Below, in pieces: positions 1 through 64,000 of a DNA stretch of 64,000 nucleotides (within the stretch, counting starts at the first letter, position 1; each line of letters opens with the position of its first letter). Origin of the DNA: Leeuwenhoekiella polynyae. Its GTDB lineage: Bacteria > Bacteroidota > Bacteroidia > Flavobacteriales > Flavobacteriaceae. The position numbers and the translations under genes were made by a program. The notes beneath the pieces were generated by a model, which saw only the letters and a list, made by a program, of their open reading frames with translations, had not been told where the DNA came from and did not search any database. Location: the NCBI RefSeq assembly GCF_004104075.1, contig NZ_QOVK01000002.1:1-64000 (forward strand), written 5' to 3'.

Positions 1-41
1 CTATAGAACTTATCATAATTACAAAAAAAATGTTTTAAATA

Positions 42-55
42 GTAAAACGTTTTAC
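42..55. promoter_or_regulatory. LacI-type operator palindrome (site 1)
   Basis: Perfect 14 bp palindrome GTAAAACGTTTTAC with a central CG. It is the same core found upstream of eight other transcription units in this window. It lies 52 bp upstream of the metallopeptidase gene at 108, but it could equally serve a divergent gene left of the window. The binding protein is inferred to be LacI-family from the operator shape; no such gene is present here. Confidence 0.7.
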
Positions 56-107
56 CATCTTAAAAATATTATAATTCCCTAAAATAAAGCAAACTAAATC
101 TTTAAAA

Positions 108-770
108 ATGATAAAAACACTTTCTAAATATTACATACTCGCTTTAATTGCTGTTGTAATTTCTGGCAATTTACAAGCACAAAAGTATACATTAACCTAT
201 ACGAGTCAAGATGATACCTTAGATCCTTCAATTCAAAAAGGAATTGAGAAAATCTTTAAAAAAGTATATCCAAAACTGGTAAAGGATTTCAATAAAAATT
301 CTCAGAAGCATGTGACCATTAAAATTGATACGGCTTATGATGGTGTTGCTTATGCACATCAGGGAGCGATCACTATTAGTTCAGCTTGGCTTCATAAAAA
401 ACCCGAAGATCTTGATTTAGTAACCCACGAATTGATGCACTTAGTTCAATCATATCCAGGCGGAGCTGGCCCCGGCTGGTTAACGGAAGGAATCGCAGAT
501 TATGTGCGCTATAAGTATGCCTTAGATAACGACGGAGCAGGATGGTCATTAACTCCTTTTAGTCCTAATCAAAAATATGAGAACAGCTATAGAATCACTG
601 CGCGTTTCTTGCTTTGGATTACTCAAAATTATGATAAGAATCTGGTTAAGAAACTAGATTATGATTTGCGTAATAAAAAATATACAGCTCAGACTTGGAA
701 GGACTATACAGGTAAAACTGTAGATGAACTTTGGCAGGAATATGCATCTAAACCTAGTGTGAATTCTTAA
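108..770 (+). CDS. Secreted BSP-family (basic secretory protein) zinc metallopeptidase
   Basis: A 220-residue protein with a Sec signal peptide (about residues 1-25, ending NLQAQ). A gluzincin-like zinc site HELMH is at residues 107-111, followed by a WLTEGIADY segment whose E127 is the probable third ligand. Together with the AYDGVAYAHQGAI region this matches the plant and bacterial 'basic secretory protein' family (PF04450), whose bacterial members are usually about this long. Function in the family is poorly defined; periplasmic or secreted peptidase activity is the normal prediction. A LacI-type palindrome lies 52 bp upstream and a hairpin follows the stop codon, so it looks monocistronic. 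A peptidase in a mannan locus could trim protein from mannoproteins, but that is inference. Confidence 0.8.
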   Translation: MIKTLSKYYILALIAVVISGNLQAQKYTLTYTSQDDTLDPSIQKGIEKIFKKVYPKLVKDFNKNSQKHVTIKIDTAYDGVAYAHQGAITISSAWLHKKPEDLDLVTHELMHLVQSYPGGAGPGWLTEGIADYVRYKYALDNDGAGWSLTPFSPNQKYENSYRITARFLLWITQNYDKNLVKKLDYDLRNKKYTAQTWKDYTGKTVDELWQEYASKPSVNS

Positions 771-778
771 TAAGCCTT

Positions 779-812
779 ATATCCTAAACCTTTTTCAAAG
801 GGTTTGGGATAT
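779..812 (+). terminator. Hairpin terminator after the BSP gene
   Basis: Inverted repeat of 12 bp (779-790 with 801-812, one G-T pair) and a 10-nt loop, immediately downstream of the stop codon at 770. The following T-run is weak (TATTTC), so termination strength is uncertain. Confidence 0.55.
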
Positions 813-915
813 TTCAACAAAGTAACACCATGAATAATTTGAGAATAGTGAAGGGACATTCAAAAATTATATTCCACGTTGTGGAGAAAAACCAGAAATA
901 ATCAAATTTTAAATT

Positions 916-3414
916 ATGAAGAAAAACAGTTTATTGATGCTGAGTCTCTTATGCGTATTTGCATACTCCTGCAAAGAGCAACAAACTACAGCCCAAAACG
1001 AAAACGATGTAATTTCAGGAAGTGCCTCTTTACGAGCTCCGGCCTATCCTCTAATTACACATGACCCATACCTGAGTATCTGGTCTATGGGTGATGAGTT
1101 GAACGGAAGCCCTACAAAACATTGGACAGAGAAAGACCATTCCCTTACCGGCGTGCTTCAGTTAGATGATAAATTCTATCAGTTTTTAGGCATGGAAAGT
1201 AAGGTTTGGGATGCTGTACTACCGGCTTCAGATGAGGAAACCTATACTGTTTCTTATTCTGAAACTAAGCCTGATGAGAATTGGATTATGACAGATTATG
1301 ATGCTACTTCCTGGAAAACCGGCGAAGCTCCTTTTAGCGATAATAAAAGTATGGCTAAAACATCTTGGACGAGTGATGACTTATATTACCGCCGTACCTT
1401 TAATTTAGAAAGTACAGACCTTGAAACTCTTTATTTAAAATTAAGTCACGATGACAACGTAAAAGCCTGGATAAATGGTGTACAGGTTGCAGATATTAAA
1501 GGTTGGCTAGATAGCTACAAATACCTTCCGCTTTCTAAGGAAGCTATGAGCACCCTTAAACCTACTGGAAATGTTTTAGCGATTCACATACGCAATACTG
1601 CTGGCGGACAATTTTTGGATGCAGGTTTAGTTACCGAGGCTAAATCAGAAAATAATATAGAAATTCAAAAAGCTAAACAGCTTAATGTTGCATTAAGAGC
1701 CAATCAAACCGAGTATACATTTGATGCAGACGGTACTCAGATTGCAATCACGTTTACTTCTCCCCTGCTTATAGAAGATCTGGATATTTACAGCAGACCC
1801 ATCTCGTATATCAATGTAAAAGTTTATGGAGATGAAAGTCATAATGCAAAACTTTATCTAGGTGCTTCTTCAGCAATTGCAGTTAATCAGGAAGTTCAGG
1901 AAGTTGAAGTTTCAGAATATACTAACGGAGATCTAACGGTATTAAAAGCTGGCACCACTTCTCAACCGGTTCTTGAAAAAAGAGGTGACGATTTACGTAT
2001 AGATTGGGGATATCTTTATGTAGCTGCTCCATCAGCAAATACAACACAGTACATCTCAGAAACTGCCCAGGGTCTGGATGCTTTTGTCTCTGGAGAAATT
2101 TCAGATACAAACGAGAAAACTACTGGTAAAAATTTAATTTTAAATACGGTTGCAGATCTTGGTGAAATTAATAGTGAAGGTAGCGAGCAACTATTTATGA
2201 TAGGTTATGATCAGGATGAAGCAGTTAATTACTTTGGAAACAATCTTAAACCCTGGTGGTCTAAAGATGGAGCAACTATGGATCAAGAGTTGACTAAGGC
2301 CTACACTGATTATGAGAGCGTAATTAGCAAAGTGCACAACTTTGACGAACAACTCTATAAAGATGCTCTGGAATCTGGTGGTGAAAAATATGCAGATCTC
2401 TGTGTCACAGCTTACAGACAAGCTATTGCTGCGCACATTCTTGTAGAAGCGCCTAATGGAGATATTCTTTTTCTTTCTAAAGAAAACAACAGTAACGGTT
2501 CTATCAATACAGTAGACGTCACCTATCCTTCTGCTCCTTTATTTCTAGTATATAATCCAGATCTTTTAAAAGGAATGCTTAACGGGATCTTTTATTATAG
2601 CGAAAGTGGAAAATGGAAAAAGCCTTTCCCAGCTCATGACCTTGGTACATATCCTATTGCTACCGGCCAAACTTATGGTGAAGATATGCCTGTAGAAGAA
2701 GCTGGAAACATGCTGATTCTTACTGCTGCCATTGCACAAGCCGAAGGAAATGCAGATTACGCAAAAGCGCACTGGGCTACCCTAACAACCTGGGCAGATT
2801 ATTTAATGCAAAGCGGTTTTGACCCTGCAAACCAACTGTCTACAGATGATTTTGCCGGGCATTTAGCGCGTAATGCAAACCTCTCAGTAAAAGCCATTAT
2901 GGCTATCGCCGCGTATGGAAAATTAGCAGAGATGTTAGACAATAAGGAGACAGCAGAAAAATATACGGCGGCAGCAAAAGATATGGCTCAGAAATGGAAG
3001 AATATTGCCGCAGACGGTGATCATTACACCCTTGCTTTTGAAAGTGAAGGCAGCTGGAGTCAGAAATATAATCTTGTGTGGGATGAGATTTTAGGTCTTG
3101 ACATTTTCCCAAAAGACGTTCAGGAAACTGAAGTTGCTTATTATCTTAACAAGCAGGAAGCTTATGGCCTACCATTAGATAGTAGAAAAACCTACACAAA
3201 ATCCGACTGGATTTTATGGACAGCTACGCTTGCTCATAATGATGCTGATTTTAAAGCTTTGATGGAGCCGGTATGGGATTTTGCAAATACTACTCCGCAA
3301 CGAGTACCTTTAAGTGACTGGCACGAAACCACTAACGCAGATAAAGTAGGCTTTAAAGCTCGCTCTGTAGTAGGTGGCTATTTTATCAAAATGTTGAAAG
3401 ACCAATCTAATTAA
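916..3414 (+). CDS. Glutaminase-family (DUF4964/DUF5127/DUF4965/DUF1793) lipoprotein
   Basis: An 832-residue protein with a lipoprotein signal (AYSC, C19), so it is probably outer-membrane anchored. The N-terminal APAYPLITHDPYLSIWS segment, a beta-sandwich resembling a GH2 sugar-binding fold (about 110-235), and a C-terminal alpha-helical barrel (about 480-820, with YPSAPLFLVYNPDLL and YGLPLDSRKTYTKSDWILW) match the family named after fungal glutaminase A. Bacteroidota carry many paralogues in glycan loci, and their real substrates are mostly unproven; the barrel resembles a glycosidase fold. It sits alone, with about 145 bp upstream and a hairpin terminator about 110 bp downstream. No TAAAACGTTTTA site precedes it. 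The family call is secure, the activity is not. Confidence 0.8.
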   Translation: MKKNSLLMLSLLCVFAYSCKEQQTTAQNENDVISGSASLRAPAYPLITHDPYLSIWSMGDELNGSPTKHWTEKDHSLTGVLQLDDKFYQFLGMESKVWDAVLPASDEETYTVSYSETKPDENWIMTDYDATSWKTGEAPFSDNKSMAKTSWTSDDLYYRRTFNLESTDLETLYLKLSHDDNVKAWINGVQVADIKGWLDSYKYLPLSKEAMSTLKPTGNVLAIHIRNTAGGQFLDAGLVTEAKSENNIEIQKAKQLNVALRANQTEYTFDADGTQIAITFTSPLLIEDLDIYSRPISYINVKVYGDESHNAKLYLGASSAIAVNQEVQEVEVSEYTNGDLTVLKAGTTSQPVLEKRGDDLRIDWGYLYVAAPSANTTQYISETAQGLDAFVSGEISDTNEKTTGKNLILNTVADLGEINSEGSEQLFMIGYDQDEAVNYFGNNLKPWWSKDGATMDQELTKAYTDYESVISKVHNFDEQLYKDALESGGEKYADLCVTAYRQAIAAHILVEAPNGDILFLSKENNSNGSINTVDVTYPSAPLFLVYNPDLLKGMLNGIFYYSESGKWKKPFPAHDLGTYPIATGQTYGEDMPVEEAGNMLILTAAIAQAEGNADYAKAHWATLTTWADYLMQSGFDPANQLSTDDFAGHLARNANLSVKAIMAIAAYGKLAEMLDNKETAEKYTAAAKDMAQKWKNIAADGDHYTLAFESEGSWSQKYNLVWDEILGLDIFPKDVQETEVAYYLNKQEAYGLPLDSRKTYTKSDWILWTATLAHNDADFKALMEPVWDFANTTPQRVPLSDWHETTNADKVGFKARSVVGGYFIKMLKDQSN

Positions 3415-3525
3415 TACCGGATTTTATTTAAGTATTCACTTAATGAGAATATTCTTTATTTAGCTTAATTACGCTAAACACAAAGCTTATTCAACACAAG
3501 TCAACAATTTAACTTTAAAGTAAAG

Positions 3526-3576
3526 GAGGGTTTGTTATTAGCGATCAAAAAGATATTATTAGCAAACCCTCTTTTT
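3526..3576 (+). terminator. Rho-independent terminator after glutaminase-family gene
   Basis: GAGGGTTTG (3526-3534) pairs with CAAACCCTC (3563-3571) and is followed by TTTTT. The loop is long (28 nt), but the T-run points to the + strand. Confidence 0.6.
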
Positions 3577-3598
3577 ATTAATAAAAAACAATCTCAAA

Positions 3599-4678
3599 AT
3601 GAGAATATTTAGAAAAATCAGTTTCCTTATTGTTTTAATTATCTCGACAGTATCTAATGTTTTAGCTCAGGAAAAACTTAAAGTAGTTGTTGCAGGATTA
3701 AGTCACGACCATGCGCACATCATTATGAATGCATATCGTAATAACGAAATTGAACTTCTAGGAATTGCTGAAGCAAATGAAAAACTTGTGGAACGCTATC
3801 GCAAATCTTATGGATTTCCAAAAGAAATAGTTCATAATTCATTGGAAAGTGTTTTAATTAATACAAAGCCTGATGTTGTTCTTGCATACAATCCAGTTTC
3901 AGAACATATTGATGTAGCTCAAATATGTATGCCTTTAAGTATTCCTGTTATGGTTGAAAAACCATTGGCGACAACTCTCAAACAGGCAAATAAAATGGCA
4001 GCACTTTCTAAAAAGTACAACACACCTCTACTTACTAATTATGAAACAACCTGGTATAAAAGCATTCATAAACAAAAAGAGTTGTTAGAAGACTCTAATG
4101 AAGACATCATAAGAATGGTCGCTCGTGACGGACATCAAGGTCCTAATGAAATTGGTTGTAGCAATGAGTTTCTTAATTGGCTTACTGACGAAGAAAAGAA
4201 TGGAGCAGGTGCATTATTTGATTTTGGTTGTTACGGAGCAAATTTAATGACCTATTTTAAAAACGGAGAAAAACCTATTTCTGTAAAAGCAGTAACCCAG
4301 CAGCTCAAACCAGAATTATATCCCGATGTTGATGATAATGCTTTAATTGTTTTAGAATATAAAAACACAATTGGTATTATTGAAGCGAGTTGGAACTGGC
4401 CTTATAATATCAAAAATTTTGAAATATTCGGTACAAAAACTTCTTACGATGCGGTAAAAGAGAATACCCTTTACAAATATTCATCACATGATGATCCTGA
4501 GAAAGTTAGCTTAAAAAAAACCTATTACGATAGTCATATTGATTATTTAAAGGACTACTTATCAGGAAAAATTAGCCCTTCTAATGACCTTTCGTCATTA
4601 GAAAACAATTTAATTGTTATTGAAATCCTTGAAGCTGCAAAAAAATCTGCAAAAAGCGGAAAAACTATAAATCTGTAG
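3599..4678 (+). CDS. Exported Gfo/Idh/MocA-family oxidoreductase
   Basis: A 359-residue protein with a Sec signal peptide (residues 1-24, ending VLAQ). It has the Gfo/Idh/MocA two-domain layout: an N-terminal Rossmann domain, the EKP signature (residues 120-122) and a C-terminal beta-sheet domain (about 130-330). The dinucleotide loop reads AGLSHDHAH instead of the usual GxGxxG, so cofactor binding may be altered. Unlike the other three family members in this window it lacks a twin-arginine signal; a Sec-exported NAD(P)-dependent enzyme would have to acquire cofactor outside the cytoplasm, so it may be non-redox. A terminator precedes it, no operator palindrome is seen, and the next gene is 156 bp away, so it is probably monocistronic. 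Substrate unknown. Confidence 0.8.
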   Translation: MRIFRKISFLIVLIISTVSNVLAQEKLKVVVAGLSHDHAHIIMNAYRNNEIELLGIAEANEKLVERYRKSYGFPKEIVHNSLESVLINTKPDVVLAYNPVSEHIDVAQICMPLSIPVMVEKPLATTLKQANKMAALSKKYNTPLLTNYETTWYKSIHKQKELLEDSNEDIIRMVARDGHQGPNEIGCSNEFLNWLTDEEKNGAGALFDFGCYGANLMTYFKNGEKPISVKAVTQQLKPELYPDVDDNALIVLEYKNTIGIIEASWNWPYNIKNFEIFGTKTSYDAVKENTLYKYSSHDDPEKVSLKKTYYDSHIDYLKDYLSGKISPSNDLSSLENNLIVIEILEAAKKSAKSGKTINL

Positions 4679-4741
4679 ATTACTATTTTGAATAAATTTT
4701 ACAATAATCTTAAAATATTGTAAATAAAATCTAGTTATACC

Positions 4742-4762
4742 TAAAACGTTTTACTATATTTA
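4742..4762 (+). promoter_or_regulatory. LacI-type operator (site 2) adjoining a -7 element
   Basis: TAAAACGTTTTA at 4742-4753, then one base, then TATATTTA at 4755-4762, which differs from the Bacteroidota -7 consensus TAnnTTTG only at the last base. Placed 72 bp upstream of the GH92 gene at 4835. The operator would occupy the spacer of the promoter, fitting repression by steric block. Confidence 0.7.
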
Positions 4763-4834
4763 AGCCTGTATTTATCAATCGATGTAGATTTACATTCAAT
4801 TTTCTGAATGATATAGGCGTATTAAACCATAATT

Positions 4835-7108
4835 ATGATAGTTAGATTTAGTGTACTTCTAATCATTTTTACCGGCTGCTTAAAATTAACTGCACAGCAA
4901 GAGCTGGCAGATTATGTCAACACATTACAGGGAACAAATTCTAAACACGAATTAACCCGCGGAAATACTTACCCAACCACTGCTCTTCCTTTTGGGATGA
5001 ATACGTGGACTCCCCAAACCGGTAACAACGGTGATGGCTGGAAATATCAATATTTTAAAGAAACCATTAGAGGTTTTCAGCAAGCGCATCAATGCAGTTC
5101 TTGGAGTAATGATTATGCCGTTTTCTCTTTAATGCCCGTAACTCAAACCTTAAAATTGAATGAGAATGATCGTCAATCGGGATTTTCTCACGATAATGAA
5201 ACTGCAAAACCGCATTACTATCAAGTCTCTTTAGAAAATGGCGTAAATACCGAAATGGCTCCCACAGAACGCGGGGTTCACATGCGGTTTTCTTATCCTA
5301 AAAGTCAGAAAGCATTTCTCGTATTGGATGGGTATACAGGTTTTAGCAGCATCAACATAGACGAGAAGAATAAACGCATAACCGGTTATTTACATAATGG
5401 TCGCGGTATGGATCGCTTTGAGCATTTTAAAAATTACTTCGTTATTCAGTTTGACAAGCCTTTTAAAACTTTTGGCACCTGGGATAATATAACTGGCGAA
5501 AAAAAGGGTCAAGCAATTGCTGCCGAAGGTAAAGGCAAAGGAGCGTATCTTCAGTTTAAAGATGGCGCTAAAGTTCAGGCAAAAATCGCTTCTTCTTACA
5601 TAAGCCTTAAACAAGCTGAGGTTACTTTAAAAACCGAATTAGGCAAAGCCAAAAATCTTGAAGCGACAGGGGCTAAAGCAAAAAAAATATGGAATACACA
5701 TCTGAATAAAATACGTGTTGAAGGAGGTTCTGAAGCCGACTTTAAAACATTCTACTCTTGCTTTTTTAGAGCGAGTTTATTCTCCAGAAAATTCTATGAA
5801 ATCAATGAGGCCGGAGAGCCTTATTATTTCAGTCCATATGACGGAAAGGTTCATGAGGGCTATATGTATACAGATACTGGTTTTTGGGATACATTTCGCG
5901 CTCAATTTCCACTTAATGCTTTGCTTTATCCAGAAATGCACGGGCGCTATGTCGCAGCTCTTTTAGATGCATACGAGCAATGTGGGTGGTTACCGTCTTG
6001 GTCCTTCCCTAGCGAAGCAGGTAGTATGATAGGCAATCACGCCATCTCACTTTTAGCAGATGCCTGGGCAAAAGGTATACACACTTTTGATCCTGAAAAA
6101 GCTTTAAAAGCTTATTACCACGAAGCTACAGAGAAAGGCCCTTGGGGGCCGGCAAACGGGCGTCACGGTCATAAAGAATATTATACGCTGGGTTATGTTC
6201 CCTACCCAAAATATGGAGAGGCGACTGCAAAAACCTTGGAGTATGCATATGATGACTTCTGCGCATACAATTTGGCAAAAATGACAGGTAATGCTTTTTA
6301 TGAAAATGTATTTGGTCGTCAGATGTACAACTATAAAAATGTGTGGGATGACTCAGTAGGTTTTATGCGTGGACGAAAAGCAAACGGAAGTTGGGTTGAA
6401 GATTTTGATCCCTACGAATGGGGCGGGCCCTTCACTGAAGGAAATGCATGGCATTACGTATGGTCTGTATTTCAGGACCCTAAAGGCTTGATAGATCTTA
6501 TGGGAGGTGAACAGCAATTCAATACAAAAATGGACTCGGTTTTTAGTGTTCCTAATACGGTGCATGTAGGTACTTACGGCGGAAAAATACACGAAATGAC
6601 GGAGATGCAACTAGCAGATATGGGCCAGTATGCTCACGGAAATCAGCCTATTCAACATATGATCTATCTTTATAACTATTCTGGTCAACCTTGGAAAACC
6701 CAGAGTCGAGCTAGACAGGTAATGAGCAAGCTTTACAACTATACAGAAAACGGATATCCCGGTGATGAAGACCAGGGTCAAACATCATCGTGGTATGTTT
6801 TGAGTGCAATGGGTTTTTATAGCGTTTGCCCAGGCACAGATGAATATGTGTTAGGAAGTCCGGTTTTTGAAAAAACAACAATAACTTTAGAAAATGGCAA
6901 TGAATTTGTGATTTCAGCAAAAAACAATTCAGATAAAAATGTTTTTATCAACACAGCCAATCTCAACTCTGAAATCTTTACTAAAAACTATTTAACTTAT
7001 AGCCAAATTATAAATGGAGGGTCTTTTGATCTAGAAATGACTAACACTCCAAATAAAACCAGAGGCTTAAAAGAAACAGATAAACCCTTTTCACTTACAG
7101 AAAATTAA
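4835..7108 (+). CDS. GH92 exo-alpha-mannosidase (copy 1)
   Basis: A 757-residue protein with an N-terminal signal peptide (cleavage probably after LTAQ; a Cys at 15 makes a lipoprotein possible but the lipobox is poor). GH92 is a calcium-dependent, inverting exo-alpha-mannosidase family. The N-terminal beta-sandwich starts near VNTLQGTNSKHEL, and the (alpha/alpha)6 barrel carries FTEGNAWHY with the predicted general acid E535, then YAHGNQPIQHM, then GDEDQGQTSSWY with the catalytic base acids. It is closely similar to the GH92 at 13247, so the two are probable paralogues. First gene of a two-gene unit with the oxidoreductase at 7120 (11 bp gap), under operator site 2. Linkage specificity cannot be read with certainty. 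Confidence 0.92.
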   Translation: MIVRFSVLLIIFTGCLKLTAQQELADYVNTLQGTNSKHELTRGNTYPTTALPFGMNTWTPQTGNNGDGWKYQYFKETIRGFQQAHQCSSWSNDYAVFSLMPVTQTLKLNENDRQSGFSHDNETAKPHYYQVSLENGVNTEMAPTERGVHMRFSYPKSQKAFLVLDGYTGFSSINIDEKNKRITGYLHNGRGMDRFEHFKNYFVIQFDKPFKTFGTWDNITGEKKGQAIAAEGKGKGAYLQFKDGAKVQAKIASSYISLKQAEVTLKTELGKAKNLEATGAKAKKIWNTHLNKIRVEGGSEADFKTFYSCFFRASLFSRKFYEINEAGEPYYFSPYDGKVHEGYMYTDTGFWDTFRAQFPLNALLYPEMHGRYVAALLDAYEQCGWLPSWSFPSEAGSMIGNHAISLLADAWAKGIHTFDPEKALKAYYHEATEKGPWGPANGRHGHKEYYTLGYVPYPKYGEATAKTLEYAYDDFCAYNLAKMTGNAFYENVFGRQMYNYKNVWDDSVGFMRGRKANGSWVEDFDPYEWGGPFTEGNAWHYVWSVFQDPKGLIDLMGGEQQFNTKMDSVFSVPNTVHVGTYGGKIHEMTEMQLADMGQYAHGNQPIQHMIYLYNYSGQPWKTQSRARQVMSKLYNYTENGYPGDEDQGQTSSWYVLSAMGFYSVCPGTDEYVLGSPVFEKTTITLENGNEFVISAKNNSDKNVFINTANLNSEIFTKNYLTYSQIINGGSFDLEMTNTPNKTRGLKETDKPFSLTEN

Positions 7109-7119
7109 AACTCAAAAAC

Positions 7120-8568
7120 ATGAAAGAAAACAAAAATTCCCATTCTGGTCACAGAAGAGATTTTATTAAAAAAGCATCTATTGCTTCACTAGGTATATCT
7201 ATTGTACCCAGACACGTATTAGGTGGTGTAGGTTTTACAGCACCCAGTGATAAACTAGTAGTTGCCGGGATTGGTGTAGGCGGAAAAGGAGAAAGTGATA
7301 TTAAAAGTTTTGCAGATTCTGGCAAGGCAGAAATCGCATTTTTGTGTGATGTAGATGATCGCAGAGCCGCAAACTCTCGAGCTCGCTTTCCTGGCGCAAA
7401 ATATTATAAAGATTATCGCGAAATGCTAGAAAAAGAAGGCGATAAAATAGATGCAGTTTCAGTTTCTTCTCCAGACCATAACCACGCGGTACAAGCGATG
7501 GCTGCAATGAAAATGGGGAAACACGTTTATGTTCAAAAACCATTAACTCACGATATTTATGAAGCACGTCAACTCACTGAAGGCGCAGAAAAATATAAGG
7601 TAGTTACCCAAATGGGAAATCAGGGAGCTTCTAACAATGGTACTCGTTTAATGAGCGAGTGGTATGATGCAGGACTTATTGGCGAGATTGAAGAAGTTTA
7701 TTGCTGGACAGACAGACCCGTCTGGCCTCAAGGAATCCCTTGGCCTCAAACCCCAGATACTGTTCCTAGTGAACTGGATTGGGATCTGTGGTTGGGTACA
7801 GCTCCATATAAAGAATATGTAGGTGGTTTAGTTCCTTTTAACTGGCGAGGCTGGTGGGATTACGGTACAGGTGCATTAGGAGACATGGGTTGCCACCTGG
7901 TTGAAGTTCCTGTACGTGTACTTAACCTTAAGTATCCTAAAGATGTACAGTGTAGCGTAGGAAGTGTGTATGTAGATGAATTTAAACGCGGATATTTCCC
8001 GGATAGCTGCCCTCCTTCTAGCCACGTTACAATGACTTTCCCTAAAACAGATAAGACTAAAGGCGATATCAAATTACACTGGATGGACGGTGGTATTCAA
8101 CCAGCACGACCTGAAGAATTAGGTCCTAATGAAGTTTTTGGTGATGGCGGAAACGGTGTATTATTTATAGGAACTAAAGGTAAAATGATGTGTGGTACGT
8201 ATTCTGAAAATCCACAATTGCTTCCTACTTCTAAAACTGAAAGAACTAAAGTTGCTGAGAAATATGAGCGCGTTCCGGGAGAAGCTAACGGGCATTATGC
8301 ACAATGGGTAGAAGCTGCTCTTGCAGGTTATGGCAAAAAAGAAGTGAGTTCTCCATTTAGTGTTGCAGGACCATTAACCGAAACTTTATTGATCGCAAAT
8401 CTTGCCATTAGAGGTTTTGATGTTCGTAAAGAACTTGAAGGGGGCAGAGTAGAATATCCGGGGCGTTATATTGAAATGCTTTGGGATGCCGAAAAGATGC
8501 GTGTTACAAATTTTGAAGAAGCGAATCAGTTTGTAAAACGTAATTATCGAGAAGGCTGGAAATTATAG
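7120..8568 (+). CDS. Tat-exported Gfo/Idh/MocA-family oxidoreductase
   Basis: A 482-residue protein. A twin-arginine signal (HRRDFIKKAS, RR at 12-13) implies export of the folded, cofactor-loaded enzyme. The Rossmann loop GIGVGGKG is intact (about 50-57). The usual EKP signature is QKP here (GKHVYVQKPLTHD), keeping the lysine. The C-terminal region (LDWDLWLGTAPY, WRGWWDYGTGALGDMGCHL) is the type common in Bacteroidota glycan loci. Related exported proteins include GH109 glycosidases and 3-keto-glycoside-forming enzymes, so glycoside oxidation or NAD-assisted hydrolysis are both possible. It follows the GH92 by 11 bp and shares its promoter, and it ends at a weak hairpin at 8592. Confidence 0.85.
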   Translation: MKENKNSHSGHRRDFIKKASIASLGISIVPRHVLGGVGFTAPSDKLVVAGIGVGGKGESDIKSFADSGKAEIAFLCDVDDRRAANSRARFPGAKYYKDYREMLEKEGDKIDAVSVSSPDHNHAVQAMAAMKMGKHVYVQKPLTHDIYEARQLTEGAEKYKVVTQMGNQGASNNGTRLMSEWYDAGLIGEIEEVYCWTDRPVWPQGIPWPQTPDTVPSELDWDLWLGTAPYKEYVGGLVPFNWRGWWDYGTGALGDMGCHLVEVPVRVLNLKYPKDVQCSVGSVYVDEFKRGYFPDSCPPSSHVTMTFPKTDKTKGDIKLHWMDGGIQPARPEELGPNEVFGDGGNGVLFIGTKGKMMCGTYSENPQLLPTSKTERTKVAEKYERVPGEANGHYAQWVEAALAGYGKKEVSSPFSVAGPLTETLLIANLAIRGFDVRKELEGGRVEYPGRYIEMLWDAEKMRVTNFEEANQFVKRNYREGWKL

Positions 8569-8591
8569 AAATTTTGCTTTTATTATAATTC

Positions 8592-8622
8592 GGGGTCTGC
8601 TGCCTAAGGCTTACCCCTTTTT
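8592..8622 (+). terminator. Probable terminator after the GH92-oxidoreductase unit
   Basis: GGGGT (8592-8596) pairs with ACCCC (8613-8617), with an inner GCC-GGC, followed by TTTTT. Short stem, moderate confidence. Confidence 0.5.
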
Positions 8623-8718
8623 GAATAAAAATTTTGTATGAGTAATTGATAACCAAACACTTTTTTAAAGTTTTCTATCAATTACTCATAATTTTTATAT
8701 TAAATACCTCCAATAAGA

Positions 8719-9837
8719 ATGCTTATGAAAATTATCAGAATTGTTTTGACCTGTCTTGTCTTTGCTTTGGCATCTTGCAAATCAACTCAAAAAGCACAAA
8801 AAATAACCTCAACACCAAAAAATGTAATTCTCTTGATAAGTGACGGGACAGGTTTATCTCAAATATCCTCCGCCTTTTACTTTAAAGATCAAATGCCAAA
8901 CTATGCTCGCTTTAATACAATAGGCCTCATAAAAACGTCATCATCTCAAGAAGATGTTACAGATTCTGCTGCTGGAGCTACAGCATTTGCTTGTGGCATC
9001 AAGACGTATAATGGTGCTATTGGGGTAGATGATGACAAAGCTGATGCAAAGAATTTAGTAGAACTAGTTTCGCAAAAAAATGTCAAGACCGGGATGATAG
9101 CAACTTCTTCAATCACTCATGCTACACCCGCAAGTTTTTATGCGCATACAGCAAGTAGATCTTCTGAAGAAAAAATCGCAGAATATCTCGTTGATTCTGA
9201 CATTGACTTTTTTGCAGGTGGAGGCCTTCAATATTTTAATAAACGAAAAGACAATCAAAACCTACTTAATAGCTTTAAAGAAAAAGGATTTACTATAAAT
9301 ACAAATACTCTTGATGTTTTTGAAAATATAAAATCTAAGAAAAAAGTGGGGTATTTACTGGCAGAAGGAAGCATGCCAAAAATGGAAGATGGGCGTAAAA
9401 ATTTTCTATCACAGGCTATAGACCTGGGCACTCAGTACTTGAGCAAAGACAAATCACCTTTTTTTATGATGGCAGAAGGTTCTCAAATAGATTGGGGTGG
9501 TCATAATAATGACGCTCCGTATTTAATTTCTGAACTTCTTGACTTTGATAATGCTATTGGAAAAGCATTAGACTATGCAGAAAAAGAAGGTAACACGCTA
9601 GTAATAGTAACTTCAGATCACGAAACTGGTGGTTTCACTTTAGCTGCAAAAAAGAAAAAGAGAGATGATGGTAGTGAATACAGTGACTATAGTGAGATAG
9701 GCCCTACATTTTCAACGGGTGGTCATTCCGCAACACTCATTCCTGTTTTTGCCTTTGGACCCGGTGCAGAACACTTTGATGGCATCTATGAGAATACAGC
9801 AATTTTTGATAAAATTCTGGAAGTAACAGGCTGGTAA
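8719..9837 (+). CDS. Alkaline phosphatase, lipoprotein
   Basis: A 372-residue protein of the alkaline phosphatase superfamily (PF00245 type). It has a lipoprotein signal with FALASC (C20). ISDGTGLSQ carries the first metal ligand, TDSAAGATA holds the nucleophile S83, and further metal sites are seen in MAEGSQIDWGGH, TSDHETGG and STGGHS. All core residues expected of a phosphomonoesterase are present. A second ATG two codons in (8725) gives an equally good signal peptide and may be the true start. It stands alone, with no operator palindrome. In this setting it could dephosphorylate mannose-6-phosphate released from phosphomannan; general phosphate scavenging is the null alternative. Confidence 0.88.
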   Translation: MLMKIIRIVLTCLVFALASCKSTQKAQKITSTPKNVILLISDGTGLSQISSAFYFKDQMPNYARFNTIGLIKTSSSQEDVTDSAAGATAFACGIKTYNGAIGVDDDKADAKNLVELVSQKNVKTGMIATSSITHATPASFYAHTASRSSEEKIAEYLVDSDIDFFAGGGLQYFNKRKDNQNLLNSFKEKGFTINTNTLDVFENIKSKKKVGYLLAEGSMPKMEDGRKNFLSQAIDLGTQYLSKDKSPFFMMAEGSQIDWGGHNNDAPYLISELLDFDNAIGKALDYAEKEGNTLVIVTSDHETGGFTLAAKKKKRDDGSEYSDYSEIGPTFSTGGHSATLIPVFAFGPGAEHFDGIYENTAIFDKILEVTGW

Positions 9838-9999
9838 ATCTAGATATAGATTTTCATCCCTCTTGTTTATAACAACACCTAATCACGGCTAAGATTTAGA
9901 CTTTATCCATTTCGTGATTTTAATGTATAAAAGTCTAAAAATTGATGATTGATCAAAAAAGAATGAAAACGTCTTTAAAACAAAAATATTTTACGCAAC

Positions 10000-10011
10000 T
10001 AAAACGTTTTA
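10000..10011 (+). promoter_or_regulatory. LacI-type operator (site 3)
   Basis: TAAAACGTTTTA, 40 bp upstream of the GH43 start, heading the operon 10052-18576. A weaker relative AAAACGTCTTTA lies at about 9966-9977. A -7-like TATATTTA occurs 16 bp downstream (about 10028). Confidence 0.7.
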
Positions 10012-10051
10012 CGTTAACATATGCTTATATTTAAAACCTCAATTATATTTT

Positions 10052-11023
10052 ATGAAAACATTATACTCAATACTTACTATATTAACCCTTACCAGCAGTT
10101 GCGCACAAAATGAAGTTGCTAATAACAATCCAGTTTTCCCCGGTTGGTATGCAGATCCTGAGGGGATCATATTTGATGACACCTATTACATCTACCCAAC
10201 TTTTTCTGCTCCTTACGATAAGCAAGTTTTTTTAGATGCATTCTCCTCTCCGAACTTAACAGACTGGACCAAGCATGAGCATATACTAGATACCGCTGCA
10301 ATTAAGTGGGCAAAACGTGCCATGTGGGCACCTTCAATCATAAAAAAAGACAGTAAATACTACCTCTTTTTTGGAGCCAATGACATTCAAAGTGACGCTG
10401 AATTAGGTGGGATTGGTGTTGCCGTTAGTGATTCACCCGAAGGTCCTTTTAAAGATCATTTAGGAAAACCGCTTATTGGTAAATTTCATAATGGAGCACA
10501 ACCTATAGATCAGTTTGTTTTCAAAGATAAAGACGGTTCGTATTACTTGTACTATGGGGGATGGAGACATTGTAATGTGGCCAAACTGAATGATGACTTC
10601 ACCGGTTTTATCCCTTTTGATGACGGAAGCATATTCAAAGAGATCACTCCTGAAAGTTATGTTGAAGGACCATTTATGTTTATCAAAGACGGTAAATACT
10701 ACTTCATGTGGTCTGAAGGTGGATGGACCGGACCTGATTATAGTGTTGCCTATGCGATTTCTGATTCTCCTTTTGGACCTTTTGAACGTGTCGATAAAAT
10801 ATTACAACAAGATCCTGATATCGCAACCGGTGCAGGGCATCATAGTGTGATTCATGCTAAGGACTCTGAAGATTATTATATGGTTTACCATCGCAGACCC
10901 CTTGATGAAACAGACCAAAACTCCCGCGAGACCTGTATAGACAAAATGCACTTTGATGAAAACGGCCATATTAAACCCGTAAAAATCACAAATGAAGGTG
11001 TTGCTGAAGATCCGCTCCAATAA
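10052..11023 (+). CDS. GH43-family glycoside hydrolase, lipoprotein
   Basis: A 323-residue five-bladed beta-propeller enzyme. Lipoprotein signal TSSC (C17). Catalytic triad candidates for GH43 are base D35 (GWYADPEG), pKa modulator D153 (QPIDQFVF) and acid E205 (YVEGPFMF). GH43 members are inverting exo- or endo-acting arabinofuranosidases, xylosidases or galactosidases; the subfamily cannot be fixed by eye. First gene of an operon with GH127, two GH92s and an SGNH hydrolase, 18 bp before the GH127. Its pairing with GH127 suggests a pentose side chain on the mannan (inference). Confidence 0.88.
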   Translation: MKTLYSILTILTLTSSCAQNEVANNNPVFPGWYADPEGIIFDDTYYIYPTFSAPYDKQVFLDAFSSPNLTDWTKHEHILDTAAIKWAKRAMWAPSIIKKDSKYYLFFGANDIQSDAELGGIGVAVSDSPEGPFKDHLGKPLIGKFHNGAQPIDQFVFKDKDGSYYLYYGGWRHCNVAKLNDDFTGFIPFDDGSIFKEITPESYVEGPFMFIKDGKYYFMWSEGGWTGPDYSVAYAISDSPFGPFERVDKILQQDPDIATGAGHHSVIHAKDSEDYYMVYHRRPLDETDQNSRETCIDKMHFDENGHIKPVKITNEGVAEDPLQ

Positions 11024-11041
11024 ATTTAAAAATTTCACAGA

Positions 11042-13213
11042 ATGCAAAAACTAAAGTGCTTAGCTGTCATTGCCGGTTGTCTTTTTATGATTTCCTGCGA
11101 TAATTTTAAAGAACATAAACTAGAGATTTCTACTGTCGTTGTTCCCTCTGTTGCTAGCACTAATGCAAATTATGTAAGTAATCGTACTCCCCTTACACCG
11201 AGCCCACTGATTAAACTCCCGCTAGGGGCTATAAAACCAGGGAGCTGGCTTAAAGAAAGCTTACAGCGACAAGCAGATGGTCTTATGGGTAATCTGGGTG
11301 AAATAAGCGCCTGGTTACAAAAAGAAGATAACGCTTGGCTGTCTGAAGACGGTACTGGATCTTGGGGGTGGGAAGAGGTCCCTTACTGGTTAAAAGGTTA
11401 TGCGAACACAGGCTATATTCTTCAGGATTCTTTGATGATTAAAGAGTCTCAGATCTGGTTTGAAGCTGCGCTCAAAAGTCAACGTGAGGATGGCAATTTT
11501 GGACCAAAAATGGTTTCAGATCGTGATGGTTCACAAGACTTTTGGTCAAATATGATCATGTTATATTGTCTTCAATCTTATTATGAAGCGACTCAAGACC
11601 AGCGTGTAATTGATTTGATGACCAATTATTTTAAGTATCAAAACAGTGTGCCTGATGACAAGATGTTATCTGGTGTGCATTACTGGCAAACACTTAGAGG
11701 GGGTGATAATCTGTACAGTGTGATCTGGTTGTACAACCGCACAGGCGATAAATTTTTACTGGATTTAGCCGAAAAAATTCATCGTACTAATGCAGACTGG
11801 ACGAAGCATGACAATTCATTAGATGAGATTCATAATCATAAAGAAACCCGCGACGGATCAGAGTTTCCTGAATGGTATAGTAAATTGATTGACTGGCACA
11901 ATGTAAATGTTGCACAGGGTTTTAGAGAACCAGCTCAGTACTATCAACTGAGTAAAAATAAAGAAGACTTAAAAGCTACTTATGACGATTTTAAAATCAT
12001 AAGAGAATATTTTGGTCAGGTTCCAGGCGGAATGTTTGGTTCTGATGAAAATGCACGCCCGGGATACAGCGATCCGCGTCAAGGAGTTGAAACCTGCGGA
12101 ATGGTCGAGCAAATGAATTCTGATGAGCATTTATTGCGCATCACAGGAGATATTTTCTGGGCAGATCACGCCGAAGAAGTAGCATTTAATACCTACCCTG
12201 CTGCGCTAATGCCAGATTTTAGATCGCTGCGCTACATCACCAGTCCTAATATGGTTATGAACGATGATCAAGATCACAGCCCGGGAATTGCGAATTCCGG
12301 ACCGTTTTTGATGATGAATCCATTTAGCTCGCGTTGTTGCCAGCATAATCACGGACAAGGCTGGGCTTATTTTACCGAAAATTTATTTATGGCTACTCCA
12401 GACAACGGGCTCGCAGCTGTTTTATACGCTGCAGGTTCAGTTACTGCAAAGGTGAATGCCGGTAAAGAAGTGACGATTACTAATGATTCAAATTACCCAT
12501 TCACTGAAAGTTTAGATTTTACCGTAAACACTTCAAAACCGGTTAAATTTCCGTTGTATTTTAGAATTCCAGCGTGGGCAAAAGATGCTTCAGTTGCTTT
12601 AAATGGCAACGAGCTTGAAGCTAATCCTTCTGCTAATACTTATTTACGCATTAATCGAGAATGGAATGATGGTGATAAAATAACACTAACACTTCCAAAG
12701 GAATTGAGTTTAAGAACTTGGGAAGCCAATAATAACAGTGTAAGTCTTGATTATGGTCCATTGACATTCTCATTAAAAATAGACGAAGAATATAGTAAAG
12801 AAGACAGTGCACAAACTGCTATTTGGGATTCAAAATGGCAAAAAGATGCAGAGGTTTCAAAATGGCCATCTTACGAGATACATCCTGCCTCCCCCTGGAA
12901 CTATGGGTTGATTTTAGATAAAAATAATCTCGAAGACTCTTTTACGATAGAAACAAAATCTTGGCCAGATGACGATTACCCCTTCACGGTTGATGCCGCT
13001 CCACTTGTTATAAAAGCAAAGGGAAAACGCATCCCGCAATGGACTATAGATCAATATGGTCTTGCCGGCGAATTACAGCAAAGCCCTGTAAAATCTGAAG
13101 AATCTTCAGAAACAATTGAATTAATCCCTATGGGAGCGGCTCGTTTGCGCATCAGTGCATTCCCGGTAATCGGAGAAGACGACAATGCTACCGTTTGGAA
13201 TATCACTAAATAA
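11042..13213 (+). CDS. GH127-type (DUF1680) beta-L-arabinofuranosidase-like lipoprotein
   Basis: A 723-residue protein with lipoprotein signal MISC (C19). The (alpha/alpha)6 barrel contains the zinc-cysteine active site of GH127-type enzymes: E350 and C352 in GVETCGMVE, and the adjacent C432-C433 in SSRCCQHNHGQGW. This spacing closely resembles the Glu-x-Cys...Cys-Cys arrangement of Bifidobacterium HypBA1, where a zinc-bound cysteine is the nucleophile. A C-terminal beta-sandwich follows (about 450-720). The active site looks intact. Activity is predicted on terminal beta-L-arabinofuranose or a similar sugar; related families (GH146 and others) cannot be excluded. Second gene of the GH43 operon; the next GH92 begins 33 bp downstream. 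Confidence 0.88.
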   Translation: MQKLKCLAVIAGCLFMISCDNFKEHKLEISTVVVPSVASTNANYVSNRTPLTPSPLIKLPLGAIKPGSWLKESLQRQADGLMGNLGEISAWLQKEDNAWLSEDGTGSWGWEEVPYWLKGYANTGYILQDSLMIKESQIWFEAALKSQREDGNFGPKMVSDRDGSQDFWSNMIMLYCLQSYYEATQDQRVIDLMTNYFKYQNSVPDDKMLSGVHYWQTLRGGDNLYSVIWLYNRTGDKFLLDLAEKIHRTNADWTKHDNSLDEIHNHKETRDGSEFPEWYSKLIDWHNVNVAQGFREPAQYYQLSKNKEDLKATYDDFKIIREYFGQVPGGMFGSDENARPGYSDPRQGVETCGMVEQMNSDEHLLRITGDIFWADHAEEVAFNTYPAALMPDFRSLRYITSPNMVMNDDQDHSPGIANSGPFLMMNPFSSRCCQHNHGQGWAYFTENLFMATPDNGLAAVLYAAGSVTAKVNAGKEVTITNDSNYPFTESLDFTVNTSKPVKFPLYFRIPAWAKDASVALNGNELEANPSANTYLRINREWNDGDKITLTLPKELSLRTWEANNNSVSLDYGPLTFSLKIDEEYSKEDSAQTAIWDSKWQKDAEVSKWPSYEIHPASPWNYGLILDKNNLEDSFTIETKSWPDDDYPFTVDAAPLVIKAKGKRIPQWTIDQYGLAGELQQSPVKSEESSETIELIPMGAARLRISAFPVIGEDDNATVWNITK

Positions 13214-13246
13214 ACCTTTAAACTTGTTAATTGCAAATTCACTCTT

Positions 13247-15538
13247 ATGAAAAAACTAATTTTAGGATTGTGTACCGGCTTGATGCTTACCACAGCAAAC
13301 GCACAAGATGATCTTATCACAGCTATACAAAATCCTGTTGATTATGTAAATCCATTAATGGGAACAGACTCCAGCCCGGCATTATCTAACGGGAACACTT
13401 ACCCTGCGGTTGCTGTACCCTGGGGAATGAATTTATGGACTCCCCAAACCGGTACTATGGGACATGGCTGGGCGTACACTTATAATGCAAATAAAATACG
13501 CGGCTTTAAACAAACGCACCAACCTTCACCTTGGATGAATGACTATGGTCAGTTTGCATTAATGCCTGTAACCGGAGGAATGAAATTTAATCAAGATGAT
13601 CGTGCAAGTTGGTTTTCTCATAAAGCGGAAGAATCTACTCCATATTATTACAAAGTTTATTTAGCAGATCACGATGTGACGGTAGAACTTACACCTACTG
13701 AACGCGCTGCTCAATTTAAAATGACCTTTCCTAAGGCAGACAGCTCGTATGTAGTTATAGACCCTTTTGATAAAGGATCTTACGTAAAAGTAATTCCTGA
13801 AGAGAATAAAATCATTGGCTATACGACTAAGTACGCCCGTGGTAAACTCACCAATTTCAAGAATTATTTTGTAATTAAATTTGATAAACCTTTTAAAGAT
13901 GTAAATACTTGGGAAGGTGACTCCCTTATCGTAGGACAAGCTGAAATGGAAGGCAATCATGCGGGAGCTTTAGTAGGTTTTGATACCAAAGACGGTGCAG
14001 TAGTAAACGCAAAAGTAGCTTCTTCTTTTATAAGCTTTGATCAGGCAGAATTGAATTTAGACCGAGAGATCGGTGATGCAGACTTTGAGACAACTAAGCA
14101 AAATGCCCGTGACCTTTGGAATGAAAAATTAGGCCGAATTGACGTAGGTGGGGGTACAATAGATCAGGTTAGAACATTCTACTCATGCTTGTACAGAACC
14201 TTGTTCTTTCCAAATAAATTATACGAGATTAATGAGAAAGATGAGATCGTACACTGGAGCCCGTATAACGGAGAAATTCTACCTGGATATATGTTTGCCG
14301 GCACCGGATTTTGGGATACATTCCGAGCTTTATATCCGTTCTTAAATCTCGCATATCCTTCGATAAATAAGGAAATGCAGGCAGGTCTTGCTAATGACTT
14401 TAAAGAAGGTGGCTGGCTACCAGAATGGTCTAGCCCGGGTTATGCTAATATTATGGTGGGTAACAACTCTGCATCAGTCGTTGCAGATGCTTATATTAAA
14501 GGTTTAAGAGGTTATGATACCGAAACATTATGGGAGGCTCTTGTAAACGGTGCTAACAATGAAGGACCTATGAGTGCCGTTGGTCGTGCTGGAGCTCCAT
14601 ATTACAATGAGTTGGGTTATGTGCCTTACGATGTGGACATCAATGAAAGTGCTGCCAGAACGCTTGAATATGCTTATGATGACTTTGCTATTTACCAATT
14701 TGGTAAAGCAATAGGTAAGCCTAAAAAAGAAATCAAAAAGTACAAAGAGCGTAGTATGAACTATAAGAATCTTTTTGATCCAAGCTACGGACTGATGCGC
14801 GGTAAAAATCAAGACGGTAGCTGGCAAGAAGATTTCAACCCGTTTAGATGGGGTAATCCATTTACAGAAGGAAACAGCTGGCATTATAGCTGGTCTGTTT
14901 TTCATGATGTTCAGGGATTAGTTGATTTAATGGGTGGAGAGAAAGATTTTGTTAAGAAATTAGATTCTGTTTTTTCTATGCCTCCAATTTTTGATGAAAG
15001 TGTTTATGGTGGTGTAATTCACGAAATACGTGAAATGCAAATTGCAGATATGGGACAGTATGCACACGGTAACCAGCCTATACAACATATGATCTATCTT
15101 TATAACTATGCTGGTGCTCCTTGGAAAACGCAGTATTGGGCTCGTGAAACTATGGACCGTATGTATATGGCAACACCAGATGGGTATTGCGGTGATGAAG
15201 ATAACGGACAAACTTCTGCCTGGTATGTATTCTCTGCAATGGGCTTTTATCCGGTTGCTCCGGCAACAGACCAGTATGTTCTGGGCGCACCACTTTTCAA
15301 AAAAATGACGTTAAAGCTTGAGAACGGTAAAGAAGTTGTTATCAACGCACCAGATAACAGCGATAAAAACCGCTATATTCAATCTATGAAAGTAGATGGC
15401 AAAACCTATGATAAAAACTGGCTGAGCCATAAAGAGTTGCTTAAGGGGGCTACAATAGATTTTGAGATGAGTGATGAACCTAATAAATCGCGTGGAACAG
15501 AAAAATCTGCATACCCATATTCCCTTTCAAACGAATAA
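13247..15538 (+). CDS. GH92 exo-alpha-mannosidase (copy 2)
   Basis: A 763-residue protein with a Sec signal peptide (residues 1-20, ending TANAQ), predicted periplasmic. It has the GH92 features FTEGNSWHY (general acid E541), YAHGNQPIQHMIYLYNY and GDEDNGQTSAWY. It shares long near-identical stretches with the GH92 at 4835 (for example TPQTG near the N-terminus and GNQPIQHM), indicating duplication within the locus. Third gene of the GH43 operon, with the next GH92 25 bp downstream. Confidence 0.92.
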   Translation: MKKLILGLCTGLMLTTANAQDDLITAIQNPVDYVNPLMGTDSSPALSNGNTYPAVAVPWGMNLWTPQTGTMGHGWAYTYNANKIRGFKQTHQPSPWMNDYGQFALMPVTGGMKFNQDDRASWFSHKAEESTPYYYKVYLADHDVTVELTPTERAAQFKMTFPKADSSYVVIDPFDKGSYVKVIPEENKIIGYTTKYARGKLTNFKNYFVIKFDKPFKDVNTWEGDSLIVGQAEMEGNHAGALVGFDTKDGAVVNAKVASSFISFDQAELNLDREIGDADFETTKQNARDLWNEKLGRIDVGGGTIDQVRTFYSCLYRTLFFPNKLYEINEKDEIVHWSPYNGEILPGYMFAGTGFWDTFRALYPFLNLAYPSINKEMQAGLANDFKEGGWLPEWSSPGYANIMVGNNSASVVADAYIKGLRGYDTETLWEALVNGANNEGPMSAVGRAGAPYYNELGYVPYDVDINESAARTLEYAYDDFAIYQFGKAIGKPKKEIKKYKERSMNYKNLFDPSYGLMRGKNQDGSWQEDFNPFRWGNPFTEGNSWHYSWSVFHDVQGLVDLMGGEKDFVKKLDSVFSMPPIFDESVYGGVIHEIREMQIADMGQYAHGNQPIQHMIYLYNYAGAPWKTQYWARETMDRMYMATPDGYCGDEDNGQTSAWYVFSAMGFYPVAPATDQYVLGAPLFKKMTLKLENGKEVVINAPDNSDKNRYIQSMKVDGKTYDKNWLSHKELLKGATIDFEMSDEPNKSRGTEKSAYPYSLSNE

Positions 15539-15563
15539 TAAAAGAACCAGAGACATTTAATAC

Positions 15564-17879
15564 ATGATACGAATTACATTAAAGAGTTTATGCACCGCCG
15601 CAAGTTTACTTGCGGCTGGTGTTTTTAACACCCAGGCACAAGAAGATCTTGCAAAATATGTAGACCCGATGATAGGTACTGCAAAAATGGGACACACGTA
15701 TCCCGGTGCTACCGTTCCCTTCGGCAGTGTTCAACTAAGCCCTGACACAGATACGATTCCGTATAGCGTTAACGGCAGATATAATCCTGATGTTTATAAA
15801 TATTGTGCGGGATACCAATATGAAGATTCTACAATAGTAGGTTTTAGTCATACGCATTTTAGTGGTACAGGACATTCAGATCTTGGTGATTTCTTAGTCA
15901 TGCCAACTGTTGGTAAATTACAGCTTAATCCGGGCACCGAAGCGAATCCGGATAGCGGTTACCGCTCGCGTTTTTCTCACGATGAAGAAAATGCTGAAGC
16001 CGGTTATTATAGCGTAAACTTAAAAGATTATGGCGTTAAAGCAGAGTTGACTGCTACTACCCGAGTGGGTGTACACCAATATACGTTTCCTAAAAGTGAG
16101 GAGTCACACATCATTCTCGATCTCAAAGCGGGGATTTATAATTATGATGAAAAGAATGTCTGGACGATTGTTCGTGTTGAAAATGACTCAACCATAACCG
16201 GTTACCGTCAAACCAGTGGTTGGGCACGTACACGTAAGGTCTATTTTGCAATGAGTTTCAGTAAAGCTTTTAAAAGCTACGGTCAGGAAAAACAAAAAGG
16301 CCAAGTCTATCGCGGATTCTGGGGACGCTTTGATCAGGAGCATAATTTTCCGCAAATGGCCGGTAATGATTTACGCTTGTATTTCGATTTTGATACCGAG
16401 GAAAATGAAGCAATTCAGGTGAAGATGGCTTTATCTCCAGTAAGTACTCAAGGTGCTCTAAAAAATATGGAAGCAGAAGTTCCCGGTTGGGATTTTGATA
16501 CAGTAAAGCAACAAGCCCGCAACAGTTGGAATAAAGAATTACAAAAAGTTACTGTTGAAACTTTAGAAGAATCTGACAAAGTAAATCTGTATACAGCAAT
16601 GTATCATGCTTTTTTAGGGCCTACCGTTTATATGGATGTTGATGGCAAATATATGGGGCTTGACCGAAATGTGCATGAAGCAGACGGCTTTACCAATTAC
16701 ACCAGTTTCTCGCTTTGGGATACTTACCGAGCACTACATCCTTTATTTAATATCTTGCAACCACAACGCAATCAGGATATGGTGCAGTCTATGATGGTGC
16801 ATCAGGAACAAAGTGTACATCACATGCTTCCTATTTGGTCACATTATGCCAATGAAAACTGGTGTATGATCGGTTACCACAGTGCTTCAGTTATTGCTGA
16901 TGCGATTGTAAAAGGAAATGCTGATTTTGATCAGAATGCGGCTTTAGATGCTTGTGTACAAACTGCGAGAACACGTTATTTTGACGGAATTGGTGAGTAT
17001 ATAGATCGCGGTTATGTTCCTGAAGATAAAAATGGTGCTTCGGTATCTAAAACTTTAGAATACGCGTATGATGACTGGGCAATTGCTCAGGCTGCTAAAA
17101 AACTAGGCAGGGAAGAAATCTATACTGAATTTAGTAAGCGTTCTTCATATTGGAAAAATGTATACGATAAATCAATTGGTTTTATGCGTCCTAAATTAAG
17201 TGATGGTACGTTTAAAAAAGATTTTGATGCGTTAAATACCCACGGACAAGGCTTTATTGAAGGCAACAGCTGGAATTACAGTTTATATGTACCTCACGAT
17301 CCTGCCGGAATGATCGAATTAATGGGCGGAAAAGATAAATTCAGCACGCATTTAGATTCATTATTTACAATGGAACTACCTGATAAATACTTTGAAAATA
17401 CTGAAGATATTTCTCGGGAAGGTATCATAGGGAACTATGTACACGGTAACGAACCGTCTCACCACGTTGCTTACCTTTATAACTGGACAAACGATGCATA
17501 TAAAGCTCAGGATAAAATCAGAATGATTTTAGATCAAAAATATATGACCGGTTCAGACGGCTTAAGTGGTAATGATGATTTTGGTCAGATGAGCGCTTGG
17601 TACTTATTCAGCAGTTTAGGTTTTTATCCTGTTGCTCCGGGTTCTGTAGATTATGCATTGGGTAGCCCTGCAGTAAAAGAAGCAACCCTGAATCTGGATA
17701 ACGGAAACACTTTTGAGATAGAAGCAAAAAATCAATCTGCTAAGAATGTCTATGTGAGTAAGGTAGAGCTTAACGGAAAAGCTCTTAACAAGCCATTTAT
17801 TACGCACGATCAGGTTATGAACGGAGGAAAGCTTACCTTTTACATGAGCAAAAAACCAAACAAAAAACTATATAACTAA
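15564..17879 (+). CDS. GH92 exo-alpha-mannosidase with GNEPSHH motif (copy 3)
   Basis: A 771-residue protein with a Sec signal (about residues 1-25, NTQAQ). GH92 motifs: FSHTHFSGTGHSDLGDF in the N-terminal domain, FIEGNSWNY with general acid E566, YVHGNEPSHHVAYLYNW, and GNDDFGQMSAWY with the base acids. It is the only one of the six GH92s here with Glu in the GN[E/Q]P position; as I recall the GNEPSHH form is typical of characterised alpha-1,2-mannosidases, so it is the best candidate for that linkage. It is co-transcribed with the SGNH hydrolase only 4 bp downstream. Confidence 0.92.
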   Translation: MIRITLKSLCTAASLLAAGVFNTQAQEDLAKYVDPMIGTAKMGHTYPGATVPFGSVQLSPDTDTIPYSVNGRYNPDVYKYCAGYQYEDSTIVGFSHTHFSGTGHSDLGDFLVMPTVGKLQLNPGTEANPDSGYRSRFSHDEENAEAGYYSVNLKDYGVKAELTATTRVGVHQYTFPKSEESHIILDLKAGIYNYDEKNVWTIVRVENDSTITGYRQTSGWARTRKVYFAMSFSKAFKSYGQEKQKGQVYRGFWGRFDQEHNFPQMAGNDLRLYFDFDTEENEAIQVKMALSPVSTQGALKNMEAEVPGWDFDTVKQQARNSWNKELQKVTVETLEESDKVNLYTAMYHAFLGPTVYMDVDGKYMGLDRNVHEADGFTNYTSFSLWDTYRALHPLFNILQPQRNQDMVQSMMVHQEQSVHHMLPIWSHYANENWCMIGYHSASVIADAIVKGNADFDQNAALDACVQTARTRYFDGIGEYIDRGYVPEDKNGASVSKTLEYAYDDWAIAQAAKKLGREEIYTEFSKRSSYWKNVYDKSIGFMRPKLSDGTFKKDFDALNTHGQGFIEGNSWNYSLYVPHDPAGMIELMGGKDKFSTHLDSLFTMELPDKYFENTEDISREGIIGNYVHGNEPSHHVAYLYNWTNDAYKAQDKIRMILDQKYMTGSDGLSGNDDFGQMSAWYLFSSLGFYPVAPGSVDYALGSPAVKEATLNLDNGNTFEIEAKNQSAKNVYVSKVELNGKALNKPFITHDQVMNGGKLTFYMSKKPNKKLYN

Positions 17880-17883
17880 TTTT

Positions 17884-18576
17884 ATGAAAAAAATTGTCCA
17901 ACTTTCGACATGTGTCTTTTTTATGGTATGGGGTTCTGTTTTTAATTTAAAGGCTCAAGACTGGCCTAATTTAATGCGATATGCAGAAGCTAATGCACAG
18001 ATAGCTGTTACTAATGCCAAAGAAGACCGCGTGGTCTTTATGGGCAACTCTATCACCGAAGGTTGGGTCAATAGCGACCCAGATTTTTTTACGAAGAATA
18101 ATTTTATTGGTCGCGGGATTAGTGGGCAAACTACTCCACAAATGCTGTTGCGCTTCAGGCAAGACGTGATTGACTTAGATCCAGTAGCTGTGGTAATCTT
18201 GGCCGGCACTAATGATATTGCAGGAAACACCGGCCCAATGACTAATGAGCAAATTGTAGATAACATTATTTCGATGGCAGAACTCGCTGAGGCAAATGGG
18301 ATAAAAGTGATTGTCTCTTCTATTCTTCCTGCCGCAAAATATCCGTGGAAGCCAAAAGTAGAATCTGTTGCTCCTATTCTTAAAATCAACACGATGCTCA
18401 AATATTATTGTAAAGGAAAAGGACTTGTCTATCTCGATTATTTTTCAAAAATGGCTAATGAAGAAAACGGTTTACCTAAAAAACTTTCTGAAGACGGAGT
18501 GCATCCTACTGAAGCGGGTTACAAAGTTATGGAGCCGTTAGCTTTAGAAGCTATTAAAAAATCGCTTGGAAATTAA
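17884..18576 (+). CDS. SGNH/GDSL-family hydrolase (probable carbohydrate esterase)
   Basis: A 230-residue secreted protein (signal about 1-25, ending NLKAQ). SGNH blocks: FMGNSITEGW with nucleophile S56, GRGISGQTTPQ (block II Gly), AGTNDIAGN (block III Asn) and DGVHPTEAGY with D204 and H207. All catalytic residues are present. In glycan loci such enzymes usually remove acetyl groups, so deacetylation of mannan or its side chains is likely. Last gene of the GH43 operon, ending just before a strong bidirectional terminator. Confidence 0.88.
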   Translation: MKKIVQLSTCVFFMVWGSVFNLKAQDWPNLMRYAEANAQIAVTNAKEDRVVFMGNSITEGWVNSDPDFFTKNNFIGRGISGQTTPQMLLRFRQDVIDLDPVAVVILAGTNDIAGNTGPMTNEQIVDNIISMAELAEANGIKVIVSSILPAAKYPWKPKVESVAPILKINTMLKYYCKGKGLVYLDYFSKMANEENGLPKKLSEDGVHPTEAGYKVMEPLALEAIKKSLGN

Positions 18577-18596
18577 TTCTCAGCAAGTATAAATAA

Positions 18597-18628
18597 AAAA
18601 AAGCCTGCTCAATTGAGCAGGCTTTTTT
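18597..18628. terminator. Bidirectional rho-independent terminator
   Basis: GCCTGCTC pairs with GAGCAGGC around an AATT loop, extended by A-tract and T-tract on the two sides. It separates the convergent SGNH hydrolase (+) and ROK (-) genes and works on both strands. Confidence 0.9.
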
Positions 18629-18630
18629 AT

Positions 18631-19773
18631 TTAGTTTGATCCGATTTGTTCAACCGCTTCATATAAATTGGTCTTGTCTAGAAAATCAAGAGCCAGCGCA
18701 TAAGCTCCAAAGCAAACCGCTGTACTTGTACCTAATTTACTAATGCCAATTGCTACACGCTTTTCTTTATTATACGAGGCTTTTTTAGAGCTGAATGGTA
18801 TATTAACTTCAGTTTCTGAATCTGATAAAAAGTCTGCTAAATCTTTAGGATCGTCAATGTTATAAACACCTGAAATTACTCGTGGCATAGCATTACCTTC
18901 AAGATCATAAATAGAACCTGATAAATGCTCAATAATTTTAGGAATAATAAAACGGGAAGCACCTGCAATCCCACCACCAATAACAATTGGAGCATCTATT
19001 AATGCAATCACATTAGCCAAGGATTCTGCAACAGCAACAGCCATTTCTTCAAAAGCCGTGATTGCAGCTTTTTTGTTTCCTTCAGCATCTCCACAAGCTA
19101 TTTTAAATATATCTTTTGGAGAAAGAACTGCGCTATCTCCCGACTGTTCTGTATAAACACGCTGAATCGCTCTGATACTCACACTTTCTTCGACCACAGT
19201 TTTAGGTTTAATAAAGTTTCGTGTAAGCCAGATTTCGCCAGCAGCGGAATTATCACCCAAACAAACCTGATTATTAACCACAATACCACCGCCATAACCG
19301 GTACCTAACGTAATCCCGATAAGACTTTTATACCTGCGTGATAAACCAGATTCTGTCAGTGACTTGTTTATAGTAGGTAACAACCCACCAACGGCCTCGC
19401 CATAAGCAAAAAGATCTCCATCATTATTTATAAGCGTAGGAATACCAAAAATTTCTTCGAGCATAGGTCCCAAAGCCACACCTCCTCTAAAAGCAGGTAG
19501 ATTTACTAAGTCTCCTATAATTCCATTTTTGTAATCTGCAGGCCCGGGAAATGCAAAACTTATCGCTTCGGGCTCCATTGTATTAAGCGATTTTTTTACC
19601 TCCTGAAAACCTTCAATTATAGTATGTAAACAAACTTCTAAATTATCAGAATTAGATGCCAAGGTAATTGGCGTTATAATTTCTTCTCCAGATTGCAATG
19701 CTGAGAAAACAAAGTTTGTTCCTCCCGCATCAAGCGTCATTACAATCCGTTTATCTTCGTAAATGTTTTTCAT
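18631..19773 (-). CDS. ROK-family sugar kinase (glucokinase-like)
   Basis: A 380-residue cytoplasmic protein without signal. ROK features: the phosphate loop DAGGTN (residues 15-20), INNDGDLFAYGE with the catalytic Asp, and GITLGTGYGGG. It lacks the Cys-rich zinc motif and any DNA-binding domain, so it is a kinase rather than a repressor. It is longer than usual (about 300) because of inserts around 140-150 and 300-340. Probable substrate is mannose or another hexose released by the locus. It is transcribed alone from a promoter with a one-mismatch operator palindrome (19839) and a good -7 element (19824-19831). Confidence 0.85.
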   Translation of the reverse strand: MKNIYEDKRIVMTLDAGGTNFVFSALQSGEEIITPITLASNSDNLEVCLHTIIEGFQEVKKSLNTMEPEAISFAFPGPADYKNGIIGDLVNLPAFRGGVALGPMLEEIFGIPTLINNDGDLFAYGEAVGGLLPTINKSLTESGLSRRYKSLIGITLGTGYGGGIVVNNQVCLGDNSAAGEIWLTRNFIKPKTVVEESVSIRAIQRVYTEQSGDSAVLSPKDIFKIACGDAEGNKKAAITAFEEMAVAVAESLANVIALIDAPIVIGGGIAGASRFIIPKIIEHLSGSIYDLEGNAMPRVISGVYNIDDPKDLADFLSDSETEVNIPFSSKKASYNKEKRVAIGISKLGTSTAVCFGAYALALDFLDKTNLYEAVEQIGSN

Positions 19774-19823
19774 GTCTCGTATGGTACTCTAAAAACCTTT
19801 AATAATACCCTTCCGTTAACGTG

Positions 19824-19850
19824 CAAAAATAAAGCAACTAAAAGGTTTTA
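19824..19850 (-). promoter_or_regulatory. ROK promoter with degenerate LacI-type operator (site 4)
   Basis: TAAAAGGTTTTA at 19839-19850 differs from the shared palindrome at one central base. Reading the minus strand, it is followed by TATTTTTG (19831-19824), a perfect TAnnTTTG -7 element, 50 bp upstream of the ROK start. Confidence 0.6.
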
Positions 19851-19922
19851 CTAAATTTAATCCTATAATATTTAATAATAATTTGACCTTCTTTATTCCT
19901 TACAAATTCGATATTTAAGAAA

Positions 19923-20732
19923 TTAATTATGTTCCTGTACAAAATTGATTAACAGCGGAAAAGCGGGATGTGTCATATTATGACCATAGCCTTGCATCTC
20001 GTATTGAGTAATATTTTCTTGACCAGCTACCTTCATCATTCTATAGAAATAAGCATTTTCTTCATATCTGCCCAGCATTTCCAGTTCACGATCTCCTGTA
20101 ATTAATAGTGTAGGTGGTGCATCATTACGTACAAAATATAGGGGTGCAAATTCATCTATAATAGGCTGCTCTCCGGGAATACCTCGTTCTGATCTAATGG
20201 TAAAATGGGTTATAGTATGCCCACTAAACGGCACCAAACCCGCAACATCGTTTGCATCGATATCATATTTATCAAGTCGGCTTTTATCCATAACCGTCAT
20301 CAACGCAAGATATCCACCAGCTGAATGACCACTCACAAAAATAGAATCTGGATCACCGTTAAAGTCTGCTATATTTTTAAAAGTCCAAGCAACTGCAGCA
20401 GTAGCATCTTCTATGCAGGTAGCAGCTTTGACTTTAGGAGAAAGTCTGTACCCTACTCCTACTATGCAATATCCCTTTTCTTTTAAAGCTTGTGGAATTT
20501 CCTTACCGCCACCGGTTAAACCACCTCCGTGAAACCATACAATTACCGGTACGTCCTTTTTGCCTTCCGGATAATAGATATCTAAGCGACACTGTGCTTT
20601 TTGATATTCGCTTAAGCCTGAAGTATCCGGGTAATAACTGATGTTTTCAACAGTTTTATAACTTAGTTCCTGACTTAAACCAATGGAAGTAATAAGCAAA
20701 AAGAATAGGCCTACCAGTCTTACTTTTATCAT
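19923..20732 (-). CDS. Secreted alpha/beta-hydrolase esterase
   Basis: A 269-residue protein with a Sec signal (about 1-21, IGLSQ). Oxyanion motif HGGG at 68-71, nucleophile S137 in SGHSAGG, and acid and base candidates D214 and H251 (GYGHNMTH). This layout is that of HSL-like and BD-FAE-like carbohydrate esterases that remove acetyl or feruloyl groups. It is the last gene of the GH125-GH92-GH97 operon, 65 bp after GH97, with a hairpin in the gap. Likely deacetylates oligosaccharides in the periplasm. Confidence 0.85.
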   Translation of the reverse strand: MIKVRLVGLFFLLITSIGLSQELSYKTVENISYYPDTSGLSEYQKAQCRLDIYYPEGKKDVPVIVWFHGGGLTGGGKEIPQALKEKGYCIVGVGYRLSPKVKAATCIEDATAAVAWTFKNIADFNGDPDSIFVSGHSAGGYLALMTVMDKSRLDKYDIDANDVAGLVPFSGHTITHFTIRSERGIPGEQPIIDEFAPLYFVRNDAPPTLLITGDRELEMLGRYEENAYFYRMMKVAGQENITQYEMQGYGHNMTHPAFPLLINFVQEHN

Positions 20733-20748
20733 TTTTTTGTGTTTATCA

Positions 20749-20770
20749 AATTTTGACTGATCAAAATTTT
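20749..20770 (-). other. Intra-operon hairpin between GH97 and esterase
   Basis: Perfect 9 bp inverted repeat AAATTTTGA/TCAAAATTT with a 4-nt loop in the 65 bp gap. AT-only stem with no clear T-run on the transcribed strand; could be an RNA processing or partial attenuation site. Confidence 0.4.
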
Positions 20771-20797
20771 ACTGAATATTAAACTTTAAAATCTCGA

Positions 20798-22738
20798 TTA
20801 TTTTTTAAAGGATGCTGCCCATCCTCCATTTCTCACTAATTTAATGGTAATTGTATCAGTCGCATCAACATCAGCTTTGTTCAATTTATAATCCATTGCT
20901 TGTCTTCCGGCATTTATACCGTCTTCAAAAGAATTCATCATGTAAGTTTCTCCCTTAGTCAAAAAATCAAGTGATAAGGTAAACGCTCTTTCACTTTTGT
21001 TTCCATTGGTAATTCCACCAGCATACCAGGTATCTCCCTTTCGCTTTGCAACTAAAACATACTCCCCAATTTTTGCGTCTAGAATAACAGTCTCATCCCA
21101 AGTCGTAGGCACATCTGTTATGAAGTTAGTACACTCCTCTTCTCGGTAATAATTGGTAGGGTTATCTGCAAGCATTTGTAGTCCGCTTTCAAAAACTACA
21201 AACAATGCCATTTGATAGGCTCTGGTTCCCATTCCTGCAGAGTTGGGTCTTCTGCTGTAATATGCTTCTGGTTGCATATTAATCATCGCACCCGGTGTAA
21301 AATCCATAGGTCCTACTGCGTTGCGTATAAAAGGAAGGTAAAGACTGTTGTCTGTTGTTGCGCGTTCCATCTGCTCAAGCCCTAAAACCCCTTCATACGA
21401 AAGAATATTAGGATATTTGATCTCTAAGCCAGCTGGTTTAAATGAGCCGTGAAAGTCTACAAAGAGTTGATGTTTTGCCGCTTCTTTAGCAACACGCTCG
21501 TAATAATTAACCATCCATTGATCGCTTCGATCCATAAAATCAATTTTAACACCAGCGATTCCCCATTCTTGGAATTTTTCAAAAAGCTCAAAATTATTCT
21601 CTACTGTTAACCAGGTAAGCCATAAAACAATCTTTACATCGCGCTCTTTTGCATAATCTATCAATGCAAAAAGATCAATATTTGGATTAGGTGTATACGG
21701 GTCTGTAGTAGACTTTGCCCAGCCTTCATCCATAATGATATAGGGAATCTCAAATTTTGAAGCAAAATCAATAAAGTATTTGTAGGTCTCTTCATTAAAA
21801 CCGGCTTTAAAATCTACGTGATAAGGAGAAGCTCCGTTCCACCACTCCCAACTTACTTGTCCCGGTTTTAACCAATCTAAATCTCCTAACGCATTAGGCT
21901 GCGCTAATTTAGTTGTGAGGGTATTTGTCAATATGTCGCCGTCAGTTGAGGTGATTAAAAAGTAGCGCCACGGAAACGAGCGTTTTCCCGAGGTTTTTGC
22001 AATATAATCAGCTCTCTTTAAAATCTTTACACTCCGGTCACCGTCATCACCAAACTCTAGCGGATATAAAGGAAATTCTCCTGAAAGTGTATTGGGCTTT
22101 TCGGTATTTAAAAACATTGCAGGATAATCTGTCAAATCAGATTCCGAAATCAAGACTTTAATGGCATTGCTTTCAAGCAACACCGGAAGTGTAGATTTAT
22201 TAGAACCTGCTTTAAACTCTGATGTTTTAATATGTGAATACGGGTACTCATAAGAGGTTTTGAACGAAGGGGTCTGCTGTAAATGTGCTGTAAATTCTTC
22301 GGCTAGATTTACCGTAAAATCTTCAGATTTCACCTCAATAGCTCCTTTAAAACCTGTTATGAATCGATAAGCAACTCCTTCATCAAAAACTCTGAATTCT
22401 ACCGAATAATCTCCTTTAAAATTGATGCGTATCCCTTTATATTGATAGTTAAGAACACTAAATTTTAAAGGAACTACAGGTTGTGATTCTTCACGAGCAC
22501 TTGTTTTTTTACTGCTTTTCACTTTAGGCATTTCCCCAAGTTTGCGGCCAGAAATAGTTAATGCTAACGTGTTATTCTCTAAAACAGTAGTACCTCTTTT
22601 TTTAACGGAATATGAAATCGCATCTCCAATCGAAATGGATAGTTCTAGATCACCTTTAGGAGAAACTACTTTATAGCTTTGCGCAGTAATTGTATTAATA
22701 AAAAATAAACTGACTAATAATACTAACGTATGCTTCAT
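20798..22738 (-). CDS. GH97 glycoside hydrolase, retaining type (alpha-galactosidase-like)
   Basis: A 646-residue protein with a Sec signal (about 1-19, TITAQ). GH97 layout: N-terminal beta-super-sandwich (20-280), TIM barrel starting at WEWWNG (about 285-550), C-terminal beta-domain. The barrel holds GVKIDFMDR with D400 and SYEGVLGLE with E449. In the family an Asp at the first position is the nucleophile of retaining GH97 alpha-galactosidases such as BT1871, whereas the inverting alpha-glucosidase SusB lacks it. An alpha-galactosidase-type activity is therefore favoured over alpha-glucosidase. Located between GH92 (19 bp upstream) and the esterase, suggesting alpha-Gal side chains on the mannan. 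Confidence 0.85.
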   Translation of the reverse strand: MKHTLVLLVSLFFINTITAQSYKVVSPKGDLELSISIGDAISYSVKKRGTTVLENNTLALTISGRKLGEMPKVKSSKKTSAREESQPVVPLKFSVLNYQYKGIRINFKGDYSVEFRVFDEGVAYRFITGFKGAIEVKSEDFTVNLAEEFTAHLQQTPSFKTSYEYPYSHIKTSEFKAGSNKSTLPVLLESNAIKVLISESDLTDYPAMFLNTEKPNTLSGEFPLYPLEFGDDGDRSVKILKRADYIAKTSGKRSFPWRYFLITSTDGDILTNTLTTKLAQPNALGDLDWLKPGQVSWEWWNGASPYHVDFKAGFNEETYKYFIDFASKFEIPYIIMDEGWAKSTTDPYTPNPNIDLFALIDYAKERDVKIVLWLTWLTVENNFELFEKFQEWGIAGVKIDFMDRSDQWMVNYYERVAKEAAKHQLFVDFHGSFKPAGLEIKYPNILSYEGVLGLEQMERATTDNSLYLPFIRNAVGPMDFTPGAMINMQPEAYYSRRPNSAGMGTRAYQMALFVVFESGLQMLADNPTNYYREEECTNFITDVPTTWDETVILDAKIGEYVLVAKRKGDTWYAGGITNGNKSERAFTLSLDFLTKGETYMMNSFEDGINAGRQAMDYKLNKADVDATDTITIKLVRNGGWAASFKK

Positions 22739-22757
22739 AGTTCTTGATGTATTTAAT

Positions 22758-24941
22758 TTACTGCGTCTTTAAAATTAGTTTACCACCTTGTATAAGTTGT
22801 TCCTGACTTAAGAAATATCCATCAACAGGCAATCCATTATATTCTATTTCCTTTAATTTTCTTGATGTTCCTTCTTTTGATACTTCTAAAGAATTTCTTC
22901 CCAAATTCCACTTTACATGATCAAAGATAGGAAGGCTCACAAGATATTCATTATCTGCAGGTGATAGCGGGTACAATCCCGAAGCTGCAAAAACATACCA
23001 CGCACTCATTTCACCGGCATCGTCCATTCCGCTAAAGGCTAAACCGGTCGTTCCAACGCCATAATAATCTTTAAGAAGGGTATCTATAATGTTCTGTGAT
23101 TTTTCAGGTTTATCGATAAAATAATAAGCAAAAGGTGCCTCGTGATCGGGCTGATTTCCGTGGCAATATTGCCCTAGAAATCCACTAACATTCCTAGCTA
23201 TATGGTTGGGATTCCATGGCAGTGAAAACAAAGAATCAAGCTTTGCTTCAAAAGCAGTGTTGTTTTCATATAAATCTACAAGACCCGGCATATCGTGTGG
23301 TACATAGAATGAAAGCTGCCACGCGTTTGCCTCCCGATACATATACTCGTAATAAGGATATTCTGAATCAAAAGGATTTATGAACGATCCATCTTGCAGC
23401 TTACCGCGCATAAAATGCGTCTTAGGGTCAAATACATTCTTGTAATTTTTAGAGCGCTTGGCTAATTCTGCTGCGTGTTGCTGATCCCCTAAAGCTTCAG
23501 CTAAAAGCGATAAACTGTAATCATCAAGTGCATATTCTAAGGTTTTTGAAACCCCCGCATTAGCTTTGGTTTCGGTGTTAGGGTTTTTAACGTCTGGATC
23601 TGATATAAAACCTTTCTCAATATATTCTTTAATGTGGGGCCGCGTTCCTCCCTCTTTGTATGCATTATTCAGCAGTAGCTCATAGGCCTTTTTTACGTCA
23701 AAGTTTTTGATGTCTTTTCCATAAGCTTGTGCTATAAAAGGAGCCGCATGATCCCCGTGAAAAAATGTAGGCATAAAACCGTTATGCTCGCCTTTATCAA
23801 TCAACGATTGAATGATATCTCCGGTAACCTGGGGTGCAAGCAAACTGAGTAAAACCAACTTGTTGCGGTAGGTATCCCAAAGTGAAGGATTTGTATAATA
23901 CCTGAATCCTTTATTCTGAACTTTTCCTTCAGCATCTGTAAAATCTCCGTTTATATCACTTCGCAAAGCTGGCCATTGCATACTGCGATATAAGGAAGAG
24001 TAAAAAAGTTCTTTCTCTTTTTGGCTTCCGCCGGAAATCTGAATTTTTGATAAAACCTCATCCCAGATGTTCTCACCCATACTCTTGACCTCTTCAAAAT
24101 TCCTTTCTCCTATTTCCTGCTGAAGATTTTCTTTAGCATTTGCTGTGCTCACAAAAGACAATCCGATTTTTAAAGTTACCGGCTTGTTTTTAGCGTGCAA
24201 TTTTAGCATTGCATAACCATTAGACTCACCGGGATTAACCGTTAACAGCTCACCGACATCTTCATTTAACACTGCCGAAAAATAAATTTTATCGCCTCCC
24301 GTTCTCTGAAACCCTTCTAAGGTATTTTGGCTTGTTTGTCTAATCTGCCACTCGTCAACCCGGTGATTGGCATGGCCTAAATCAAAAAGGATGGTATGAG
24401 CTTCATTATCATCAAAGGTATATCTATGAAACCCTGCCCGCAGTGTAGAAGTGACTTCAACCTCTACACCATAATCTTTTAAAAATACAGTATAATATGC
24501 AGGAGAAGCTTTTTCTGTCTCCTTATTAAAGGAAGATCTAAAAGGTGCCGAAGCATTTTCAGCAATGGGTAAAATAGGAATGTGGCATAAATTCCAGTGC
24601 CCCTTATTGGTATGTGTAAACCCTAAAATTTCAGTATCCTCATACTCGTATCCTGCGCCACTTCCATACTGAGTGATGGGACTCAGCTGCACCATCGCAT
24701 TGGGAAGCGTTGAACCGGGATAGGTTAATCCTGCCCAGACCCGCCAGCCGTCTGGTGGAGTATAACCTATAAAATCAGGATCTGTAAGTGGTGCGGTACC
24801 GTGAAAAGGATTTACGTAGGTAACAGGGTTCTCTACGTATGCTTTTTGTTGTTGAGCAATTAAAAGCTGTTTTGCACTTGATAAAGTAAGTACAAAACAA
24901 CATAATAATTTTAAATGGAAGGCGCTGGCGTTTTGTTTCAT
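22758..24941 (-). CDS. GH92 exo-alpha-mannosidase (copy 4)
   Basis: A 727-residue protein with a signal peptide (about 1-30, LLIAQ). GH92 motifs: LTYPGSTLPNAMVQLSP, a short FTHTNKGHWNL in place of the usual SHTH-loop, YREANAWQLSFYVPHD with general acid E537, CHGNQPDHEAPFAY, and GMDDAGEMSAWY. The motif variants set it apart from the 4835/13247 pair, so a different linkage or substrate part is expected. It follows GH125 by 13 bp and precedes GH97 by 19 bp in one operon. Confidence 0.9.
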   Translation of the reverse strand: MKQNASAFHLKLLCCFVLTLSSAKQLLIAQQQKAYVENPVTYVNPFHGTAPLTDPDFIGYTPPDGWRVWAGLTYPGSTLPNAMVQLSPITQYGSGAGYEYEDTEILGFTHTNKGHWNLCHIPILPIAENASAPFRSSFNKETEKASPAYYTVFLKDYGVEVEVTSTLRAGFHRYTFDDNEAHTILFDLGHANHRVDEWQIRQTSQNTLEGFQRTGGDKIYFSAVLNEDVGELLTVNPGESNGYAMLKLHAKNKPVTLKIGLSFVSTANAKENLQQEIGERNFEEVKSMGENIWDEVLSKIQISGGSQKEKELFYSSLYRSMQWPALRSDINGDFTDAEGKVQNKGFRYYTNPSLWDTYRNKLVLLSLLAPQVTGDIIQSLIDKGEHNGFMPTFFHGDHAAPFIAQAYGKDIKNFDVKKAYELLLNNAYKEGGTRPHIKEYIEKGFISDPDVKNPNTETKANAGVSKTLEYALDDYSLSLLAEALGDQQHAAELAKRSKNYKNVFDPKTHFMRGKLQDGSFINPFDSEYPYYEYMYREANAWQLSFYVPHDMPGLVDLYENNTAFEAKLDSLFSLPWNPNHIARNVSGFLGQYCHGNQPDHEAPFAYYFIDKPEKSQNIIDTLLKDYYGVGTTGLAFSGMDDAGEMSAWYVFAASGLYPLSPADNEYLVSLPIFDHVKWNLGRNSLEVSKEGTSRKLKEIEYNGLPVDGYFLSQEQLIQGGKLILKTQ

Positions 24942-24954
24942 CTACCTTTAAGCT

Positions 24955-26385
24955 TTAAATAGTATTGAGTAGTTTTGGTTTTTCCTGATAGGTTTTCCAT
25001 AAAAGCTCGCCAAACAAGGTGTTAGCCCATGCAAACCAGCTTCTGGAGAAATCCTCTGGATTATCTTTATTAAAAGACTCGTGCATAAAACCGGTTCCTC
25101 CGTGTGTATTCTTAAGCATCGTGATGCATTCTTTAATTTCGGCATCAGAAGTACTTGTGAGTCCGCGCATGGTGATTGCCATAGGCCAAATCATATCCAT
25201 ACCTACATGGGGTCCGCCTATACCTTCAGCCGCTGTTCCTTTAAAGAAAAATGGATTATCTAATGACCAAACAAAATCACGCGTGTTCTGATAAATAGGA
25301 TCATTGACGTCGATGGCGTCCAGATAAGGTAACGAGAGTAGGCTAGGCACATTGGCATCATCCATCATCAGGTGATTCCCAAAACCATCGGTCTCAAAAG
25401 CATAGATTTCTCCATATTTTTCGTGCTCTGTAACTCCGTATTTGCCGATTGCTTCTTTAACTTCTACAGCCAAAGCTTTCAGTTCAGTTGCAAGTTGATC
25501 TTCATCCTGAAGCGTTTCAACCATCTCTGCAGCCTGATTCAAACTTACTACAGCAAAAAAGTTAGACGGAATTAAAAAAGAATAAACTGTAGAATCATCA
25601 CTTGGCCTAAAAGCGCTGCAAATAAGACCTACTGGTTTCACAGGGTATCCTTGTCCTTTTAAAAAGCGTGTATCTGTGCCGTTTGTAGTATTACGAGTAA
25701 AACTATAGGGGTTAGTGCCGTCTTTTTCTTGCTGCTCTTTAAAAGTTTTTAAAATATTCTTGATAGCTGCAAGCCATTGTGTGTCAAAAGGAGCGGTATC
25801 TCCCGTAGTTTTCCAGTAATTGTAGGCCAGTCGTATAGGATAACATAAAGAATCTATCTCATATTTACGTTCGTGAACTCCTGGGAGCATTTTAGTATTA
25901 TCAGACGTCCACTCTCCTTTTTTATTAGGATCGTTATAAAAAGCATTGGCATACGGGTCTTTTAATATTTGACGTGTCTGGCGATTAATCACACCTGCAA
26001 TGAGGTGTTTTAGATCTTTATCTTCATCTGCGAATTGCATATAAGGCCAAACCTGCGCCGAGCTGTCGCGCAGCCACATGGCATCAATATCACCGGTAAT
26101 CACATAGGTGTCTGGTGCTCCGTTATGTTTTGAATAAGTCACTGTAGTGTCTAGCGTGTTAGGAAAACAGTTGTTAAACAACCAGGTCAGCTCATCATTA
26201 TCAACATTCTTTGAAAATTCTTTAATTGCTTTTTCAATGGCTTTACTTTCAAAATTGCGTTGCCCTTGAGGCACACGTACTGTTGGGAATTTTTTAAAAG
26301 CTGTATTGGCAAAAATACCTGTAGGATTAACCATGGTTAATCCTCCTGCCATCGCTGTATTCTGAATAAACTTTCTTCTTTGCAT
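24955..26385 (-). CDS. GH125 exo-alpha-1,6-mannosidase
   Basis: A 476-residue protein of the GH125 family (old DUF1237). It begins MQRRKFIQNTA, a twin-arginine-like signal (RR at 3-4) ending near FANTAF. The family hallmark WLRDSSAQVWPY is at residues 104-115, and a second one is GGPHVGMDMIWPM near the C-terminus. Known GH125 enzymes are inverting and remove single mannoses from alpha-1,6-linked chains, the mannan backbone after GH92 debranching. First gene of the GH125-GH92-GH97-esterase operon, 85 bp downstream of operator site 5. Confidence 0.93.
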   Translation of the reverse strand: MQRRKFIQNTAMAGGLTMVNPTGIFANTAFKKFPTVRVPQGQRNFESKAIEKAIKEFSKNVDNDELTWLFNNCFPNTLDTTVTYSKHNGAPDTYVITGDIDAMWLRDSSAQVWPYMQFADEDKDLKHLIAGVINRQTRQILKDPYANAFYNDPNKKGEWTSDNTKMLPGVHERKYEIDSLCYPIRLAYNYWKTTGDTAPFDTQWLAAIKNILKTFKEQQEKDGTNPYSFTRNTTNGTDTRFLKGQGYPVKPVGLICSAFRPSDDSTVYSFLIPSNFFAVVSLNQAAEMVETLQDEDQLATELKALAVEVKEAIGKYGVTEHEKYGEIYAFETDGFGNHLMMDDANVPSLLSLPYLDAIDVNDPIYQNTRDFVWSLDNPFFFKGTAAEGIGGPHVGMDMIWPMAITMRGLTSTSDAEIKECITMLKNTHGGTGFMHESFNKDNPEDFSRSWFAWANTLFGELLWKTYQEKPKLLNTI

Positions 26386-26470
26386 AGTAGTAAATTTAGC
26401 TGCGATAAATTTTAATTGTTCTTATTCTGGTGCAGCGAAAATGATATATAATCGTACTGGTGAAAATAAG

Positions 26471-26482
26471 TAAAACGTTTTA
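26471..26482 (-). promoter_or_regulatory. LacI-type operator (site 5)
   Basis: TAAAACGTTTTA 85 bp upstream of the GH125 start. A related half-site TAAAACGATTAT lies at 26526-26537. Confidence 0.7.
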
Positions 26483-26549
26483 GTGAGGCAAGTTTTATGA
26501 ATTCTATTTTACTTAAACACATTTTTAAAACGATTATATAATTGATTTT

Positions 26550-26580
26550 TTGAGGTCATATTTAAAAAATATGACCTCAA
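26550..26580. terminator. Hairpin between GH76 and GH125 units
   Basis: A 14 bp inverted repeat (26550-26563 with 26567-26580) with a 3-nt loop, just downstream of the GH76 stop. The T-rich tail is on the + strand rather than the transcribed strand, so it may act as a transcript-end stabiliser or a partial terminator. Confidence 0.6.
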
Positions 26581-26601
26581 TATTTTATTACCAAATATTT
26601 T

Positions 26602-27774
26602 CTATTCTGTTAGTAATCCCTCAGCCTCTAGCTTTGCCATGGCTTCTACCAGCATAATCCCGCTCAGTTGTGTTTTAAGATCAACACGGTCTGGTGGAGC
26701 ATTTCTCCAATCTGGACTAGATAACATTCCGGGATGACTCAATCCATTATTATAAAAAGTTTCACCATTAAAAATCAAAAAATCTAAGAAGTCATTGTAG
26801 TCATCTTCACTAATGTCATCTTCCAGAATCATTTCTGTAAAATAGCGAACCAGTATTCCTTTAAAAAGACCTCCATCTCCCTGGCCTTCATCCCTTAAAA
26901 CTCCTTGGGTAGTAAGTTTTGGACTCGTTAATGTAGTTCTTGCGGATTGTAAAGCATCATTAAGGTAACCTTGCTCTCCCGTTTCATTATACAATCTGAG
27001 TCCGGCTCCAATCCATGTTCCCATATTGTAAGTAAAAACCCAGTCTTTTTGTATTACCGGATTACCATCTATAAGCTGTATGTTATCCCAAACTTCCCCA
27101 TTTGTTGGATCTACGAGATTAGCCTTTTCCCACTCATAAAGATCTTTTGCCCAATTGAGATACGTCTCATCTCCTGTGGCATCGTATAAACGCATTCCAA
27201 GAATGATTGTTGGTCCGTTTGAAACTGCATTTTTAGAAAATGGCGTATCCTTTTTCCATGCTATTCCTCCCCCAAGAACTTCGCTATAACTTAACAGAAC
27301 ATCATCCCATAGAAATTTTGCAACATCTAAATATTCTTCATCACCAGTAGCGTTGTATGCACGCATCGTACTGTTACCCAACCACAGCATATCGTCATTA
27401 AATACATTACTGTATGTGTCTCCATTTTTGGACTTAATGCCTCGTAATAAAGACTTCATTTTTGGCAAGTATGATCCATCTTGTGTCCTTACATAAGCAT
27501 CTACTAACACATGCAGTACGTGAGCATTAGGCCAATATTGAAAGGTAGTATTACCCTGGTTATCGGTAACGTAAGTCCCTTCACTTCCTAAGTAAATATT
27601 ATAAGAAGCATCCTGAATAGAATCTGCCGTTGCAGCCCAGTCTATCGGCACCTCCTCACCCGCAGTTAGTGAGGGGTCCCTCAAAGGTATGGGATCGTCA
27701 TCACTACAGGATATGAGTACTCCTCCTAACAATGTAAGAAGAAGCACAAAAGTTATATTAAATTGAAATCTCAT
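26602..27774 (-). CDS. GH76 endo-alpha-1,6-mannanase, lipoprotein
   Basis: A 390-residue protein. The ATG at 27774 is chosen because it gives a clean lipoprotein signal MRFQFNITF... LISC (C23); an upstream in-frame ATG (27831) would add 19 hydrophilic residues and overlap the preceding gene. The (alpha/alpha)6 barrel carries the catalytic Asp pair D127-D128 in FNDDMLW and the GH76-typical LGGGIAWKK and NGPTIILGMRLY. It cuts the alpha-1,6-mannan backbone internally. As a lipoprotein encoded right after SusCDE it is probably surface-exposed and makes the first cut. Last gene of the SusC operon. Confidence 0.92.
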   Translation of the reverse strand: MRFQFNITFVLLLTLLGGVLISCSDDDPIPLRDPSLTAGEEVPIDWAATADSIQDASYNIYLGSEGTYVTDNQGNTTFQYWPNAHVLHVLVDAYVRTQDGSYLPKMKSLLRGIKSKNGDTYSNVFNDDMLWLGNSTMRAYNATGDEEYLDVAKFLWDDVLLSYSEVLGGGIAWKKDTPFSKNAVSNGPTIILGMRLYDATGDETYLNWAKDLYEWEKANLVDPTNGEVWDNIQLIDGNPVIQKDWVFTYNMGTWIGAGLRLYNETGEQGYLNDALQSARTTLTSPKLTTQGVLRDEGQGDGGLFKGILVRYFTEMILEDDISEDDYNDFLDFLIFNGETFYNNGLSHPGMLSSPDWRNAPPDRVDLKTQLSGIMLVEAMAKLEAEGLLTE

Positions 27775-27787
27775 AATTATTTTTTTT

Positions 27788-28924
27788 TTAAAGCACAGTA
27801 ATTTCGTGTGTATATTCAGGTACATCTGCATTGAAATAGATTTTTAGGTCTACATTAGCCATATCTACTTCTTGTCGAAATTTGAAGGTATAATTATAGT
27901 CTTCGCCCGGTGATTGTGGAACCATATAATAAAAAGAATCAGCGGTATCTAGTGTAGGTGCTTGAGAGTTATCTACATTTACGCTACCATACCATTCTTC
28001 CAGAGTACCACTTTCTGTTGTTACAGTAAACTTAAATTTATAACGTTCATCTCTACCCCAAGTCTCCTCTTTAAACTCTATATATTTATCTAAAGCCTCC
28101 CACGTTCCATTACCCGCATAATCCAATGAAAACAGGTAGTCTCCGTTTGGAGGAAACCAAAGTTCTACTTTATCAATAGTTGCCATGCTAGTTGTACCGT
28201 CACTAAAATCAAGACGAATTCTGTATACTGCTTCAGTGCCACTAAAAGTAGTTTCACCATCCTTTTTTAATTTACTTTCACTATCTATATAAAATGATTC
28301 AGGTTCCCCAGAATTGCGGGTAACCATTTTATAAGTTCCGGGTTTTAGCTTTGTATAGATCTCATAAGTAGTAGCCCCAGTTTTCACAAAAGGCATTGCT
28401 GCAGCAAGGTCCTCTCCTCCTTCCGAAGCAGCTCCTGTTAAGAATAATTCATCTGGAGTAGGAAAACCGGCAGGTCTTTCTACTTCTATGGTACGTATTT
28501 CTGAAGATTGTTTCACATTTAATCCTTTTGAGCTCCATACTGTCCATTGTAATTTACCAGTACTTTCAGAAGCAATACCTGCCATAGTAGCAATTTCATT
28601 TAAGCGGGTAAATGAAAGGTTTAATTTATTTGAAAACCCTTGTCCGTCTGAAGGAGTAACATATAGAGGTTCTGAAAAATCCCCTCCCTCTTCATCAAAT
28701 ACTACATCATACAGCACCACCCCATTATCTGCTGATTTTGATGCCTGCCATTCAAAAATTGCAGCGCTTTGCGCGCCCAGGTTATAAAAAACATTATTTT
28801 CTGGACTGTATAACGCCTCTACCTCTGATACTTCTGCTATGTTTAAAGAATCATCATCTTCACAGCTCACAAGCCCCAAAAACAGGGCAAATACTACTAA
28901 AATTTTACCGATTGCACTTTTCAT
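27788..28924 (-). CDS. SusE-like outer-membrane glycan-binding lipoprotein
   Basis: A 378-residue lipoprotein (GLVSC, C21). A SusE-type N-terminal Ig-like domain (about 25-130, with LYSPENNVFYNLGAQSAAIFEW) is followed by two beta-rich modules ending TYKMVTRNSGEP and GDYLFSLDYAGNGTWE, as in SusE/SusF starch-binding proteins. It presumably binds mannan at the cell surface and feeds the SusCD complex. It lies between SusD (37 bp upstream) and GH76 (13 bp downstream). Confidence 0.85.
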   Translation of the reverse strand: MKSAIGKILVVFALFLGLVSCEDDDSLNIAEVSEVEALYSPENNVFYNLGAQSAAIFEWQASKSADNGVVLYDVVFDEEGGDFSEPLYVTPSDGQGFSNKLNLSFTRLNEIATMAGIASESTGKLQWTVWSSKGLNVKQSSEIRTIEVERPAGFPTPDELFLTGAASEGGEDLAAAMPFVKTGATTYEIYTKLKPGTYKMVTRNSGEPESFYIDSESKLKKDGETTFSGTEAVYRIRLDFSDGTTSMATIDKVELWFPPNGDYLFSLDYAGNGTWEALDKYIEFKEETWGRDERYKFKFTVTTESGTLEEWYGSVNVDNSQAPTLDTADSFYYMVPQSPGEDYNYTFKFRQEVDMANVDLKIYFNADVPEYTHEITVL

Positions 28925-28961
28925 ATGTATATTATTTTATTTTTCTGTATTTCCTTTTTAA

Positions 28962-30590
28962 TTACCAACCCGGGTTCTGTGTTAGATTAGGGTTTATAAG
29001 GCGCTCATCTCTTGGAATTGGCCACAAATAATGTCTTGAGGGATCAAAAGTTCTTAAATTAACCCGAAGATATCCATCATCTATATCATCTGGTCCAAAC
29101 TGAGCACCATGAGCATAACCGTTTAAAACATCTTCTGCTGTTTTCCATCTGCGGATATCAAAAATGCGTAAACCTTCCATTGCCAATTCTACGCGTCTTT
29201 CATTTCTGATCTCTGTACGCATCTGTTGCTCACTTAACCCTGATGGGTAGGTTAATGCAGCTGGATCTGTAAAGCCTGCACGCGACCTTAATAAACCTAT
29301 CGTATCATCCCAAATCGTTTCAGAAAATTCTCCCATTTCAAGTTTTGCTTCAGCATACATAAGCAACACATCTGCATAACGTATGAGCATTAAATTTGTG
29401 CTGATAGCGATACCCGCCTCGTGGTTTGGATCAAAATATTTACGCACATAATATCCAGTAGAAGTCGTTGATCCTCCTGGAGCATACTCATCTGTATTAT
29501 CATCACTGGGGTCTGAACCTGGTTCTATATAAATTGTAGAAGTACCATCAAGATCCTGCCATTCATAATTGTTATAGACTACTGTTGCTGTTAATCGCGG
29601 ATCGCGATTTTCATAAGGATTATCTTCATCAAAACCAGAACCGGTTTCTTGAATATCCTGACCGTTGATCATTTTATAACTATCTACCAGCTCCTGAGTT
29701 GGAGCAAGAGCATTTACCCGACCCCCAACTGAAATAGGTATCATATCAAAAAGTTCACCCCAGGTTCTATTTATTGGCGCGTATTGTAGACTTAAAATAT
29801 CTTCTGAACTGAATTGATTTTGAGCTGAAAATAATCCCGAATACGAATTGAATAATCCATAATCACCAACGCTTCCATTCATAATCATTTCACAATACGA
29901 TGCAGCCTGAGACCAGTTACCTTCGTACAAATGAATTCTTGCTAAAAAGCCAGCCACAGCCCCGCGACTAATTTTACCCCTCTCTCCTTCGGTATAATCA
30001 GATTTTACCGGAAGGTCATCTAAAATATCTGTAAGCTCAGCAATAACAAATTGAAGAACTTCAGCTCTAGGTGTTCTGGTTATAGTTTGCGCCTCCTCAA
30101 TAGAGGGATCACTTTCCAATAAAGGAATATCGCCAAACCAAGTCATCAAGTAAAAATGCTGCCAGGCTCTTAAAAACCGAGCTTCAGCAATCATTCTGGC
30201 TTTAATAGCTTCATCCATATCAGGTACCCGATCAATATTTGCCAAAATAAGATTGGTGGTCTTTATTCCTCCGTAGCGCTGGTCCCATTCAGACTGCATT
30301 CTTCCTAAAGAAGAATCATAGGTACCCGAAGCTATTGATGCAGCTCCTGCGTTATCACCTCTTCCGTTATAGGCATTATCTGATAAGCCTTCATTATAAA
30401 AAAAGTGACTGCTACTCATCATCTGAGAATACGCTGTATTCAAAAATGTCTGTGCCTTCTGGGTTGATGTCCAGTAAGTCTCATCTGTAAATGTATTTTC
30501 TGGTACAAGGTCTAGCTTTTCACAATTTGTAAAAACTAAAGCCAAGCAAAGACCAAAAATTATTCTGTAGTTATTTGTCTTCATTTTCAT
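28962..30590 (-). CDS. SusD/RagB-family glycan-binding lipoprotein (pair 1)
   Basis: A 542-residue lipoprotein (FTNC, C23). It has the SusD N-terminal ENTFTDETYWTSTQKAQTFLNTAYSQM, the TPR-rich middle, and the SusD C-terminal RSRAGFTDPAALTYP, RNERRVELAMEGLRIFDIRRWK and YLWPIPRDERLINPNLTQNPGW. It caps the SusC barrel (6 bp upstream gene) and captures oligosaccharides for import. Start at 30590 (MKMKTNN) is followed one codon later by another M. Confidence 0.93.
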   Translation of the reverse strand: MKMKTNNYRIIFGLCLALVFTNCEKLDLVPENTFTDETYWTSTQKAQTFLNTAYSQMMSSSHFFYNEGLSDNAYNGRGDNAGAASIASGTYDSSLGRMQSEWDQRYGGIKTTNLILANIDRVPDMDEAIKARMIAEARFLRAWQHFYLMTWFGDIPLLESDPSIEEAQTITRTPRAEVLQFVIAELTDILDDLPVKSDYTEGERGKISRGAVAGFLARIHLYEGNWSQAASYCEMIMNGSVGDYGLFNSYSGLFSAQNQFSSEDILSLQYAPINRTWGELFDMIPISVGGRVNALAPTQELVDSYKMINGQDIQETGSGFDEDNPYENRDPRLTATVVYNNYEWQDLDGTSTIYIEPGSDPSDDNTDEYAPGGSTTSTGYYVRKYFDPNHEAGIAISTNLMLIRYADVLLMYAEAKLEMGEFSETIWDDTIGLLRSRAGFTDPAALTYPSGLSEQQMRTEIRNERRVELAMEGLRIFDIRRWKTAEDVLNGYAHGAQFGPDDIDDGYLRVNLRTFDPSRHYLWPIPRDERLINPNLTQNPGW

Positions 30591-30596
30591 TGCTTT

Positions 30597-33500
30597 TTAA
30601 AAAGTAATATCCAGTCCTAATCCATAGTAAATCAACGTTGGGTATGCTCTTGCACTATTAGCCCCTCCATTATTTAAGTTCGAATCAAACTCAGAAAGTT
30701 CAGGGTCCAACCAGTCCGTTTTTGCCAGAGTAAGTAAATTACTACCTGACACATAAAACCGCACTTTATTTAAACCCATTGCCTCTGTACTTGTTTTTGG
30801 GATAGTGTATCCCAACTGTAAGTTCTTTAAACGTGCATAAGCTCCATCGTAGAGGTACATATCTGACCCTCTTCTAAAATTGTTGGTATTAGACTGTGTA
30901 CCATTATTAGCTAACCTAGGATAATAAGCGTCTGTGTTTTGAGGCGTCCAATAATCAAGTTGGTGCGTGTACATAGTCGCTCCATAATTAAAATGAAAAG
31001 GTTCTACCTGTTCTCCACGAACCATCATTGTACGCTTACCTACTCCCTGAACAAAGACGCTCAGATCGAATCCTTTAACCTCAACATTATAAGTCAATCC
31101 AAAAGTGTATCGCGGAAATGGATTACCAAAAATGAACTTATCATCATCATCAATAACACCATCTTCATTAAGGTCAACATATTTATTATCGCCCGGAACC
31201 GGAGATAAGCCTACCGGTACAGCACTGTTCTCAATCTCATTAAAACTTTGAAAAATACCTTCACGCTTGAGCCCTACATAAGATCTAAAAGGGACACCTT
31301 CTCTCAGTATAACTTGTAACTCCTCTACTCCGGTAAGAATTTCATTTCCTTGAAACTCGAGCACTTCATTTTGAGTATCTCCAATATTTGCTGTAAGGGT
31401 ATGACTAAACAGCTTTCCGGTATGGCGATAGGTAGCAGATAATTCCCACCCATAGCTTCTTACTTTCCCTGCATTGAAATCAGGAAGATCTGTACCGTAT
31501 ACACCCGGAACTGCCGGAGCAACAAGTATATCTGATGTGATTTTATTAAACCAATCAAAAGTGACAAACAAGGATTTATTAAAGAAGTCAAGATCTACAC
31601 CCAGGTTTAATGTTGCTGCGCGTTCCCATTGTAAATCAGGATTGGCAAAATTAAAACCGGTACCGCTTACTGCAGCGTTATTATATGCGTAAGCATTCTG
31701 GAAGGTGAAATAAGTCGTCTGATATTGAAAATTTCCTACATTCTGATTTCCTAAAACTCCGTAAGAACCTCTGAATCTAACCCCTCCCCACTTATCTTTA
31801 TAATCTTGCATGAAATCTTCATTAGTCACATTATAAATAAGTGATGCAGAAGGAAAGAAACCCCATCTTAGGTCTTTTCTGAATTTTGAAGACCCATCAT
31901 ATCTAAAACTAAACTCTGCTGTATACCGGTCATCAAATGTGTAAGAAGCTCTACCAAAAGCTGAATTTAAACTGTTCTTTGAAGAACTCTGGTTAGAATT
32001 ATACGAACCTTCTTCTATGGTTGTTTCGCTAGTAGGAGTTCCTAAATCAGGATCTGTATTAATTCTAAAAATACCAATCCCGCGATCGCTGTGATTTTCA
32101 TTAGACACACCTAATAAAACATTTACATCATGTTTGTCTGCAAACGTATTATTGTATTCTGCTAAAAACTGTGTGTTTAAATCTAAACTCTTACGCATTT
32201 CATCACGCGTATTTCTGTTTTCACCATATACTCCTCCAGGAATAAAATCTACTCGAGTAGTTCTTGCGTATAGAGAATTGTTGTAAAGTCTTCCTCCAAA
32301 AACCCCTCGTATTTTAAATTTATCTGTGACCGCATATTGTAAGGACAGTGATCCAAACAAATCATCGTTATCATAATGTCTAAATCCTCCTTGCTCTAAA
32401 ACACCTAAAGGATTGAATTGTCCCAAAACATCATTGGTTAAATAATTGCCTTCTTCATCTTTTTGTGTGTAATATAATGGCGTTCTAAATGCATCCACCA
32501 TTAACGTACTGGTATTAAAAGAATGATCTTTGATTTTCTGTTTAGCATAAGATAATGTGGTTTCTATTCTAAACTTCTCAAACTCGCTGGTCAGATTTAC
32601 TCTGTAATTGTAACGTTTCAACCCTTTTGAAGGGCCAACAAAAATGTTTTTTTCATCAGTATAGCCCAGAGAAACTCTGTAGGTTGTATTCTCGTTTCCT
32701 CCAGAGATTGCTAAACTGTGATTCTGTTGTAAAGCTTCCTGCACGATCTCTTCTGCAAACCATTCTTCAGAACCATCTTCACGAAGCTGTCTGATACGTT
32801 CCGGAGAAAAAACAGCACTGCTTACGCCATCAGAATTAAAAGCAGCTTCATTTCTTAAGATTGCATTTTCATAACCTTCTACCGGTTTTGTAAAGAAATG
32901 TGGATTGTTAATTCCGCTAAGACCATTATATTGTATAGTCATAGCACGCCCTTTTTTACCTTTTTTAGTTGTAATTAAAACCACCCCGTTATTTGCACGC
33001 GAACCATATATTGCCGCACTACCGGCATCTTTTAAAACTGATACACTTTCAATATCAGATGGATTGAGTGAATTAAGATCTCCACCTACTATACCATCAA
33101 TTACGATAAGCGGACTATTATTTCCTAGTGTACTAATACCCCTAATGTTAATATTGAGTCCTGCTCCTGGTTCAGAATTGCGTTGCTGTATAACAAGCCC
33201 TGGAGATTTACCCTGTAAAGATTGTGTGACATTAGCTGAAGAACGTCCTTCAAAATCCTGAGCACTAACCTGATCTACAGCTCCTGCAACTTTTGAACGC
33301 ACTTGAGTACCATAACCCACTACCACCACTTCATCTAAAGCAGCTACATCGTCTGTTAGAGATACATCGATTGAGTTTCTAGCCCCCACTACTTCCTCAA
33401 TCGTTTTCATTCCTACATATGAAAAGACGAGCACACTCTCTGCACTTGCTACGGTAAGCGAGTAATTTCCATCAAAATCTGTCTGGACTCCGTTATTGAC

Positions 33501-33698
33501 CCCTTTTTCAATTACGGTTACACCCGGTAAAGGCAAACCGTTCGAATCACTAACCATCCCTGAAACCGTTATTTCCTGAGCTTGAGCTACAGTATTCAGA
33601 AATAGAAATACAAGAAAAATCCAGTTAAAGCTCTTGGTCAAAAGCTGCAGAGCAACTCTCTTTTGCCAAAAGATCTGGTAGAATAGTTGTTTTTTCAT
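30597..33698 (-). CDS. SusC/RagA-family TonB-dependent transporter (pair 1)
   Basis: A 1033-residue outer-membrane transporter. A long signal peptide (about 1-41, AQAQ), then the carboxypeptidase-D-like domain (SGMVSDSNGLPLPGVTV, about 45-120), the TonB box area LDEVVVVGYGT, the plug (SPLIVIDGIVGG, GSAAIYGSRANNGVVLITTKKG) and a 22-strand barrel ending with an aromatic residue (GLGLDITF). First gene of the SusC-SusD-SusE-GH76 operon. It is preceded by operator site 6 and a perfect -7 element. Imports alpha-mannan oligosaccharides (inference from the operon). Confidence 0.95.
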   Translation of the reverse strand: MKKQLFYQIFWQKRVALQLLTKSFNWIFLVFLFLNTVAQAQEITVSGMVSDSNGLPLPGVTVIEKGVNNGVQTDFDGNYSLTVASAESVLVFSYVGMKTIEEVVGARNSIDVSLTDDVAALDEVVVVGYGTQVRSKVAGAVDQVSAQDFEGRSSANVTQSLQGKSPGLVIQQRNSEPGAGLNINIRGISTLGNNSPLIVIDGIVGGDLNSLNPSDIESVSVLKDAGSAAIYGSRANNGVVLITTKKGKKGRAMTIQYNGLSGINNPHFFTKPVEGYENAILRNEAAFNSDGVSSAVFSPERIRQLREDGSEEWFAEEIVQEALQQNHSLAISGGNENTTYRVSLGYTDEKNIFVGPSKGLKRYNYRVNLTSEFEKFRIETTLSYAKQKIKDHSFNTSTLMVDAFRTPLYYTQKDEEGNYLTNDVLGQFNPLGVLEQGGFRHYDNDDLFGSLSLQYAVTDKFKIRGVFGGRLYNNSLYARTTRVDFIPGGVYGENRNTRDEMRKSLDLNTQFLAEYNNTFADKHDVNVLLGVSNENHSDRGIGIFRINTDPDLGTPTSETTIEEGSYNSNQSSSKNSLNSAFGRASYTFDDRYTAEFSFRYDGSSKFRKDLRWGFFPSASLIYNVTNEDFMQDYKDKWGGVRFRGSYGVLGNQNVGNFQYQTTYFTFQNAYAYNNAAVSGTGFNFANPDLQWERAATLNLGVDLDFFNKSLFVTFDWFNKITSDILVAPAVPGVYGTDLPDFNAGKVRSYGWELSATYRHTGKLFSHTLTANIGDTQNEVLEFQGNEILTGVEELQVILREGVPFRSYVGLKREGIFQSFNEIENSAVPVGLSPVPGDNKYVDLNEDGVIDDDDKFIFGNPFPRYTFGLTYNVEVKGFDLSVFVQGVGKRTMMVRGEQVEPFHFNYGATMYTHQLDYWTPQNTDAYYPRLANNGTQSNTNNFRRGSDMYLYDGAYARLKNLQLGYTIPKTSTEAMGLNKVRFYVSGSNLLTLAKTDWLDPELSEFDSNLNNGGANSARAYPTLIYYGLGLDITF

Positions 33699-34018
33699 GA
33701 ATTGTTATTTGTTAATTAAATCTTATTACATCGTTGTAGCAACTATGATAAAACGATATATGTTGTTTTTATAAAATGTTAATAATAAAGTAGTTTTCAA
33801 CTATAATGTTCTAACATTACAACAAATATAATAAAACGTTTTACTTGCGCAATAATCTTGTTATATTTTTGATTACTTAGAATTGTTAAAAATTGATTTT
33901 CTCTTTTAGATCGAGGTTATTACCCATAATCAATTCTAGAACTCATATCATGAATTTTAAGAATTAATCGTTTGTAAAGCTGGATGATGCTGGACATAAC
34001 TATGGAATTTTAATAGTT
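33699..34018. other. 320 bp intergenic region with the SusC1 promoter
   Basis: Holds the promoter and operator of the SusC operon (33823-33843) and a second, imperfect TAAAACGATATA at 33749-33760. The half nearest the GH92 stop (34019) shows only AT-rich sequence; I see no strong terminator, ORF or RNA in it. Confidence 0.6.
33823..33843 (-). promoter_or_regulatory. LacI-type operator (site 6) with perfect -7 element of the SusC1 operon
   Basis: On the minus strand TAAAACGTTTTA (33843-33832) is followed by one base and then TATATTTG (33830-33823), which fits TAnnTTTG exactly. It lies 125 to 145 bp upstream of the SusC start, leaving a long 5' leader. The spacing matches sites 2 and 8. Confidence 0.78.
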
Positions 34019-36367
34019 TTATTTAAACCATTCTTTATTAGCTTCTGAACCCAAGCTATACTCAATATCAGTTCCTTCTTTCAGCTTTTCTAGACTTATA
34101 CTATTTGTATGATAGGCTTCCCCATCAACCATAACCGATTGTATATAATAATTATCTTCTAGATTATTTTTAGCTTCAATATTAACTGTGCTTCCCCATC
34201 CTGTAGTAATTTCAATATTATCAAATATCGGACTGGTTAGCTGAAAGGAAGGATTGATCTCAACAAGCCCCTTAACATCAAACAGACCTATTGCTGCCAT
34301 ATTATACCAAGCGCCTAATTGCCCCTGGTCTTCATCTTGCCCATAACCATACCCGTGTATAGGTTCAACACCATAAAATCCATCACAAATTTTTCGAATC
34401 CATTTTTGGGTTAGCCAAGGTGAGTCTGTATAATTAAACAGGTATGCGATATGCAAATTGGGCTGATTACCCTGATTGTATAAATAATTCAGTCCGGCAA
34501 ATGCATCTATATTCTCTCCTCCAAATTTTGTCTTTTCTGAAACCGTAAATATGGAATCAAGTCTCTTAACAAATTTCTCTTCTCCCATTTTCTCTACGAG
34601 CTCTTCAGGCTGATGGGGTACGTAAAAAGTATATTGCCAGGCATTCCCTTCCTGATAACCTATCCATGGAGCAAAAGGATCAAAATTTGATAAAAAGTTT
34701 CCATTAGCATCTTTAGGTCTTATAAAATCAGTCTCTTCATCATATAAATTTTTCCAGTTTTCAGAAAGCTTCATCAATTCTTCATACTCCTTTTCTTTAC
34801 CTAATGCCTTCGCAAATTGGGCTACTGCATAAGAGCTATAGCAGTATTCTAGCGTATGGGAAACAGAAAAAGCTGAACCCTCAGGAGAAGTACCCCTACC
34901 CTCAACATACGTTATGTAACCATCCTCAACAAAACCCTTTAAATCGGTTTTACCAGCACCTTCAATACGATCTTTATAACGTACCTCATTCTCATAAGCA
35001 GCTTTAAAAGCAAGCTCTACATCATAATCTCTAATTCCTGCCTGATATGCTGAAGCGATGATTAGACTAACAAAGTTTGTTCCTACTCCAGAAACAAAAC
35101 GGGAGTTTGCCAAACCGTCTCCTAACCAGCCTGAGTTTTTATACACTGCCAAATGGGTTTGAACCAAATCATTGTAATATTCCGGCCAGACCAACGTCCA
35201 CAATTGTGTTAGATTCCAAAAAGCTCCCCAAATTGCATCAGTATTGTAAAAGTTGAATTCTGGATCTCCATTCTCATCAAGAGGAATCTGACCAATGCTT
35301 CCGTCATTTTCAGGAAACTGCCCGTTTACATCACTTGCAAGTCCTCTTCCTAACAATGCATGAAAAAGACCCGTATAAAACTTGGTTTTATTAGTTGAAG
35401 AAGAATCAGTAATCTTAATTTTTGACAGTTCATGCTCCCAAGTTGATGTAGCCTGTGATAATGCATCCTCAAATGTCATATCCTTTGCTTCAGCTTTCAG
35501 GTTTTCTTGTGCATTTTCTAATGAAGTAAAAGAGAATCCGGCTTTAATTTCAACCTCTTCATTTTCTTCGGTTTCAAAGCGCAGATAAAGCCCTACACCT
35601 TCCCCCTTATTCTTAAGCTCATTTTTAAATTGCTTCTCGTGTAAAAAAGTACCGGCTTCAACAGGTTTTTTATTCACCTCTCCAGATACAAACATTTTTA
35701 CCTCAGCACCTTCCTGATACTTCTGCACATATTTAGGGTAAGTTGTAACCCAGCCATTAAATGTCTGGTTTTCTGCATCATATTCAACAGCAGCATCCTT
35801 AACATCCCCACTCTCTCCCAATTCATTACCTATATCAAGTATTACATACGAACTATCACTTTTTGGATAGGTATATTTATGAAAGCCTACACGTTTAGTT
35901 GCCGTTAATTCTGCAGTAACCCCATAATCTTTAAGGTTAACTTTATAATATCCTGGACGAGCAACTTCTTCTTCTCTGTCAAATCTCGAGCGATATCCTG
36001 TTTCTGGTTTATCTATTTCGCCGGGAACGGTTTGTAAATTTCCTGTAGTACCGGTGAACATAAAAGCACCTATCTGAAATTCGTGAAGGTTAGCAAACCC
36101 CTCAATAGTATTATCTCTGGAGTCATAGCCTGTAGCTTCCCAACCTTGTTCATTACCCAAACTTCCGTTTGTTGAAGGTCCTAATTTTGCCATACCAAAT
36201 GGCATGGAAGCTGGAGTATAAAAAAACCAGCGACTATGAGCTGTTCCTATATTAGGATCTACCCAGTTTAAAGGGGATTCCTTATCAACAACCCTTTGTT
36301 TTTCCTTGTTTGAAGTTTCACAAGAAACCAATAAAATGACAACAGCAACTATGACTAACTTATACAT
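34019..36367 (-). CDS. GH92 exo-alpha-mannosidase, lipoprotein (copy 5)
   Basis: A 782-residue lipoprotein (LLVSC, C16). GH92 features: NLHEFQIGAF in place of the usual SHTH loop, YQEGNAWQYTFYVPHQ with general acid E573, NQGNQPNLHIAYLFNY, and GQDEDQGQLGAWY. The lipid anchor suggests an outer-membrane location, unlike the mostly soluble copies elsewhere in the window. It overlaps the upstream MFS gene by 8 bp and is the last gene of the isomerase-kinase-permease operon, tying it directly to mannose entry. Confidence 0.92.
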   Translation of the reverse strand: MYKLVIVAVVILLVSCETSNKEKQRVVDKESPLNWVDPNIGTAHSRWFFYTPASMPFGMAKLGPSTNGSLGNEQGWEATGYDSRDNTIEGFANLHEFQIGAFMFTGTTGNLQTVPGEIDKPETGYRSRFDREEEVARPGYYKVNLKDYGVTAELTATKRVGFHKYTYPKSDSSYVILDIGNELGESGDVKDAAVEYDAENQTFNGWVTTYPKYVQKYQEGAEVKMFVSGEVNKKPVEAGTFLHEKQFKNELKNKGEGVGLYLRFETEENEEVEIKAGFSFTSLENAQENLKAEAKDMTFEDALSQATSTWEHELSKIKITDSSSTNKTKFYTGLFHALLGRGLASDVNGQFPENDGSIGQIPLDENGDPEFNFYNTDAIWGAFWNLTQLWTLVWPEYYNDLVQTHLAVYKNSGWLGDGLANSRFVSGVGTNFVSLIIASAYQAGIRDYDVELAFKAAYENEVRYKDRIEGAGKTDLKGFVEDGYITYVEGRGTSPEGSAFSVSHTLEYCYSSYAVAQFAKALGKEKEYEELMKLSENWKNLYDEETDFIRPKDANGNFLSNFDPFAPWIGYQEGNAWQYTFYVPHQPEELVEKMGEEKFVKRLDSIFTVSEKTKFGGENIDAFAGLNYLYNQGNQPNLHIAYLFNYTDSPWLTQKWIRKICDGFYGVEPIHGYGYGQDEDQGQLGAWYNMAAIGLFDVKGLVEINPSFQLTSPIFDNIEITTGWGSTVNIEAKNNLEDNYYIQSVMVDGEAYHTNSISLEKLKEGTDIEYSLGSEANKEWFK

Positions 36368-37523
36368 TATTAATATTTTTTTTTATTATGAAGTAAGTAG
36401 CAAATACATAACCAGCGGCTATAACAAGTACTACAAAACTAAGTTGAACACTAAAGAATTTATTTACTAAGCCCATAAGAGGTGGTATTACTGCTCCTCC
36501 CACTACTGCCATAATCATTAAACCTGATATCTCATTAGCCCGTTGCGGTATTCTATTTACCGTAAGCGAAAAAATTAATGGAAAAAGATTACCTGAACTG
36601 ATACCTAACAAGAAGAGAAGTATATATGCTGTTGTACTGGAGGGTGCCAAAATTAGTCCTATAAGTAATACTGCAGTTAAAGCAGAGGACCAGTATAAAA
36701 ATTTAAGGTTATCGATTTTAGAAAAAAGTATTGCTCCTAGAAATCGAGTGACCATCAATGCTGTAAAATACAAACTGATACCAAGTGATGCTTGCTCCAG
36801 ACCAATACCAAATCTCTGTGTTAGTAAATTCTGAATATTTGTATTTATCCCTACATCAAGTCCTACAATTAGAAAAATGGCTAAAACCATTGATGCTATA
36901 AAAGGTTCTTTTAAAAGGCTTAACGTAGATCTAAAAGTTGCTTTAAATGTTGATGATGTTTCTTTAACAGGTGTAATAACAAGCCATAAGCCCACAAACA
37001 CTGAGGTAAAGCCGTATACTAAAAAAACAAGTTTCCAATCATCATATTGAGCCACAAAAAAGGTGACAATTACTGGCCCTAAAAGTGAACTTATAGCTTT
37101 TATAAATTGAGATAAACTCATATAGCTCGAAAACTTTTCCTTGAGCACCACATCTTGCAACAGTGGATTTGAAGAAACCTGTATTATGGTATTCCCTATA
37201 CCTAAGAACACAAAACAAACTAACAATACAGGGTAAGAATATTGTAGAAAAGGTAAAAACATGCCGAGCGATGTAAATAGTATTCCAAATAGTAAAACCT
37301 TTCTTTTACCAATATTGTGCTGCACCACACCAATAGGAATAGAAAGAATAAAAAACCATATAAAAACCATTGAAGGTAATAACTGTGCCATCTCCGGTGA
37401 AAGGTCGAAATCTCGCTTTGCAAATCCTGTAGAAACCCCTACAATATCAACAAACCCCATTACTATATAGCACAACAGAACAGGAAGCATAACTCTAAAA
37501 TTCACTTTTTTGTCATTCATCAC
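36360..37523 (-). CDS. MFS sugar permease
   Basis: A 387-residue inner-membrane protein with about 12 hydrophobic helices. The MFS signature is degenerate (FGILFTSLGMF; LLGISSGNLFPLIFSLTVNRIPQRANE in the second half resembles FucP-type permeases). It overlaps the GH92 downstream by 8 bp and the ROK kinase upstream by 4 bp, so the three are translationally coupled. Likely imports mannose or a short manno-oligosaccharide from the periplasm for the kinase. The substrate is inferred from the operon. Confidence 0.85.
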   Translation of the reverse strand: MMNDKKVNFRVMLPVLLCYIVMGFVDIVGVSTGFAKRDFDLSPEMAQLLPSMVFIWFFILSIPIGVVQHNIGKRKVLLFGILFTSLGMFLPFLQYSYPVLLVCFVFLGIGNTIIQVSSNPLLQDVVLKEKFSSYMSLSQFIKAISSLLGPVIVTFFVAQYDDWKLVFLVYGFTSVFVGLWLVITPVKETSSTFKATFRSTLSLLKEPFIASMVLAIFLIVGLDVGINTNIQNLLTQRFGIGLEQASLGISLYFTALMVTRFLGAILFSKIDNLKFLYWSSALTAVLLIGLILAPSSTTAYILLFLLGISSGNLFPLIFSLTVNRIPQRANEISGLMIMAVVGGAVIPPLMGLVNKFFSVQLSFVVLVIAAGYVFATYFIIKKNINNV

Positions 37524-38431
37524 ATCAACTTTAAAGTATCTTCAATTTTTTTATAGAACATCTCATCTAGTAAAAGTGCACTTCCTATTATGGCTGCTTC
37601 TTCTCCAAATTCTGAAACATATATTTCTTCAAGAAAGGCGAGTTCTTTTTTTAATGAATTACCAAAAACATCAAAAGCTCCAGAGATTTTACCTCCCAAA
37701 ACAAGGGTTTCTGCCTCAAACTCCTCCAAGTAAGGTTTTATAAAATCTCCTAATTGACTACCAAAATTTTCAAAAACAAGTTTAGCTTGGTTATCTAGAC
37801 CTACCTTATCAAACAGCTCTTTAACATTTTTAATTTGTTCTCCTGTCATTTCCCTGTAAGCTTCAATTATACCACGTGTTGAAAACAACTCATCTGCAAG
37901 AACATTGTTATAATATTGATTATAGAGATAACCACTATCTGGAACGTTTTCACCTTTTAATATTGGCATTCCATTAATTGCAAAGCTTGCTCCCAGTCCT
38001 GTACCCAGTGTAATAGCAACAATTCTTTTATATGCTGAAGCTTTTCCTAAAGCAGCTTCAGCAATTGAAAATGCCGAAGCATCATTTATAAAACGTACCT
38101 GAGAAGGTTTCAGGTTGAGACTTTGAGCTATTTCTAATCGTAAGCTCACGTTATATAATGCTTGTAATTTAGCTACTTCCTTTATTTTGCTAATACCCCT
38201 GTAATAATCAAAAGGTCCGGGCATCGCTAAACCAACACCAGCTATATTTCTATCTAAATGCGCTACCGATTCTTTTAGTGCGAGTAACCACGTTTTTAAA
38301 ATCTCATCTTTTGTACCATGAGGATTAACTTTTTTATATGAAAAAGTCTCTTTCAGTAATTCTTTACTGGTGTGATCAAAAACACAGCAAGCAATATGAC
38401 TCCCCCCTATATCTACCCCTAAACTTAACAT
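37520..38431 (-). CDS. ROK-family kinase (probable mannokinase)
   Basis: A 303-residue cytoplasmic protein. Phosphate loop DIGGSH (7-12), AMPGPFDYYRGI, FINDASAFSIAEA with the catalytic Asp, and ITLGTGLGASF. No zinc Cys cluster and no HTH domain, so an enzyme. It lies between phosphomannose isomerase (80 bp upstream) and the MFS permease (4 bp overlap). This order supports the route mannose, mannose-6-phosphate, fructose-6-phosphate. Only remotely similar to the ROK at 18631. Confidence 0.85.
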   Translation of the reverse strand: MLSLGVDIGGSHIACCVFDHTSKELLKETFSYKKVNPHGTKDEILKTWLLALKESVAHLDRNIAGVGLAMPGPFDYYRGISKIKEVAKLQALYNVSLRLEIAQSLNLKPSQVRFINDASAFSIAEAALGKASAYKRIVAITLGTGLGASFAINGMPILKGENVPDSGYLYNQYYNNVLADELFSTRGIIEAYREMTGEQIKNVKELFDKVGLDNQAKLVFENFGSQLGDFIKPYLEEFEAETLVLGGKISGAFDVFGNSLKKELAFLEEIYVSEFGEEAAIIGSALLLDEMFYKKIEDTLKLM

Positions 38432-38511
38432 GTGAATTATACTTTGGTAAATTTGTTACACTTTTCAATCGTTATAGCTCCAACAGAATTAGAGCCACAT
38501 TTGATATTTTT

Positions 38512-40314
38512 CTATTTTAAGTATGCATTAATAACTTTAGCTCTGCCACTTCCTAAATTTTTAAGCTTAAATATTTTAGCTGCAGCCGGTACTACAAAAG
38601 TTTCTGCATAGCTTAGCTTTTGGCTTTTACCAGTTTCTGTTTCCAGTTCAATTTGTTCTCCTTCAACCAACATCATAACATGACATGACCCTAAGGTTTC
38701 AATATTCATGGTTGTTTCAAAATCAAATCTTCTCACATCGTAAAAGTGTTCTTGATGTGTGGGATAATAAATAATTTCAAAATCTTTACCTTTTTCAATC
38801 TGCTGTGTATGAGAAAAAAGTTCTTTTTCTACTTTATCTCCCTTAAAATCAAACCTTAAATTATTGAAAGCGTGATCAATATTAATAGGTCTTGGGTTAC
38901 CATCAAGATCTAACCTTAACCAATCATACATCTTAAATGTAAAAATATAAGGCGTAGCACTAATCTCAAGAACCATATTACCAGCTCCTGCACTATGCAC
39001 TGTTCCGTTAGGTATTAAATACAAGTCGTGCTTCTTAGAGGGGTGCTGTTGTACATAATCAGTAATAGTAAGTTCAACGTTCTCTTCTTGACTTCTCACA
39101 AGCTCAGATCTGAACTTTTCAGCATCAATATCTTCCTGAAAACCTAGATATACACTTGCATTTTCATCGCAATCTAAAATGTAGTAACACTCGTCCTGCG
39201 TTATATTTTCACCAAATTTTTCTTGAATATATTTTAAACTAGGATGGCACTGTACAGAGAGATTACCCCCTTTATAGGTGTCTAAAAAATTAAAGCGAAT
39301 AGGAAACTCATTACCAAATTTTTTATGATGTTTTCCGAGAATATTTTCTGCCTCCTGATGCATTAGAAAATCAAAAGAAAATTCCAGAAGGTGATTATCA
39401 CTCTCAAGGATTAATCCATTTTCCGGGACTATCAAAGAAAAAGCCCATGCATAATTAATGACATCTTTATTTAAACCTTCAATATGCTCCTTAATCCATT
39501 CTCCTCCCCAGGCTCCTGGCTCAAACCAGGGTCTTACTCTAAAAGATGTAGTACTCATTTGTTTAAGAGCAGCTTTGACATCTTTCATAAATGCCCAGCT
39601 TGGCTCAAGTTGGTTTTGAGAATCAATTAGTACATCTATATATTTTGATAATCTGCGTTTTTCTGCATTCAATACTACCCAATCCACAAAATAATACTGC
39701 TTATACATCTTAAAATTCTCTTTAGTAGCAGTTACTCCAAGATTAGAGACTTCCCCAGCACGCATGCGGTATTGAAGTTCATTTTTAGGCAGATCAAAAT
39801 AGAGCAGAGTATGTTCAAAATTTACTAAAGAGGCCCCAGATCCAAAAACAATAGTTACATCAACCTCTTCATCAACTTCAAGTGCATTTAACTTAGCATT
39901 ATCAAAAAAATCTCCTATTTCAAGATTGCATCTGGTACCCCAAATAGACTCTTCGCCCCCAAGAAAAGGTCCTATCATTTCCTGAATTTGATCTTCGGGC
40001 TTTAAACTTTCTGAAATATCAATGAGATTAAATTTTAAATCTTTAGTGTTTAAATGAGTGGCAACCTGTTCTATTATCTGGCTCCAATTAACACCTGAAA
40101 AACCATCTAAACAAACAGTTTTTTTAGTTGCTATGTAATTTGCAAGACTATCAAACCCTCTAAATATTTTTTCTGAGCCCAAATCATGAGAAGGATACAA
40201 ATCAAAATTTGAGTGTTTATTCTGAGTTTCTCTTACCTCGGGGATTAAAAACTGTTCTGTTTTTCTTTTTAGAACTGAGGGTTCTAGGTGATAATTTTTT
40301 TCCAATTCCTGCAT
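38512..40314 (-). CDS. Class I mannose-6-phosphate isomerase with N-terminal degenerate P-loop domain
   Basis: A 600-residue protein, roughly twice the usual isomerase length. The C-terminal half (about 250-600) is a type I phosphomannose isomerase cupin: FEPGAWGGEW, the metal site GGNLSVQCHP (Q355, H357), IPNGTVHSAGAGNMVLEIS and RPINIDHA. The N-terminal half (about 50-235) contains CLDGFSGVNWSQ at 68-79, which looks like a kinase P-loop GxSGxGKS with the glycine and lysine replaced by N76 and W77, followed by a kinase-like layout. It converts mannose-6-phosphate to fructose-6-phosphate; the N-terminal role is unknown. First gene of its operon, 24 bp downstream of a GntR-type site. Confidence 0.85.
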   Translation of the reverse strand: MQELEKNYHLEPSVLKRKTEQFLIPEVRETQNKHSNFDLYPSHDLGSEKIFRGFDSLANYIATKKTVCLDGFSGVNWSQIIEQVATHLNTKDLKFNLIDISESLKPEDQIQEMIGPFLGGEESIWGTRCNLEIGDFFDNAKLNALEVDEEVDVTIVFGSGASLVNFEHTLLYFDLPKNELQYRMRAGEVSNLGVTATKENFKMYKQYYFVDWVVLNAEKRRLSKYIDVLIDSQNQLEPSWAFMKDVKAALKQMSTTSFRVRPWFEPGAWGGEWIKEHIEGLNKDVINYAWAFSLIVPENGLILESDNHLLEFSFDFLMHQEAENILGKHHKKFGNEFPIRFNFLDTYKGGNLSVQCHPSLKYIQEKFGENITQDECYYILDCDENASVYLGFQEDIDAEKFRSELVRSQEENVELTITDYVQQHPSKKHDLYLIPNGTVHSAGAGNMVLEISATPYIFTFKMYDWLRLDLDGNPRPINIDHAFNNLRFDFKGDKVEKELFSHTQQIEKGKDFEIIYYPTHQEHFYDVRRFDFETTMNIETLGSCHVMMLVEGEQIELETETGKSQKLSYAETFVVPAAAKIFKLKNLGSGRAKVINAYLK

Positions 40315-40338
40315 AAAAGAAATTTATTTATTGTTCTT

Positions 40339-40350
40339 ATGTACAAACAT
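40339..40350 (-). promoter_or_regulatory. GntR/HutC-type operator upstream of the isomerase operon
   Basis: ATGTACAAACAT, an ATGT-N4-ACAT inverted repeat matching the HutC-subfamily core GTnTAnAC with one mismatch. It lies 24 bp upstream of the isomerase start. A nearly identical site precedes the GntR gene. Confidence 0.6.
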
Positions 40351-40430
40351 AATAATTAATAAGTAACAATATCATTATTTATTAATTATTTCAAAAAAAA
40401 GTTTTTATTAATTATGAGATATTAATAATG

Positions 40431-41159
40431 CTACCTATTACTTTCTACAGAATAAATAAAACTATCTGATTTGTAATACCCTAAATTATATTCAATTGGC
40501 CTTTCTCCCTGATCAAACACAAATCGTTTCCTGAATAAAACAGGGGTTTCTTTTTTAATCTTGAGTTTGTTTGAGATAAACTCGTCTGAAGCGGTTGCAC
40601 TTATTTCTTCTTTAGACAAAGATGCTATGATTGCATGTTCCTGCTCCAGCATTTCATATAATGGTAATTTAAAGTCTTCCTCCCCTGTCAACCCCACACG
40701 TGGATGAAAGTAGGAGACAAAGTACACAAAGGGCTCATCTGTTTTACCTCTAACTCGCTCCATTTTCAATACATTCTTATCTTTAGAAATTTCAAAAAAC
40801 CGGGCGATGTCATCTGAAGGCTTTACCCAGCTTAGATTTAATTCAAAATTTCTGATAGTAATTCCCCGCAATTTCATTTCCTGAGAAAAACTCAACCAGT
40901 TGTTTGACTTAGAGCTTACAGGTTTGGGAGCGACCTTTGTACCTGCCTTCTTTTTCCTAATCAATAAACCTTCAAAAACGAGTTTTTTAATAGCCTGCCT
41001 TACCGTAGATCGAGAAATCGCTAATCTATTACTAATCTCTACTTCACTGGGTAAAACTTTCCCTTTTTGATATTCCTCCTGTTCAATTAACGCTCTTAAC
41101 AACTCTTCAACCTGAGCGTGAAGAGGAACAGGACTTTTGTGATCTATAGTAAATTTCAT
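40431..41159 (-). CDS. GntR-family (HutC/UTRA) transcriptional regulator
   Basis: A 242-residue regulator. Winged helix-turn-helix at about 10-75 (LPSEVEISNRLAISRSTVRQAIKKL, then a wing with KKKAGTKV), linked to a UTRA effector domain (about 95-238) with EKISKDK-type strands and PIEYNLGYYKSD near the end. UTRA domains bind sugar phosphates or similar small ligands. Mannose-6-phosphate is a plausible inducer because the isomerase operon starts 116 bp further along in the same direction. An ATGT-N4-ACAT site sits 30 bp upstream of its own start, suggesting autoregulation. Confidence 0.9.
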   Translation of the reverse strand: MKFTIDHKSPVPLHAQVEELLRALIEQEEYQKGKVLPSEVEISNRLAISRSTVRQAIKKLVFEGLLIRKKKAGTKVAPKPVSSKSNNWLSFSQEMKLRGITIRNFELNLSWVKPSDDIARFFEISKDKNVLKMERVRGKTDEPFVYFVSYFHPRVGLTGEEDFKLPLYEMLEQEHAIIASLSKEEISATASDEFISNKLKIKKETPVLFRKRFVFDQGERPIEYNLGYYKSDSFIYSVESNR

Positions 41160-41189
41160 AAGCTTGATTAATGAGGTCTTTTTATTTTA

Positions 41190-41201
41190 ATGTATAAACA
41201 T
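41190..41201 (-). promoter_or_regulatory. GntR/HutC-type operator upstream of the gntR-like gene
   Basis: ATGTATAAACAT, containing GTATAAAC, an exact fit to GTnTAnAC. Located 30 bp upstream of the regulator start. Same site type as 40339-40350, and no other copies were noticed in the window. Confidence 0.65.
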
Positions 41202-41282
41202 AATTCAAATGTAACAATTCAAAAAAAAAAAAACCATTTAGTATTTCATCAATAAGAAAATGAAGTTTCTTTTTAAATATAA

Positions 41283-41315
41283 AAAGCCACCTACTGAAAT
41301 CATATAGGTGGCTTT
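41283..41315 (-). terminator. Rho-independent terminator of the second Sus operon
   Basis: AAAGCCACCTA (41283-41293) pairs perfectly with TAGGTGGCTTT (41305-41315), 11 bp stem and 11-nt loop, followed on the minus strand by a T-run. It insulates the GntR gene from the SusC2 operon. Confidence 0.85.
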
Positions 41316-41401
41316 GGCTAAGTAAGACCTTCAAATAAATATTAAAGACCTTTTCTAATTATAATCTGATTTAAAATAAATCAAAACTTACCGCTAATTA
41401 A

Positions 41402-42202
41402 TTAAAATGGCAAGAGAAATAATCTCCATTCAGACATTTGAAATAAACTTGATCCTCCATTACTCAGCACATTAAATCTGTAAAATTTGTATGCAGTATT
41501 GTTATCAAAATAGAACTCACGAGTCTGTGTACGGTCAGAAAAACTCATGTTAGTTCTACTGTCTAAAGTTGTCCAGTTTTCGCCATCTTGAGACCCTTGA
41601 ATTTCCCAGTCTTTAGGATCTCTTCCCGGAGCATCATTTCCTGATGTAAATGAATAATATCCCGCAACAATAGGTTCTTCAAATTCAAGGTTTACCCAAA
41701 ACGGAGTTACAAATCCAGATAAATACTTAGTACTTGTATCATTATCTATAAGTTTGGGAGAACCTTCACCGCCAGTAGGGCCGTTACTGTTCTCACGGTT
41801 AACCGAGATCGTACTTTGGTCTGTAATGTCAACAGGAGGGCCTGCAATCACTTTAACAGAAGCTGTTGCAGTTATTGTCTCATCATCTGCTGCAGTTATA
41901 CTTAAAACTGTTTCACCAGAACCTGTAGCAGTAAGTGTTACAGATTTATCTTCATTTTGAACCAAATCTGCTACACTAGGATCATCTACCTCCCAAATGT
42001 AATCACGCTGAGGTGCAACATTGGGTTCAAAAATCGCAGTCACATCTAGCGAATTACCAGATTCTAATAAAATAATGTCATAATTATTAAGGTTAACACC
42101 GGTTTCTATGATATCATCAAACTCTCTTCTTCCCTCACAAGCCGAAAAAGCTATGAGAACGAATAAGAATAATGGTCTTATGTAATTTAATATTGTTTTC
42201 AT
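41402..42202 (-). CDS. Discoidin (F5/8 type C) plus Ig-like lipoprotein, probable surface glycan-binding protein
   Basis: A 266-residue lipoprotein. The start at 42202 is preferred (MKTILNYIRPLF...FSAC, C22); the longer frame to 42340 overlaps the SusD gene and adds no signal. Residues about 35-125 form a bacterial Ig-like domain (PQRDYIWEVDDPSVADL, GSGETVLSITAAD). Residues 130-266 form an F5/8 type C beta-sandwich (NDTSTKYLSGFVTPFWVNLEF, PKDWEIQGSQDGENWTTLDSR). Position after SusD makes it the equivalent of SusE here: a mannan-binding surface protein (inference). Last gene of the second Sus operon, 11 bp after SusD. Confidence 0.85.
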   Translation of the reverse strand: MKTILNYIRPLFLFVLIAFSACEGRREFDDIIETGVNLNNYDIILLESGNSLDVTAIFEPNVAPQRDYIWEVDDPSVADLVQNEDKSVTLTATGSGETVLSITAADDETITATASVKVIAGPPVDITDQSTISVNRENSNGPTGGEGSPKLIDNDTSTKYLSGFVTPFWVNLEFEEPIVAGYYSFTSGNDAPGRDPKDWEIQGSQDGENWTTLDSRTNMSFSDRTQTREFYFDNNTAYKFYRFNVLSNGGSSLFQMSEWRLFLLPF

Positions 42203-42212
42203 AATATGGTGT

Positions 42213-43832
42213 TTAGTATCCAGGATTCTGAACAAGATTAGGGTTTGCTTGTAATTGTCTAAAAGGAATAGGATATAATGTAAGATTAGGATCTCCTGAA
42301 GGCTCATGATCCCACCAAGAATTGGTAGTAAATGCTCCAAAGCGAATTAAATCTGTACGTCGCTTTCCTTCAAAAATAAACTCTCTACCACGCTCTGCAA
42401 GAAGTTCTTCCATAGTAAGAGTTGATGTAGTATAGGCCTCGTCCACCCAATCATCTGCAGTAAAATAACGCACCTTACTTTGATTGATAAGATCTACAGC
42501 TTCTTGAGTTGCATTACCATTATTTAGTCTCATTAATGCTTCGGCCTTGTTGAAATACATCTCGGTGAGTCTATAAATAACATAGTCTCCTTCAAGATAA
42601 TTAGGATCATCTTGTGTACCTGAGCGATATTTATGAAAACGAGCTCCACTATTCTCTTCTCCATCTGTCATAGAACCTTCACCAGTTTGTCCTTCGGTAT
42701 TTCTACGGATATTATTTACATAAATAAACGGCTGACCATTATATTCTTCTGAACCTAAAATAGGTTCATCTGTACCCAGCTTATACTGTGGACCAAATAA
42801 GAACCACTCCTGCTTACGGATATCGTTTTCCTTATATGCATTGAATGCTGTAGGCACTACCACAAAAGCATTATTACCGCTGTAATTAACATCTAATGCT
42901 GCAGTCATATTAGAGAAGCCCATATAGAAAGACCTCCAGTCATAACCAAAGTCATTTTTACGGCTAAACGGAAACTGAAAAATATTCTCAGGAGAATCTT
43001 CATTTGTATTATTAAAAGGTCCTAAAGGGTCTTGATCTAATGCTATGTTTCCGGTTAAGGAACCACCGTCTCCGTTGATTACCTTATCAGAATACATAAC
43101 GCTTTCTTCCCAACGAGGAGTACCTGACCATACTTCGGCATTAAGGTATAATTCAGATAAAATAGAATATCCTACCGCTCTACTCATACGACCGATTAAC
43201 TTAGGTGATAAAGGCTGAAGTTTCTCTACATTTTCGAGTAATTCTTGCTCAATAAATGCAAAAACCTCTTCTCTAGTTGCAGTTGCAGGATTATTAGGCT
43301 CTCCTACCGTTGTTACAATAGGTACATTCCCCCACATATCCATAATTTTCATATAGTGATAGGCCCTCAATACTTTAGCTTCTGCTACAATAGAGGCCAA
43401 TCGCTCTGGAGTTACCCCAATAGAAGCTGCATCTACAGCTTCTATACTTTCTATTGCTGTATTTACAAAACCTAAACCAGTCCACATCAACCTCCAGGCA
43501 CTGTTTAAACGCCCTTCTTGCTCAGTCCACGTATGATAATGCTGTCTAATATGATCTGCATTATCATAACCATGACGGCCTTTTTGTGGCCAAGCTGTCT
43601 GATCTGCTGAAAGTTCGTTATGATAATAGTAACCATCCTGACCAGACCAGGCTAACCAAGCCTGCATATGAGTAAAAGGTCTTAAATTGGCCTGAACGAG
43701 CTCTAGTTCAGTTTTATAAAAGTTAGATTCTGAAAGTTCAGAGTATGTAGTTTCTTCAAGATCTGTACACCCAATGGTAAGTAACACCCCCATTGCGCAA
43801 GCAGCCTTCTGAAATAAGTTTATCTTTTTCAT
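42213..43832 (-). CDS. SusD/RagB-family glycan-binding lipoprotein (pair 2)
   Basis: A 539-residue lipoprotein starting at 43832 (MKKINLFQKAACAMG, lipobox TIGC, C22). The longer frame to 43946 overlaps the SusC gene and lacks a better signal. SusD features: YSELSESNFYKTELELVQANLRPF, a TPR-like core, and the C-terminal LLAERGREFIFEGKRRTDLIRFGAF and TLYPIPFRQLQANPNLVQNPGY. It is clearly divergent from the SusD at 28962, implying recognition of a different oligosaccharide. It is preceded by SusC2 (10 bp gap). Confidence 0.92.
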   Translation of the reverse strand: MKKINLFQKAACAMGVLLTIGCTDLEETTYSELSESNFYKTELELVQANLRPFTHMQAWLAWSGQDGYYYHNELSADQTAWPQKGRHGYDNADHIRQHYHTWTEQEGRLNSAWRLMWTGLGFVNTAIESIEAVDAASIGVTPERLASIVAEAKVLRAYHYMKIMDMWGNVPIVTTVGEPNNPATATREEVFAFIEQELLENVEKLQPLSPKLIGRMSRAVGYSILSELYLNAEVWSGTPRWEESVMYSDKVINGDGGSLTGNIALDQDPLGPFNNTNEDSPENIFQFPFSRKNDFGYDWRSFYMGFSNMTAALDVNYSGNNAFVVVPTAFNAYKENDIRKQEWFLFGPQYKLGTDEPILGSEEYNGQPFIYVNNIRRNTEGQTGEGSMTDGEENSGARFHKYRSGTQDDPNYLEGDYVIYRLTEMYFNKAEALMRLNNGNATQEAVDLINQSKVRYFTADDWVDEAYTTSTLTMEELLAERGREFIFEGKRRTDLIRFGAFTTNSWWDHEPSGDPNLTLYPIPFRQLQANPNLVQNPGY

Positions 43833-43842
43833 GTATTTAATA

Positions 43843-46800
43843 TTAAAAATTAACATTGACACCTGCAGTAACAGTAACTGTTCTTGGGTAGAAGTTTCTA
43901 TCGTCAATACCAGGATATAGCCCAGTATCCTGAACTTCTGGATCACGACCTGTGTAACCCGTGAACGTTGCTAGGTTTCTCGCGCTTCCAAAAATGCGTA
44001 ACGCAGTAAAAGGACTAGCTTCTGAAAGATTGAAATTATAACCTAGCGTAAGGTTATCTAATTTCACAAAATCCCCGCTTTCAAGGTAATAGTCTGAATA
44101 TTGCGGAGCCTCACTAATCATACTGTATTGACCCAATGCAGAAGTAAGCACGTTGCCTGGTAATAAGCTTGGGTTTCCATAGAATAAGTCTACTGTGTTT
44201 AGAATATCGTATTTAAACTTACCTCGTAATAATACTGTAAGATCAAAATTCTTATATCTGAAGGTATTTGTTAATGAAGCGTAATACTTAGGTAAACCAT
44301 TACCTATTATCGCTTTATCCTCTTCAGTCATATCACTCCCTCTCCCTATAGAACCATCTGCTTTATGAAAAAGCCATTGACCATCAACTGTAAAACCGGC
44401 AAAGCGTTTTCCATAAAAGTTTCCTATAGGTCCTCCTTCAGTATTTCTAATCGCATTTCCTAAATTTCCCGGGTTTCCTATATTACCACCATAGAGCTCA
44501 CTAACTGAGAAAATTTGGTTTGAAAGTGTAGTAAGTTCGTTTTGCTGATAACTACCTACAAGATCTACACTCCACTTAAAATCACCATCATCAATTACTC
44601 TATAGTTAAGTGCTACTTCAACACCATTATTAGTAATATTCCCTACATTAGTATAAATACTTCCCTGTACAAAAGGAGGTTGAGGCACGTCATAGCTTAG
44701 CAATAAGTCTTCAGTACGTCGGGTATAGTAATCTATAGACCCACTTAATTTATTATATAAAATACCGAAATCAAGACCTATGTTGAATTCTTTTTTAGTC
44801 TCCCATTTTAGATCTGGATTTGGGTTTTTGACCGGTCCATACGTTTGATAATAGGTAGCTCCATCAGCACCGTCTAAAAAAACCGGATATTTACCACCTG
44901 TGCCTAAGGTTACAATAGATTGATAATTAGGGATTCCCTGGTTACCGGTAATACCATAGCCTGCACGCAGCTTTAAATTATTTAACCAAGTTGCATCCTG
45001 CACAAAATCTTCATCAGAAATCAACCAAGCACCAGATATCGCAGGGAAACTTGCCCATTTATTATTGGCTCCAAAACGTGAAGAACCCTCATGTCGTACA
45101 GAAGCCTGAAGAAAATAACGATCCTTATAATTATAACTTAATCTCGTGAAGTAAGCTATAAGTGTATTGTCTTCCTTAAAACTAGAAAGATTAGGTCTTG
45201 GTAAATCTGTATCTGTAATTGCATTTCCTGCTCCAAAATTCCAATCTTCAAAACCATCTGTAGTAAAACCACTATTATCCATCGAGTAGTTTTCGGTAGT
45301 TGAATATTGATAGCTATACCCCCCCAAAAGCTCAAAACTATTTTCACCTATATCTTTAGAAAATGTTATAGTAGGCTCAACCGTCTGTGTAAAATCTAGA
45401 TGGCTTCCTTTGTAGGCATAACCCGTCCCAAAATAAGGACTACCCGTATTGTATTGCTGATAATCCTGAGTAGAACGGTAAAAACGATCATCCCAAGAAT
45501 TTCTTTGGTAAGAACCAAAAACTGAAGCAATCAAACCAGGAAAAATTTCATATCCTACTTTTACATCTCCAGAAAATGTAAGTTGTTTACGCTGATTAAA
45601 TCGGTTTGCATATTCAGAAAAAGGATTGTATCCGTTTTCTGGTTGGTAAAATCCATAACGCCCTTGATTGAATAAAACACCTTCTTCTGAAGTATTAAAC
45701 GGTGCATAAATAGGCGCAGTAGGATTCCAATCAGTAACAATACCAAATTGACCACCACCTAATAGATTTGCATCATTAATATTAACAGCAGCACTTGATG
45801 AAAAGGTTAATTTGTCATCAAAACCCGTCTGATTAAAACTTGCACGTACACCAAATTCTTCTCGACCATTTTCAAGTGCTATTCCTTGAGAATCCTTATA
45901 ATACAGCGAAGCTCTATAATTACCGGTCTCACCACCACCCGAAGCTACAAAGTTGTGGTACTGAGTAAGATTTGACTTGTTTATTAACTCATCAAAAATA
46001 TCTGTAGAAGCTCCTAAGTCGTTATTTGCACCTATAATCCCATCGGCAATTGCTTCTCTAAATTGATCAGCAGATAAAAAATCTGGTTTACTATTCACAT
46101 AATCTCGTGAAACAAAAGTTGAGTAATTAAAAGTACTTACTCCTTTTTTACCTTTTTTAGTAGTAATTAAGATAACACCATTTGTACCCCGAGTACCATA
46201 AATTGCTGCCGCAGCACCATCTTTTAACACATCAAAAGACTCTATATCATTTTGCTGAAGTAAATCAAGATTCCCTCCAGGAATACCATCAATTACGATA
46301 AGTGGTGAAGTTGACCCTGTAATTGAAGTAACTCCTCTAAGCTGAATTGCTGTCCCGCCATTAGGATTGTTACCGCCAGCTCTTGTTATTTGAAGACCTG
46401 CAACTTTACCCTGAATCAATTCTACAGCTGAAGATACAACACCTTGATTAAAATCTTCAGTTTCTACCTTAGTAACCGCCGTTGATACAGCTTTACGTTC
46501 TTGAGAACCGTAACCTATCAAAACAACTTCGTCTAGGGATTGCTCATCAGATTCCATCGTTATAGTTAATGAATTTTGAGTACCTACCACCTGCTCAGTA
46601 GTGGTCATCCCAACATAAGAAAATTCTAATACCGAATTGTTAGATGCTACATCAATACTAAAGTTCCCATCAAAATCAGTCGCCACACCATTATTGGTTC
46701 CTTTTTCCTTAACCGTAACTCCTGGAAGAGGCATCCCCCCAGAGTCTGTGACTGTCCCGGTCACGGTCTTACTTCCTTGCGCAAGTATGTTTTGAGTGGT

Positions 46801-46857
46801 GATCATACCCATCGCACAGAAGAAAATCATAATAAATTTTCTTAGTTTTTTGTTCAT
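43843..46857 (-). CDS. SusC/RagA-family TonB-dependent transporter (pair 2)
   Basis: A 1004-residue outer-membrane transporter. Signal peptide about 1-27 (NILAQ), carboxypeptidase-D-like domain (TGTVTDSGGMPLPGVTV), TonB box region LDEVVLIGYGS, plug with SPLIVIDGIPGG and AAAIYGTRGTNGVILITTKKG, then a long barrel ending TVTAGVNVNF. First gene of a SusC-SusD-discoidin operon. Two LacI-type palindromes lie in the divergent promoter region upstream. Confidence 0.95.
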   Translation of the reverse strand: MNKKLRKFIMIFFCAMGMITTQNILAQGSKTVTGTVTDSGGMPLPGVTVKEKGTNNGVATDFDGNFSIDVASNNSVLEFSYVGMTTTEQVVGTQNSLTITMESDEQSLDEVVLIGYGSQERKAVSTAVTKVETEDFNQGVVSSAVELIQGKVAGLQITRAGGNNPNGGTAIQLRGVTSITGSTSPLIVIDGIPGGNLDLLQQNDIESFDVLKDGAAAAIYGTRGTNGVILITTKKGKKGVSTFNYSTFVSRDYVNSKPDFLSADQFREAIADGIIGANNDLGASTDIFDELINKSNLTQYHNFVASGGGETGNYRASLYYKDSQGIALENGREEFGVRASFNQTGFDDKLTFSSSAAVNINDANLLGGGQFGIVTDWNPTAPIYAPFNTSEEGVLFNQGRYGFYQPENGYNPFSEYANRFNQRKQLTFSGDVKVGYEIFPGLIASVFGSYQRNSWDDRFYRSTQDYQQYNTGSPYFGTGYAYKGSHLDFTQTVEPTITFSKDIGENSFELLGGYSYQYSTTENYSMDNSGFTTDGFEDWNFGAGNAITDTDLPRPNLSSFKEDNTLIAYFTRLSYNYKDRYFLQASVRHEGSSRFGANNKWASFPAISGAWLISDEDFVQDATWLNNLKLRAGYGITGNQGIPNYQSIVTLGTGGKYPVFLDGADGATYYQTYGPVKNPNPDLKWETKKEFNIGLDFGILYNKLSGSIDYYTRRTEDLLLSYDVPQPPFVQGSIYTNVGNITNNGVEVALNYRVIDDGDFKWSVDLVGSYQQNELTTLSNQIFSVSELYGGNIGNPGNLGNAIRNTEGGPIGNFYGKRFAGFTVDGQWLFHKADGSIGRGSDMTEEDKAIIGNGLPKYYASLTNTFRYKNFDLTVLLRGKFKYDILNTVDLFYGNPSLLPGNVLTSALGQYSMISEAPQYSDYYLESGDFVKLDNLTLGYNFNLSEASPFTALRIFGSARNLATFTGYTGRDPEVQDTGLYPGIDDRNFYPRTVTVTAGVNVNF

Positions 46858-46937
46858 AATTGTTTTCTTGTTTTACGGAATTTTAATTCCAATTGTTTCA
46901 CATGTTTATTTATCAAAAAGTTTTTACAACGTTAAAG

Positions 46938-46949
46938 TAAAACGTTTTA
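46938..46949 (-). promoter_or_regulatory. LacI-type operator (site 7), SusC2 side
   Basis: TAAAACGTTTTA, 80 bp upstream of the SusC2 start and 22 bp (centre to centre, about two helical turns) from site 8. Next to it is TTTTACAACGTTAAAG, which shares TTTACAACGTT with the palindrome before the GH2 gene. Confidence 0.7.
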
Positions 46950-46959
46950 GCAATTTTAA

Positions 46960-46980
46960 TAAAACGTTTTACTATAATTG
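46960..46980 (+). promoter_or_regulatory. LacI-type operator (site 8) with -7 element, GMC side
   Basis: TAAAACGTTTTA at 46960-46971, one base, then TATAATTG (46973-46980), one mismatch from TAnnTTTG. It faces the GMC dehydrogenase, with the same 1 bp spacing as sites 2 and 6. Together with site 7 it controls a divergent promoter pair. Confidence 0.72.
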
Positions 46981-47114
46981 CAATTAAAATGGTTAAATTT
47001 AGATAAATTAACATAATAGATGTTTTTAACAAGTAATTATTAATATTTGGCAATTATTATGATTTTATACGCCAAATAATTAAACATAATTTAAATTTTT
47101 AGTATCCTTACTTT

Positions 47115-48833
47115 ATGCAAATAAAAGAATCATCAAAAATCTACGATGTCATCATTGTCGGCTCTGGTGCCGGGGGTGGTATGGCAACAAAAGTTCTGGC
47201 AGATGCCGGACTCAAGGTTGCAGTGATAGAAGCAGGTCCTTACTTTGACCCTGCCGCCCCAGAACAACGCACTCAATTAAAATGGCCTTATGAGTCTCCC
47301 AGACGTGGTGCTTCTAACCATAGACCTTTTGGTGATTTTGACAGTGCATACGGTGGTTGGGAGATAGAAGGAGAACCTTATACTCAAAAAGATGACACGC
47401 AGTTTGACTGGTTTAGATCTAGAATGCTGGGTGGGCGTACCAATCACTGGGGGCGTATTTCTTTGCGTTTTGGAGAGCGAGATTTTAAACATTATAGCTA
47501 TGATGGGCACGGTGATGACTGGCCTATAGGTTATGAGGATGTCAAGCCTTATTACGACAAAGTAGATAAACTTATAGGTGTTTTTGGTACTAAAGAAAAT
47601 ATAGAAAATGAGCCTGATGGCTTTTTCTTACCCCCACCCAAACCCAGACTTCACGAACTTTTCTATATAAAAGGAGCACGTAAATCTAACATACCAGTGA
47701 TTCCATCACGCATGTCTATGCTTACTAAAAAGATAAATGACGATCGCGGTATTTGTTTTTATTGTGGGCAATGCTCTCGTGCGTGTGCGGTATATGCTGA
47801 TTTTTCTGCAGGAACATGTTTGATCTTTCCTGCTCAAAAAAGTGGAGGTCAGATTGATCTTTTCGTGAATTCTATGGTACGTGAAGTAACCACAAATGAA
47901 GAAGGAAAAGCTACTGGGGTTTCTTACATTAGCAAAGACGATCGTAAAGAATATAAACTCAAAGGCCGTGTCGTTGTGCTAGCAGCTTCTGCTTGTAGTT
48001 CTGCGCGAATTCTTTTAAACTCAAAAAGCGAGCAACACCCTAATGGTTTGGGTAATAGCAGTGATATGGTAGGTCGATATTTGCACGATTCTACCGGCGC
48101 TAGCCGTTCAGCTTTTATTCCAGATTTAATGAACCGGGATACCTATAATGAAGATGGTGTAGGCGGAATGCACGTATATACACCTTGGTGGGGCGATAAT
48201 AAGAAACTGAATTTCCCTCGTGGATATCATATTGAAGTTTGGGGAGGTCTGGGAATGCCAAGCTATGGTTTTGGTTTTAACCCTAATGACCTCAATCGCT
48301 TTTTTAATCAGAAAGTTGGCGGCTATGGAAACAGTCTTCGTAAAGATATCAAAAAATATTACGGCTCTACCATAGGTATGGCTGGCCGTGGCGAGTCTAT
48401 CGCTATGAAAGACAATTATTGCGAGATAGATCCTACCACGGTAGATGAGTTTGGTATTCCTGTGCTTCGTTTTAATTATAAATGGTCTGAACACGAAGTT
48501 AACCAAGCCAAACATATGAACGATTCTTTTGAAGAAATTGTGCACAATATGGGAGGTACTATGCTACAAGATGCTCCTTCAAAAGCGTCTAATTACGGAT
48601 TAGAAAATCCTGGCCGTATCATTCACGAAGTAGGAACTACCCGTATGGGAAGCGATCCTAAAACTTCAGTAGTAAATGAATTTCAACAATTGCACGATGT
48701 AGACAATGTGTTTATAGTAGACGCCGGTCCTTTTGTATCTCAAGCCGATAAGAATCCAACCTGGACTATTTTAGCGCTTTCGTGGAGAGCTTCAGACTAC
48801 ATCATAGAACAACTTAAACAGCAAAATATTTAG
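47115..48833 (+). CDS. FAD- and Fe-S-containing GMC dehydrogenase, catalytic subunit
   Basis: A 572-residue GMC oxidoreductase without its own signal peptide. FAD loop GSGAGGG (16-22) with E39 at the end of beta-2, GGRTNHWG, and the C-terminal HEVGTTRMGS and NPTWTILALSWRASDYI. A cysteine cluster C214-x2-C217-x2-C220-x3-C224 sits where FAD-dependent glucose and fructose dehydrogenases bind an iron-sulfur cluster. It is followed 3 bp later by a Tat-signal small subunit, as in FAD-glucose and gluconate dehydrogenases. Family relatives oxidise sugars, including C3 of glycosides (glucoside 3-dehydrogenase). Likely periplasmic, carried out by the small subunit. Confidence 0.88.
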   Translation: MQIKESSKIYDVIIVGSGAGGGMATKVLADAGLKVAVIEAGPYFDPAAPEQRTQLKWPYESPRRGASNHRPFGDFDSAYGGWEIEGEPYTQKDDTQFDWFRSRMLGGRTNHWGRISLRFGERDFKHYSYDGHGDDWPIGYEDVKPYYDKVDKLIGVFGTKENIENEPDGFFLPPPKPRLHELFYIKGARKSNIPVIPSRMSMLTKKINDDRGICFYCGQCSRACAVYADFSAGTCLIFPAQKSGGQIDLFVNSMVREVTTNEEGKATGVSYISKDDRKEYKLKGRVVVLAASACSSARILLNSKSEQHPNGLGNSSDMVGRYLHDSTGASRSAFIPDLMNRDTYNEDGVGGMHVYTPWWGDNKKLNFPRGYHIEVWGGLGMPSYGFGFNPNDLNRFFNQKVGGYGNSLRKDIKKYYGSTIGMAGRGESIAMKDNYCEIDPTTVDEFGIPVLRFNYKWSEHEVNQAKHMNDSFEEIVHNMGGTMLQDAPSKASNYGLENPGRIIHEVGTTRMGSDPKTSVVNEFQQLHDVDNVFIVDAGPFVSQADKNPTWTILALSWRASDYIIEQLKQQNI

Positions 48834-48836
48834 ATT

Positions 48837-49550
48837 ATGGACAGAAGAGACAGTTTAAAATCTATGTTTTTAGGTTCTCTAGGAACCGGTCTTTTACTTA
48901 CTGGATGCAATACTGATGTGTCTGCTCCAACTCCAGAAATTGCAAAAGCAGCTGAAGATTATTTTGGCCGAACCCCTAAAGAAGCTGCATTAATAGAAGA
49001 ATTGAATTCTGAACAGTTTTTTAATGAGCACGAGATGGAAACCTTAAATATTTTGTGTGCGCTCATTTTACCGGCAAACGATGAGTACGGGAGTGCTACA
49101 GATGCCGGGGTACCCGATTTTTTAGAATTTATTGTTAAGGATATGCCCCATTTAAAAACTCCAATACGCGGGGGGTTGATGTGGCTGGATCACGCTTCTA
49201 ATTCCACATTTAATACTGAATTTCAAGAGGCATCTGAAGAAAACCAAAAAGCTATTCTTGATACCGTAGCTTTTCCTGATCCTGATAAGCCCGGTTGGGA
49301 ACAACCCGTACAAGTACAGTTTTTCTCTTTGATGCGAAATCTTACGATGACAGGATATTATACTTCCGAAATGGGTATTAAAGATCTGGACTATAAAGGA
49401 AATCAACCAAACATTTGGGATGGTGTTCCCGAAGAAGTTTTACAAAAGCACGGCGTAAGCTACGATCCGGAGTGGATTGCGAAATGTGTTGATCAAAGTC
49501 AGCGTGGGGTTACAGCAGAATGGGACGATGAGGGAAATTTAATCACCTAA
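48837..49550 (+). CDS. Gluconate 2-dehydrogenase subunit 3-family protein, Tat lipoprotein
   Basis: A 237-residue protein. Begins MDRRDSLKSMFLGSLGTGLLLTGC: a twin-arginine-like signal plus lipobox (C24). The body (FNEHEMETLNILCALILPANDEYGSATDAGVPDFLEFIV, FFSLMRNLTMTGYYTSEMG) is the gluconate 2-dehydrogenase subunit 3 family (PF13618), the small subunit that chaperones and carries the GMC catalytic subunit through the Tat pore. Coupled to the GMC gene by a 3 bp gap. No cytochrome c subunit is encoded nearby, so the electron acceptor is unknown. Confidence 0.88.
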   Translation: MDRRDSLKSMFLGSLGTGLLLTGCNTDVSAPTPEIAKAAEDYFGRTPKEAALIEELNSEQFFNEHEMETLNILCALILPANDEYGSATDAGVPDFLEFIVKDMPHLKTPIRGGLMWLDHASNSTFNTEFQEASEENQKAILDTVAFPDPDKPGWEQPVQVQFFSLMRNLTMTGYYTSEMGIKDLDYKGNQPNIWDGVPEEVLQKHGVSYDPEWIAKCVDQSQRGVTAEWDDEGNLIT

Positions 49551-49572
49551 TAAAGTTTTAGCTATAGCACAT

Positions 49573-49599
49573 AAAAGCCTCCTGATACAGGAGGCTTTT
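49573..49599. terminator. Bidirectional rho-independent terminator
   Basis: A 12 bp perfect stem (49573-49584 with 49588-49599; AAAAGCCTCCTG) and a 3-nt loop between convergent genes. Confidence 0.88.
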
Positions 49600-49710
49600 G
49601 TATTTATAAAAGAATTTAATGACTCTAGTAAACTCTACCTTAAGGAAAAACCGTGACGCTTTTAAAGCTCGATTATCGAGTAAAACCTAGGATCAATTAA
49701 AGTTGAACGA

Positions 49711-50898
49711 TTAAATAGTATGCTTAGGATTCCATTGTACAATTTCATTATTTAGCATAGAATCTAGAGCCATCTGAACGCATATAGCCGTGTTTGCACC
49801 GGTTTTTAAGTCAGACAAAGGTTTTGTGTTATTCTTGATCGAATCTCTAAAATCCATTAAAGCTTGTTTACTGGGATCTGCGTGACTAAACTCAAACGGA
49901 ATACCTTTACCAGCTTCCCAAGGTATTGTTGCTCCTGCAACACCATCTACATCTGCGCGTTTTTTAGTATAGTTTCCTTCCGGGTAAAACCATCCATTTA
50001 CATAATCTAAAATGATGGTACCTTTATCACCCATTACTTTAATTTGGTAATCGTCTTTTGCATTTGTAGTGAGACAGGTAAATGTAGCCTCTACCCCGCT
50101 GGGATATGAAAACAGGTGGTGTACATTATCATAAGTTTCCCTGCCGTCCTTCCAGTAATCAATTCCACCGGTACCAAAAACTTGGGAAGGTGTTTCTCCT
50201 AGAACCCAGTTTACAAAATCAATTTGATGCGAACACAATTCTGCTGTTAATCCACCTGAATATTCCCGGTACATACGCCAGTTTATCATACGCTCTAATT
50301 CTGGTTTGGGAACATTACGTCGCCAATTACCACTGCGATTCCATTGACACTCAAATGCGGTTATCTTACCAATTTTTCCATCTTTGATAAGATCTACAAC
50401 ATGAGTATACAATCTGGAACTGTGATACTGATGACCGGTTTGAAAAACCAAATCTCCTTTTTGAGCATCAACTACATTTAAAATATCTTCATAACCCTTA
50501 GCCATGGTTTTCTCTCCATAGACGTGCTTCCCAGCTGCCAAAGCATCTAATTCTATCTGACCATGAGTACTGAACGGTGTGGAAACTAAAACTGCATCAA
50601 TACTCTTATCTTCCAGCAATTTTCGGTAATCGGTATATGCTTTTGCAGAATCACCAGCTCTCTTCATTCCATTATCTAAACGAAACGGAATAATATCACA
50701 GCAACCGGCAACTTCTATCCCTTCGATACCATTCATTACCGAAATCAATCCACCACCCCGATCTCCGGTCCCAATAACGCCGATGCGTATGGGCGCATTA
50801 GTTCCTATGTGTTTATTGATATAAGCAAATCCCGGACTCACAGATGAAACTGCCGCCGCCGCGAGACTGCTTTTTATTACAAAATCTCTACGCTTCAT
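49711..50898 (-). CDS. Tat-exported Gfo/Idh/MocA-family oxidoreductase (second of a pair)
   Basis: A 395-residue protein with a twin-arginine signal MKRRDFVIKSS. Rossmann loop GVIGTGDRGGG (G43-x-G45-x2-G48). The EKP signature is modified to EKT (GKHVYGEKTMAKG), keeping the Glu-Lys pair but losing Pro. The middle (NRSGNWRRNVPKPELERMINWRMY, YSGGLTAELCSHQIDFVNWVLG) is typical of exported Bacteroidota members. Third gene of the DUF1080-Gfo-Gfo unit, 6 bp from its neighbour. Proposed part of a 3-keto-glycoside pathway with the GMC dehydrogenase and DUF1080 protein (inference). Confidence 0.85.
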   Translation of the reverse strand: MKRRDFVIKSSLAAAAVSSVSPGFAYINKHIGTNAPIRIGVIGTGDRGGGLISVMNGIEGIEVAGCCDIIPFRLDNGMKRAGDSAKAYTDYRKLLEDKSIDAVLVSTPFSTHGQIELDALAAGKHVYGEKTMAKGYEDILNVVDAQKGDLVFQTGHQYHSSRLYTHVVDLIKDGKIGKITAFECQWNRSGNWRRNVPKPELERMINWRMYREYSGGLTAELCSHQIDFVNWVLGETPSQVFGTGGIDYWKDGRETYDNVHHLFSYPSGVEATFTCLTTNAKDDYQIKVMGDKGTIILDYVNGWFYPEGNYTKKRADVDGVAGATIPWEAGKGIPFEFSHADPSKQALMDFRDSIKNNTKPLSDLKTGANTAICVQMALDSMLNNEIVQWNPKHTI

Positions 50899-50904
50899 TT
50901 CTCA

Positions 50905-52242
50905 CTAAATTTTGGGTTCCCAATTAGATTCATAATCCCGACTCCAAAGTTGCATAGCATCCCGATCATAAATTCGACCTGTTTTATCATCTATGTCAAA
51001 ACCGTGACCTACCCGGTATGCCATATTTGCATAATGCACCATCGCCATACTTACTGAAGCATCTTCAATGGGTGCTTTCAAGGTTTCTTTTCCGCGAATG
51101 CTTTCAAAGAAATTAACCATATGTGCAGTTGAAGAGTCACCTCCACCCCCCAGTGCGAGTCCACTTTCATCGGTCTCATCGCTCTGCTTGATTACTTTTC
51201 CGCCGCGATCCATCAACAGATAATTAGAACGATCTACAAGTACTGAACCTTCGGTTCCAAAAATTAACGTACCGCGACCACGACCGTAAGTGTTATACCC
51301 ATTGCGACTTTTGCCATCCCAATTGATGACTTTATCGTCTTCAAAGTTGAACGTTGCATACATTGTATCATACATCTCCCAGCCATCGTTTTTAAAATGT
51401 CTTTTTTCAGCTTGAACCTCAGCGTATTTTGGAAAATTTACGCCTAATGCCCAACGTGCAATATCCAATTCATGTGTTGCATTATTCCCGGTTTCTGCCG
51501 TACCATATGCCCAACCATACCAGTGCCAATTGTAATCCCAGGTTTCACTGGTATACGCTCTTCTTGGTGCCGGCCCTTGCCATAAATCCCAATCGAGTCC
51601 GGCCGGTACAGCGGCCTTTTGTTGAATTGGCGTTTCTCCCCGTGCATTAGAATAAAAAGCCACTGCTTTATATACGTCGCCAATTACACCTTTATGAATC
51701 TGACTGATAACATCTATCGTATGTAAAGAAGAGCGCTGCTGATTGCCCATTTGCACTTTTTTATCAAACTTTTTTGCAGCTGCTACCAGCAATTCGTTTT
51801 CATCCATATTGTGACTACACGGCTTTTCTACATAAACATGCTTTCCAGCTTTTAAAGCCATAACAGAGCCCGGAGTATGCCAGTGATCTGGTGTTGCATT
51901 AACCAGAATATCTACATCTTGATCATCAATAACTTTACGTATGTCGTTCTCGAGTTTAGGACTGTAATCAATATGCTCTTTAAAATTCTTAAGCGCATTA
52001 AGTCGGCTTTTTTCCATCACGTCACATAGATATACTAAACGCACATTAGATTCTTTACGAGCTATGGGCGCATAATAGGCCCCCAGGCGACGACCAAGTC
52101 CTGCAACAGCAACATTAAGTCTATCATTTGCTCCTATAATATTGCGATAACTACTGGCAGCCATACCCATTGTGGTGTTACTCAAAGCCAAAGCCGTACC
52201 GCCTAAAAGTGATTTATTTAAAAAAGATCTCCGTGTTGTCAT
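50905..52242 (-). CDS. Tat-exported Gfo/Idh/MocA-family oxidoreductase (first of a pair)
   Basis: A 445-residue protein. Near-canonical twin-arginine signal MTTRRSFLNKSLLGG. Rossmann loop VAVAGLGRRLG (about 44-54), intact EKP (HVYVEKPCSHN), then LDWDLWQGPAPRRAYTSETWDYNWHWYGWAYGTAETGNNATHELD with the His-rich active-site region. Larger than its partner at 49711 and of a different subtype. The 2 bp gap to the DUF1080 gene and 6 bp to the next oxidoreductase make a tight operon. Likely a periplasmic NAD(P)-linked oxidation or reduction on glycosides. Confidence 0.86.
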   Translation of the reverse strand: MTTRRSFLNKSLLGGTALALSNTTMGMAASSYRNIIGANDRLNVAVAGLGRRLGAYYAPIARKESNVRLVYLCDVMEKSRLNALKNFKEHIDYSPKLENDIRKVIDDQDVDILVNATPDHWHTPGSVMALKAGKHVYVEKPCSHNMDENELLVAAAKKFDKKVQMGNQQRSSLHTIDVISQIHKGVIGDVYKAVAFYSNARGETPIQQKAAVPAGLDWDLWQGPAPRRAYTSETWDYNWHWYGWAYGTAETGNNATHELDIARWALGVNFPKYAEVQAEKRHFKNDGWEMYDTMYATFNFEDDKVINWDGKSRNGYNTYGRGRGTLIFGTEGSVLVDRSNYLLMDRGGKVIKQSDETDESGLALGGGGDSSTAHMVNFFESIRGKETLKAPIEDASVSMAMVHYANMAYRVGHGFDIDDKTGRIYDRDAMQLWSRDYESNWEPKI

Positions 52243-52244
52243 AA

Positions 52245-53621
52245 TTAAAGTTCTTTGATTTTGATGTTTTTAAAAGCTACACGATCTCCATGATCCTGAA
52301 GGAGTATGTTTCCCTTTTCAAATGTTCCGAAGCCTGGCCAGTCTTTATATTTACTTTCTTGAACCAGTTGTAAAAAAGCATCGGTATTTCTATCATATTC
52401 AAGCACTTTTACATCATTTAACCAATGCGCTACATGATTATCCTTACTCACAATTCTTGCGGTGTTCCATTCTCCTATAGGATTCACTGGCTTAGCAGGG
52501 TCTGCCTGAATTAAATCGTACAAAGAAGCCAATGTGCGACTGCCTTCGTGATTACCTAACTTAGCATCTGGATGACGCATATCATCTAAAATCTGATACT
52601 CTAAACCAATTGAAGAACCTTCTCCTTTATTCAAGTCTGTATCTACATAATACTTAATACCACTATTTGCACCTTCAGTGATTTTAAAATCTACTTTGAG
52701 TTCAAAATCCTGATATTGTTTTGCAGTCACAATATCTCCTCCTGCCGCAGACTCTTCACCTCCGGTAGCAAGTACAATAAGTTCTCCATTCTCTATAACC
52801 CACCCCTTTTCAGGGAAATGATCTAGTTTTCCTCCACGCCAACCATCAGTGGTTCTACCATCCCATAATAATTGCCAACCGCTATCTTTTTCGGCTTGTG
52901 TTAAACTGTTTTTCGTATTGAATGCCTCCAGACCCATTGGCTTTGCATACTGTTGTACATTTTCTGTAATAATGTTGATATTCTTCCAACGAATTTCTTT
53001 ACCCGGCTTATCGTTATTTCCGATTGAGTGAACCTGCAGTGCTATAAAACCTGATGCGGTCTGGTCATCAATTAAGTGCGCAGCTTCCACCCCATTGATC
53101 CAGGTTTTTAAAGTATCACCCAAAGCTTCTACCCGATAGTGATTCCATTCTCCTTGCTTAAAAGCTTGCTGTGCTTTTGTATTTCCTGTTAACGGATATA
53201 GCCATCCCTTGCGCGCCTCATCATAAATACCAGCACTCCAGGCCCGGTCTGAAGGATCAATCTCGATCTGATAGCCATGTACTCTTCCATCCTTAAAATC
53301 AGGTTCGCTTAAACTGCGGATTTGTATTCCGGAATTCATAGTAGAATCTACTTTATAGTCTAATTCTAAAATAAAATCTCCATAATTCTGAGTCGTTGCC
53401 AAAAAAGAATTAGGAGTATTCGCTACTGTAGTTCCCACAATTTCATCCCCCTCTATTTGATAATCTGCTTTACCATTCAACTGCTCCCAACCGGCAAGAG
53501 ATTCTCCATCAAACAAAGGTTTCCAGGGTTCGTTACTGTCTTGATTTGATTCTTTACAGGAATTTAATACGAGCACTCCTGCTATAAAGAGTGGCAAGAG
53601 CTTCAAATTCTTTGTAATCAT
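52245..53621 (-). CDS. Double DUF1080 (3-keto-glycoside hydrolase-type) lipoprotein
   Basis: A 458-residue lipoprotein (VLNSC, C22) with two DUF1080 (PF06439) jelly-roll domains. Domain 1, about 30-215: [17 protein letters not shown] and MNSGIQIRS. Domain 2, about 240-455: [16 protein letters not shown] and ANSGIKYYV. The family is now described as 3-keto-disaccharide hydrolase: it cleaves glycosides after C3 oxidation, probably by beta-elimination. Clustering with two exported oxidoreductases and a nearby GMC dehydrogenase supports that reading here. A terminator (53689-53724) sits just upstream, so it has its own promoter. Confidence 0.87.
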
Positions 53622-53688
53622 AAAATAGTTTTTAGTTAATATATAGTCTCTTTAAATTTACGCAATCAACCTTGTAATACTTATAAAA

Positions 53689-53724
53689 AAATAGCGGAAG
53701 CCTCTTTAGGTTCTTCCGCTATTT
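53689..53724 (-). terminator. Terminator between GH92 and the DUF1080 unit
   Basis: AAATAGCGGAAG (53689-53700) pairs perfectly with CTTCCGCTATTT (53713-53724), 12 bp stem and 12-nt loop, ending 3 bp from the GH92 stop codon. Confidence 0.85.
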
Positions 53725-53727
53725 AAC

Positions 53728-55773
53728 TTAGTTTAATTCAACTGTTGTTATAAAAGAATGGGTTGTTCCCCAACCCGTATTAGGTATTTTACTGGTTTCG
53801 ATAATTAAGTTTCCGCCAGATTGTATTTCCTGATGTGTCAACCAGTTTCGGTTTATAGGTTTACCGTTTAAACTAGCTGATTTCACATAAAAATGGTCTT
53901 TATTGTAATTCTTCACTGAAATTTTAAAGGTTTTACCCGGAGCTATATTCAGTTTTACTTCCTCAAAAATGGGCGCTGTCAAATAATAAATAGGGCTCCC
54001 AACATTTGCTACCGAAAGACCGATACTGTGTAACACAAACCAGGAAGACATGGTCCCTGCATCGTCATCCATCGTGCGTAAATAGGCTTTGGGTTTATTT
54101 TGATATATGCGCCCGATATACGGATCTATCCCTTTACTATTGTCATTAAAATACGTCTGCACTACGGTATCCAGAAGAATTTCTCTAAATAACTTTTGTG
54201 ACTTCCAAGGTTGGTTTGTGGCGTTATACAATCCTGGGACTTGCAAGTCTGGCTGATTGGCATGATTGTAATTGAACTGTTCAAAAAATTGATCTAACTG
54301 ATTTGTAAAATTTTCTGAACCACCTGCCAAACTTTGTAATCCTTTTATATCCCAGGGTACAAACCAGCGATATTGCCAAATAGTTCCCTGATAGAGCCCC
54401 CTTGCCTGCATACGGTCTACATCATTTTTAGTCAGATCTTTAAAATCCTTATCCCAATAAGCTTTATAATCTAAAGCTTTATTCAAATATTCTTTGCCAG
54501 AACCTGTATCGCCCATCTCCTTAAGGATCTCACTCATTGCCCACAAATCGTAAGAAGATTCTAAAGCTTTATCCGGCGCACCAAAATCGAGCGTTTTACT
54601 CTCATCTATTAAAGAATCTTTTATCGCTTTAAAATCTACCTGATACCCTTTTTTATAGGCATCAAGCAAAACAACCATTGCATGTTCAGTACGAACGGTA
54701 GGCGAAGTTTCATGTTCTGTTGCCCAATTCTTTTTCCCGAAGCGATACAGGTTTGCAATGCTCGTAGTGATATCTTGATAAACATCAGGATATACCAGAG
54801 AAAGTAGGGGCAACTGCTCTCTGTAATTATCCCAGATTGCCCAACCGTTATACACCTTATAATCTTCATTCTGAACAGAGCCATCTGTTGCTCTAAAGGT
54901 ACCATCTTCTTCGGAAACTAAAAACGGAGACTGTGCCGTACGATACAGTAAGGAATAGAATAAATCTAAGCGATCCTGCTCACCTTTGACCTCAATATGA
55001 TTCAATTGTTTTTCCCAACTTGCCGAAGCTTCTTCTTTAAGTTGACTGAAGGATTTAGAAGTAATTCTCTTTTTTGCATAACCTTCATTTACTGAAGAAA
55101 AACCAACCTGAACTTGAGCTGCTACCCCAACTGATTTAACAAGCAATCTGTGTGCATCAAGCTCTTGAATAATCGCTGTTTCCGGCAATTTAATCGCGTA
55201 ATAAATACGGTAAGTCCCCGCGTGGCAAGTTGTTTTAGTATCTACATAACCCGAAATTAAATTTCTTCTGATCTCGTGAGTTTCTGAAACAAAGCGATTG
55301 CTCAACGCAAAAGACAGATCAATGAATAAACCGCTGTTTGTATTGGGAAAACTGTAGTTGTGCATCCCCAGATTTTGAGCAACGGTCATTTGTGCTTCAA
55401 TTCCATTTTCAAAGTTCACCTCATAAAAACCGGGTGTTGCTTGCTGCTTGGTGCGTATCAAATCAGTCTCAGCATCTGCATTGAGTATGGGTTTTATAAG
55501 AATATTACCACCGCTTCCGGTACAACCTACACCTTCCATTCTGGTATGTGTAAAGCCATCAAATTCTTTAGCATAATACTCATACCCCGTATGCTGGTGT
55601 GGATTAGTCTGCGGCCCCAGATTCATCATATTAAAAGGCGTAGTCGCTGAGGGGGACATCTGCCCGTGATCGCCACTCGTACCTAAAAAGACGTTTACAG
55701 ATCTATTTTTTTGTTGCTGTGTATAACCGGATAGTGCAAGAAAACAAAGGAGAATCGGGATAACTTTATTCAT
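53728..55773 (-). CDS. Divergent GH92 with general-acid Glu replaced by Gln (copy 6)
   Basis: A 681-residue protein, shorter than the other GH92s (727-782), with a signal peptide (about 1-20). GH92 fold is clear: NVFLGTSGDHGQMSPSATTPFNMM, FTHTRMEGVGCTGSGGNI, NGWAIWDNYREQLPL, ANQPDLQVPGLYN and MDDDAGTMSSWF with the base acids. The segment that reads xEGN[SA]W in the other copies reads YQGTIWQY here, placing Q462 where they have the general acid Glu. As I recall, this exchange marks GH92 enzymes acting on mannose-1-phosphate diesters (uncapping phosphomannan), where a good leaving group needs no acid. Co-transcribed with the MFS permease 47 bp upstream. Alternative: a weak or non-catalytic member. 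Confidence 0.87.
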   Translation of the reverse strand: MNKVIPILLCFLALSGYTQQQKNRSVNVFLGTSGDHGQMSPSATTPFNMMNLGPQTNPHQHTGYEYYAKEFDGFTHTRMEGVGCTGSGGNILIKPILNADAETDLIRTKQQATPGFYEVNFENGIEAQMTVAQNLGMHNYSFPNTNSGLFIDLSFALSNRFVSETHEIRRNLISGYVDTKTTCHAGTYRIYYAIKLPETAIIQELDAHRLLVKSVGVAAQVQVGFSSVNEGYAKKRITSKSFSQLKEEASASWEKQLNHIEVKGEQDRLDLFYSLLYRTAQSPFLVSEEDGTFRATDGSVQNEDYKVYNGWAIWDNYREQLPLLSLVYPDVYQDITTSIANLYRFGKKNWATEHETSPTVRTEHAMVVLLDAYKKGYQVDFKAIKDSLIDESKTLDFGAPDKALESSYDLWAMSEILKEMGDTGSGKEYLNKALDYKAYWDKDFKDLTKNDVDRMQARGLYQGTIWQYRWFVPWDIKGLQSLAGGSENFTNQLDQFFEQFNYNHANQPDLQVPGLYNATNQPWKSQKLFREILLDTVVQTYFNDNSKGIDPYIGRIYQNKPKAYLRTMDDDAGTMSSWFVLHSIGLSVANVGSPIYYLTAPIFEEVKLNIAPGKTFKISVKNYNKDHFYVKSASLNGKPINRNWLTHQEIQSGGNLIIETSKIPNTGWGTTHSFITTVELN

Positions 55774-55820
55774 TAAATATTGTTTTGATTTTAAACTTTA
55801 AAAATAAAGTTTTGCTGCAC

Positions 55821-57140
55821 TTAGGCTATTTCGGCAATGTTATGTTTTTTATGAATCCACATCCCATAAATCGCGACACTCACAAAACAGATAACGGGTA
55901 GTAAAAAAGACAAGTTCATTTCTGATAGCCCCATTATGGTAATGTCATTTACTTCTACTCCTCCTAAATCTATAATCATTCCTTGTAGCTTAGGTAACAA
56001 TGCTCCACCTACGATTGCCATAACCAGACCTGCAGCGCCTATTTTAGACTGGTCTTCTTTTAAACCTTCTAAAGCGATACCGTAAATAGTAGGGAACATA
56101 ATCGAAAGAAAAAGGGAAACCATCACCAAACTGTATAAACCAGCATCTCCCTCTAAAACGACTGTTCCTAAAGCAAATAGACCTCCTAATGATGAGAAAT
56201 AAAATAACAATTTGCCCGAACTTATAAACTTCAATAAATAAGTACCTATTGCACGCCCTACCGTAAACAGGATAAAGGCAACCAATTGATAGTTTGCAGC
56301 TGTAGAACTGGAGATCCCTTTGGATTCAGCATATTGGTAAATGTAGGTCCAGCATCCTATTTGCGCACCCATATACAATACTAGCGATATCACGCCCAGA
56401 GTGTATTTCTTATTTTTAAACAACTCACCAAAGGTATCTTTAATGCTAGGCATAGCCCCATCTCCTTTAGCCTGCGGCATTTTGTTCACCGCGATTAGGA
56501 TTAAAATAGCCAAAACAACCAGACCTAAAATCACATACGGGTTCCGAATCACCATCAAATCAGCAGATTTTATAAGGAGCTTTTGAGCTTCCGGCAGTGC
56601 CGAAAAATTCTCCACATCATCGGATTGTAACAAATCAAGAACAAAGAATTTTGCTACCATCAAGCCCACAATCAACCCAACCGGATTGAATGCCTGCGCC
56701 AGATTTAAACGCTGTGTGGCTGTTTTTTGATCTCCCAGCGCAAGAATATATGGGTTTGCGGTAGTCTCTAAAAATGCCAGACCAAAAGTAAGAATGTACA
56801 ATCCTAAACAGAAAAACCAGAATTGCCCGGTTGTTGCTGCAGGGTAAAATAATAAGGCGCCACCGGCGTAGAGCGTGAGACCAACCAAAACCCCTGACTT
56901 GTACGAGAACTTACGTACGAAAAGTGCCGCCGGAAGCGCCATGCAAAAATATCCTCCATAAAAAGCCATCTGTACCCATGCGGCTTGTGAATTGGATAAT
57001 TCTAATACTTTTTTAAAAGCCTGAACCATTGGATCTGTTACCGCATTTGCAAACCCCCATAGTGCAAATAAAGATGTAACCAGAATAAAAGGGAGTAGTA
57101 ATTTTTTAGGGACAACCGGAGTTGCTTGAGATGTATTCAT
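55821..57140 (-). CDS. FucP-like MFS sugar permease
   Basis: A 439-residue inner-membrane protein with about 12 transmembrane helices. The start FILVTSLFALWGFANAVTDPMVQAFKKVLELSNSQAAWVQMAFYGGYFCMALPAALF is that of the L-fucose:H+ symporter subfamily (FucP/GluP), as is FLETTANPYILALGD. It is unlike the MFS permease at 36360, so a second monosaccharide or a keto-sugar is probably imported. First gene of a unit with the Q-type GH92, under operator site 9. Confidence 0.88.
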   Translation of the reverse strand: MNTSQATPVVPKKLLLPFILVTSLFALWGFANAVTDPMVQAFKKVLELSNSQAAWVQMAFYGGYFCMALPAALFVRKFSYKSGVLVGLTLYAGGALLFYPAATTGQFWFFCLGLYILTFGLAFLETTANPYILALGDQKTATQRLNLAQAFNPVGLIVGLMVAKFFVLDLLQSDDVENFSALPEAQKLLIKSADLMVIRNPYVILGLVVLAILILIAVNKMPQAKGDGAMPSIKDTFGELFKNKKYTLGVISLVLYMGAQIGCWTYIYQYAESKGISSSTAANYQLVAFILFTVGRAIGTYLLKFISSGKLLFYFSSLGGLFALGTVVLEGDAGLYSLVMVSLFLSIMFPTIYGIALEGLKEDQSKIGAAGLVMAIVGGALLPKLQGMIIDLGGVEVNDITIMGLSEMNLSFLLPVICFVSVAIYGMWIHKKHNIAEIA

Positions 57141-57272
57141 TTATTTAATATTAAAACCATTGCATTTCTGAAATCGAACCCACACAATCGTTGTAGTTGA
57201 GTACTTTCAGAAATTTCAAAACGATGTTTGTGTAAAACCTGAATTAGCGAAAACGATATCTAAAAATACCAC

Positions 57273-57284
57273 TAAAACGTTTTA
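57273..57284 (-). promoter_or_regulatory. LacI-type operator (site 9)
   Basis: TAAAACGTTTTA 132 bp upstream of the MFS permease start. On the minus strand it is followed 4 bases later by TATTTTTA, one mismatch from TAnnTTTG. A weaker GAAAACGATATC lies at 57249-57260. Confidence 0.7.
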
Positions 57285-57331
57285 CTTTTGTAAATCTATA
57301 TTTTAAAAGTCAAAAATAAAAGTGCAATTAT

Positions 57332-58141
57332 TTATTTCTCAAAATAGGAGTTAAAAAATACCAATTGGTATTTGATAGCATTACGCCAAAAATCCCAGGT
57401 ATGCCCTCCTGGACTTGAGATAAACGTATGCGGTATATTAGTGTATTCAAGCTTCTCGTGCAGGTTTACATTAACCTTGTAAAAGAAATCAGATGTACCA
57501 CATTCTATAATTAGTTTTAATGAATCAGGCGTTAACAGGTTTGTAAGGTTGATCACCGTATTGGCCTCCCATCGCTCTTTATGTTCTGCATACGACCCCA
57601 GATATGAAGCCAGTTCCCAATTGTTAGGAAATGGAGTTATATCCACGCCGCCGCTCATACTACCGGCAAGTGCATATATATCCTGATGCTTAAAAGCCAG
57701 ATACAATGCACCATGTCCTCCCATACTCAAACCGGTGATTGCTCTTCCACTCTTATCATTAATAGTACTGAAATGCTGATCTACCCAATGCACCAATTCT
57801 TTTGCAACATAAGTGTCATATTTACTTTCAGGCTTAACTTCACTGTCAAAATACCAGCTACCATAGTTTCCATCAGGACATACGATAATCAGCTGGTATA
57901 GATCTGCATAATCATCCAAATCAGGTACTTGTTTTGACCACTCTGTGTAATTTCCGGAATAGCCATGTAGCAAATAAACTACCGGATATTCTTTGGATGT
58001 CGAATACCCTTCAGGAGTAATTACAATAGCATGGATATCTTTCTGCATCGCGTCACTGTGTGTCGTAACCGTTTGTATTTTTCCGGCATAAGCCGAAATA
58101 GAAAAAGAAAGAGCCAGAAAATAAATACCTAACAAACGCAT
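57332..58141 (-). CDS. Secreted esterase D-family hydrolase
   Basis: A 269-residue protein with a Sec signal (about 1-19, SAYAG). Esterase-D fold (PF00756): YLLHGYSGN, nucleophile S139 in GLSMGGHG, and D218 and H247 (SPGGHTWDFW) as the rest of the triad. Relatives include feruloyl and acetyl esterases and antigen-85-like acyltransferases. It follows the sulfatase by 30 bp in the same unit, so it probably removes an ester group from sulfated glycan fragments. Confidence 0.86.
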   Translation of the reverse strand: MRLLGIYFLALSFSISAYAGKIQTVTTHSDAMQKDIHAIVITPEGYSTSKEYPVVYLLHGYSGNYTEWSKQVPDLDDYADLYQLIIVCPDGNYGSWYFDSEVKPESKYDTYVAKELVHWVDQHFSTINDKSGRAITGLSMGGHGALYLAFKHQDIYALAGSMSGGVDITPFPNNWELASYLGSYAEHKERWEANTVINLTNLLTPDSLKLIIECGTSDFFYKVNVNLHEKLEYTNIPHTFISSPGGHTWDFWRNAIKYQLVFFNSYFEK

Positions 58142-58171
58142 AGCTGATTTTTTAGATTGAAAAGTTAGCTA

Positions 58172-59884
58172 TTAATTTGGGAAAACATCGGTTTCCTGTG
58201 CCATTGTATTCCATTCTTCTTGCATCGCAGATACCCGGTCTGGAAATTGAGTTGCAAGATTATGCATCTCGGTACGATCTTCTTTAAGATTATACAATTC
58301 CCAAGGTGCATTAGCGTCTAACTTAACCAGTTTCCAATCACCCTTACGCAAAGCAGCAGCTCCAAAATGTTCCCAAAACAAGGTTTCATTTATCGTGGTT
58401 TCTTCAGCATTTTTAATTGCAGAAACCATACTGTTACCCATATATGGGTCTATCTGCTTCCCATTAAATTCCTCGGGATATTCTGCACCAGAAAGCTCTA
58501 GAACGGTAGGCATAATATCTATAATATGCGCTGCAGATGATTTTACACCTCCACGTTCTTTAATTCCGTTAGGCCAGTGAATGATAAATGGAGAGGTGAT
58601 TCCTCCCTCATAAACACGTGCTTTCCAATATCTAAATGGTGTATTGGCCACATTAGCCCATACCGGACCGATACCAGACATAACCGTTTCGGGTCCGGGA
58701 AGGTGCTTCTCACTTTTCTTTACAGGATAGTGTATCTCCTCCCCTTCTCGGGTTTCTGAAGGTCTGTCAAAACCAATTCCGTATTGTGACGGGCGCTCAG
58801 AACTTGCTCCGTTATCAGACATAAACAGAATTACTGTATTGTCTAACTGACCGGTCGCTTCTAGCTTGTCTATAAGTTTACCTATATTTTGATCCATACG
58901 ATCTATCATCGCTGCGTGAACCGCCATTGCCCGGGAATCCCACTTCTCATCTTTGTTTTTTGCCCAGTCTAAATCAGGAAACATAAATTCTGAAAGCTTT
59001 GTGGTATCTCCTTTAAAAATTCCTTTTTCGATCAGTTTTTTATAACGTTCTTCTCTGATTTTTTGCCATCCAGCATCGTAAACCTGCTCGTACTTTTTGA
59101 TCTCTTTTTCCGGAGCCATTAGTGGCCAATGCGGAGCACAATGCGCTACATATAGAAAGAAAGGTTTTTCTTCTTTTACAAAATGATCCACATAAGCTAC
59201 TGCAGAATCCCCTATGGCATCTGTATAATAAAAATCATCTGGCACTTCTTTTACCGGCTCGGTACCATTAACCAAAGCAAACGGATCAAAATAGTCTACC
59301 ACACCCCAAATGTTTCCATAATATTTATCAAAACCCCGTGCTGTTGGATAGGTGTCTAAATCTGAAAAAGTTTCCTTTTCGGTTTGATGATTCAACCATT
59401 CTAATTGCTCATTGCCTCCCAAATCTTCAGTGGGTGAAACGTGCCATTTTCCTACCATTCCGGTCTGATATCCCGCAGTTTTTAGAACTTCGGCTAAAGT
59501 CACCGTCTCATCATCTAAGCGACCTCGATAACCCGGAAGGTTACGATCCATCGTCATCTGCCCTATCCCTGCCTGATGTGGATATTGTCCGGTGAGTAAA
59601 GCTGCCCGAGAAGGGCAACACCGGGAAGTATTATAAAAAGAATTAAAACGCAAACCACCCGCCGCAAGACTATTGAGGTTAGGGGTATCAACTTCACCGC
59701 CGTAACATCCCAGATCTGAAAAACCCAAATCATCTGCCATGATCAACACGATATTAGGCTGATTTACCGCTGTTCCTTCTGCCTTTGCGGTATCTGTATT
59801 AGCATTTCTACAGTTAATAAACAACAAAGAAGCTGTTGATAATAGCGCAATTTTTTTAAAAAAGTTGTGAGACTTATAATTCAT
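58172..59884 (-). CDS. Sulfatase (S1 family), lipoprotein
   Basis: A 570-residue lipoprotein (LFINC, C25). The formylglycine motif is RCCPSRAALLTG, with C89 as the residue to be modified (Cys-type, so an aerobic FGE or anSME maturase must exist elsewhere). Calcium ligands in MADDLGFSDLGC and MSDNGASSERP, and the arylsulfatase C-terminal WELYNLKEDRTEMHNLA. Removes sulfate esters from the glycan, indicating a sulfated, probably marine substrate. No alternative start exists ahead of the lipobox, yet the operator palindrome ends only 10 bp upstream of the ATG, so the transcript leader must be very short or absent. Confidence 0.92.
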   Translation of the reverse strand: MNYKSHNFFKKIALLSTASLLFINCRNANTDTAKAEGTAVNQPNIVLIMADDLGFSDLGCYGGEVDTPNLNSLAAGGLRFNSFYNTSRCCPSRAALLTGQYPHQAGIGQMTMDRNLPGYRGRLDDETVTLAEVLKTAGYQTGMVGKWHVSPTEDLGGNEQLEWLNHQTEKETFSDLDTYPTARGFDKYYGNIWGVVDYFDPFALVNGTEPVKEVPDDFYYTDAIGDSAVAYVDHFVKEEKPFFLYVAHCAPHWPLMAPEKEIKKYEQVYDAGWQKIREERYKKLIEKGIFKGDTTKLSEFMFPDLDWAKNKDEKWDSRAMAVHAAMIDRMDQNIGKLIDKLEATGQLDNTVILFMSDNGASSERPSQYGIGFDRPSETREGEEIHYPVKKSEKHLPGPETVMSGIGPVWANVANTPFRYWKARVYEGGITSPFIIHWPNGIKERGGVKSSAAHIIDIMPTVLELSGAEYPEEFNGKQIDPYMGNSMVSAIKNAEETTINETLFWEHFGAAALRKGDWKLVKLDANAPWELYNLKEDRTEMHNLATQFPDRVSAMQEEWNTMAQETDVFPN

Positions 59885-59894
59885 ACTAAAAATG

Positions 59895-59908
59895 GTAAAA
59901 CGTTTTAC
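59895..59908 (-). promoter_or_regulatory. LacI-type operator (site 10)
   Basis: Perfect 14 bp GTAAAACGTTTTAC, identical to site 1, beginning 10 bp upstream of the sulfatase ATG. Unlike the others it is too close to the gene for a normal leader. Confidence 0.72.
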
Positions 59909-59937
59909 TTCGTGTTAAAATTAGATTTAAAAAAAGC

Positions 59938-59979
59938 AAAATCATAGTTCTCTATTAAAAAATTGAGAACTATGATTTT
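59938..59979 (-). terminator. Strong rho-independent terminator of the GH2 gene
   Basis: A perfect 15 bp inverted repeat (59938-59952 with 59965-59979) and a 12-nt loop, followed on the minus strand by GCTTTTTTT. It ends GH2 transcription before the sulfatase unit. Confidence 0.88.
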
Positions 59980-59999
59980 GAAATACTTCCTAAGATCTA

Positions 60000-61808
60000 T
60001 TAGTTATGGAGTTCATGGATAACTTCGGAATTGATTTTATTCACCCGTTTGACATCAAGTTTATCAATATCACGGTCATAGGTCATAAGACCGTTTACCT
60101 CCCCTTCTACATCTGTCGTTTGTGTATATATCGCTCCAGAAAACCCAGCACTTACGAGCTCTTTTAGCTTTTCGGCATAAGCAACATACTCATCTGTAAC
60201 TTCTTTAGAATTGTTGAATTTCACATAACCCCAGTTGTTACCTGTTTTCCATAAATGCCCTTCTAATGGCAAACCTATGCCGCCATACTCACCAATCACA
60301 TTAACGCGGTTTGCATCGTACAAATACATTTTAGGAGCCGGATAATGATGCAGATCTAAGATGTCTCCGGTCTGGAAAAAGTTACCGCCACTTGCCGAAT
60401 TCACTAAACGTGAGGGGTCGTATTCATTAGTCCAATCTGTGATCTCTACAGTTTTAAACTGCCCCCAGGATTCATTAAACGGCACCCAGATCACGATACT
60501 TGGGTATGAGTATAAATAATCCATGATTTCTTTCCACTCTTTGCGGTAGATCGCTTCAGACTTGGCGCTGCGTTCAAACTCATTCCCTTTATGATAATTT
60601 TGATTTTGCCAATCACGAGAATCATCTCCATTAGGCATGTCTTGCCAAACCAAAATCCCCAGGCGATCGCAATGCGTATACCAGCGTGCCGGCTCAACTT
60701 TAACATGCTTACGTATCATATTATACCCATAATCTTTGGTCTTGATGATATCGTATTTTAAAGCTTCATCAGTAGGCGCTGTATATAAACCATCAGGCCA
60801 CCAGCCTTGATCTAAAGAACCAAACTGGAAATAATCTTTATTATTCAACTGCATACGCACGATACCTTTATCATCCCGTTTTTTAGAGATTTTTCGCATA
60901 GCGAAATATCCTTTAATCACATCCTGAGGTTTTCCGTTAGCGCTAAGTTCTATTTTAGTATCATACAAGAATGGAGATTCTGGAGACCATAATTTTGCGT
61001 CTGGAATAGTTATCATCAGTTGCTCACCAGCAGCTGCTTTTGCTGTTGCGATCGTTTTGTTTCCATCTAAAACAGTAACTTCAACAACATCACCATAACT
61101 AAAATCTGCTGAAGCAACATCAAAGGTAACCGTGCTCTTATCAATATCAGCAGTGGTACGCACATCTTCTATATGCTTTGCCTGCACAGGTTCTAACCAG
61201 ACGGTTTGCCAAATCCCGGTTACCGGAGTATACCAGATGCCATCAGGTTTTTTAACTTGTTTCCCTCGAGGCTGTGGCCCATCGTTTGTAGGATCCCACA
61301 CTTTTACCGTCAATTCTTGTTTGCCGCTTTTTAAAAACGGACTAATATCAAATGTAAAGGGTGTAAAACCTCCTGTATGTGAACCTATTTTAACTCCATT
61401 GATCCATACTTCAGTTTCCCAATCTACCGCACCAAAATGCAATAAAATCTCTTTATTCTTCCAACTTGAAGGAACCGTAAACTCCCGGTTATACCATACT
61501 TCTTTAGCAGCACCTACTTCTTTCATCACGCCAGATAAACTTGACTCTACCGGAAAGGGCACTAAGATCTCCCCGTCGTATGCGGTAGGGGCAGCAGCTC
61601 CTTTATTCAGAATACTATACTCCCAAAGACCATTTAAATTCTGCCACGTATCGCGTTGCATAATAGGACGTGGATATTCTGGTAAGACATTATTCACATC
61701 TAGTTGAGAAGCCCACTTAGTCTTAATCTTGTCACCCGCAGGTTTCCATTGTGCAGATACTGACGCAGCAACGAGTAGCAGTACCACTAAAAGTTTATTT
61801 TTTTTCAT
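60000..61808 (-). CDS. GH2-family glycoside hydrolase
   Basis: A 602-residue protein with a Sec signal (about 1-19, SVSAQ). GH2 layout: sugar-binding jelly roll (about 40-210, LNGLWEYSILNKG, VDWETEVWINGVKIG), Ig-like domain (215-320), and TIM barrel (320-600). Acid/base E446 in VPFNESWG and nucleophile E507 in VIGEYGG are both present. GH2 enzymes are retaining exo-acting beta-galactosidases, beta-mannosidases or beta-glucuronidases; specificity cannot be fixed by eye. Monocistronic, with an 18 bp palindrome 32 bp upstream and a strong terminator downstream. It implies a beta-linked decoration on the substrate. Confidence 0.9.
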   Translation of the reverse strand: MKKNKLLVVLLLVAASVSAQWKPAGDKIKTKWASQLDVNNVLPEYPRPIMQRDTWQNLNGLWEYSILNKGAAAPTAYDGEILVPFPVESSLSGVMKEVGAAKEVWYNREFTVPSSWKNKEILLHFGAVDWETEVWINGVKIGSHTGGFTPFTFDISPFLKSGKQELTVKVWDPTNDGPQPRGKQVKKPDGIWYTPVTGIWQTVWLEPVQAKHIEDVRTTADIDKSTVTFDVASADFSYGDVVEVTVLDGNKTIATAKAAAGEQLMITIPDAKLWSPESPFLYDTKIELSANGKPQDVIKGYFAMRKISKKRDDKGIVRMQLNNKDYFQFGSLDQGWWPDGLYTAPTDEALKYDIIKTKDYGYNMIRKHVKVEPARWYTHCDRLGILVWQDMPNGDDSRDWQNQNYHKGNEFERSAKSEAIYRKEWKEIMDYLYSYPSIVIWVPFNESWGQFKTVEITDWTNEYDPSRLVNSASGGNFFQTGDILDLHHYPAPKMYLYDANRVNVIGEYGGIGLPLEGHLWKTGNNWGYVKFNNSKEVTDEYVAYAEKLKELVSAGFSGAIYTQTTDVEGEVNGLMTYDRDIDKLDVKRVNKINSEVIHELHN

Positions 61809-61840
61809 ATTTAGAATTTGATTTAATTTCGATCATAAAG

Positions 61841-61858
61841 ATTTACAACGTTGTAAAT
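61841..61858. promoter_or_regulatory. 18 bp palindrome upstream of GH2
   Basis: ATTTACAACGTTGTAAAT, a perfect 18 bp palindrome with a central CG, 32 bp upstream of the GH2 start and in the divergent region with the sensor gene. It differs from TAAAACGTTTTA, so it may bind a paralogous LacI-type regulator. A partial copy TTTACAACGTT occurs at 46923-46933. Confidence 0.6.
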
Positions 61859-62060
61859 TTTGAAAATACATTCTTTAAGAAGTTCAAAGTAATATATACA
61901 ATCACTTATTTAAAGCGGTTTTTTGTATCAATTTGGCATTAAATCAATTCAAAAACACCTTATTTCTAAATATTTACAGTTATATGGGACGATATGTTGA
62001 AAGGCTGAACTGTTTTATTGCCTTGATAGCTGTATCTTTTGACTCCTAATTTATTAGACC

Positions 62061-64000
62061 TTGAAATATTTTATTTACACCTTTTTTCTAACCCTTTTTT
62101 TAACGCAAAATCTGATTGCTCAGGATTATTATTTTGAGCATTATACTGTAGAGGATGGTCTATCGCATAATACGGTTTTATCTTCTTTACAAGATTCAAA
62201 AGGTTTTTTATGGTTTGGTACTAAAGATGGTTTGAATCGTTTTGACGGTTATTCTTTTAAACGTTTTCAGTATAAAACAAATGATAAAAAACAACTTTTA
62301 GGTAATTACGTAGAATCAATACTAGAGCTTGACGGACATATTTATGCCGGTACAGATAATGGCTTATTTCAGTATGATTATAAACAAGAGAATTTCACTT
62401 TAATTGAAGGTACTGAAGATATAATCATACACGATATCGAATCTGATAGTTCGGGTAATCTCTGGTATATAGGCAACGGAACGATTTACAGATTCAATCC
62501 CGCTACAAAAACAACTTTAAATTTTCCTCCCAGTAATTACTTCACTTGTACACAGCTTTTACAAACTCCTAACGGGGCTATCATTGCTGCAGGTTTAGAT
62601 GAACTTTATCTCTATGAAGAAAACAGCGATTCTTTTAAAAGCTTAGGCTTTAAAATACCCAATGTCTTATTGTCTGCCTTTAACATCAACGCACTTCTTA
62701 TGCTTAATGAAGAGGTGATATTGATGGGGACACATAATTTTGGAGTGCTTTCTTTTAACCTCAAGACTAAAGAAACCGAACAGTTTTTACCGGTTGAAAA
62801 CCCGTTTTATATTCACAGCCTGGCGTTGCGTGACAACAAGGAACTCTGGGTCGCTTCAGAATCTGGTATTCACATTTACAATATAGAAACTAAAGAGTAT
62901 ACCAACCTTACCAAAAATTACAACGACCCGTATGCCCTTTCTGATAATGCCATTTACACCTTAACCATTGATAATAATGACGGTATCTGGGCCGGTACGT
63001 ATTTTGGTGGAGTGAATCATTACACTCCTACTTCTCGATTCTTTAAAAAGTTCTTTCCCAAACCTGCCGAAAATTCAATTGCAGGTAATGCTGTTAGAGA
63101 AATTAAAGCAGACCATAACGGCAATATTTGGATAGGTACAGAGGATAATGGCCTTAGTAAATACAACCCTAAAACGGATACATTTACAAACTTTAAGTCT
63201 AAAGAATCCGGTGGGATTTTAACGCATCACAATATTCATGCATTAATGCCTGATGGTGATCGCATGTGGGTGAGCTATTTTGACAACGGTATAGACCTCA
63301 TAGACATCAATACCAACCGGATTTTAAAACATTATCAAGTAGGTACTCTGGGCAAACAGCGTAATAATTTTGTATTCAGTCTGGTCAAAACAAAAGAAGG
63401 AAAAGTCTATGCTGTGACAGTGCGTGGTATCAAAGTATTAGATCCCAAAACTGACCAGTTTGTTATAAGCGATTATTTTCCTGAAAACTACCATTATACT
63501 TCTTTTATTGAAGATACTCGAGGTATACTCTGGGCCGGTACATATTGGGATGGCATCTATTATTACAACCCTAAAAATCAAGAAAAAGGATACTATCAGG
63601 AGGAAAATTCAAAAAACAGAACAATAAGTCACAATCACATAAATGGTATTTATGAAGATGCCTCGCAACGCTTGTGGGTTACAACAGAAAATGGATTAAA
63701 CCTTTACAATCCAAATTCACAGGAATTTAAAACCTATACTACTCAAGACGGTTTTCCCAGCAACGTCTTCTATACAATTCTAGAAGATGACTCGGGTAAA
63801 TTATGGACGACTACTTCTAATGGACTAACTTCATTTGACTCCGACTTTAAAAATTTAAATACCTATACAAAAGCACAAGGTTTATTAGGTAATCAATTTA
63901 ATTATAACAGTGCTTACAAAGATCCAAATGGACGTATTTATCTGGGAAGTGTGAATGGGATGGTTAGTTTCAATCCGTCAGAATTTATGGAAAACAGCCT
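62061..64000 (+). CDS. Two-component sensor/regulator with Reg_prop beta-propeller (HTCS-like), N-terminal part
   Basis: Open for about 646 codons to the window edge, no stop. Starts at a TTG at 62061: an in-frame TAG at 62055 excludes any upstream start, and the TTG gives an ideal signal peptide (LKYFIYTFFLTLFLTQNLIAQ as read, first residue Met). Then repeated Reg_prop blades: LQDSKGFLWFGTKDGLNRFDG, DSSGNLWYIG, HNGNIWIGTEDNGLSKYNP, EDTRGILWAGTYWDG, EDASQRLWVTTENGLN. This is the periplasmic sensor of hybrid two-component systems that regulate Bacteroidota glycan loci. The transmembrane, kinase and AraC output parts lie beyond the window, so hybrid versus simple histidine kinase is not decided. 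Confidence 0.85.
   Translation, partial: MKYFIYTFFLTLFLTQNLIAQDYYFEHYTVEDGLSHNTVLSSLQDSKGFLWFGTKDGLNRFDGYSFKRFQYKTNDKKQLLGNYVESILELDGHIYAGTDNGLFQYDYKQENFTLIEGTEDIIIHDIESDSSGNLWYIGNGTIYRFNPATKTTLNFPPSNYFTCTQLLQTPNGAIIAAGLDELYLYEENSDSFKSLGFKIPNVLLSAFNINALLMLNEEVILMGTHNFGVLSFNLKTKETEQFLPVENPFYIHSLALRDNKELWVASESGIHIYNIETKEYTNLTKNYNDPYALSDNAIYTLTIDNNDGIWAGTYFGGVNHYTPTSRFFKKFFPKPAENSIAGNAVREIKADHNGNIWIGTEDNGLSKYNPKTDTFTNFKSKESGGILTHHNIHALMPDGDRMWVSYFDNGIDLIDINTNRILKHYQVGTLGKQRNNFVFSLVKTKEGKVYAVTVRGIKVLDPKTDQFVISDYFPENYHYTSFIEDTRGILWAGTYWDGIYYYNPKNQEKGYYQEENSKNRTISHNHINGIYEDASQRLWVTTENGLNLYNPNSQEFKTYTTQDGFPSNVFYTILEDDSGKLWTTTSNGLTSFDSDFKNLNTYTKAQGLLGNQFNYNSAYKDPNGRIYLGSVNGMVSFNPSEFMENS

Follow-up and report, generated by a model that had tools for sequence, protein, structure and literature searches.

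The 12-bp palindrome TAAAACGTTTTA recurs ahead of operons in a locus for alpha-mannan utilisation in Leeuwenhoekiella polynyae and is very probably the binding site of a LacI-family repressor, encoded at C1:8436-9464, that would control the locus by occlusion and be released by sugar. The window (the whole 64,000-nt stretch of DNA analysed) holds nine perfect copies, starting at 43, 4742, 10000, 26471, 33832, 46938, 46960, 57273 and 59896, against a chance expectation of 0.019 (order-1) to 0.027 (order-2 Markov). A mismatch scan of the window returned these nine, one copy with one mismatch and 11 with two. An earlier sequence-only reading had placed seven of the perfect sites exactly and missed two by one base (42 and 59895); its single-mismatch copy at 19839 proved to be TAAAAGGTTTTA, the sole such match. 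Among perfect 12-bp palindromes of the window TAAAACGTTTTA ranks first, with nine of 33 occurrences and two for the runner-up. All nine copies lie between genes, as had been claimed, by a gene list of 39 entries, from which four antisense ORFs were left out and under which 5.5% of the window is intergenic.

The palindrome is firm across 12 bp and its outer bases merely tend to AS...ST; the full 16-mer is fitted by two of the nine window copies. A central CG occurs in 48 of 54 related sites chosen by us; the remaining six have CC when read on the gene strand and GG on its complement. Even palindromes centred on CG were described for 1173 of 1303 LacI-family regulators (Ravcheev et al. 2014, PMC4052901), a trait that TAAAACGTTTTA shares.

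Each copy was found to precede an operon start. The operator at 43..54 starts 65 bp ahead of a BSP-family peptidase gene (108-770, plus strand) and is the same physical site as C1:3, in a contig overlap. That at 4742..4753 precedes a plus-strand GH92 (start 4835), Gfo/Idh/MocA and alkaline phosphatase unit and has a counterpart ahead of the same gene in genomes G001, G004 and G006. The copy at 10000..10011 lies ahead of GH43 (start 10052, plus), GH127, two GH92 and GDSL genes; it recurs in G001, G003, G004 and G006, with one-mismatch forms ahead of GH43 in G009 and G012. On the minus strand, the operator at 26471..26482 precedes GH125 (start 26385), GH92, GH97 and esterase genes, as it does in G001, G003, G004, G006 and G010; the GH125 alpha-mannosidase spans 24955..26385 (PF06824, E 2.4e-176). 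Upstream of SusC1-SusD1-SusE-GH76 (start 33698, minus), the operator at 33832..33843 adjoins TATATTTG; it is also found in G004, and in G139 an operator precedes a SusC1 homologue (63%). A GH76 family protein (endo-alpha-mannanase family) is encoded at 26602..27831, minus strand (PF03663, E 1.3e-42). The divergent SusC2 and GMC genes share two operators 22 bp apart, 46938..46949 proximal to SusC2 and 46960..46971 proximal to GMC, a pair also present in G001 (one member in the GG form), G003, G004 and G006 that would serve both promoters. The operator at 57273..57284 precedes MFS2 (start 57140, minus), GH92, 3-keto-disaccharide hydrolase and two Gfo/Idh/MocA genes, likewise in G001, G003, G004, G006 and G008. 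The last, at 59896..59907, stands before a sulfatase (start 59884, minus) and an esterase, with equivalents in G003, G004 and G006. The single-mismatch operator TAAAAGGTTTTA (19839..19850) lies ahead of ROK1 (start 19773, minus); the same variant occupies this place in G001, G003, G004, G006 and G010, and a perfect copy does so in G008. This conserved CG-to-GG change probably denotes a weaker site kept on purpose.

These assignments agree with the coverage proposed earlier, namely both Sus operons and the GH92, GH43, GH125, sulfatase, permease, GMC and ROK units. Most operons thus carry a site, but the description of one regulon across the locus was overstated, because seven of the 39 window genes have none of their own: the window scan found no operator for ROK2-MFS1-GH92e (34019-38431), a 600-aa ORF, the GntR gene, GH2 (60000-61808) or the HTCS gene. 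More than 75% of LacI-family sites lie 30-140 bp upstream of start codons (PMC4052901), and nine of 11 operon starts here conform when the nearest operator is taken for the divergent pair; the exceptions are GMC (155) and the sulfatase (12). The sulfatase start codon, at an operator distance of 12, is possibly misassigned.

The 4.79-Mb genome has 14 listed copies of TAAAACGTTTTA compared with two of a reversed-pattern control; since the contig overlap makes C1:3 and C2:43 the same site, 13 are distinct. Ten of the 13 fall in the mannan locus, within 73.4 kb, so that the motif is not equally frequent before unrelated housekeeping genes, the outcome that the sequence-only reading had named as fatal. 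The three off-locus copies approximate the control count, as would be expected if an AT-rich palindrome had clustered by chance. That explanation has a vanishingly small probability: about 0.02 copies were expected in the window and nine found, and the same operons are preceded by operators in six other genomes with diverged flanks. We regard chance clustering as already refuted, because the sites are conserved across species. One off-locus copy, C7:46497, falls within the reading frame of a susC gene and was rejected as a regulon member. Another, C1:150782, a possible member, begins 18 bp ahead of an ECF sigma gene; of 14 off-locus stretches compared, only those from the closely related species G002 and G004 matched it. 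The third, C3:246052, precedes a GH78/GH2 cluster and was accepted, since a site also stands before genes of this kind in a second species and a second genus (G006 and G155). As to other motifs, a ATCGTTTTCG-like element glimpsed near two operators was not frequent, and TACAACGTTGTA, with one perfect and one single-mismatch intergenic copy in the window and two perfect copies in the genome, had too few copies for a general second operator. An Rfam scan of the window gave nothing at the gathering score.

Base 1 of the window is a contig break, where contig C1 overlaps the window contig, C2, by 56 bases. The trans-acting LacI-type protein predicted from the operators has a candidate there: a LacI-family gene, one of eight in this genome (G000), lies at C1:8436-9464, roughly 8.4-9.4 kb upstream of the window, and a perfect TAAAACGTTTTA operator separates it from the next susC. 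The second outcome that would have counted against the sequence-only reading, a genome lacking LacI-family proteins, therefore does not apply. The one-contig genome G003 has the same gene order, uninterrupted. The 342-aa protein combines an N-terminal LacI HTH domain (PF00356, 47 and 45 bits versus a cut-off of 27) with a C-terminal periplasmic-binding-protein-like sensor domain (PF00532, PF13377). Its predicted structure (pLDDT 88.5) matched best, among PDB entries, the CcpA-DNA and PurR-DNA complexes. In the hinge, SLRTG, L61 is invariant in 18 of 18 aligned relatives; we take it to be the minor-groove leucine equivalent to LacI L56 and PurR L54. A lacI gene beside the locus had been anticipated and was found, but the alternative sign, an operator of its own, is lacking in this genome: the gap upstream of lacI holds no site within one mismatch, hence no mark of autoregulation, which is usual (72%) and not required (PMC4052901). 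In G001 and G129 the lacI gene does have an operator upstream, and in G010 one lies in the gap that lacI shares with MFS2.

In 13 Leeuwenhoekiella genomes the distribution of operators follows that of this LacI clade (support 100/99), not that of the GntR regulator, the HTCS or a LacI paralogue. The clade is present in G000, G001, G002, G003, G004, G006, G008 and G010, which carry 13, 7, 13, 10, 12, 11, 4 and 5 perfect sites, respectively. G011 (9% contamination) has six perfect sites versus five for the reversed pattern, and G009 two versus six. Two regulators encoded within the locus could in principle recognise the palindrome, a GntR-UTRA protein (40431..41159, minus; PF00392/PF07702) and an HTCS-like sensor whose N-terminal part lies at 62061..64000 (plus; PF07494) and whose gene runs past the window; the open frame is 1323 aa, and the propeller domain together with this length is the ground for calling it an HTCS. 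We consider it extremely unlikely that either does. The GntR gene is present in just five of the 13 genomes, with no match at E<=1e-20 in G001, G003, G006 and G008, which carry 7, 10, 11 and 4 sites. An HTCS orthologue of at least 72% likewise occurs in five of 13; only relatives of 44-46% were seen in G001, G009 and G010, and none at E<=1e-150 in G008. Moreover, HTCS motifs predicted in Bacteroides thetaiotaomicron are direct repeats (PMC3878776). On this distribution both were rejected as binders, upholding the earlier view that neither was to be expected on the site. A further candidate is the paralogous LacI protein (C35), 54% identical and with a nearly identical recognition helix in a very similar HTH region, which might bind the sites alone or in competition. 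This, too, is very improbable, since G005 and G007 have the paralogue only and no perfect site, and it was rejected on that ground. The two proteins form separate clades, and in G000, G003 and G006 the top palindromes of the stretches surrounding the paralogue gene do not include TAAAACGTTTTA.

The association with the locus LacI extends to other genera, where a TAAAWCGWTTTA-type site lies beside a 48-65% LacI relative or its locus in six of seven genomes, and also in a Flavivirga locus (LacI 58%); none was found near lacI in G112 or a Sinomicrobium locus (LacI 53%). Among 397 family genomes, at least one copy of the 16-mer ASTAAAWCGWTTTAST occurs in seven of 10 LacI-positive genomes versus 25 of 387 others. 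LacI-positive G129, G312 and G390 lack the strict 16-mer; G042, G112 and G155, three of the seven that have it, carry their copies at a distance from the lacI locus. Two or more copies occur in four LacI-negative genomes. Three of these have the pair flanked by a distant LacI gene (26-27%) and a SusC; near the copies of the fourth, G174, neither a LacI nor a Sus gene was recognised.

Most LacI-family proteins act as repressors. A recognisable flavobacterial -7 promoter box tends to sit just downstream of the operator: among the 54 analyst-chosen sites, TANNTTTR, with R set after looking, begins within 14 nt downstream of 23 and upstream of four, and strict TAnnTTTG gives 10 versus two. This geometry suggests repression by occlusion of the -7 box. 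A LacI dimer would bind TAAAACGTTTTA, with outer bases tending to AS...ST, at 11 operon starts of the locus and, farther away, before at least one glycosidase operon; in the absence of inducer it would sit just upstream of the -7 box and block RNA polymerase. Binding of a sugar derived from mannan (probably mannose or some small mannoside) to the periplasmic-binding-protein-like domain would release the protein. Alternatively, the LacI protein might bind and activate, or do both, with the HTCS as main inducer. HTCS-like and GntR genes are indeed present in the locus, and just 23 of the 54 sites have an exact -7 match beginning within 14 nt downstream; nevertheless, the box is more often downstream than upstream, the position for occlusion, and we judge activation unlikely.

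If the palindrome is the docking site of a LacI repressor, then a single sugar-sensing regulator of an ordinary kind likely switches the cluster. Control of Bacteroidota PULs is mostly discussed in terms of HTCS, SusR-like and sigma/anti-sigma systems. On balance, we favour a single LacI repressor, not an HTCS or sigma/anti-sigma pair, as the master switch governing an entire marine alpha-mannan locus (11 operon starts across approximately 70 kb, plus the distal GH78/GH2 operon), with an operator core almost frozen across species and genera, the sub-consensus ROK operator retained on purpose, and the operator type taken up by other LacI-SusC pairs of the family. Among Bacteroidota PULs, such a LacI regulon would stand out as unusually large and clean. 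One protein and one probe would suffice to test for its inducer, and the near-invariant operator allows a motif search for flavobacterial mannan genes, among them distal genes and those whose role is unknown. Glycans rich in mannose are common substrates in the sea, and CAZymes for them were found in about one-third of the North Sea Bacteroidota genomes studied (PMC9213526).

Among the matches listed from open-licence PMC literature, none described a flavobacterial alpha-mannan PUL under LacI control. The Hel_I_6 locus shares the gene set GH92 (six copies), GH43, GH125, GH2 and GH76, and the words 'LacI' and 'regulator' are absent from the main text describing it (PMC9213526). HTCS and SusR are discussed as PUL regulators, and ManR (BT2103, GntR family) and HTCS_Man of B. 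thetaiotaomicron have predicted regulons for alpha-mannan or mannoside PULs, as here; they belong to other regulator families, the HTCS with direct-repeat motifs (PMC3878776). Gramella xylan and pectin PULs contain an annotated LacI-family gene, like the present locus, but serve other substrates, and the passages concerned give no operator or regulon (PMC5306329, PMC4891872). The identical 12-bp core occurs in the consensus TGATAAAACGTTTTATCA of the LacI-family regulators RbsR2/RbsR3 of Bifidobacterium, which differ in their ribose/nucleoside genes, outer bases (TGA...TCA) and phylum (PMC4746261). In its CG-centred even palindrome and sugar genes, the system resembles the local LacI-family sugar regulons of PMC4052901, which treats the Bacteroides phylum as one taxonomic group and whose main text lacks the string 'flavobacteri'. 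Unlike those regulons, the mannan regulon proposed here spans 11 PUL operon starts with a near-invariant 12-bp core.

Pfam domain content marks the window, which spans bases 1-64,000 of contig C2 (434,901 bases) in a 4.79-Mb genome of 47 contigs, as a predicted alpha-mannan utilisation locus. Its glycosidases are GH92 (six genes), GH125, GH76, GH43, GH127, GH97 and GH2; transport genes comprise two SusC/SusD pairs and two MFS permeases; and a sulfatase, two ROK proteins, a GMC/gluconate-dehydrogenase-subunit pair and a 3-keto-disaccharide hydrolase are accompanied by two regulatory genes, one for a GntR-UTRA protein and, cut by the window edge, one for an HTCS-like sensor. The sequence-only reading had listed nine perfect copies of the palindromic operator TAAAACGTTTTA and one TAAAAGGTTTTA, and all were recovered where it placed them or at most one base away. 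Markov models predict 0.019-0.027 perfect copies per 64 kb. All nine are intergenic, with intergenic DNA occupying 5.5% of the window by a 39-gene list from which four ORFs of at least 120 aa antisense to others were dropped. Any other perfect 12-bp palindrome occurs at most twice in the window. The whole genome has 14 listed copies at 13 distinct places and two of a reversed-pattern control. Ten of the 13 fall in the mannan locus; under uniform placement, 10 of 13 copies in 73.4 kb has P = 2e-16, a post hoc value for a locus chosen for its sites.

A LacI gene, predicted earlier to lie outside the window, was found at C1:8436-9464, 8.4-9.4 kb from window base 1. It is one of eight LacI-family genes in the genome, encodes LacI HTH and sensor domains, and has its nearest named relatives in Leeuwenhoekiella species. 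Between it and window base 1 lie, in order, a perfect operator, SusC, SusD, a BSP-family protein and an F5/8-type-C protein (SusC, SusD and BSP labels on C1 were assigned by eye and by resemblance to genes of the window). Reverse complementing the opening 56 bases of C1 gives the opening 56 of C2, an apparent assembly-graph overlap. We took the join as biological because a single contig of genome G003 carries LacI, SusC0, SusD0, BSP, F5/8 and the window GH genes in unbroken succession. Elsewhere, on contig C14, a one-mismatch TAAAACATTTTA (L029:4912) stands about 0.1 kb ahead of the HTH of another LacI-family gene.

LacI matches at 1e-40 were present in 13 of 13 genus genomes searched. In a tree without four rows (G139 and three other L. 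polynyae LacI genes), the clade of this LacI spans eight genomes (71-100% identity, support 100/99), separate from that of the C35-type paralogue. Perfect sites in these genomes (G000, which is L. polynyae, G001, G002, G003, G004, G006, G008 and G010) number 13 (distinct; 14 listed), 7, 13, 10, 12, 11, 4 and 5, and reversed controls 2, 3, 3, 2, 1, 3, 3 and 4, with double counting at contig overlaps checked for G000 only. Outside the clade (G005, G007, G009, G011 and G012), there are 0, 0, 2, 6 and 0 sites and 1, 0, 6, 5 and 5 controls. GH125 is also absent from G005 and G007, so these genomes lack all three of LacI, GH125 and operators. Fetched LacI loci hold 9/10 (G003), 8/11 (G006), 7/7 (G001), 9/12 (G004), 3/5 (G010) and 2/4 (G008) of the perfect sites. 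Either window regulator is an unlikely binder of the operator: GntR occurs in five of the 13 genomes and is missing from four that bear sites, and HTCS has an orthologue at 72% or above in five of 13. On these sequence comparisons, LacI is, of the regulators tested, the one that follows the operators.

Operators precede the same genes in G001, G003, G004, G006, G008 and G010, each with a subset of SusC0, GH92a/Gfo2, GH43, ROK1, GH125, SusC2/GMC, MFS2 and sulfatase positions. The 12-bp core is near-frozen and its flanks divergent. A copy with CG changed to GG ahead of ROK1 is kept in G000, G001, G003, G004, G006 and G010, and the SusC2-GMC operator pair, 22 bp apart, in G000, G001, G003, G004 and G006; the G008 pair is 23 bp apart and sited between GMC and ROK1. 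One-mismatch sites precede GH43 in G009 and G012 (LacI 61%). A different perfect palindrome, TACAACGTTGTA, lies at 61844-61855 in the GH2/HTCS divergent gap (two copies genome-wide), with a one-mismatch form at 33727 ahead of SusC1. Present in the G006 and G004 loci and absent from the G003 stretch, it is possibly the site of another regulator.

Beyond the genus, LacI at 1e-100 was found in 10 of 397 family genomes. The stricter 16-mer ASTAAAWCGWTTTAST occurs at least once in 7/10 LacI-positive versus 25/387 other genomes, and at least twice in 5/10 versus 4/387. Because the reversed 16-mer turns up in some 41 of the 397 genomes (0 of the 10 LacI-positive), the 25 LacI-negative genomes represent chance level. 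Copies lie away from the lacI locus in G042, G112 and G155; the three of G155 adjoin homologues of window AlkP (69%), of the distal GH2 pair and of window BSP (48%). Six of seven outside-genus genomes (G155, G139, G042, G312, G129 and G390) have a TAAAWCGWTTTA-type site near lacI, that of G390 (TAAATCGATTTA) between lacI and GH43; none was found near lacI in G112. A Flavivirga locus (LacI 58%) has two sites, and none was found in a Sinomicrobium locus (LacI 53%). Of the four LacI-negative genomes with at least two copies, G174 shows no LacI-SusC context at them; in G170, G298 and G349 a tandem ACTAAAWCGWTTTAGT pair, 20-21 bp apart, occupies the gap separating SusC from a distant LacI gene that is 26-27% identical (L137:9188, L139:9467 and L140:9024). 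G328 has one 16-mer copy between a 40% LacI and SusC. Judged by motif and position, the same operator type is present in these other putative LacI-SusC pairs.

The AlphaFold model of LacI has CcpA-DNA and PurR-DNA complexes as its best PDB matches, and all 18 aligned relatives keep the hinge leucine. Within the invariant segment TTxSFVLNG, F24 aligns with the CcpA R position, presumably the residue that pairs with the outer operator G; this replacement would fit an operator lacking the outer G of CcpA-type sites. Gene content leads us to infer a sugar effector. Flavobacterium psychrophilum sigma-A is described as having a -7 box of TAnnTTTG (PMC9723704). Among 54 sites hand-picked by gene context from 13 genomes, leaving out several one-mismatch copies and the G002 and G004 sites, TANNTTTR (R allowed post hoc) starts within 14 nt downstream of the operator at 23 and within 14 nt upstream at four; strict TAnnTTTG gives 10 versus 2. 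The L. polynyae genome alone has TANNTTTR at five of 11 operator-promoter pairs. The excess of -7 box matches downstream of operators over those upstream favours steric repression.

Strand and spacing would assign 32 of 39 window genes and four C1 genes to eleven operator-led operons. The proposal of one regulon across the locus would hold to that extent, and falls short at ROK2, MFS1, GH92e, a 600-aa ORF, GntR, GH2 and HTCS, which have no operator of their own. Since the stretch 38300-41500 showed no terminator-like site on the minus strand, the first five of these may be read through from SusC2.

Off the locus, C3:246052 (ACTAAAACGTTTTACT) lies 413 bp ahead of a gene for a 561-aa protein, behind which come genes for a GH78 rhamnosidase and a 1191-aa GH2. 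We counted it as a regulon member because G155 has the identical 16-mer between homologues of the 561-aa protein (62%) and the GH2 (51%), and G006 an off-locus copy shortly ahead of a 57% GH2 homologue. C7:46497 falls within a susC reading frame and was rejected; the third copy, C1:150782, is a possible member.

Behind the same operators, window 47115-55773 encodes GMC, gluconate-dehydrogenase subunit 3, two Gfo/Idh/MocA proteins and PF06439, which we take to be a 3-keto-glycoside-type set and a hint that mannosides may be processed oxidatively. Genes for GH76, SusE, SusD1, SusC1, GH92e and MFS2/esterase/sulfatase (26602-36367 and 55821-59884) are 99-100% identical to G004, and the remaining compared genes 77-98%; the GH76-to-GntR stretch is missing in the G003 and G006 loci. 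Such a pattern suggests modules exchanged recently.

The kind of regulon is known. Even palindromes centred on CG are described as usual among LacI regulators (PMC4052901). A bifidobacterial LacI-family consensus (PMC4746261) has the same 12-mer at its core, this 12-mer is also noted in Enterobacter aerogenes as a Cra-box-like site (PMC4521459), and Gramella xylan and pectin PULs have annotated LacI genes (PMC5306329, PMC4891872). Among the matches listed from open-licence PMC literature, there was no prior report of this LacI, its operator or its regulon. The locus combines a sulfatase (58172-59884) with GH76 and GH125 (24955-27831), in contrast to a two-type scheme in which GH92 PULs are often sulfatase-rich and GH76/GH125-type PULs sulfatase-free (PMC6298971). 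The alpha-mannan loci of B. thetaiotaomicron are assigned, in the account consulted, to HTCS and the GntR-family ManR (PMC3878776), whereas the L. polynyae locus would be under LacI.
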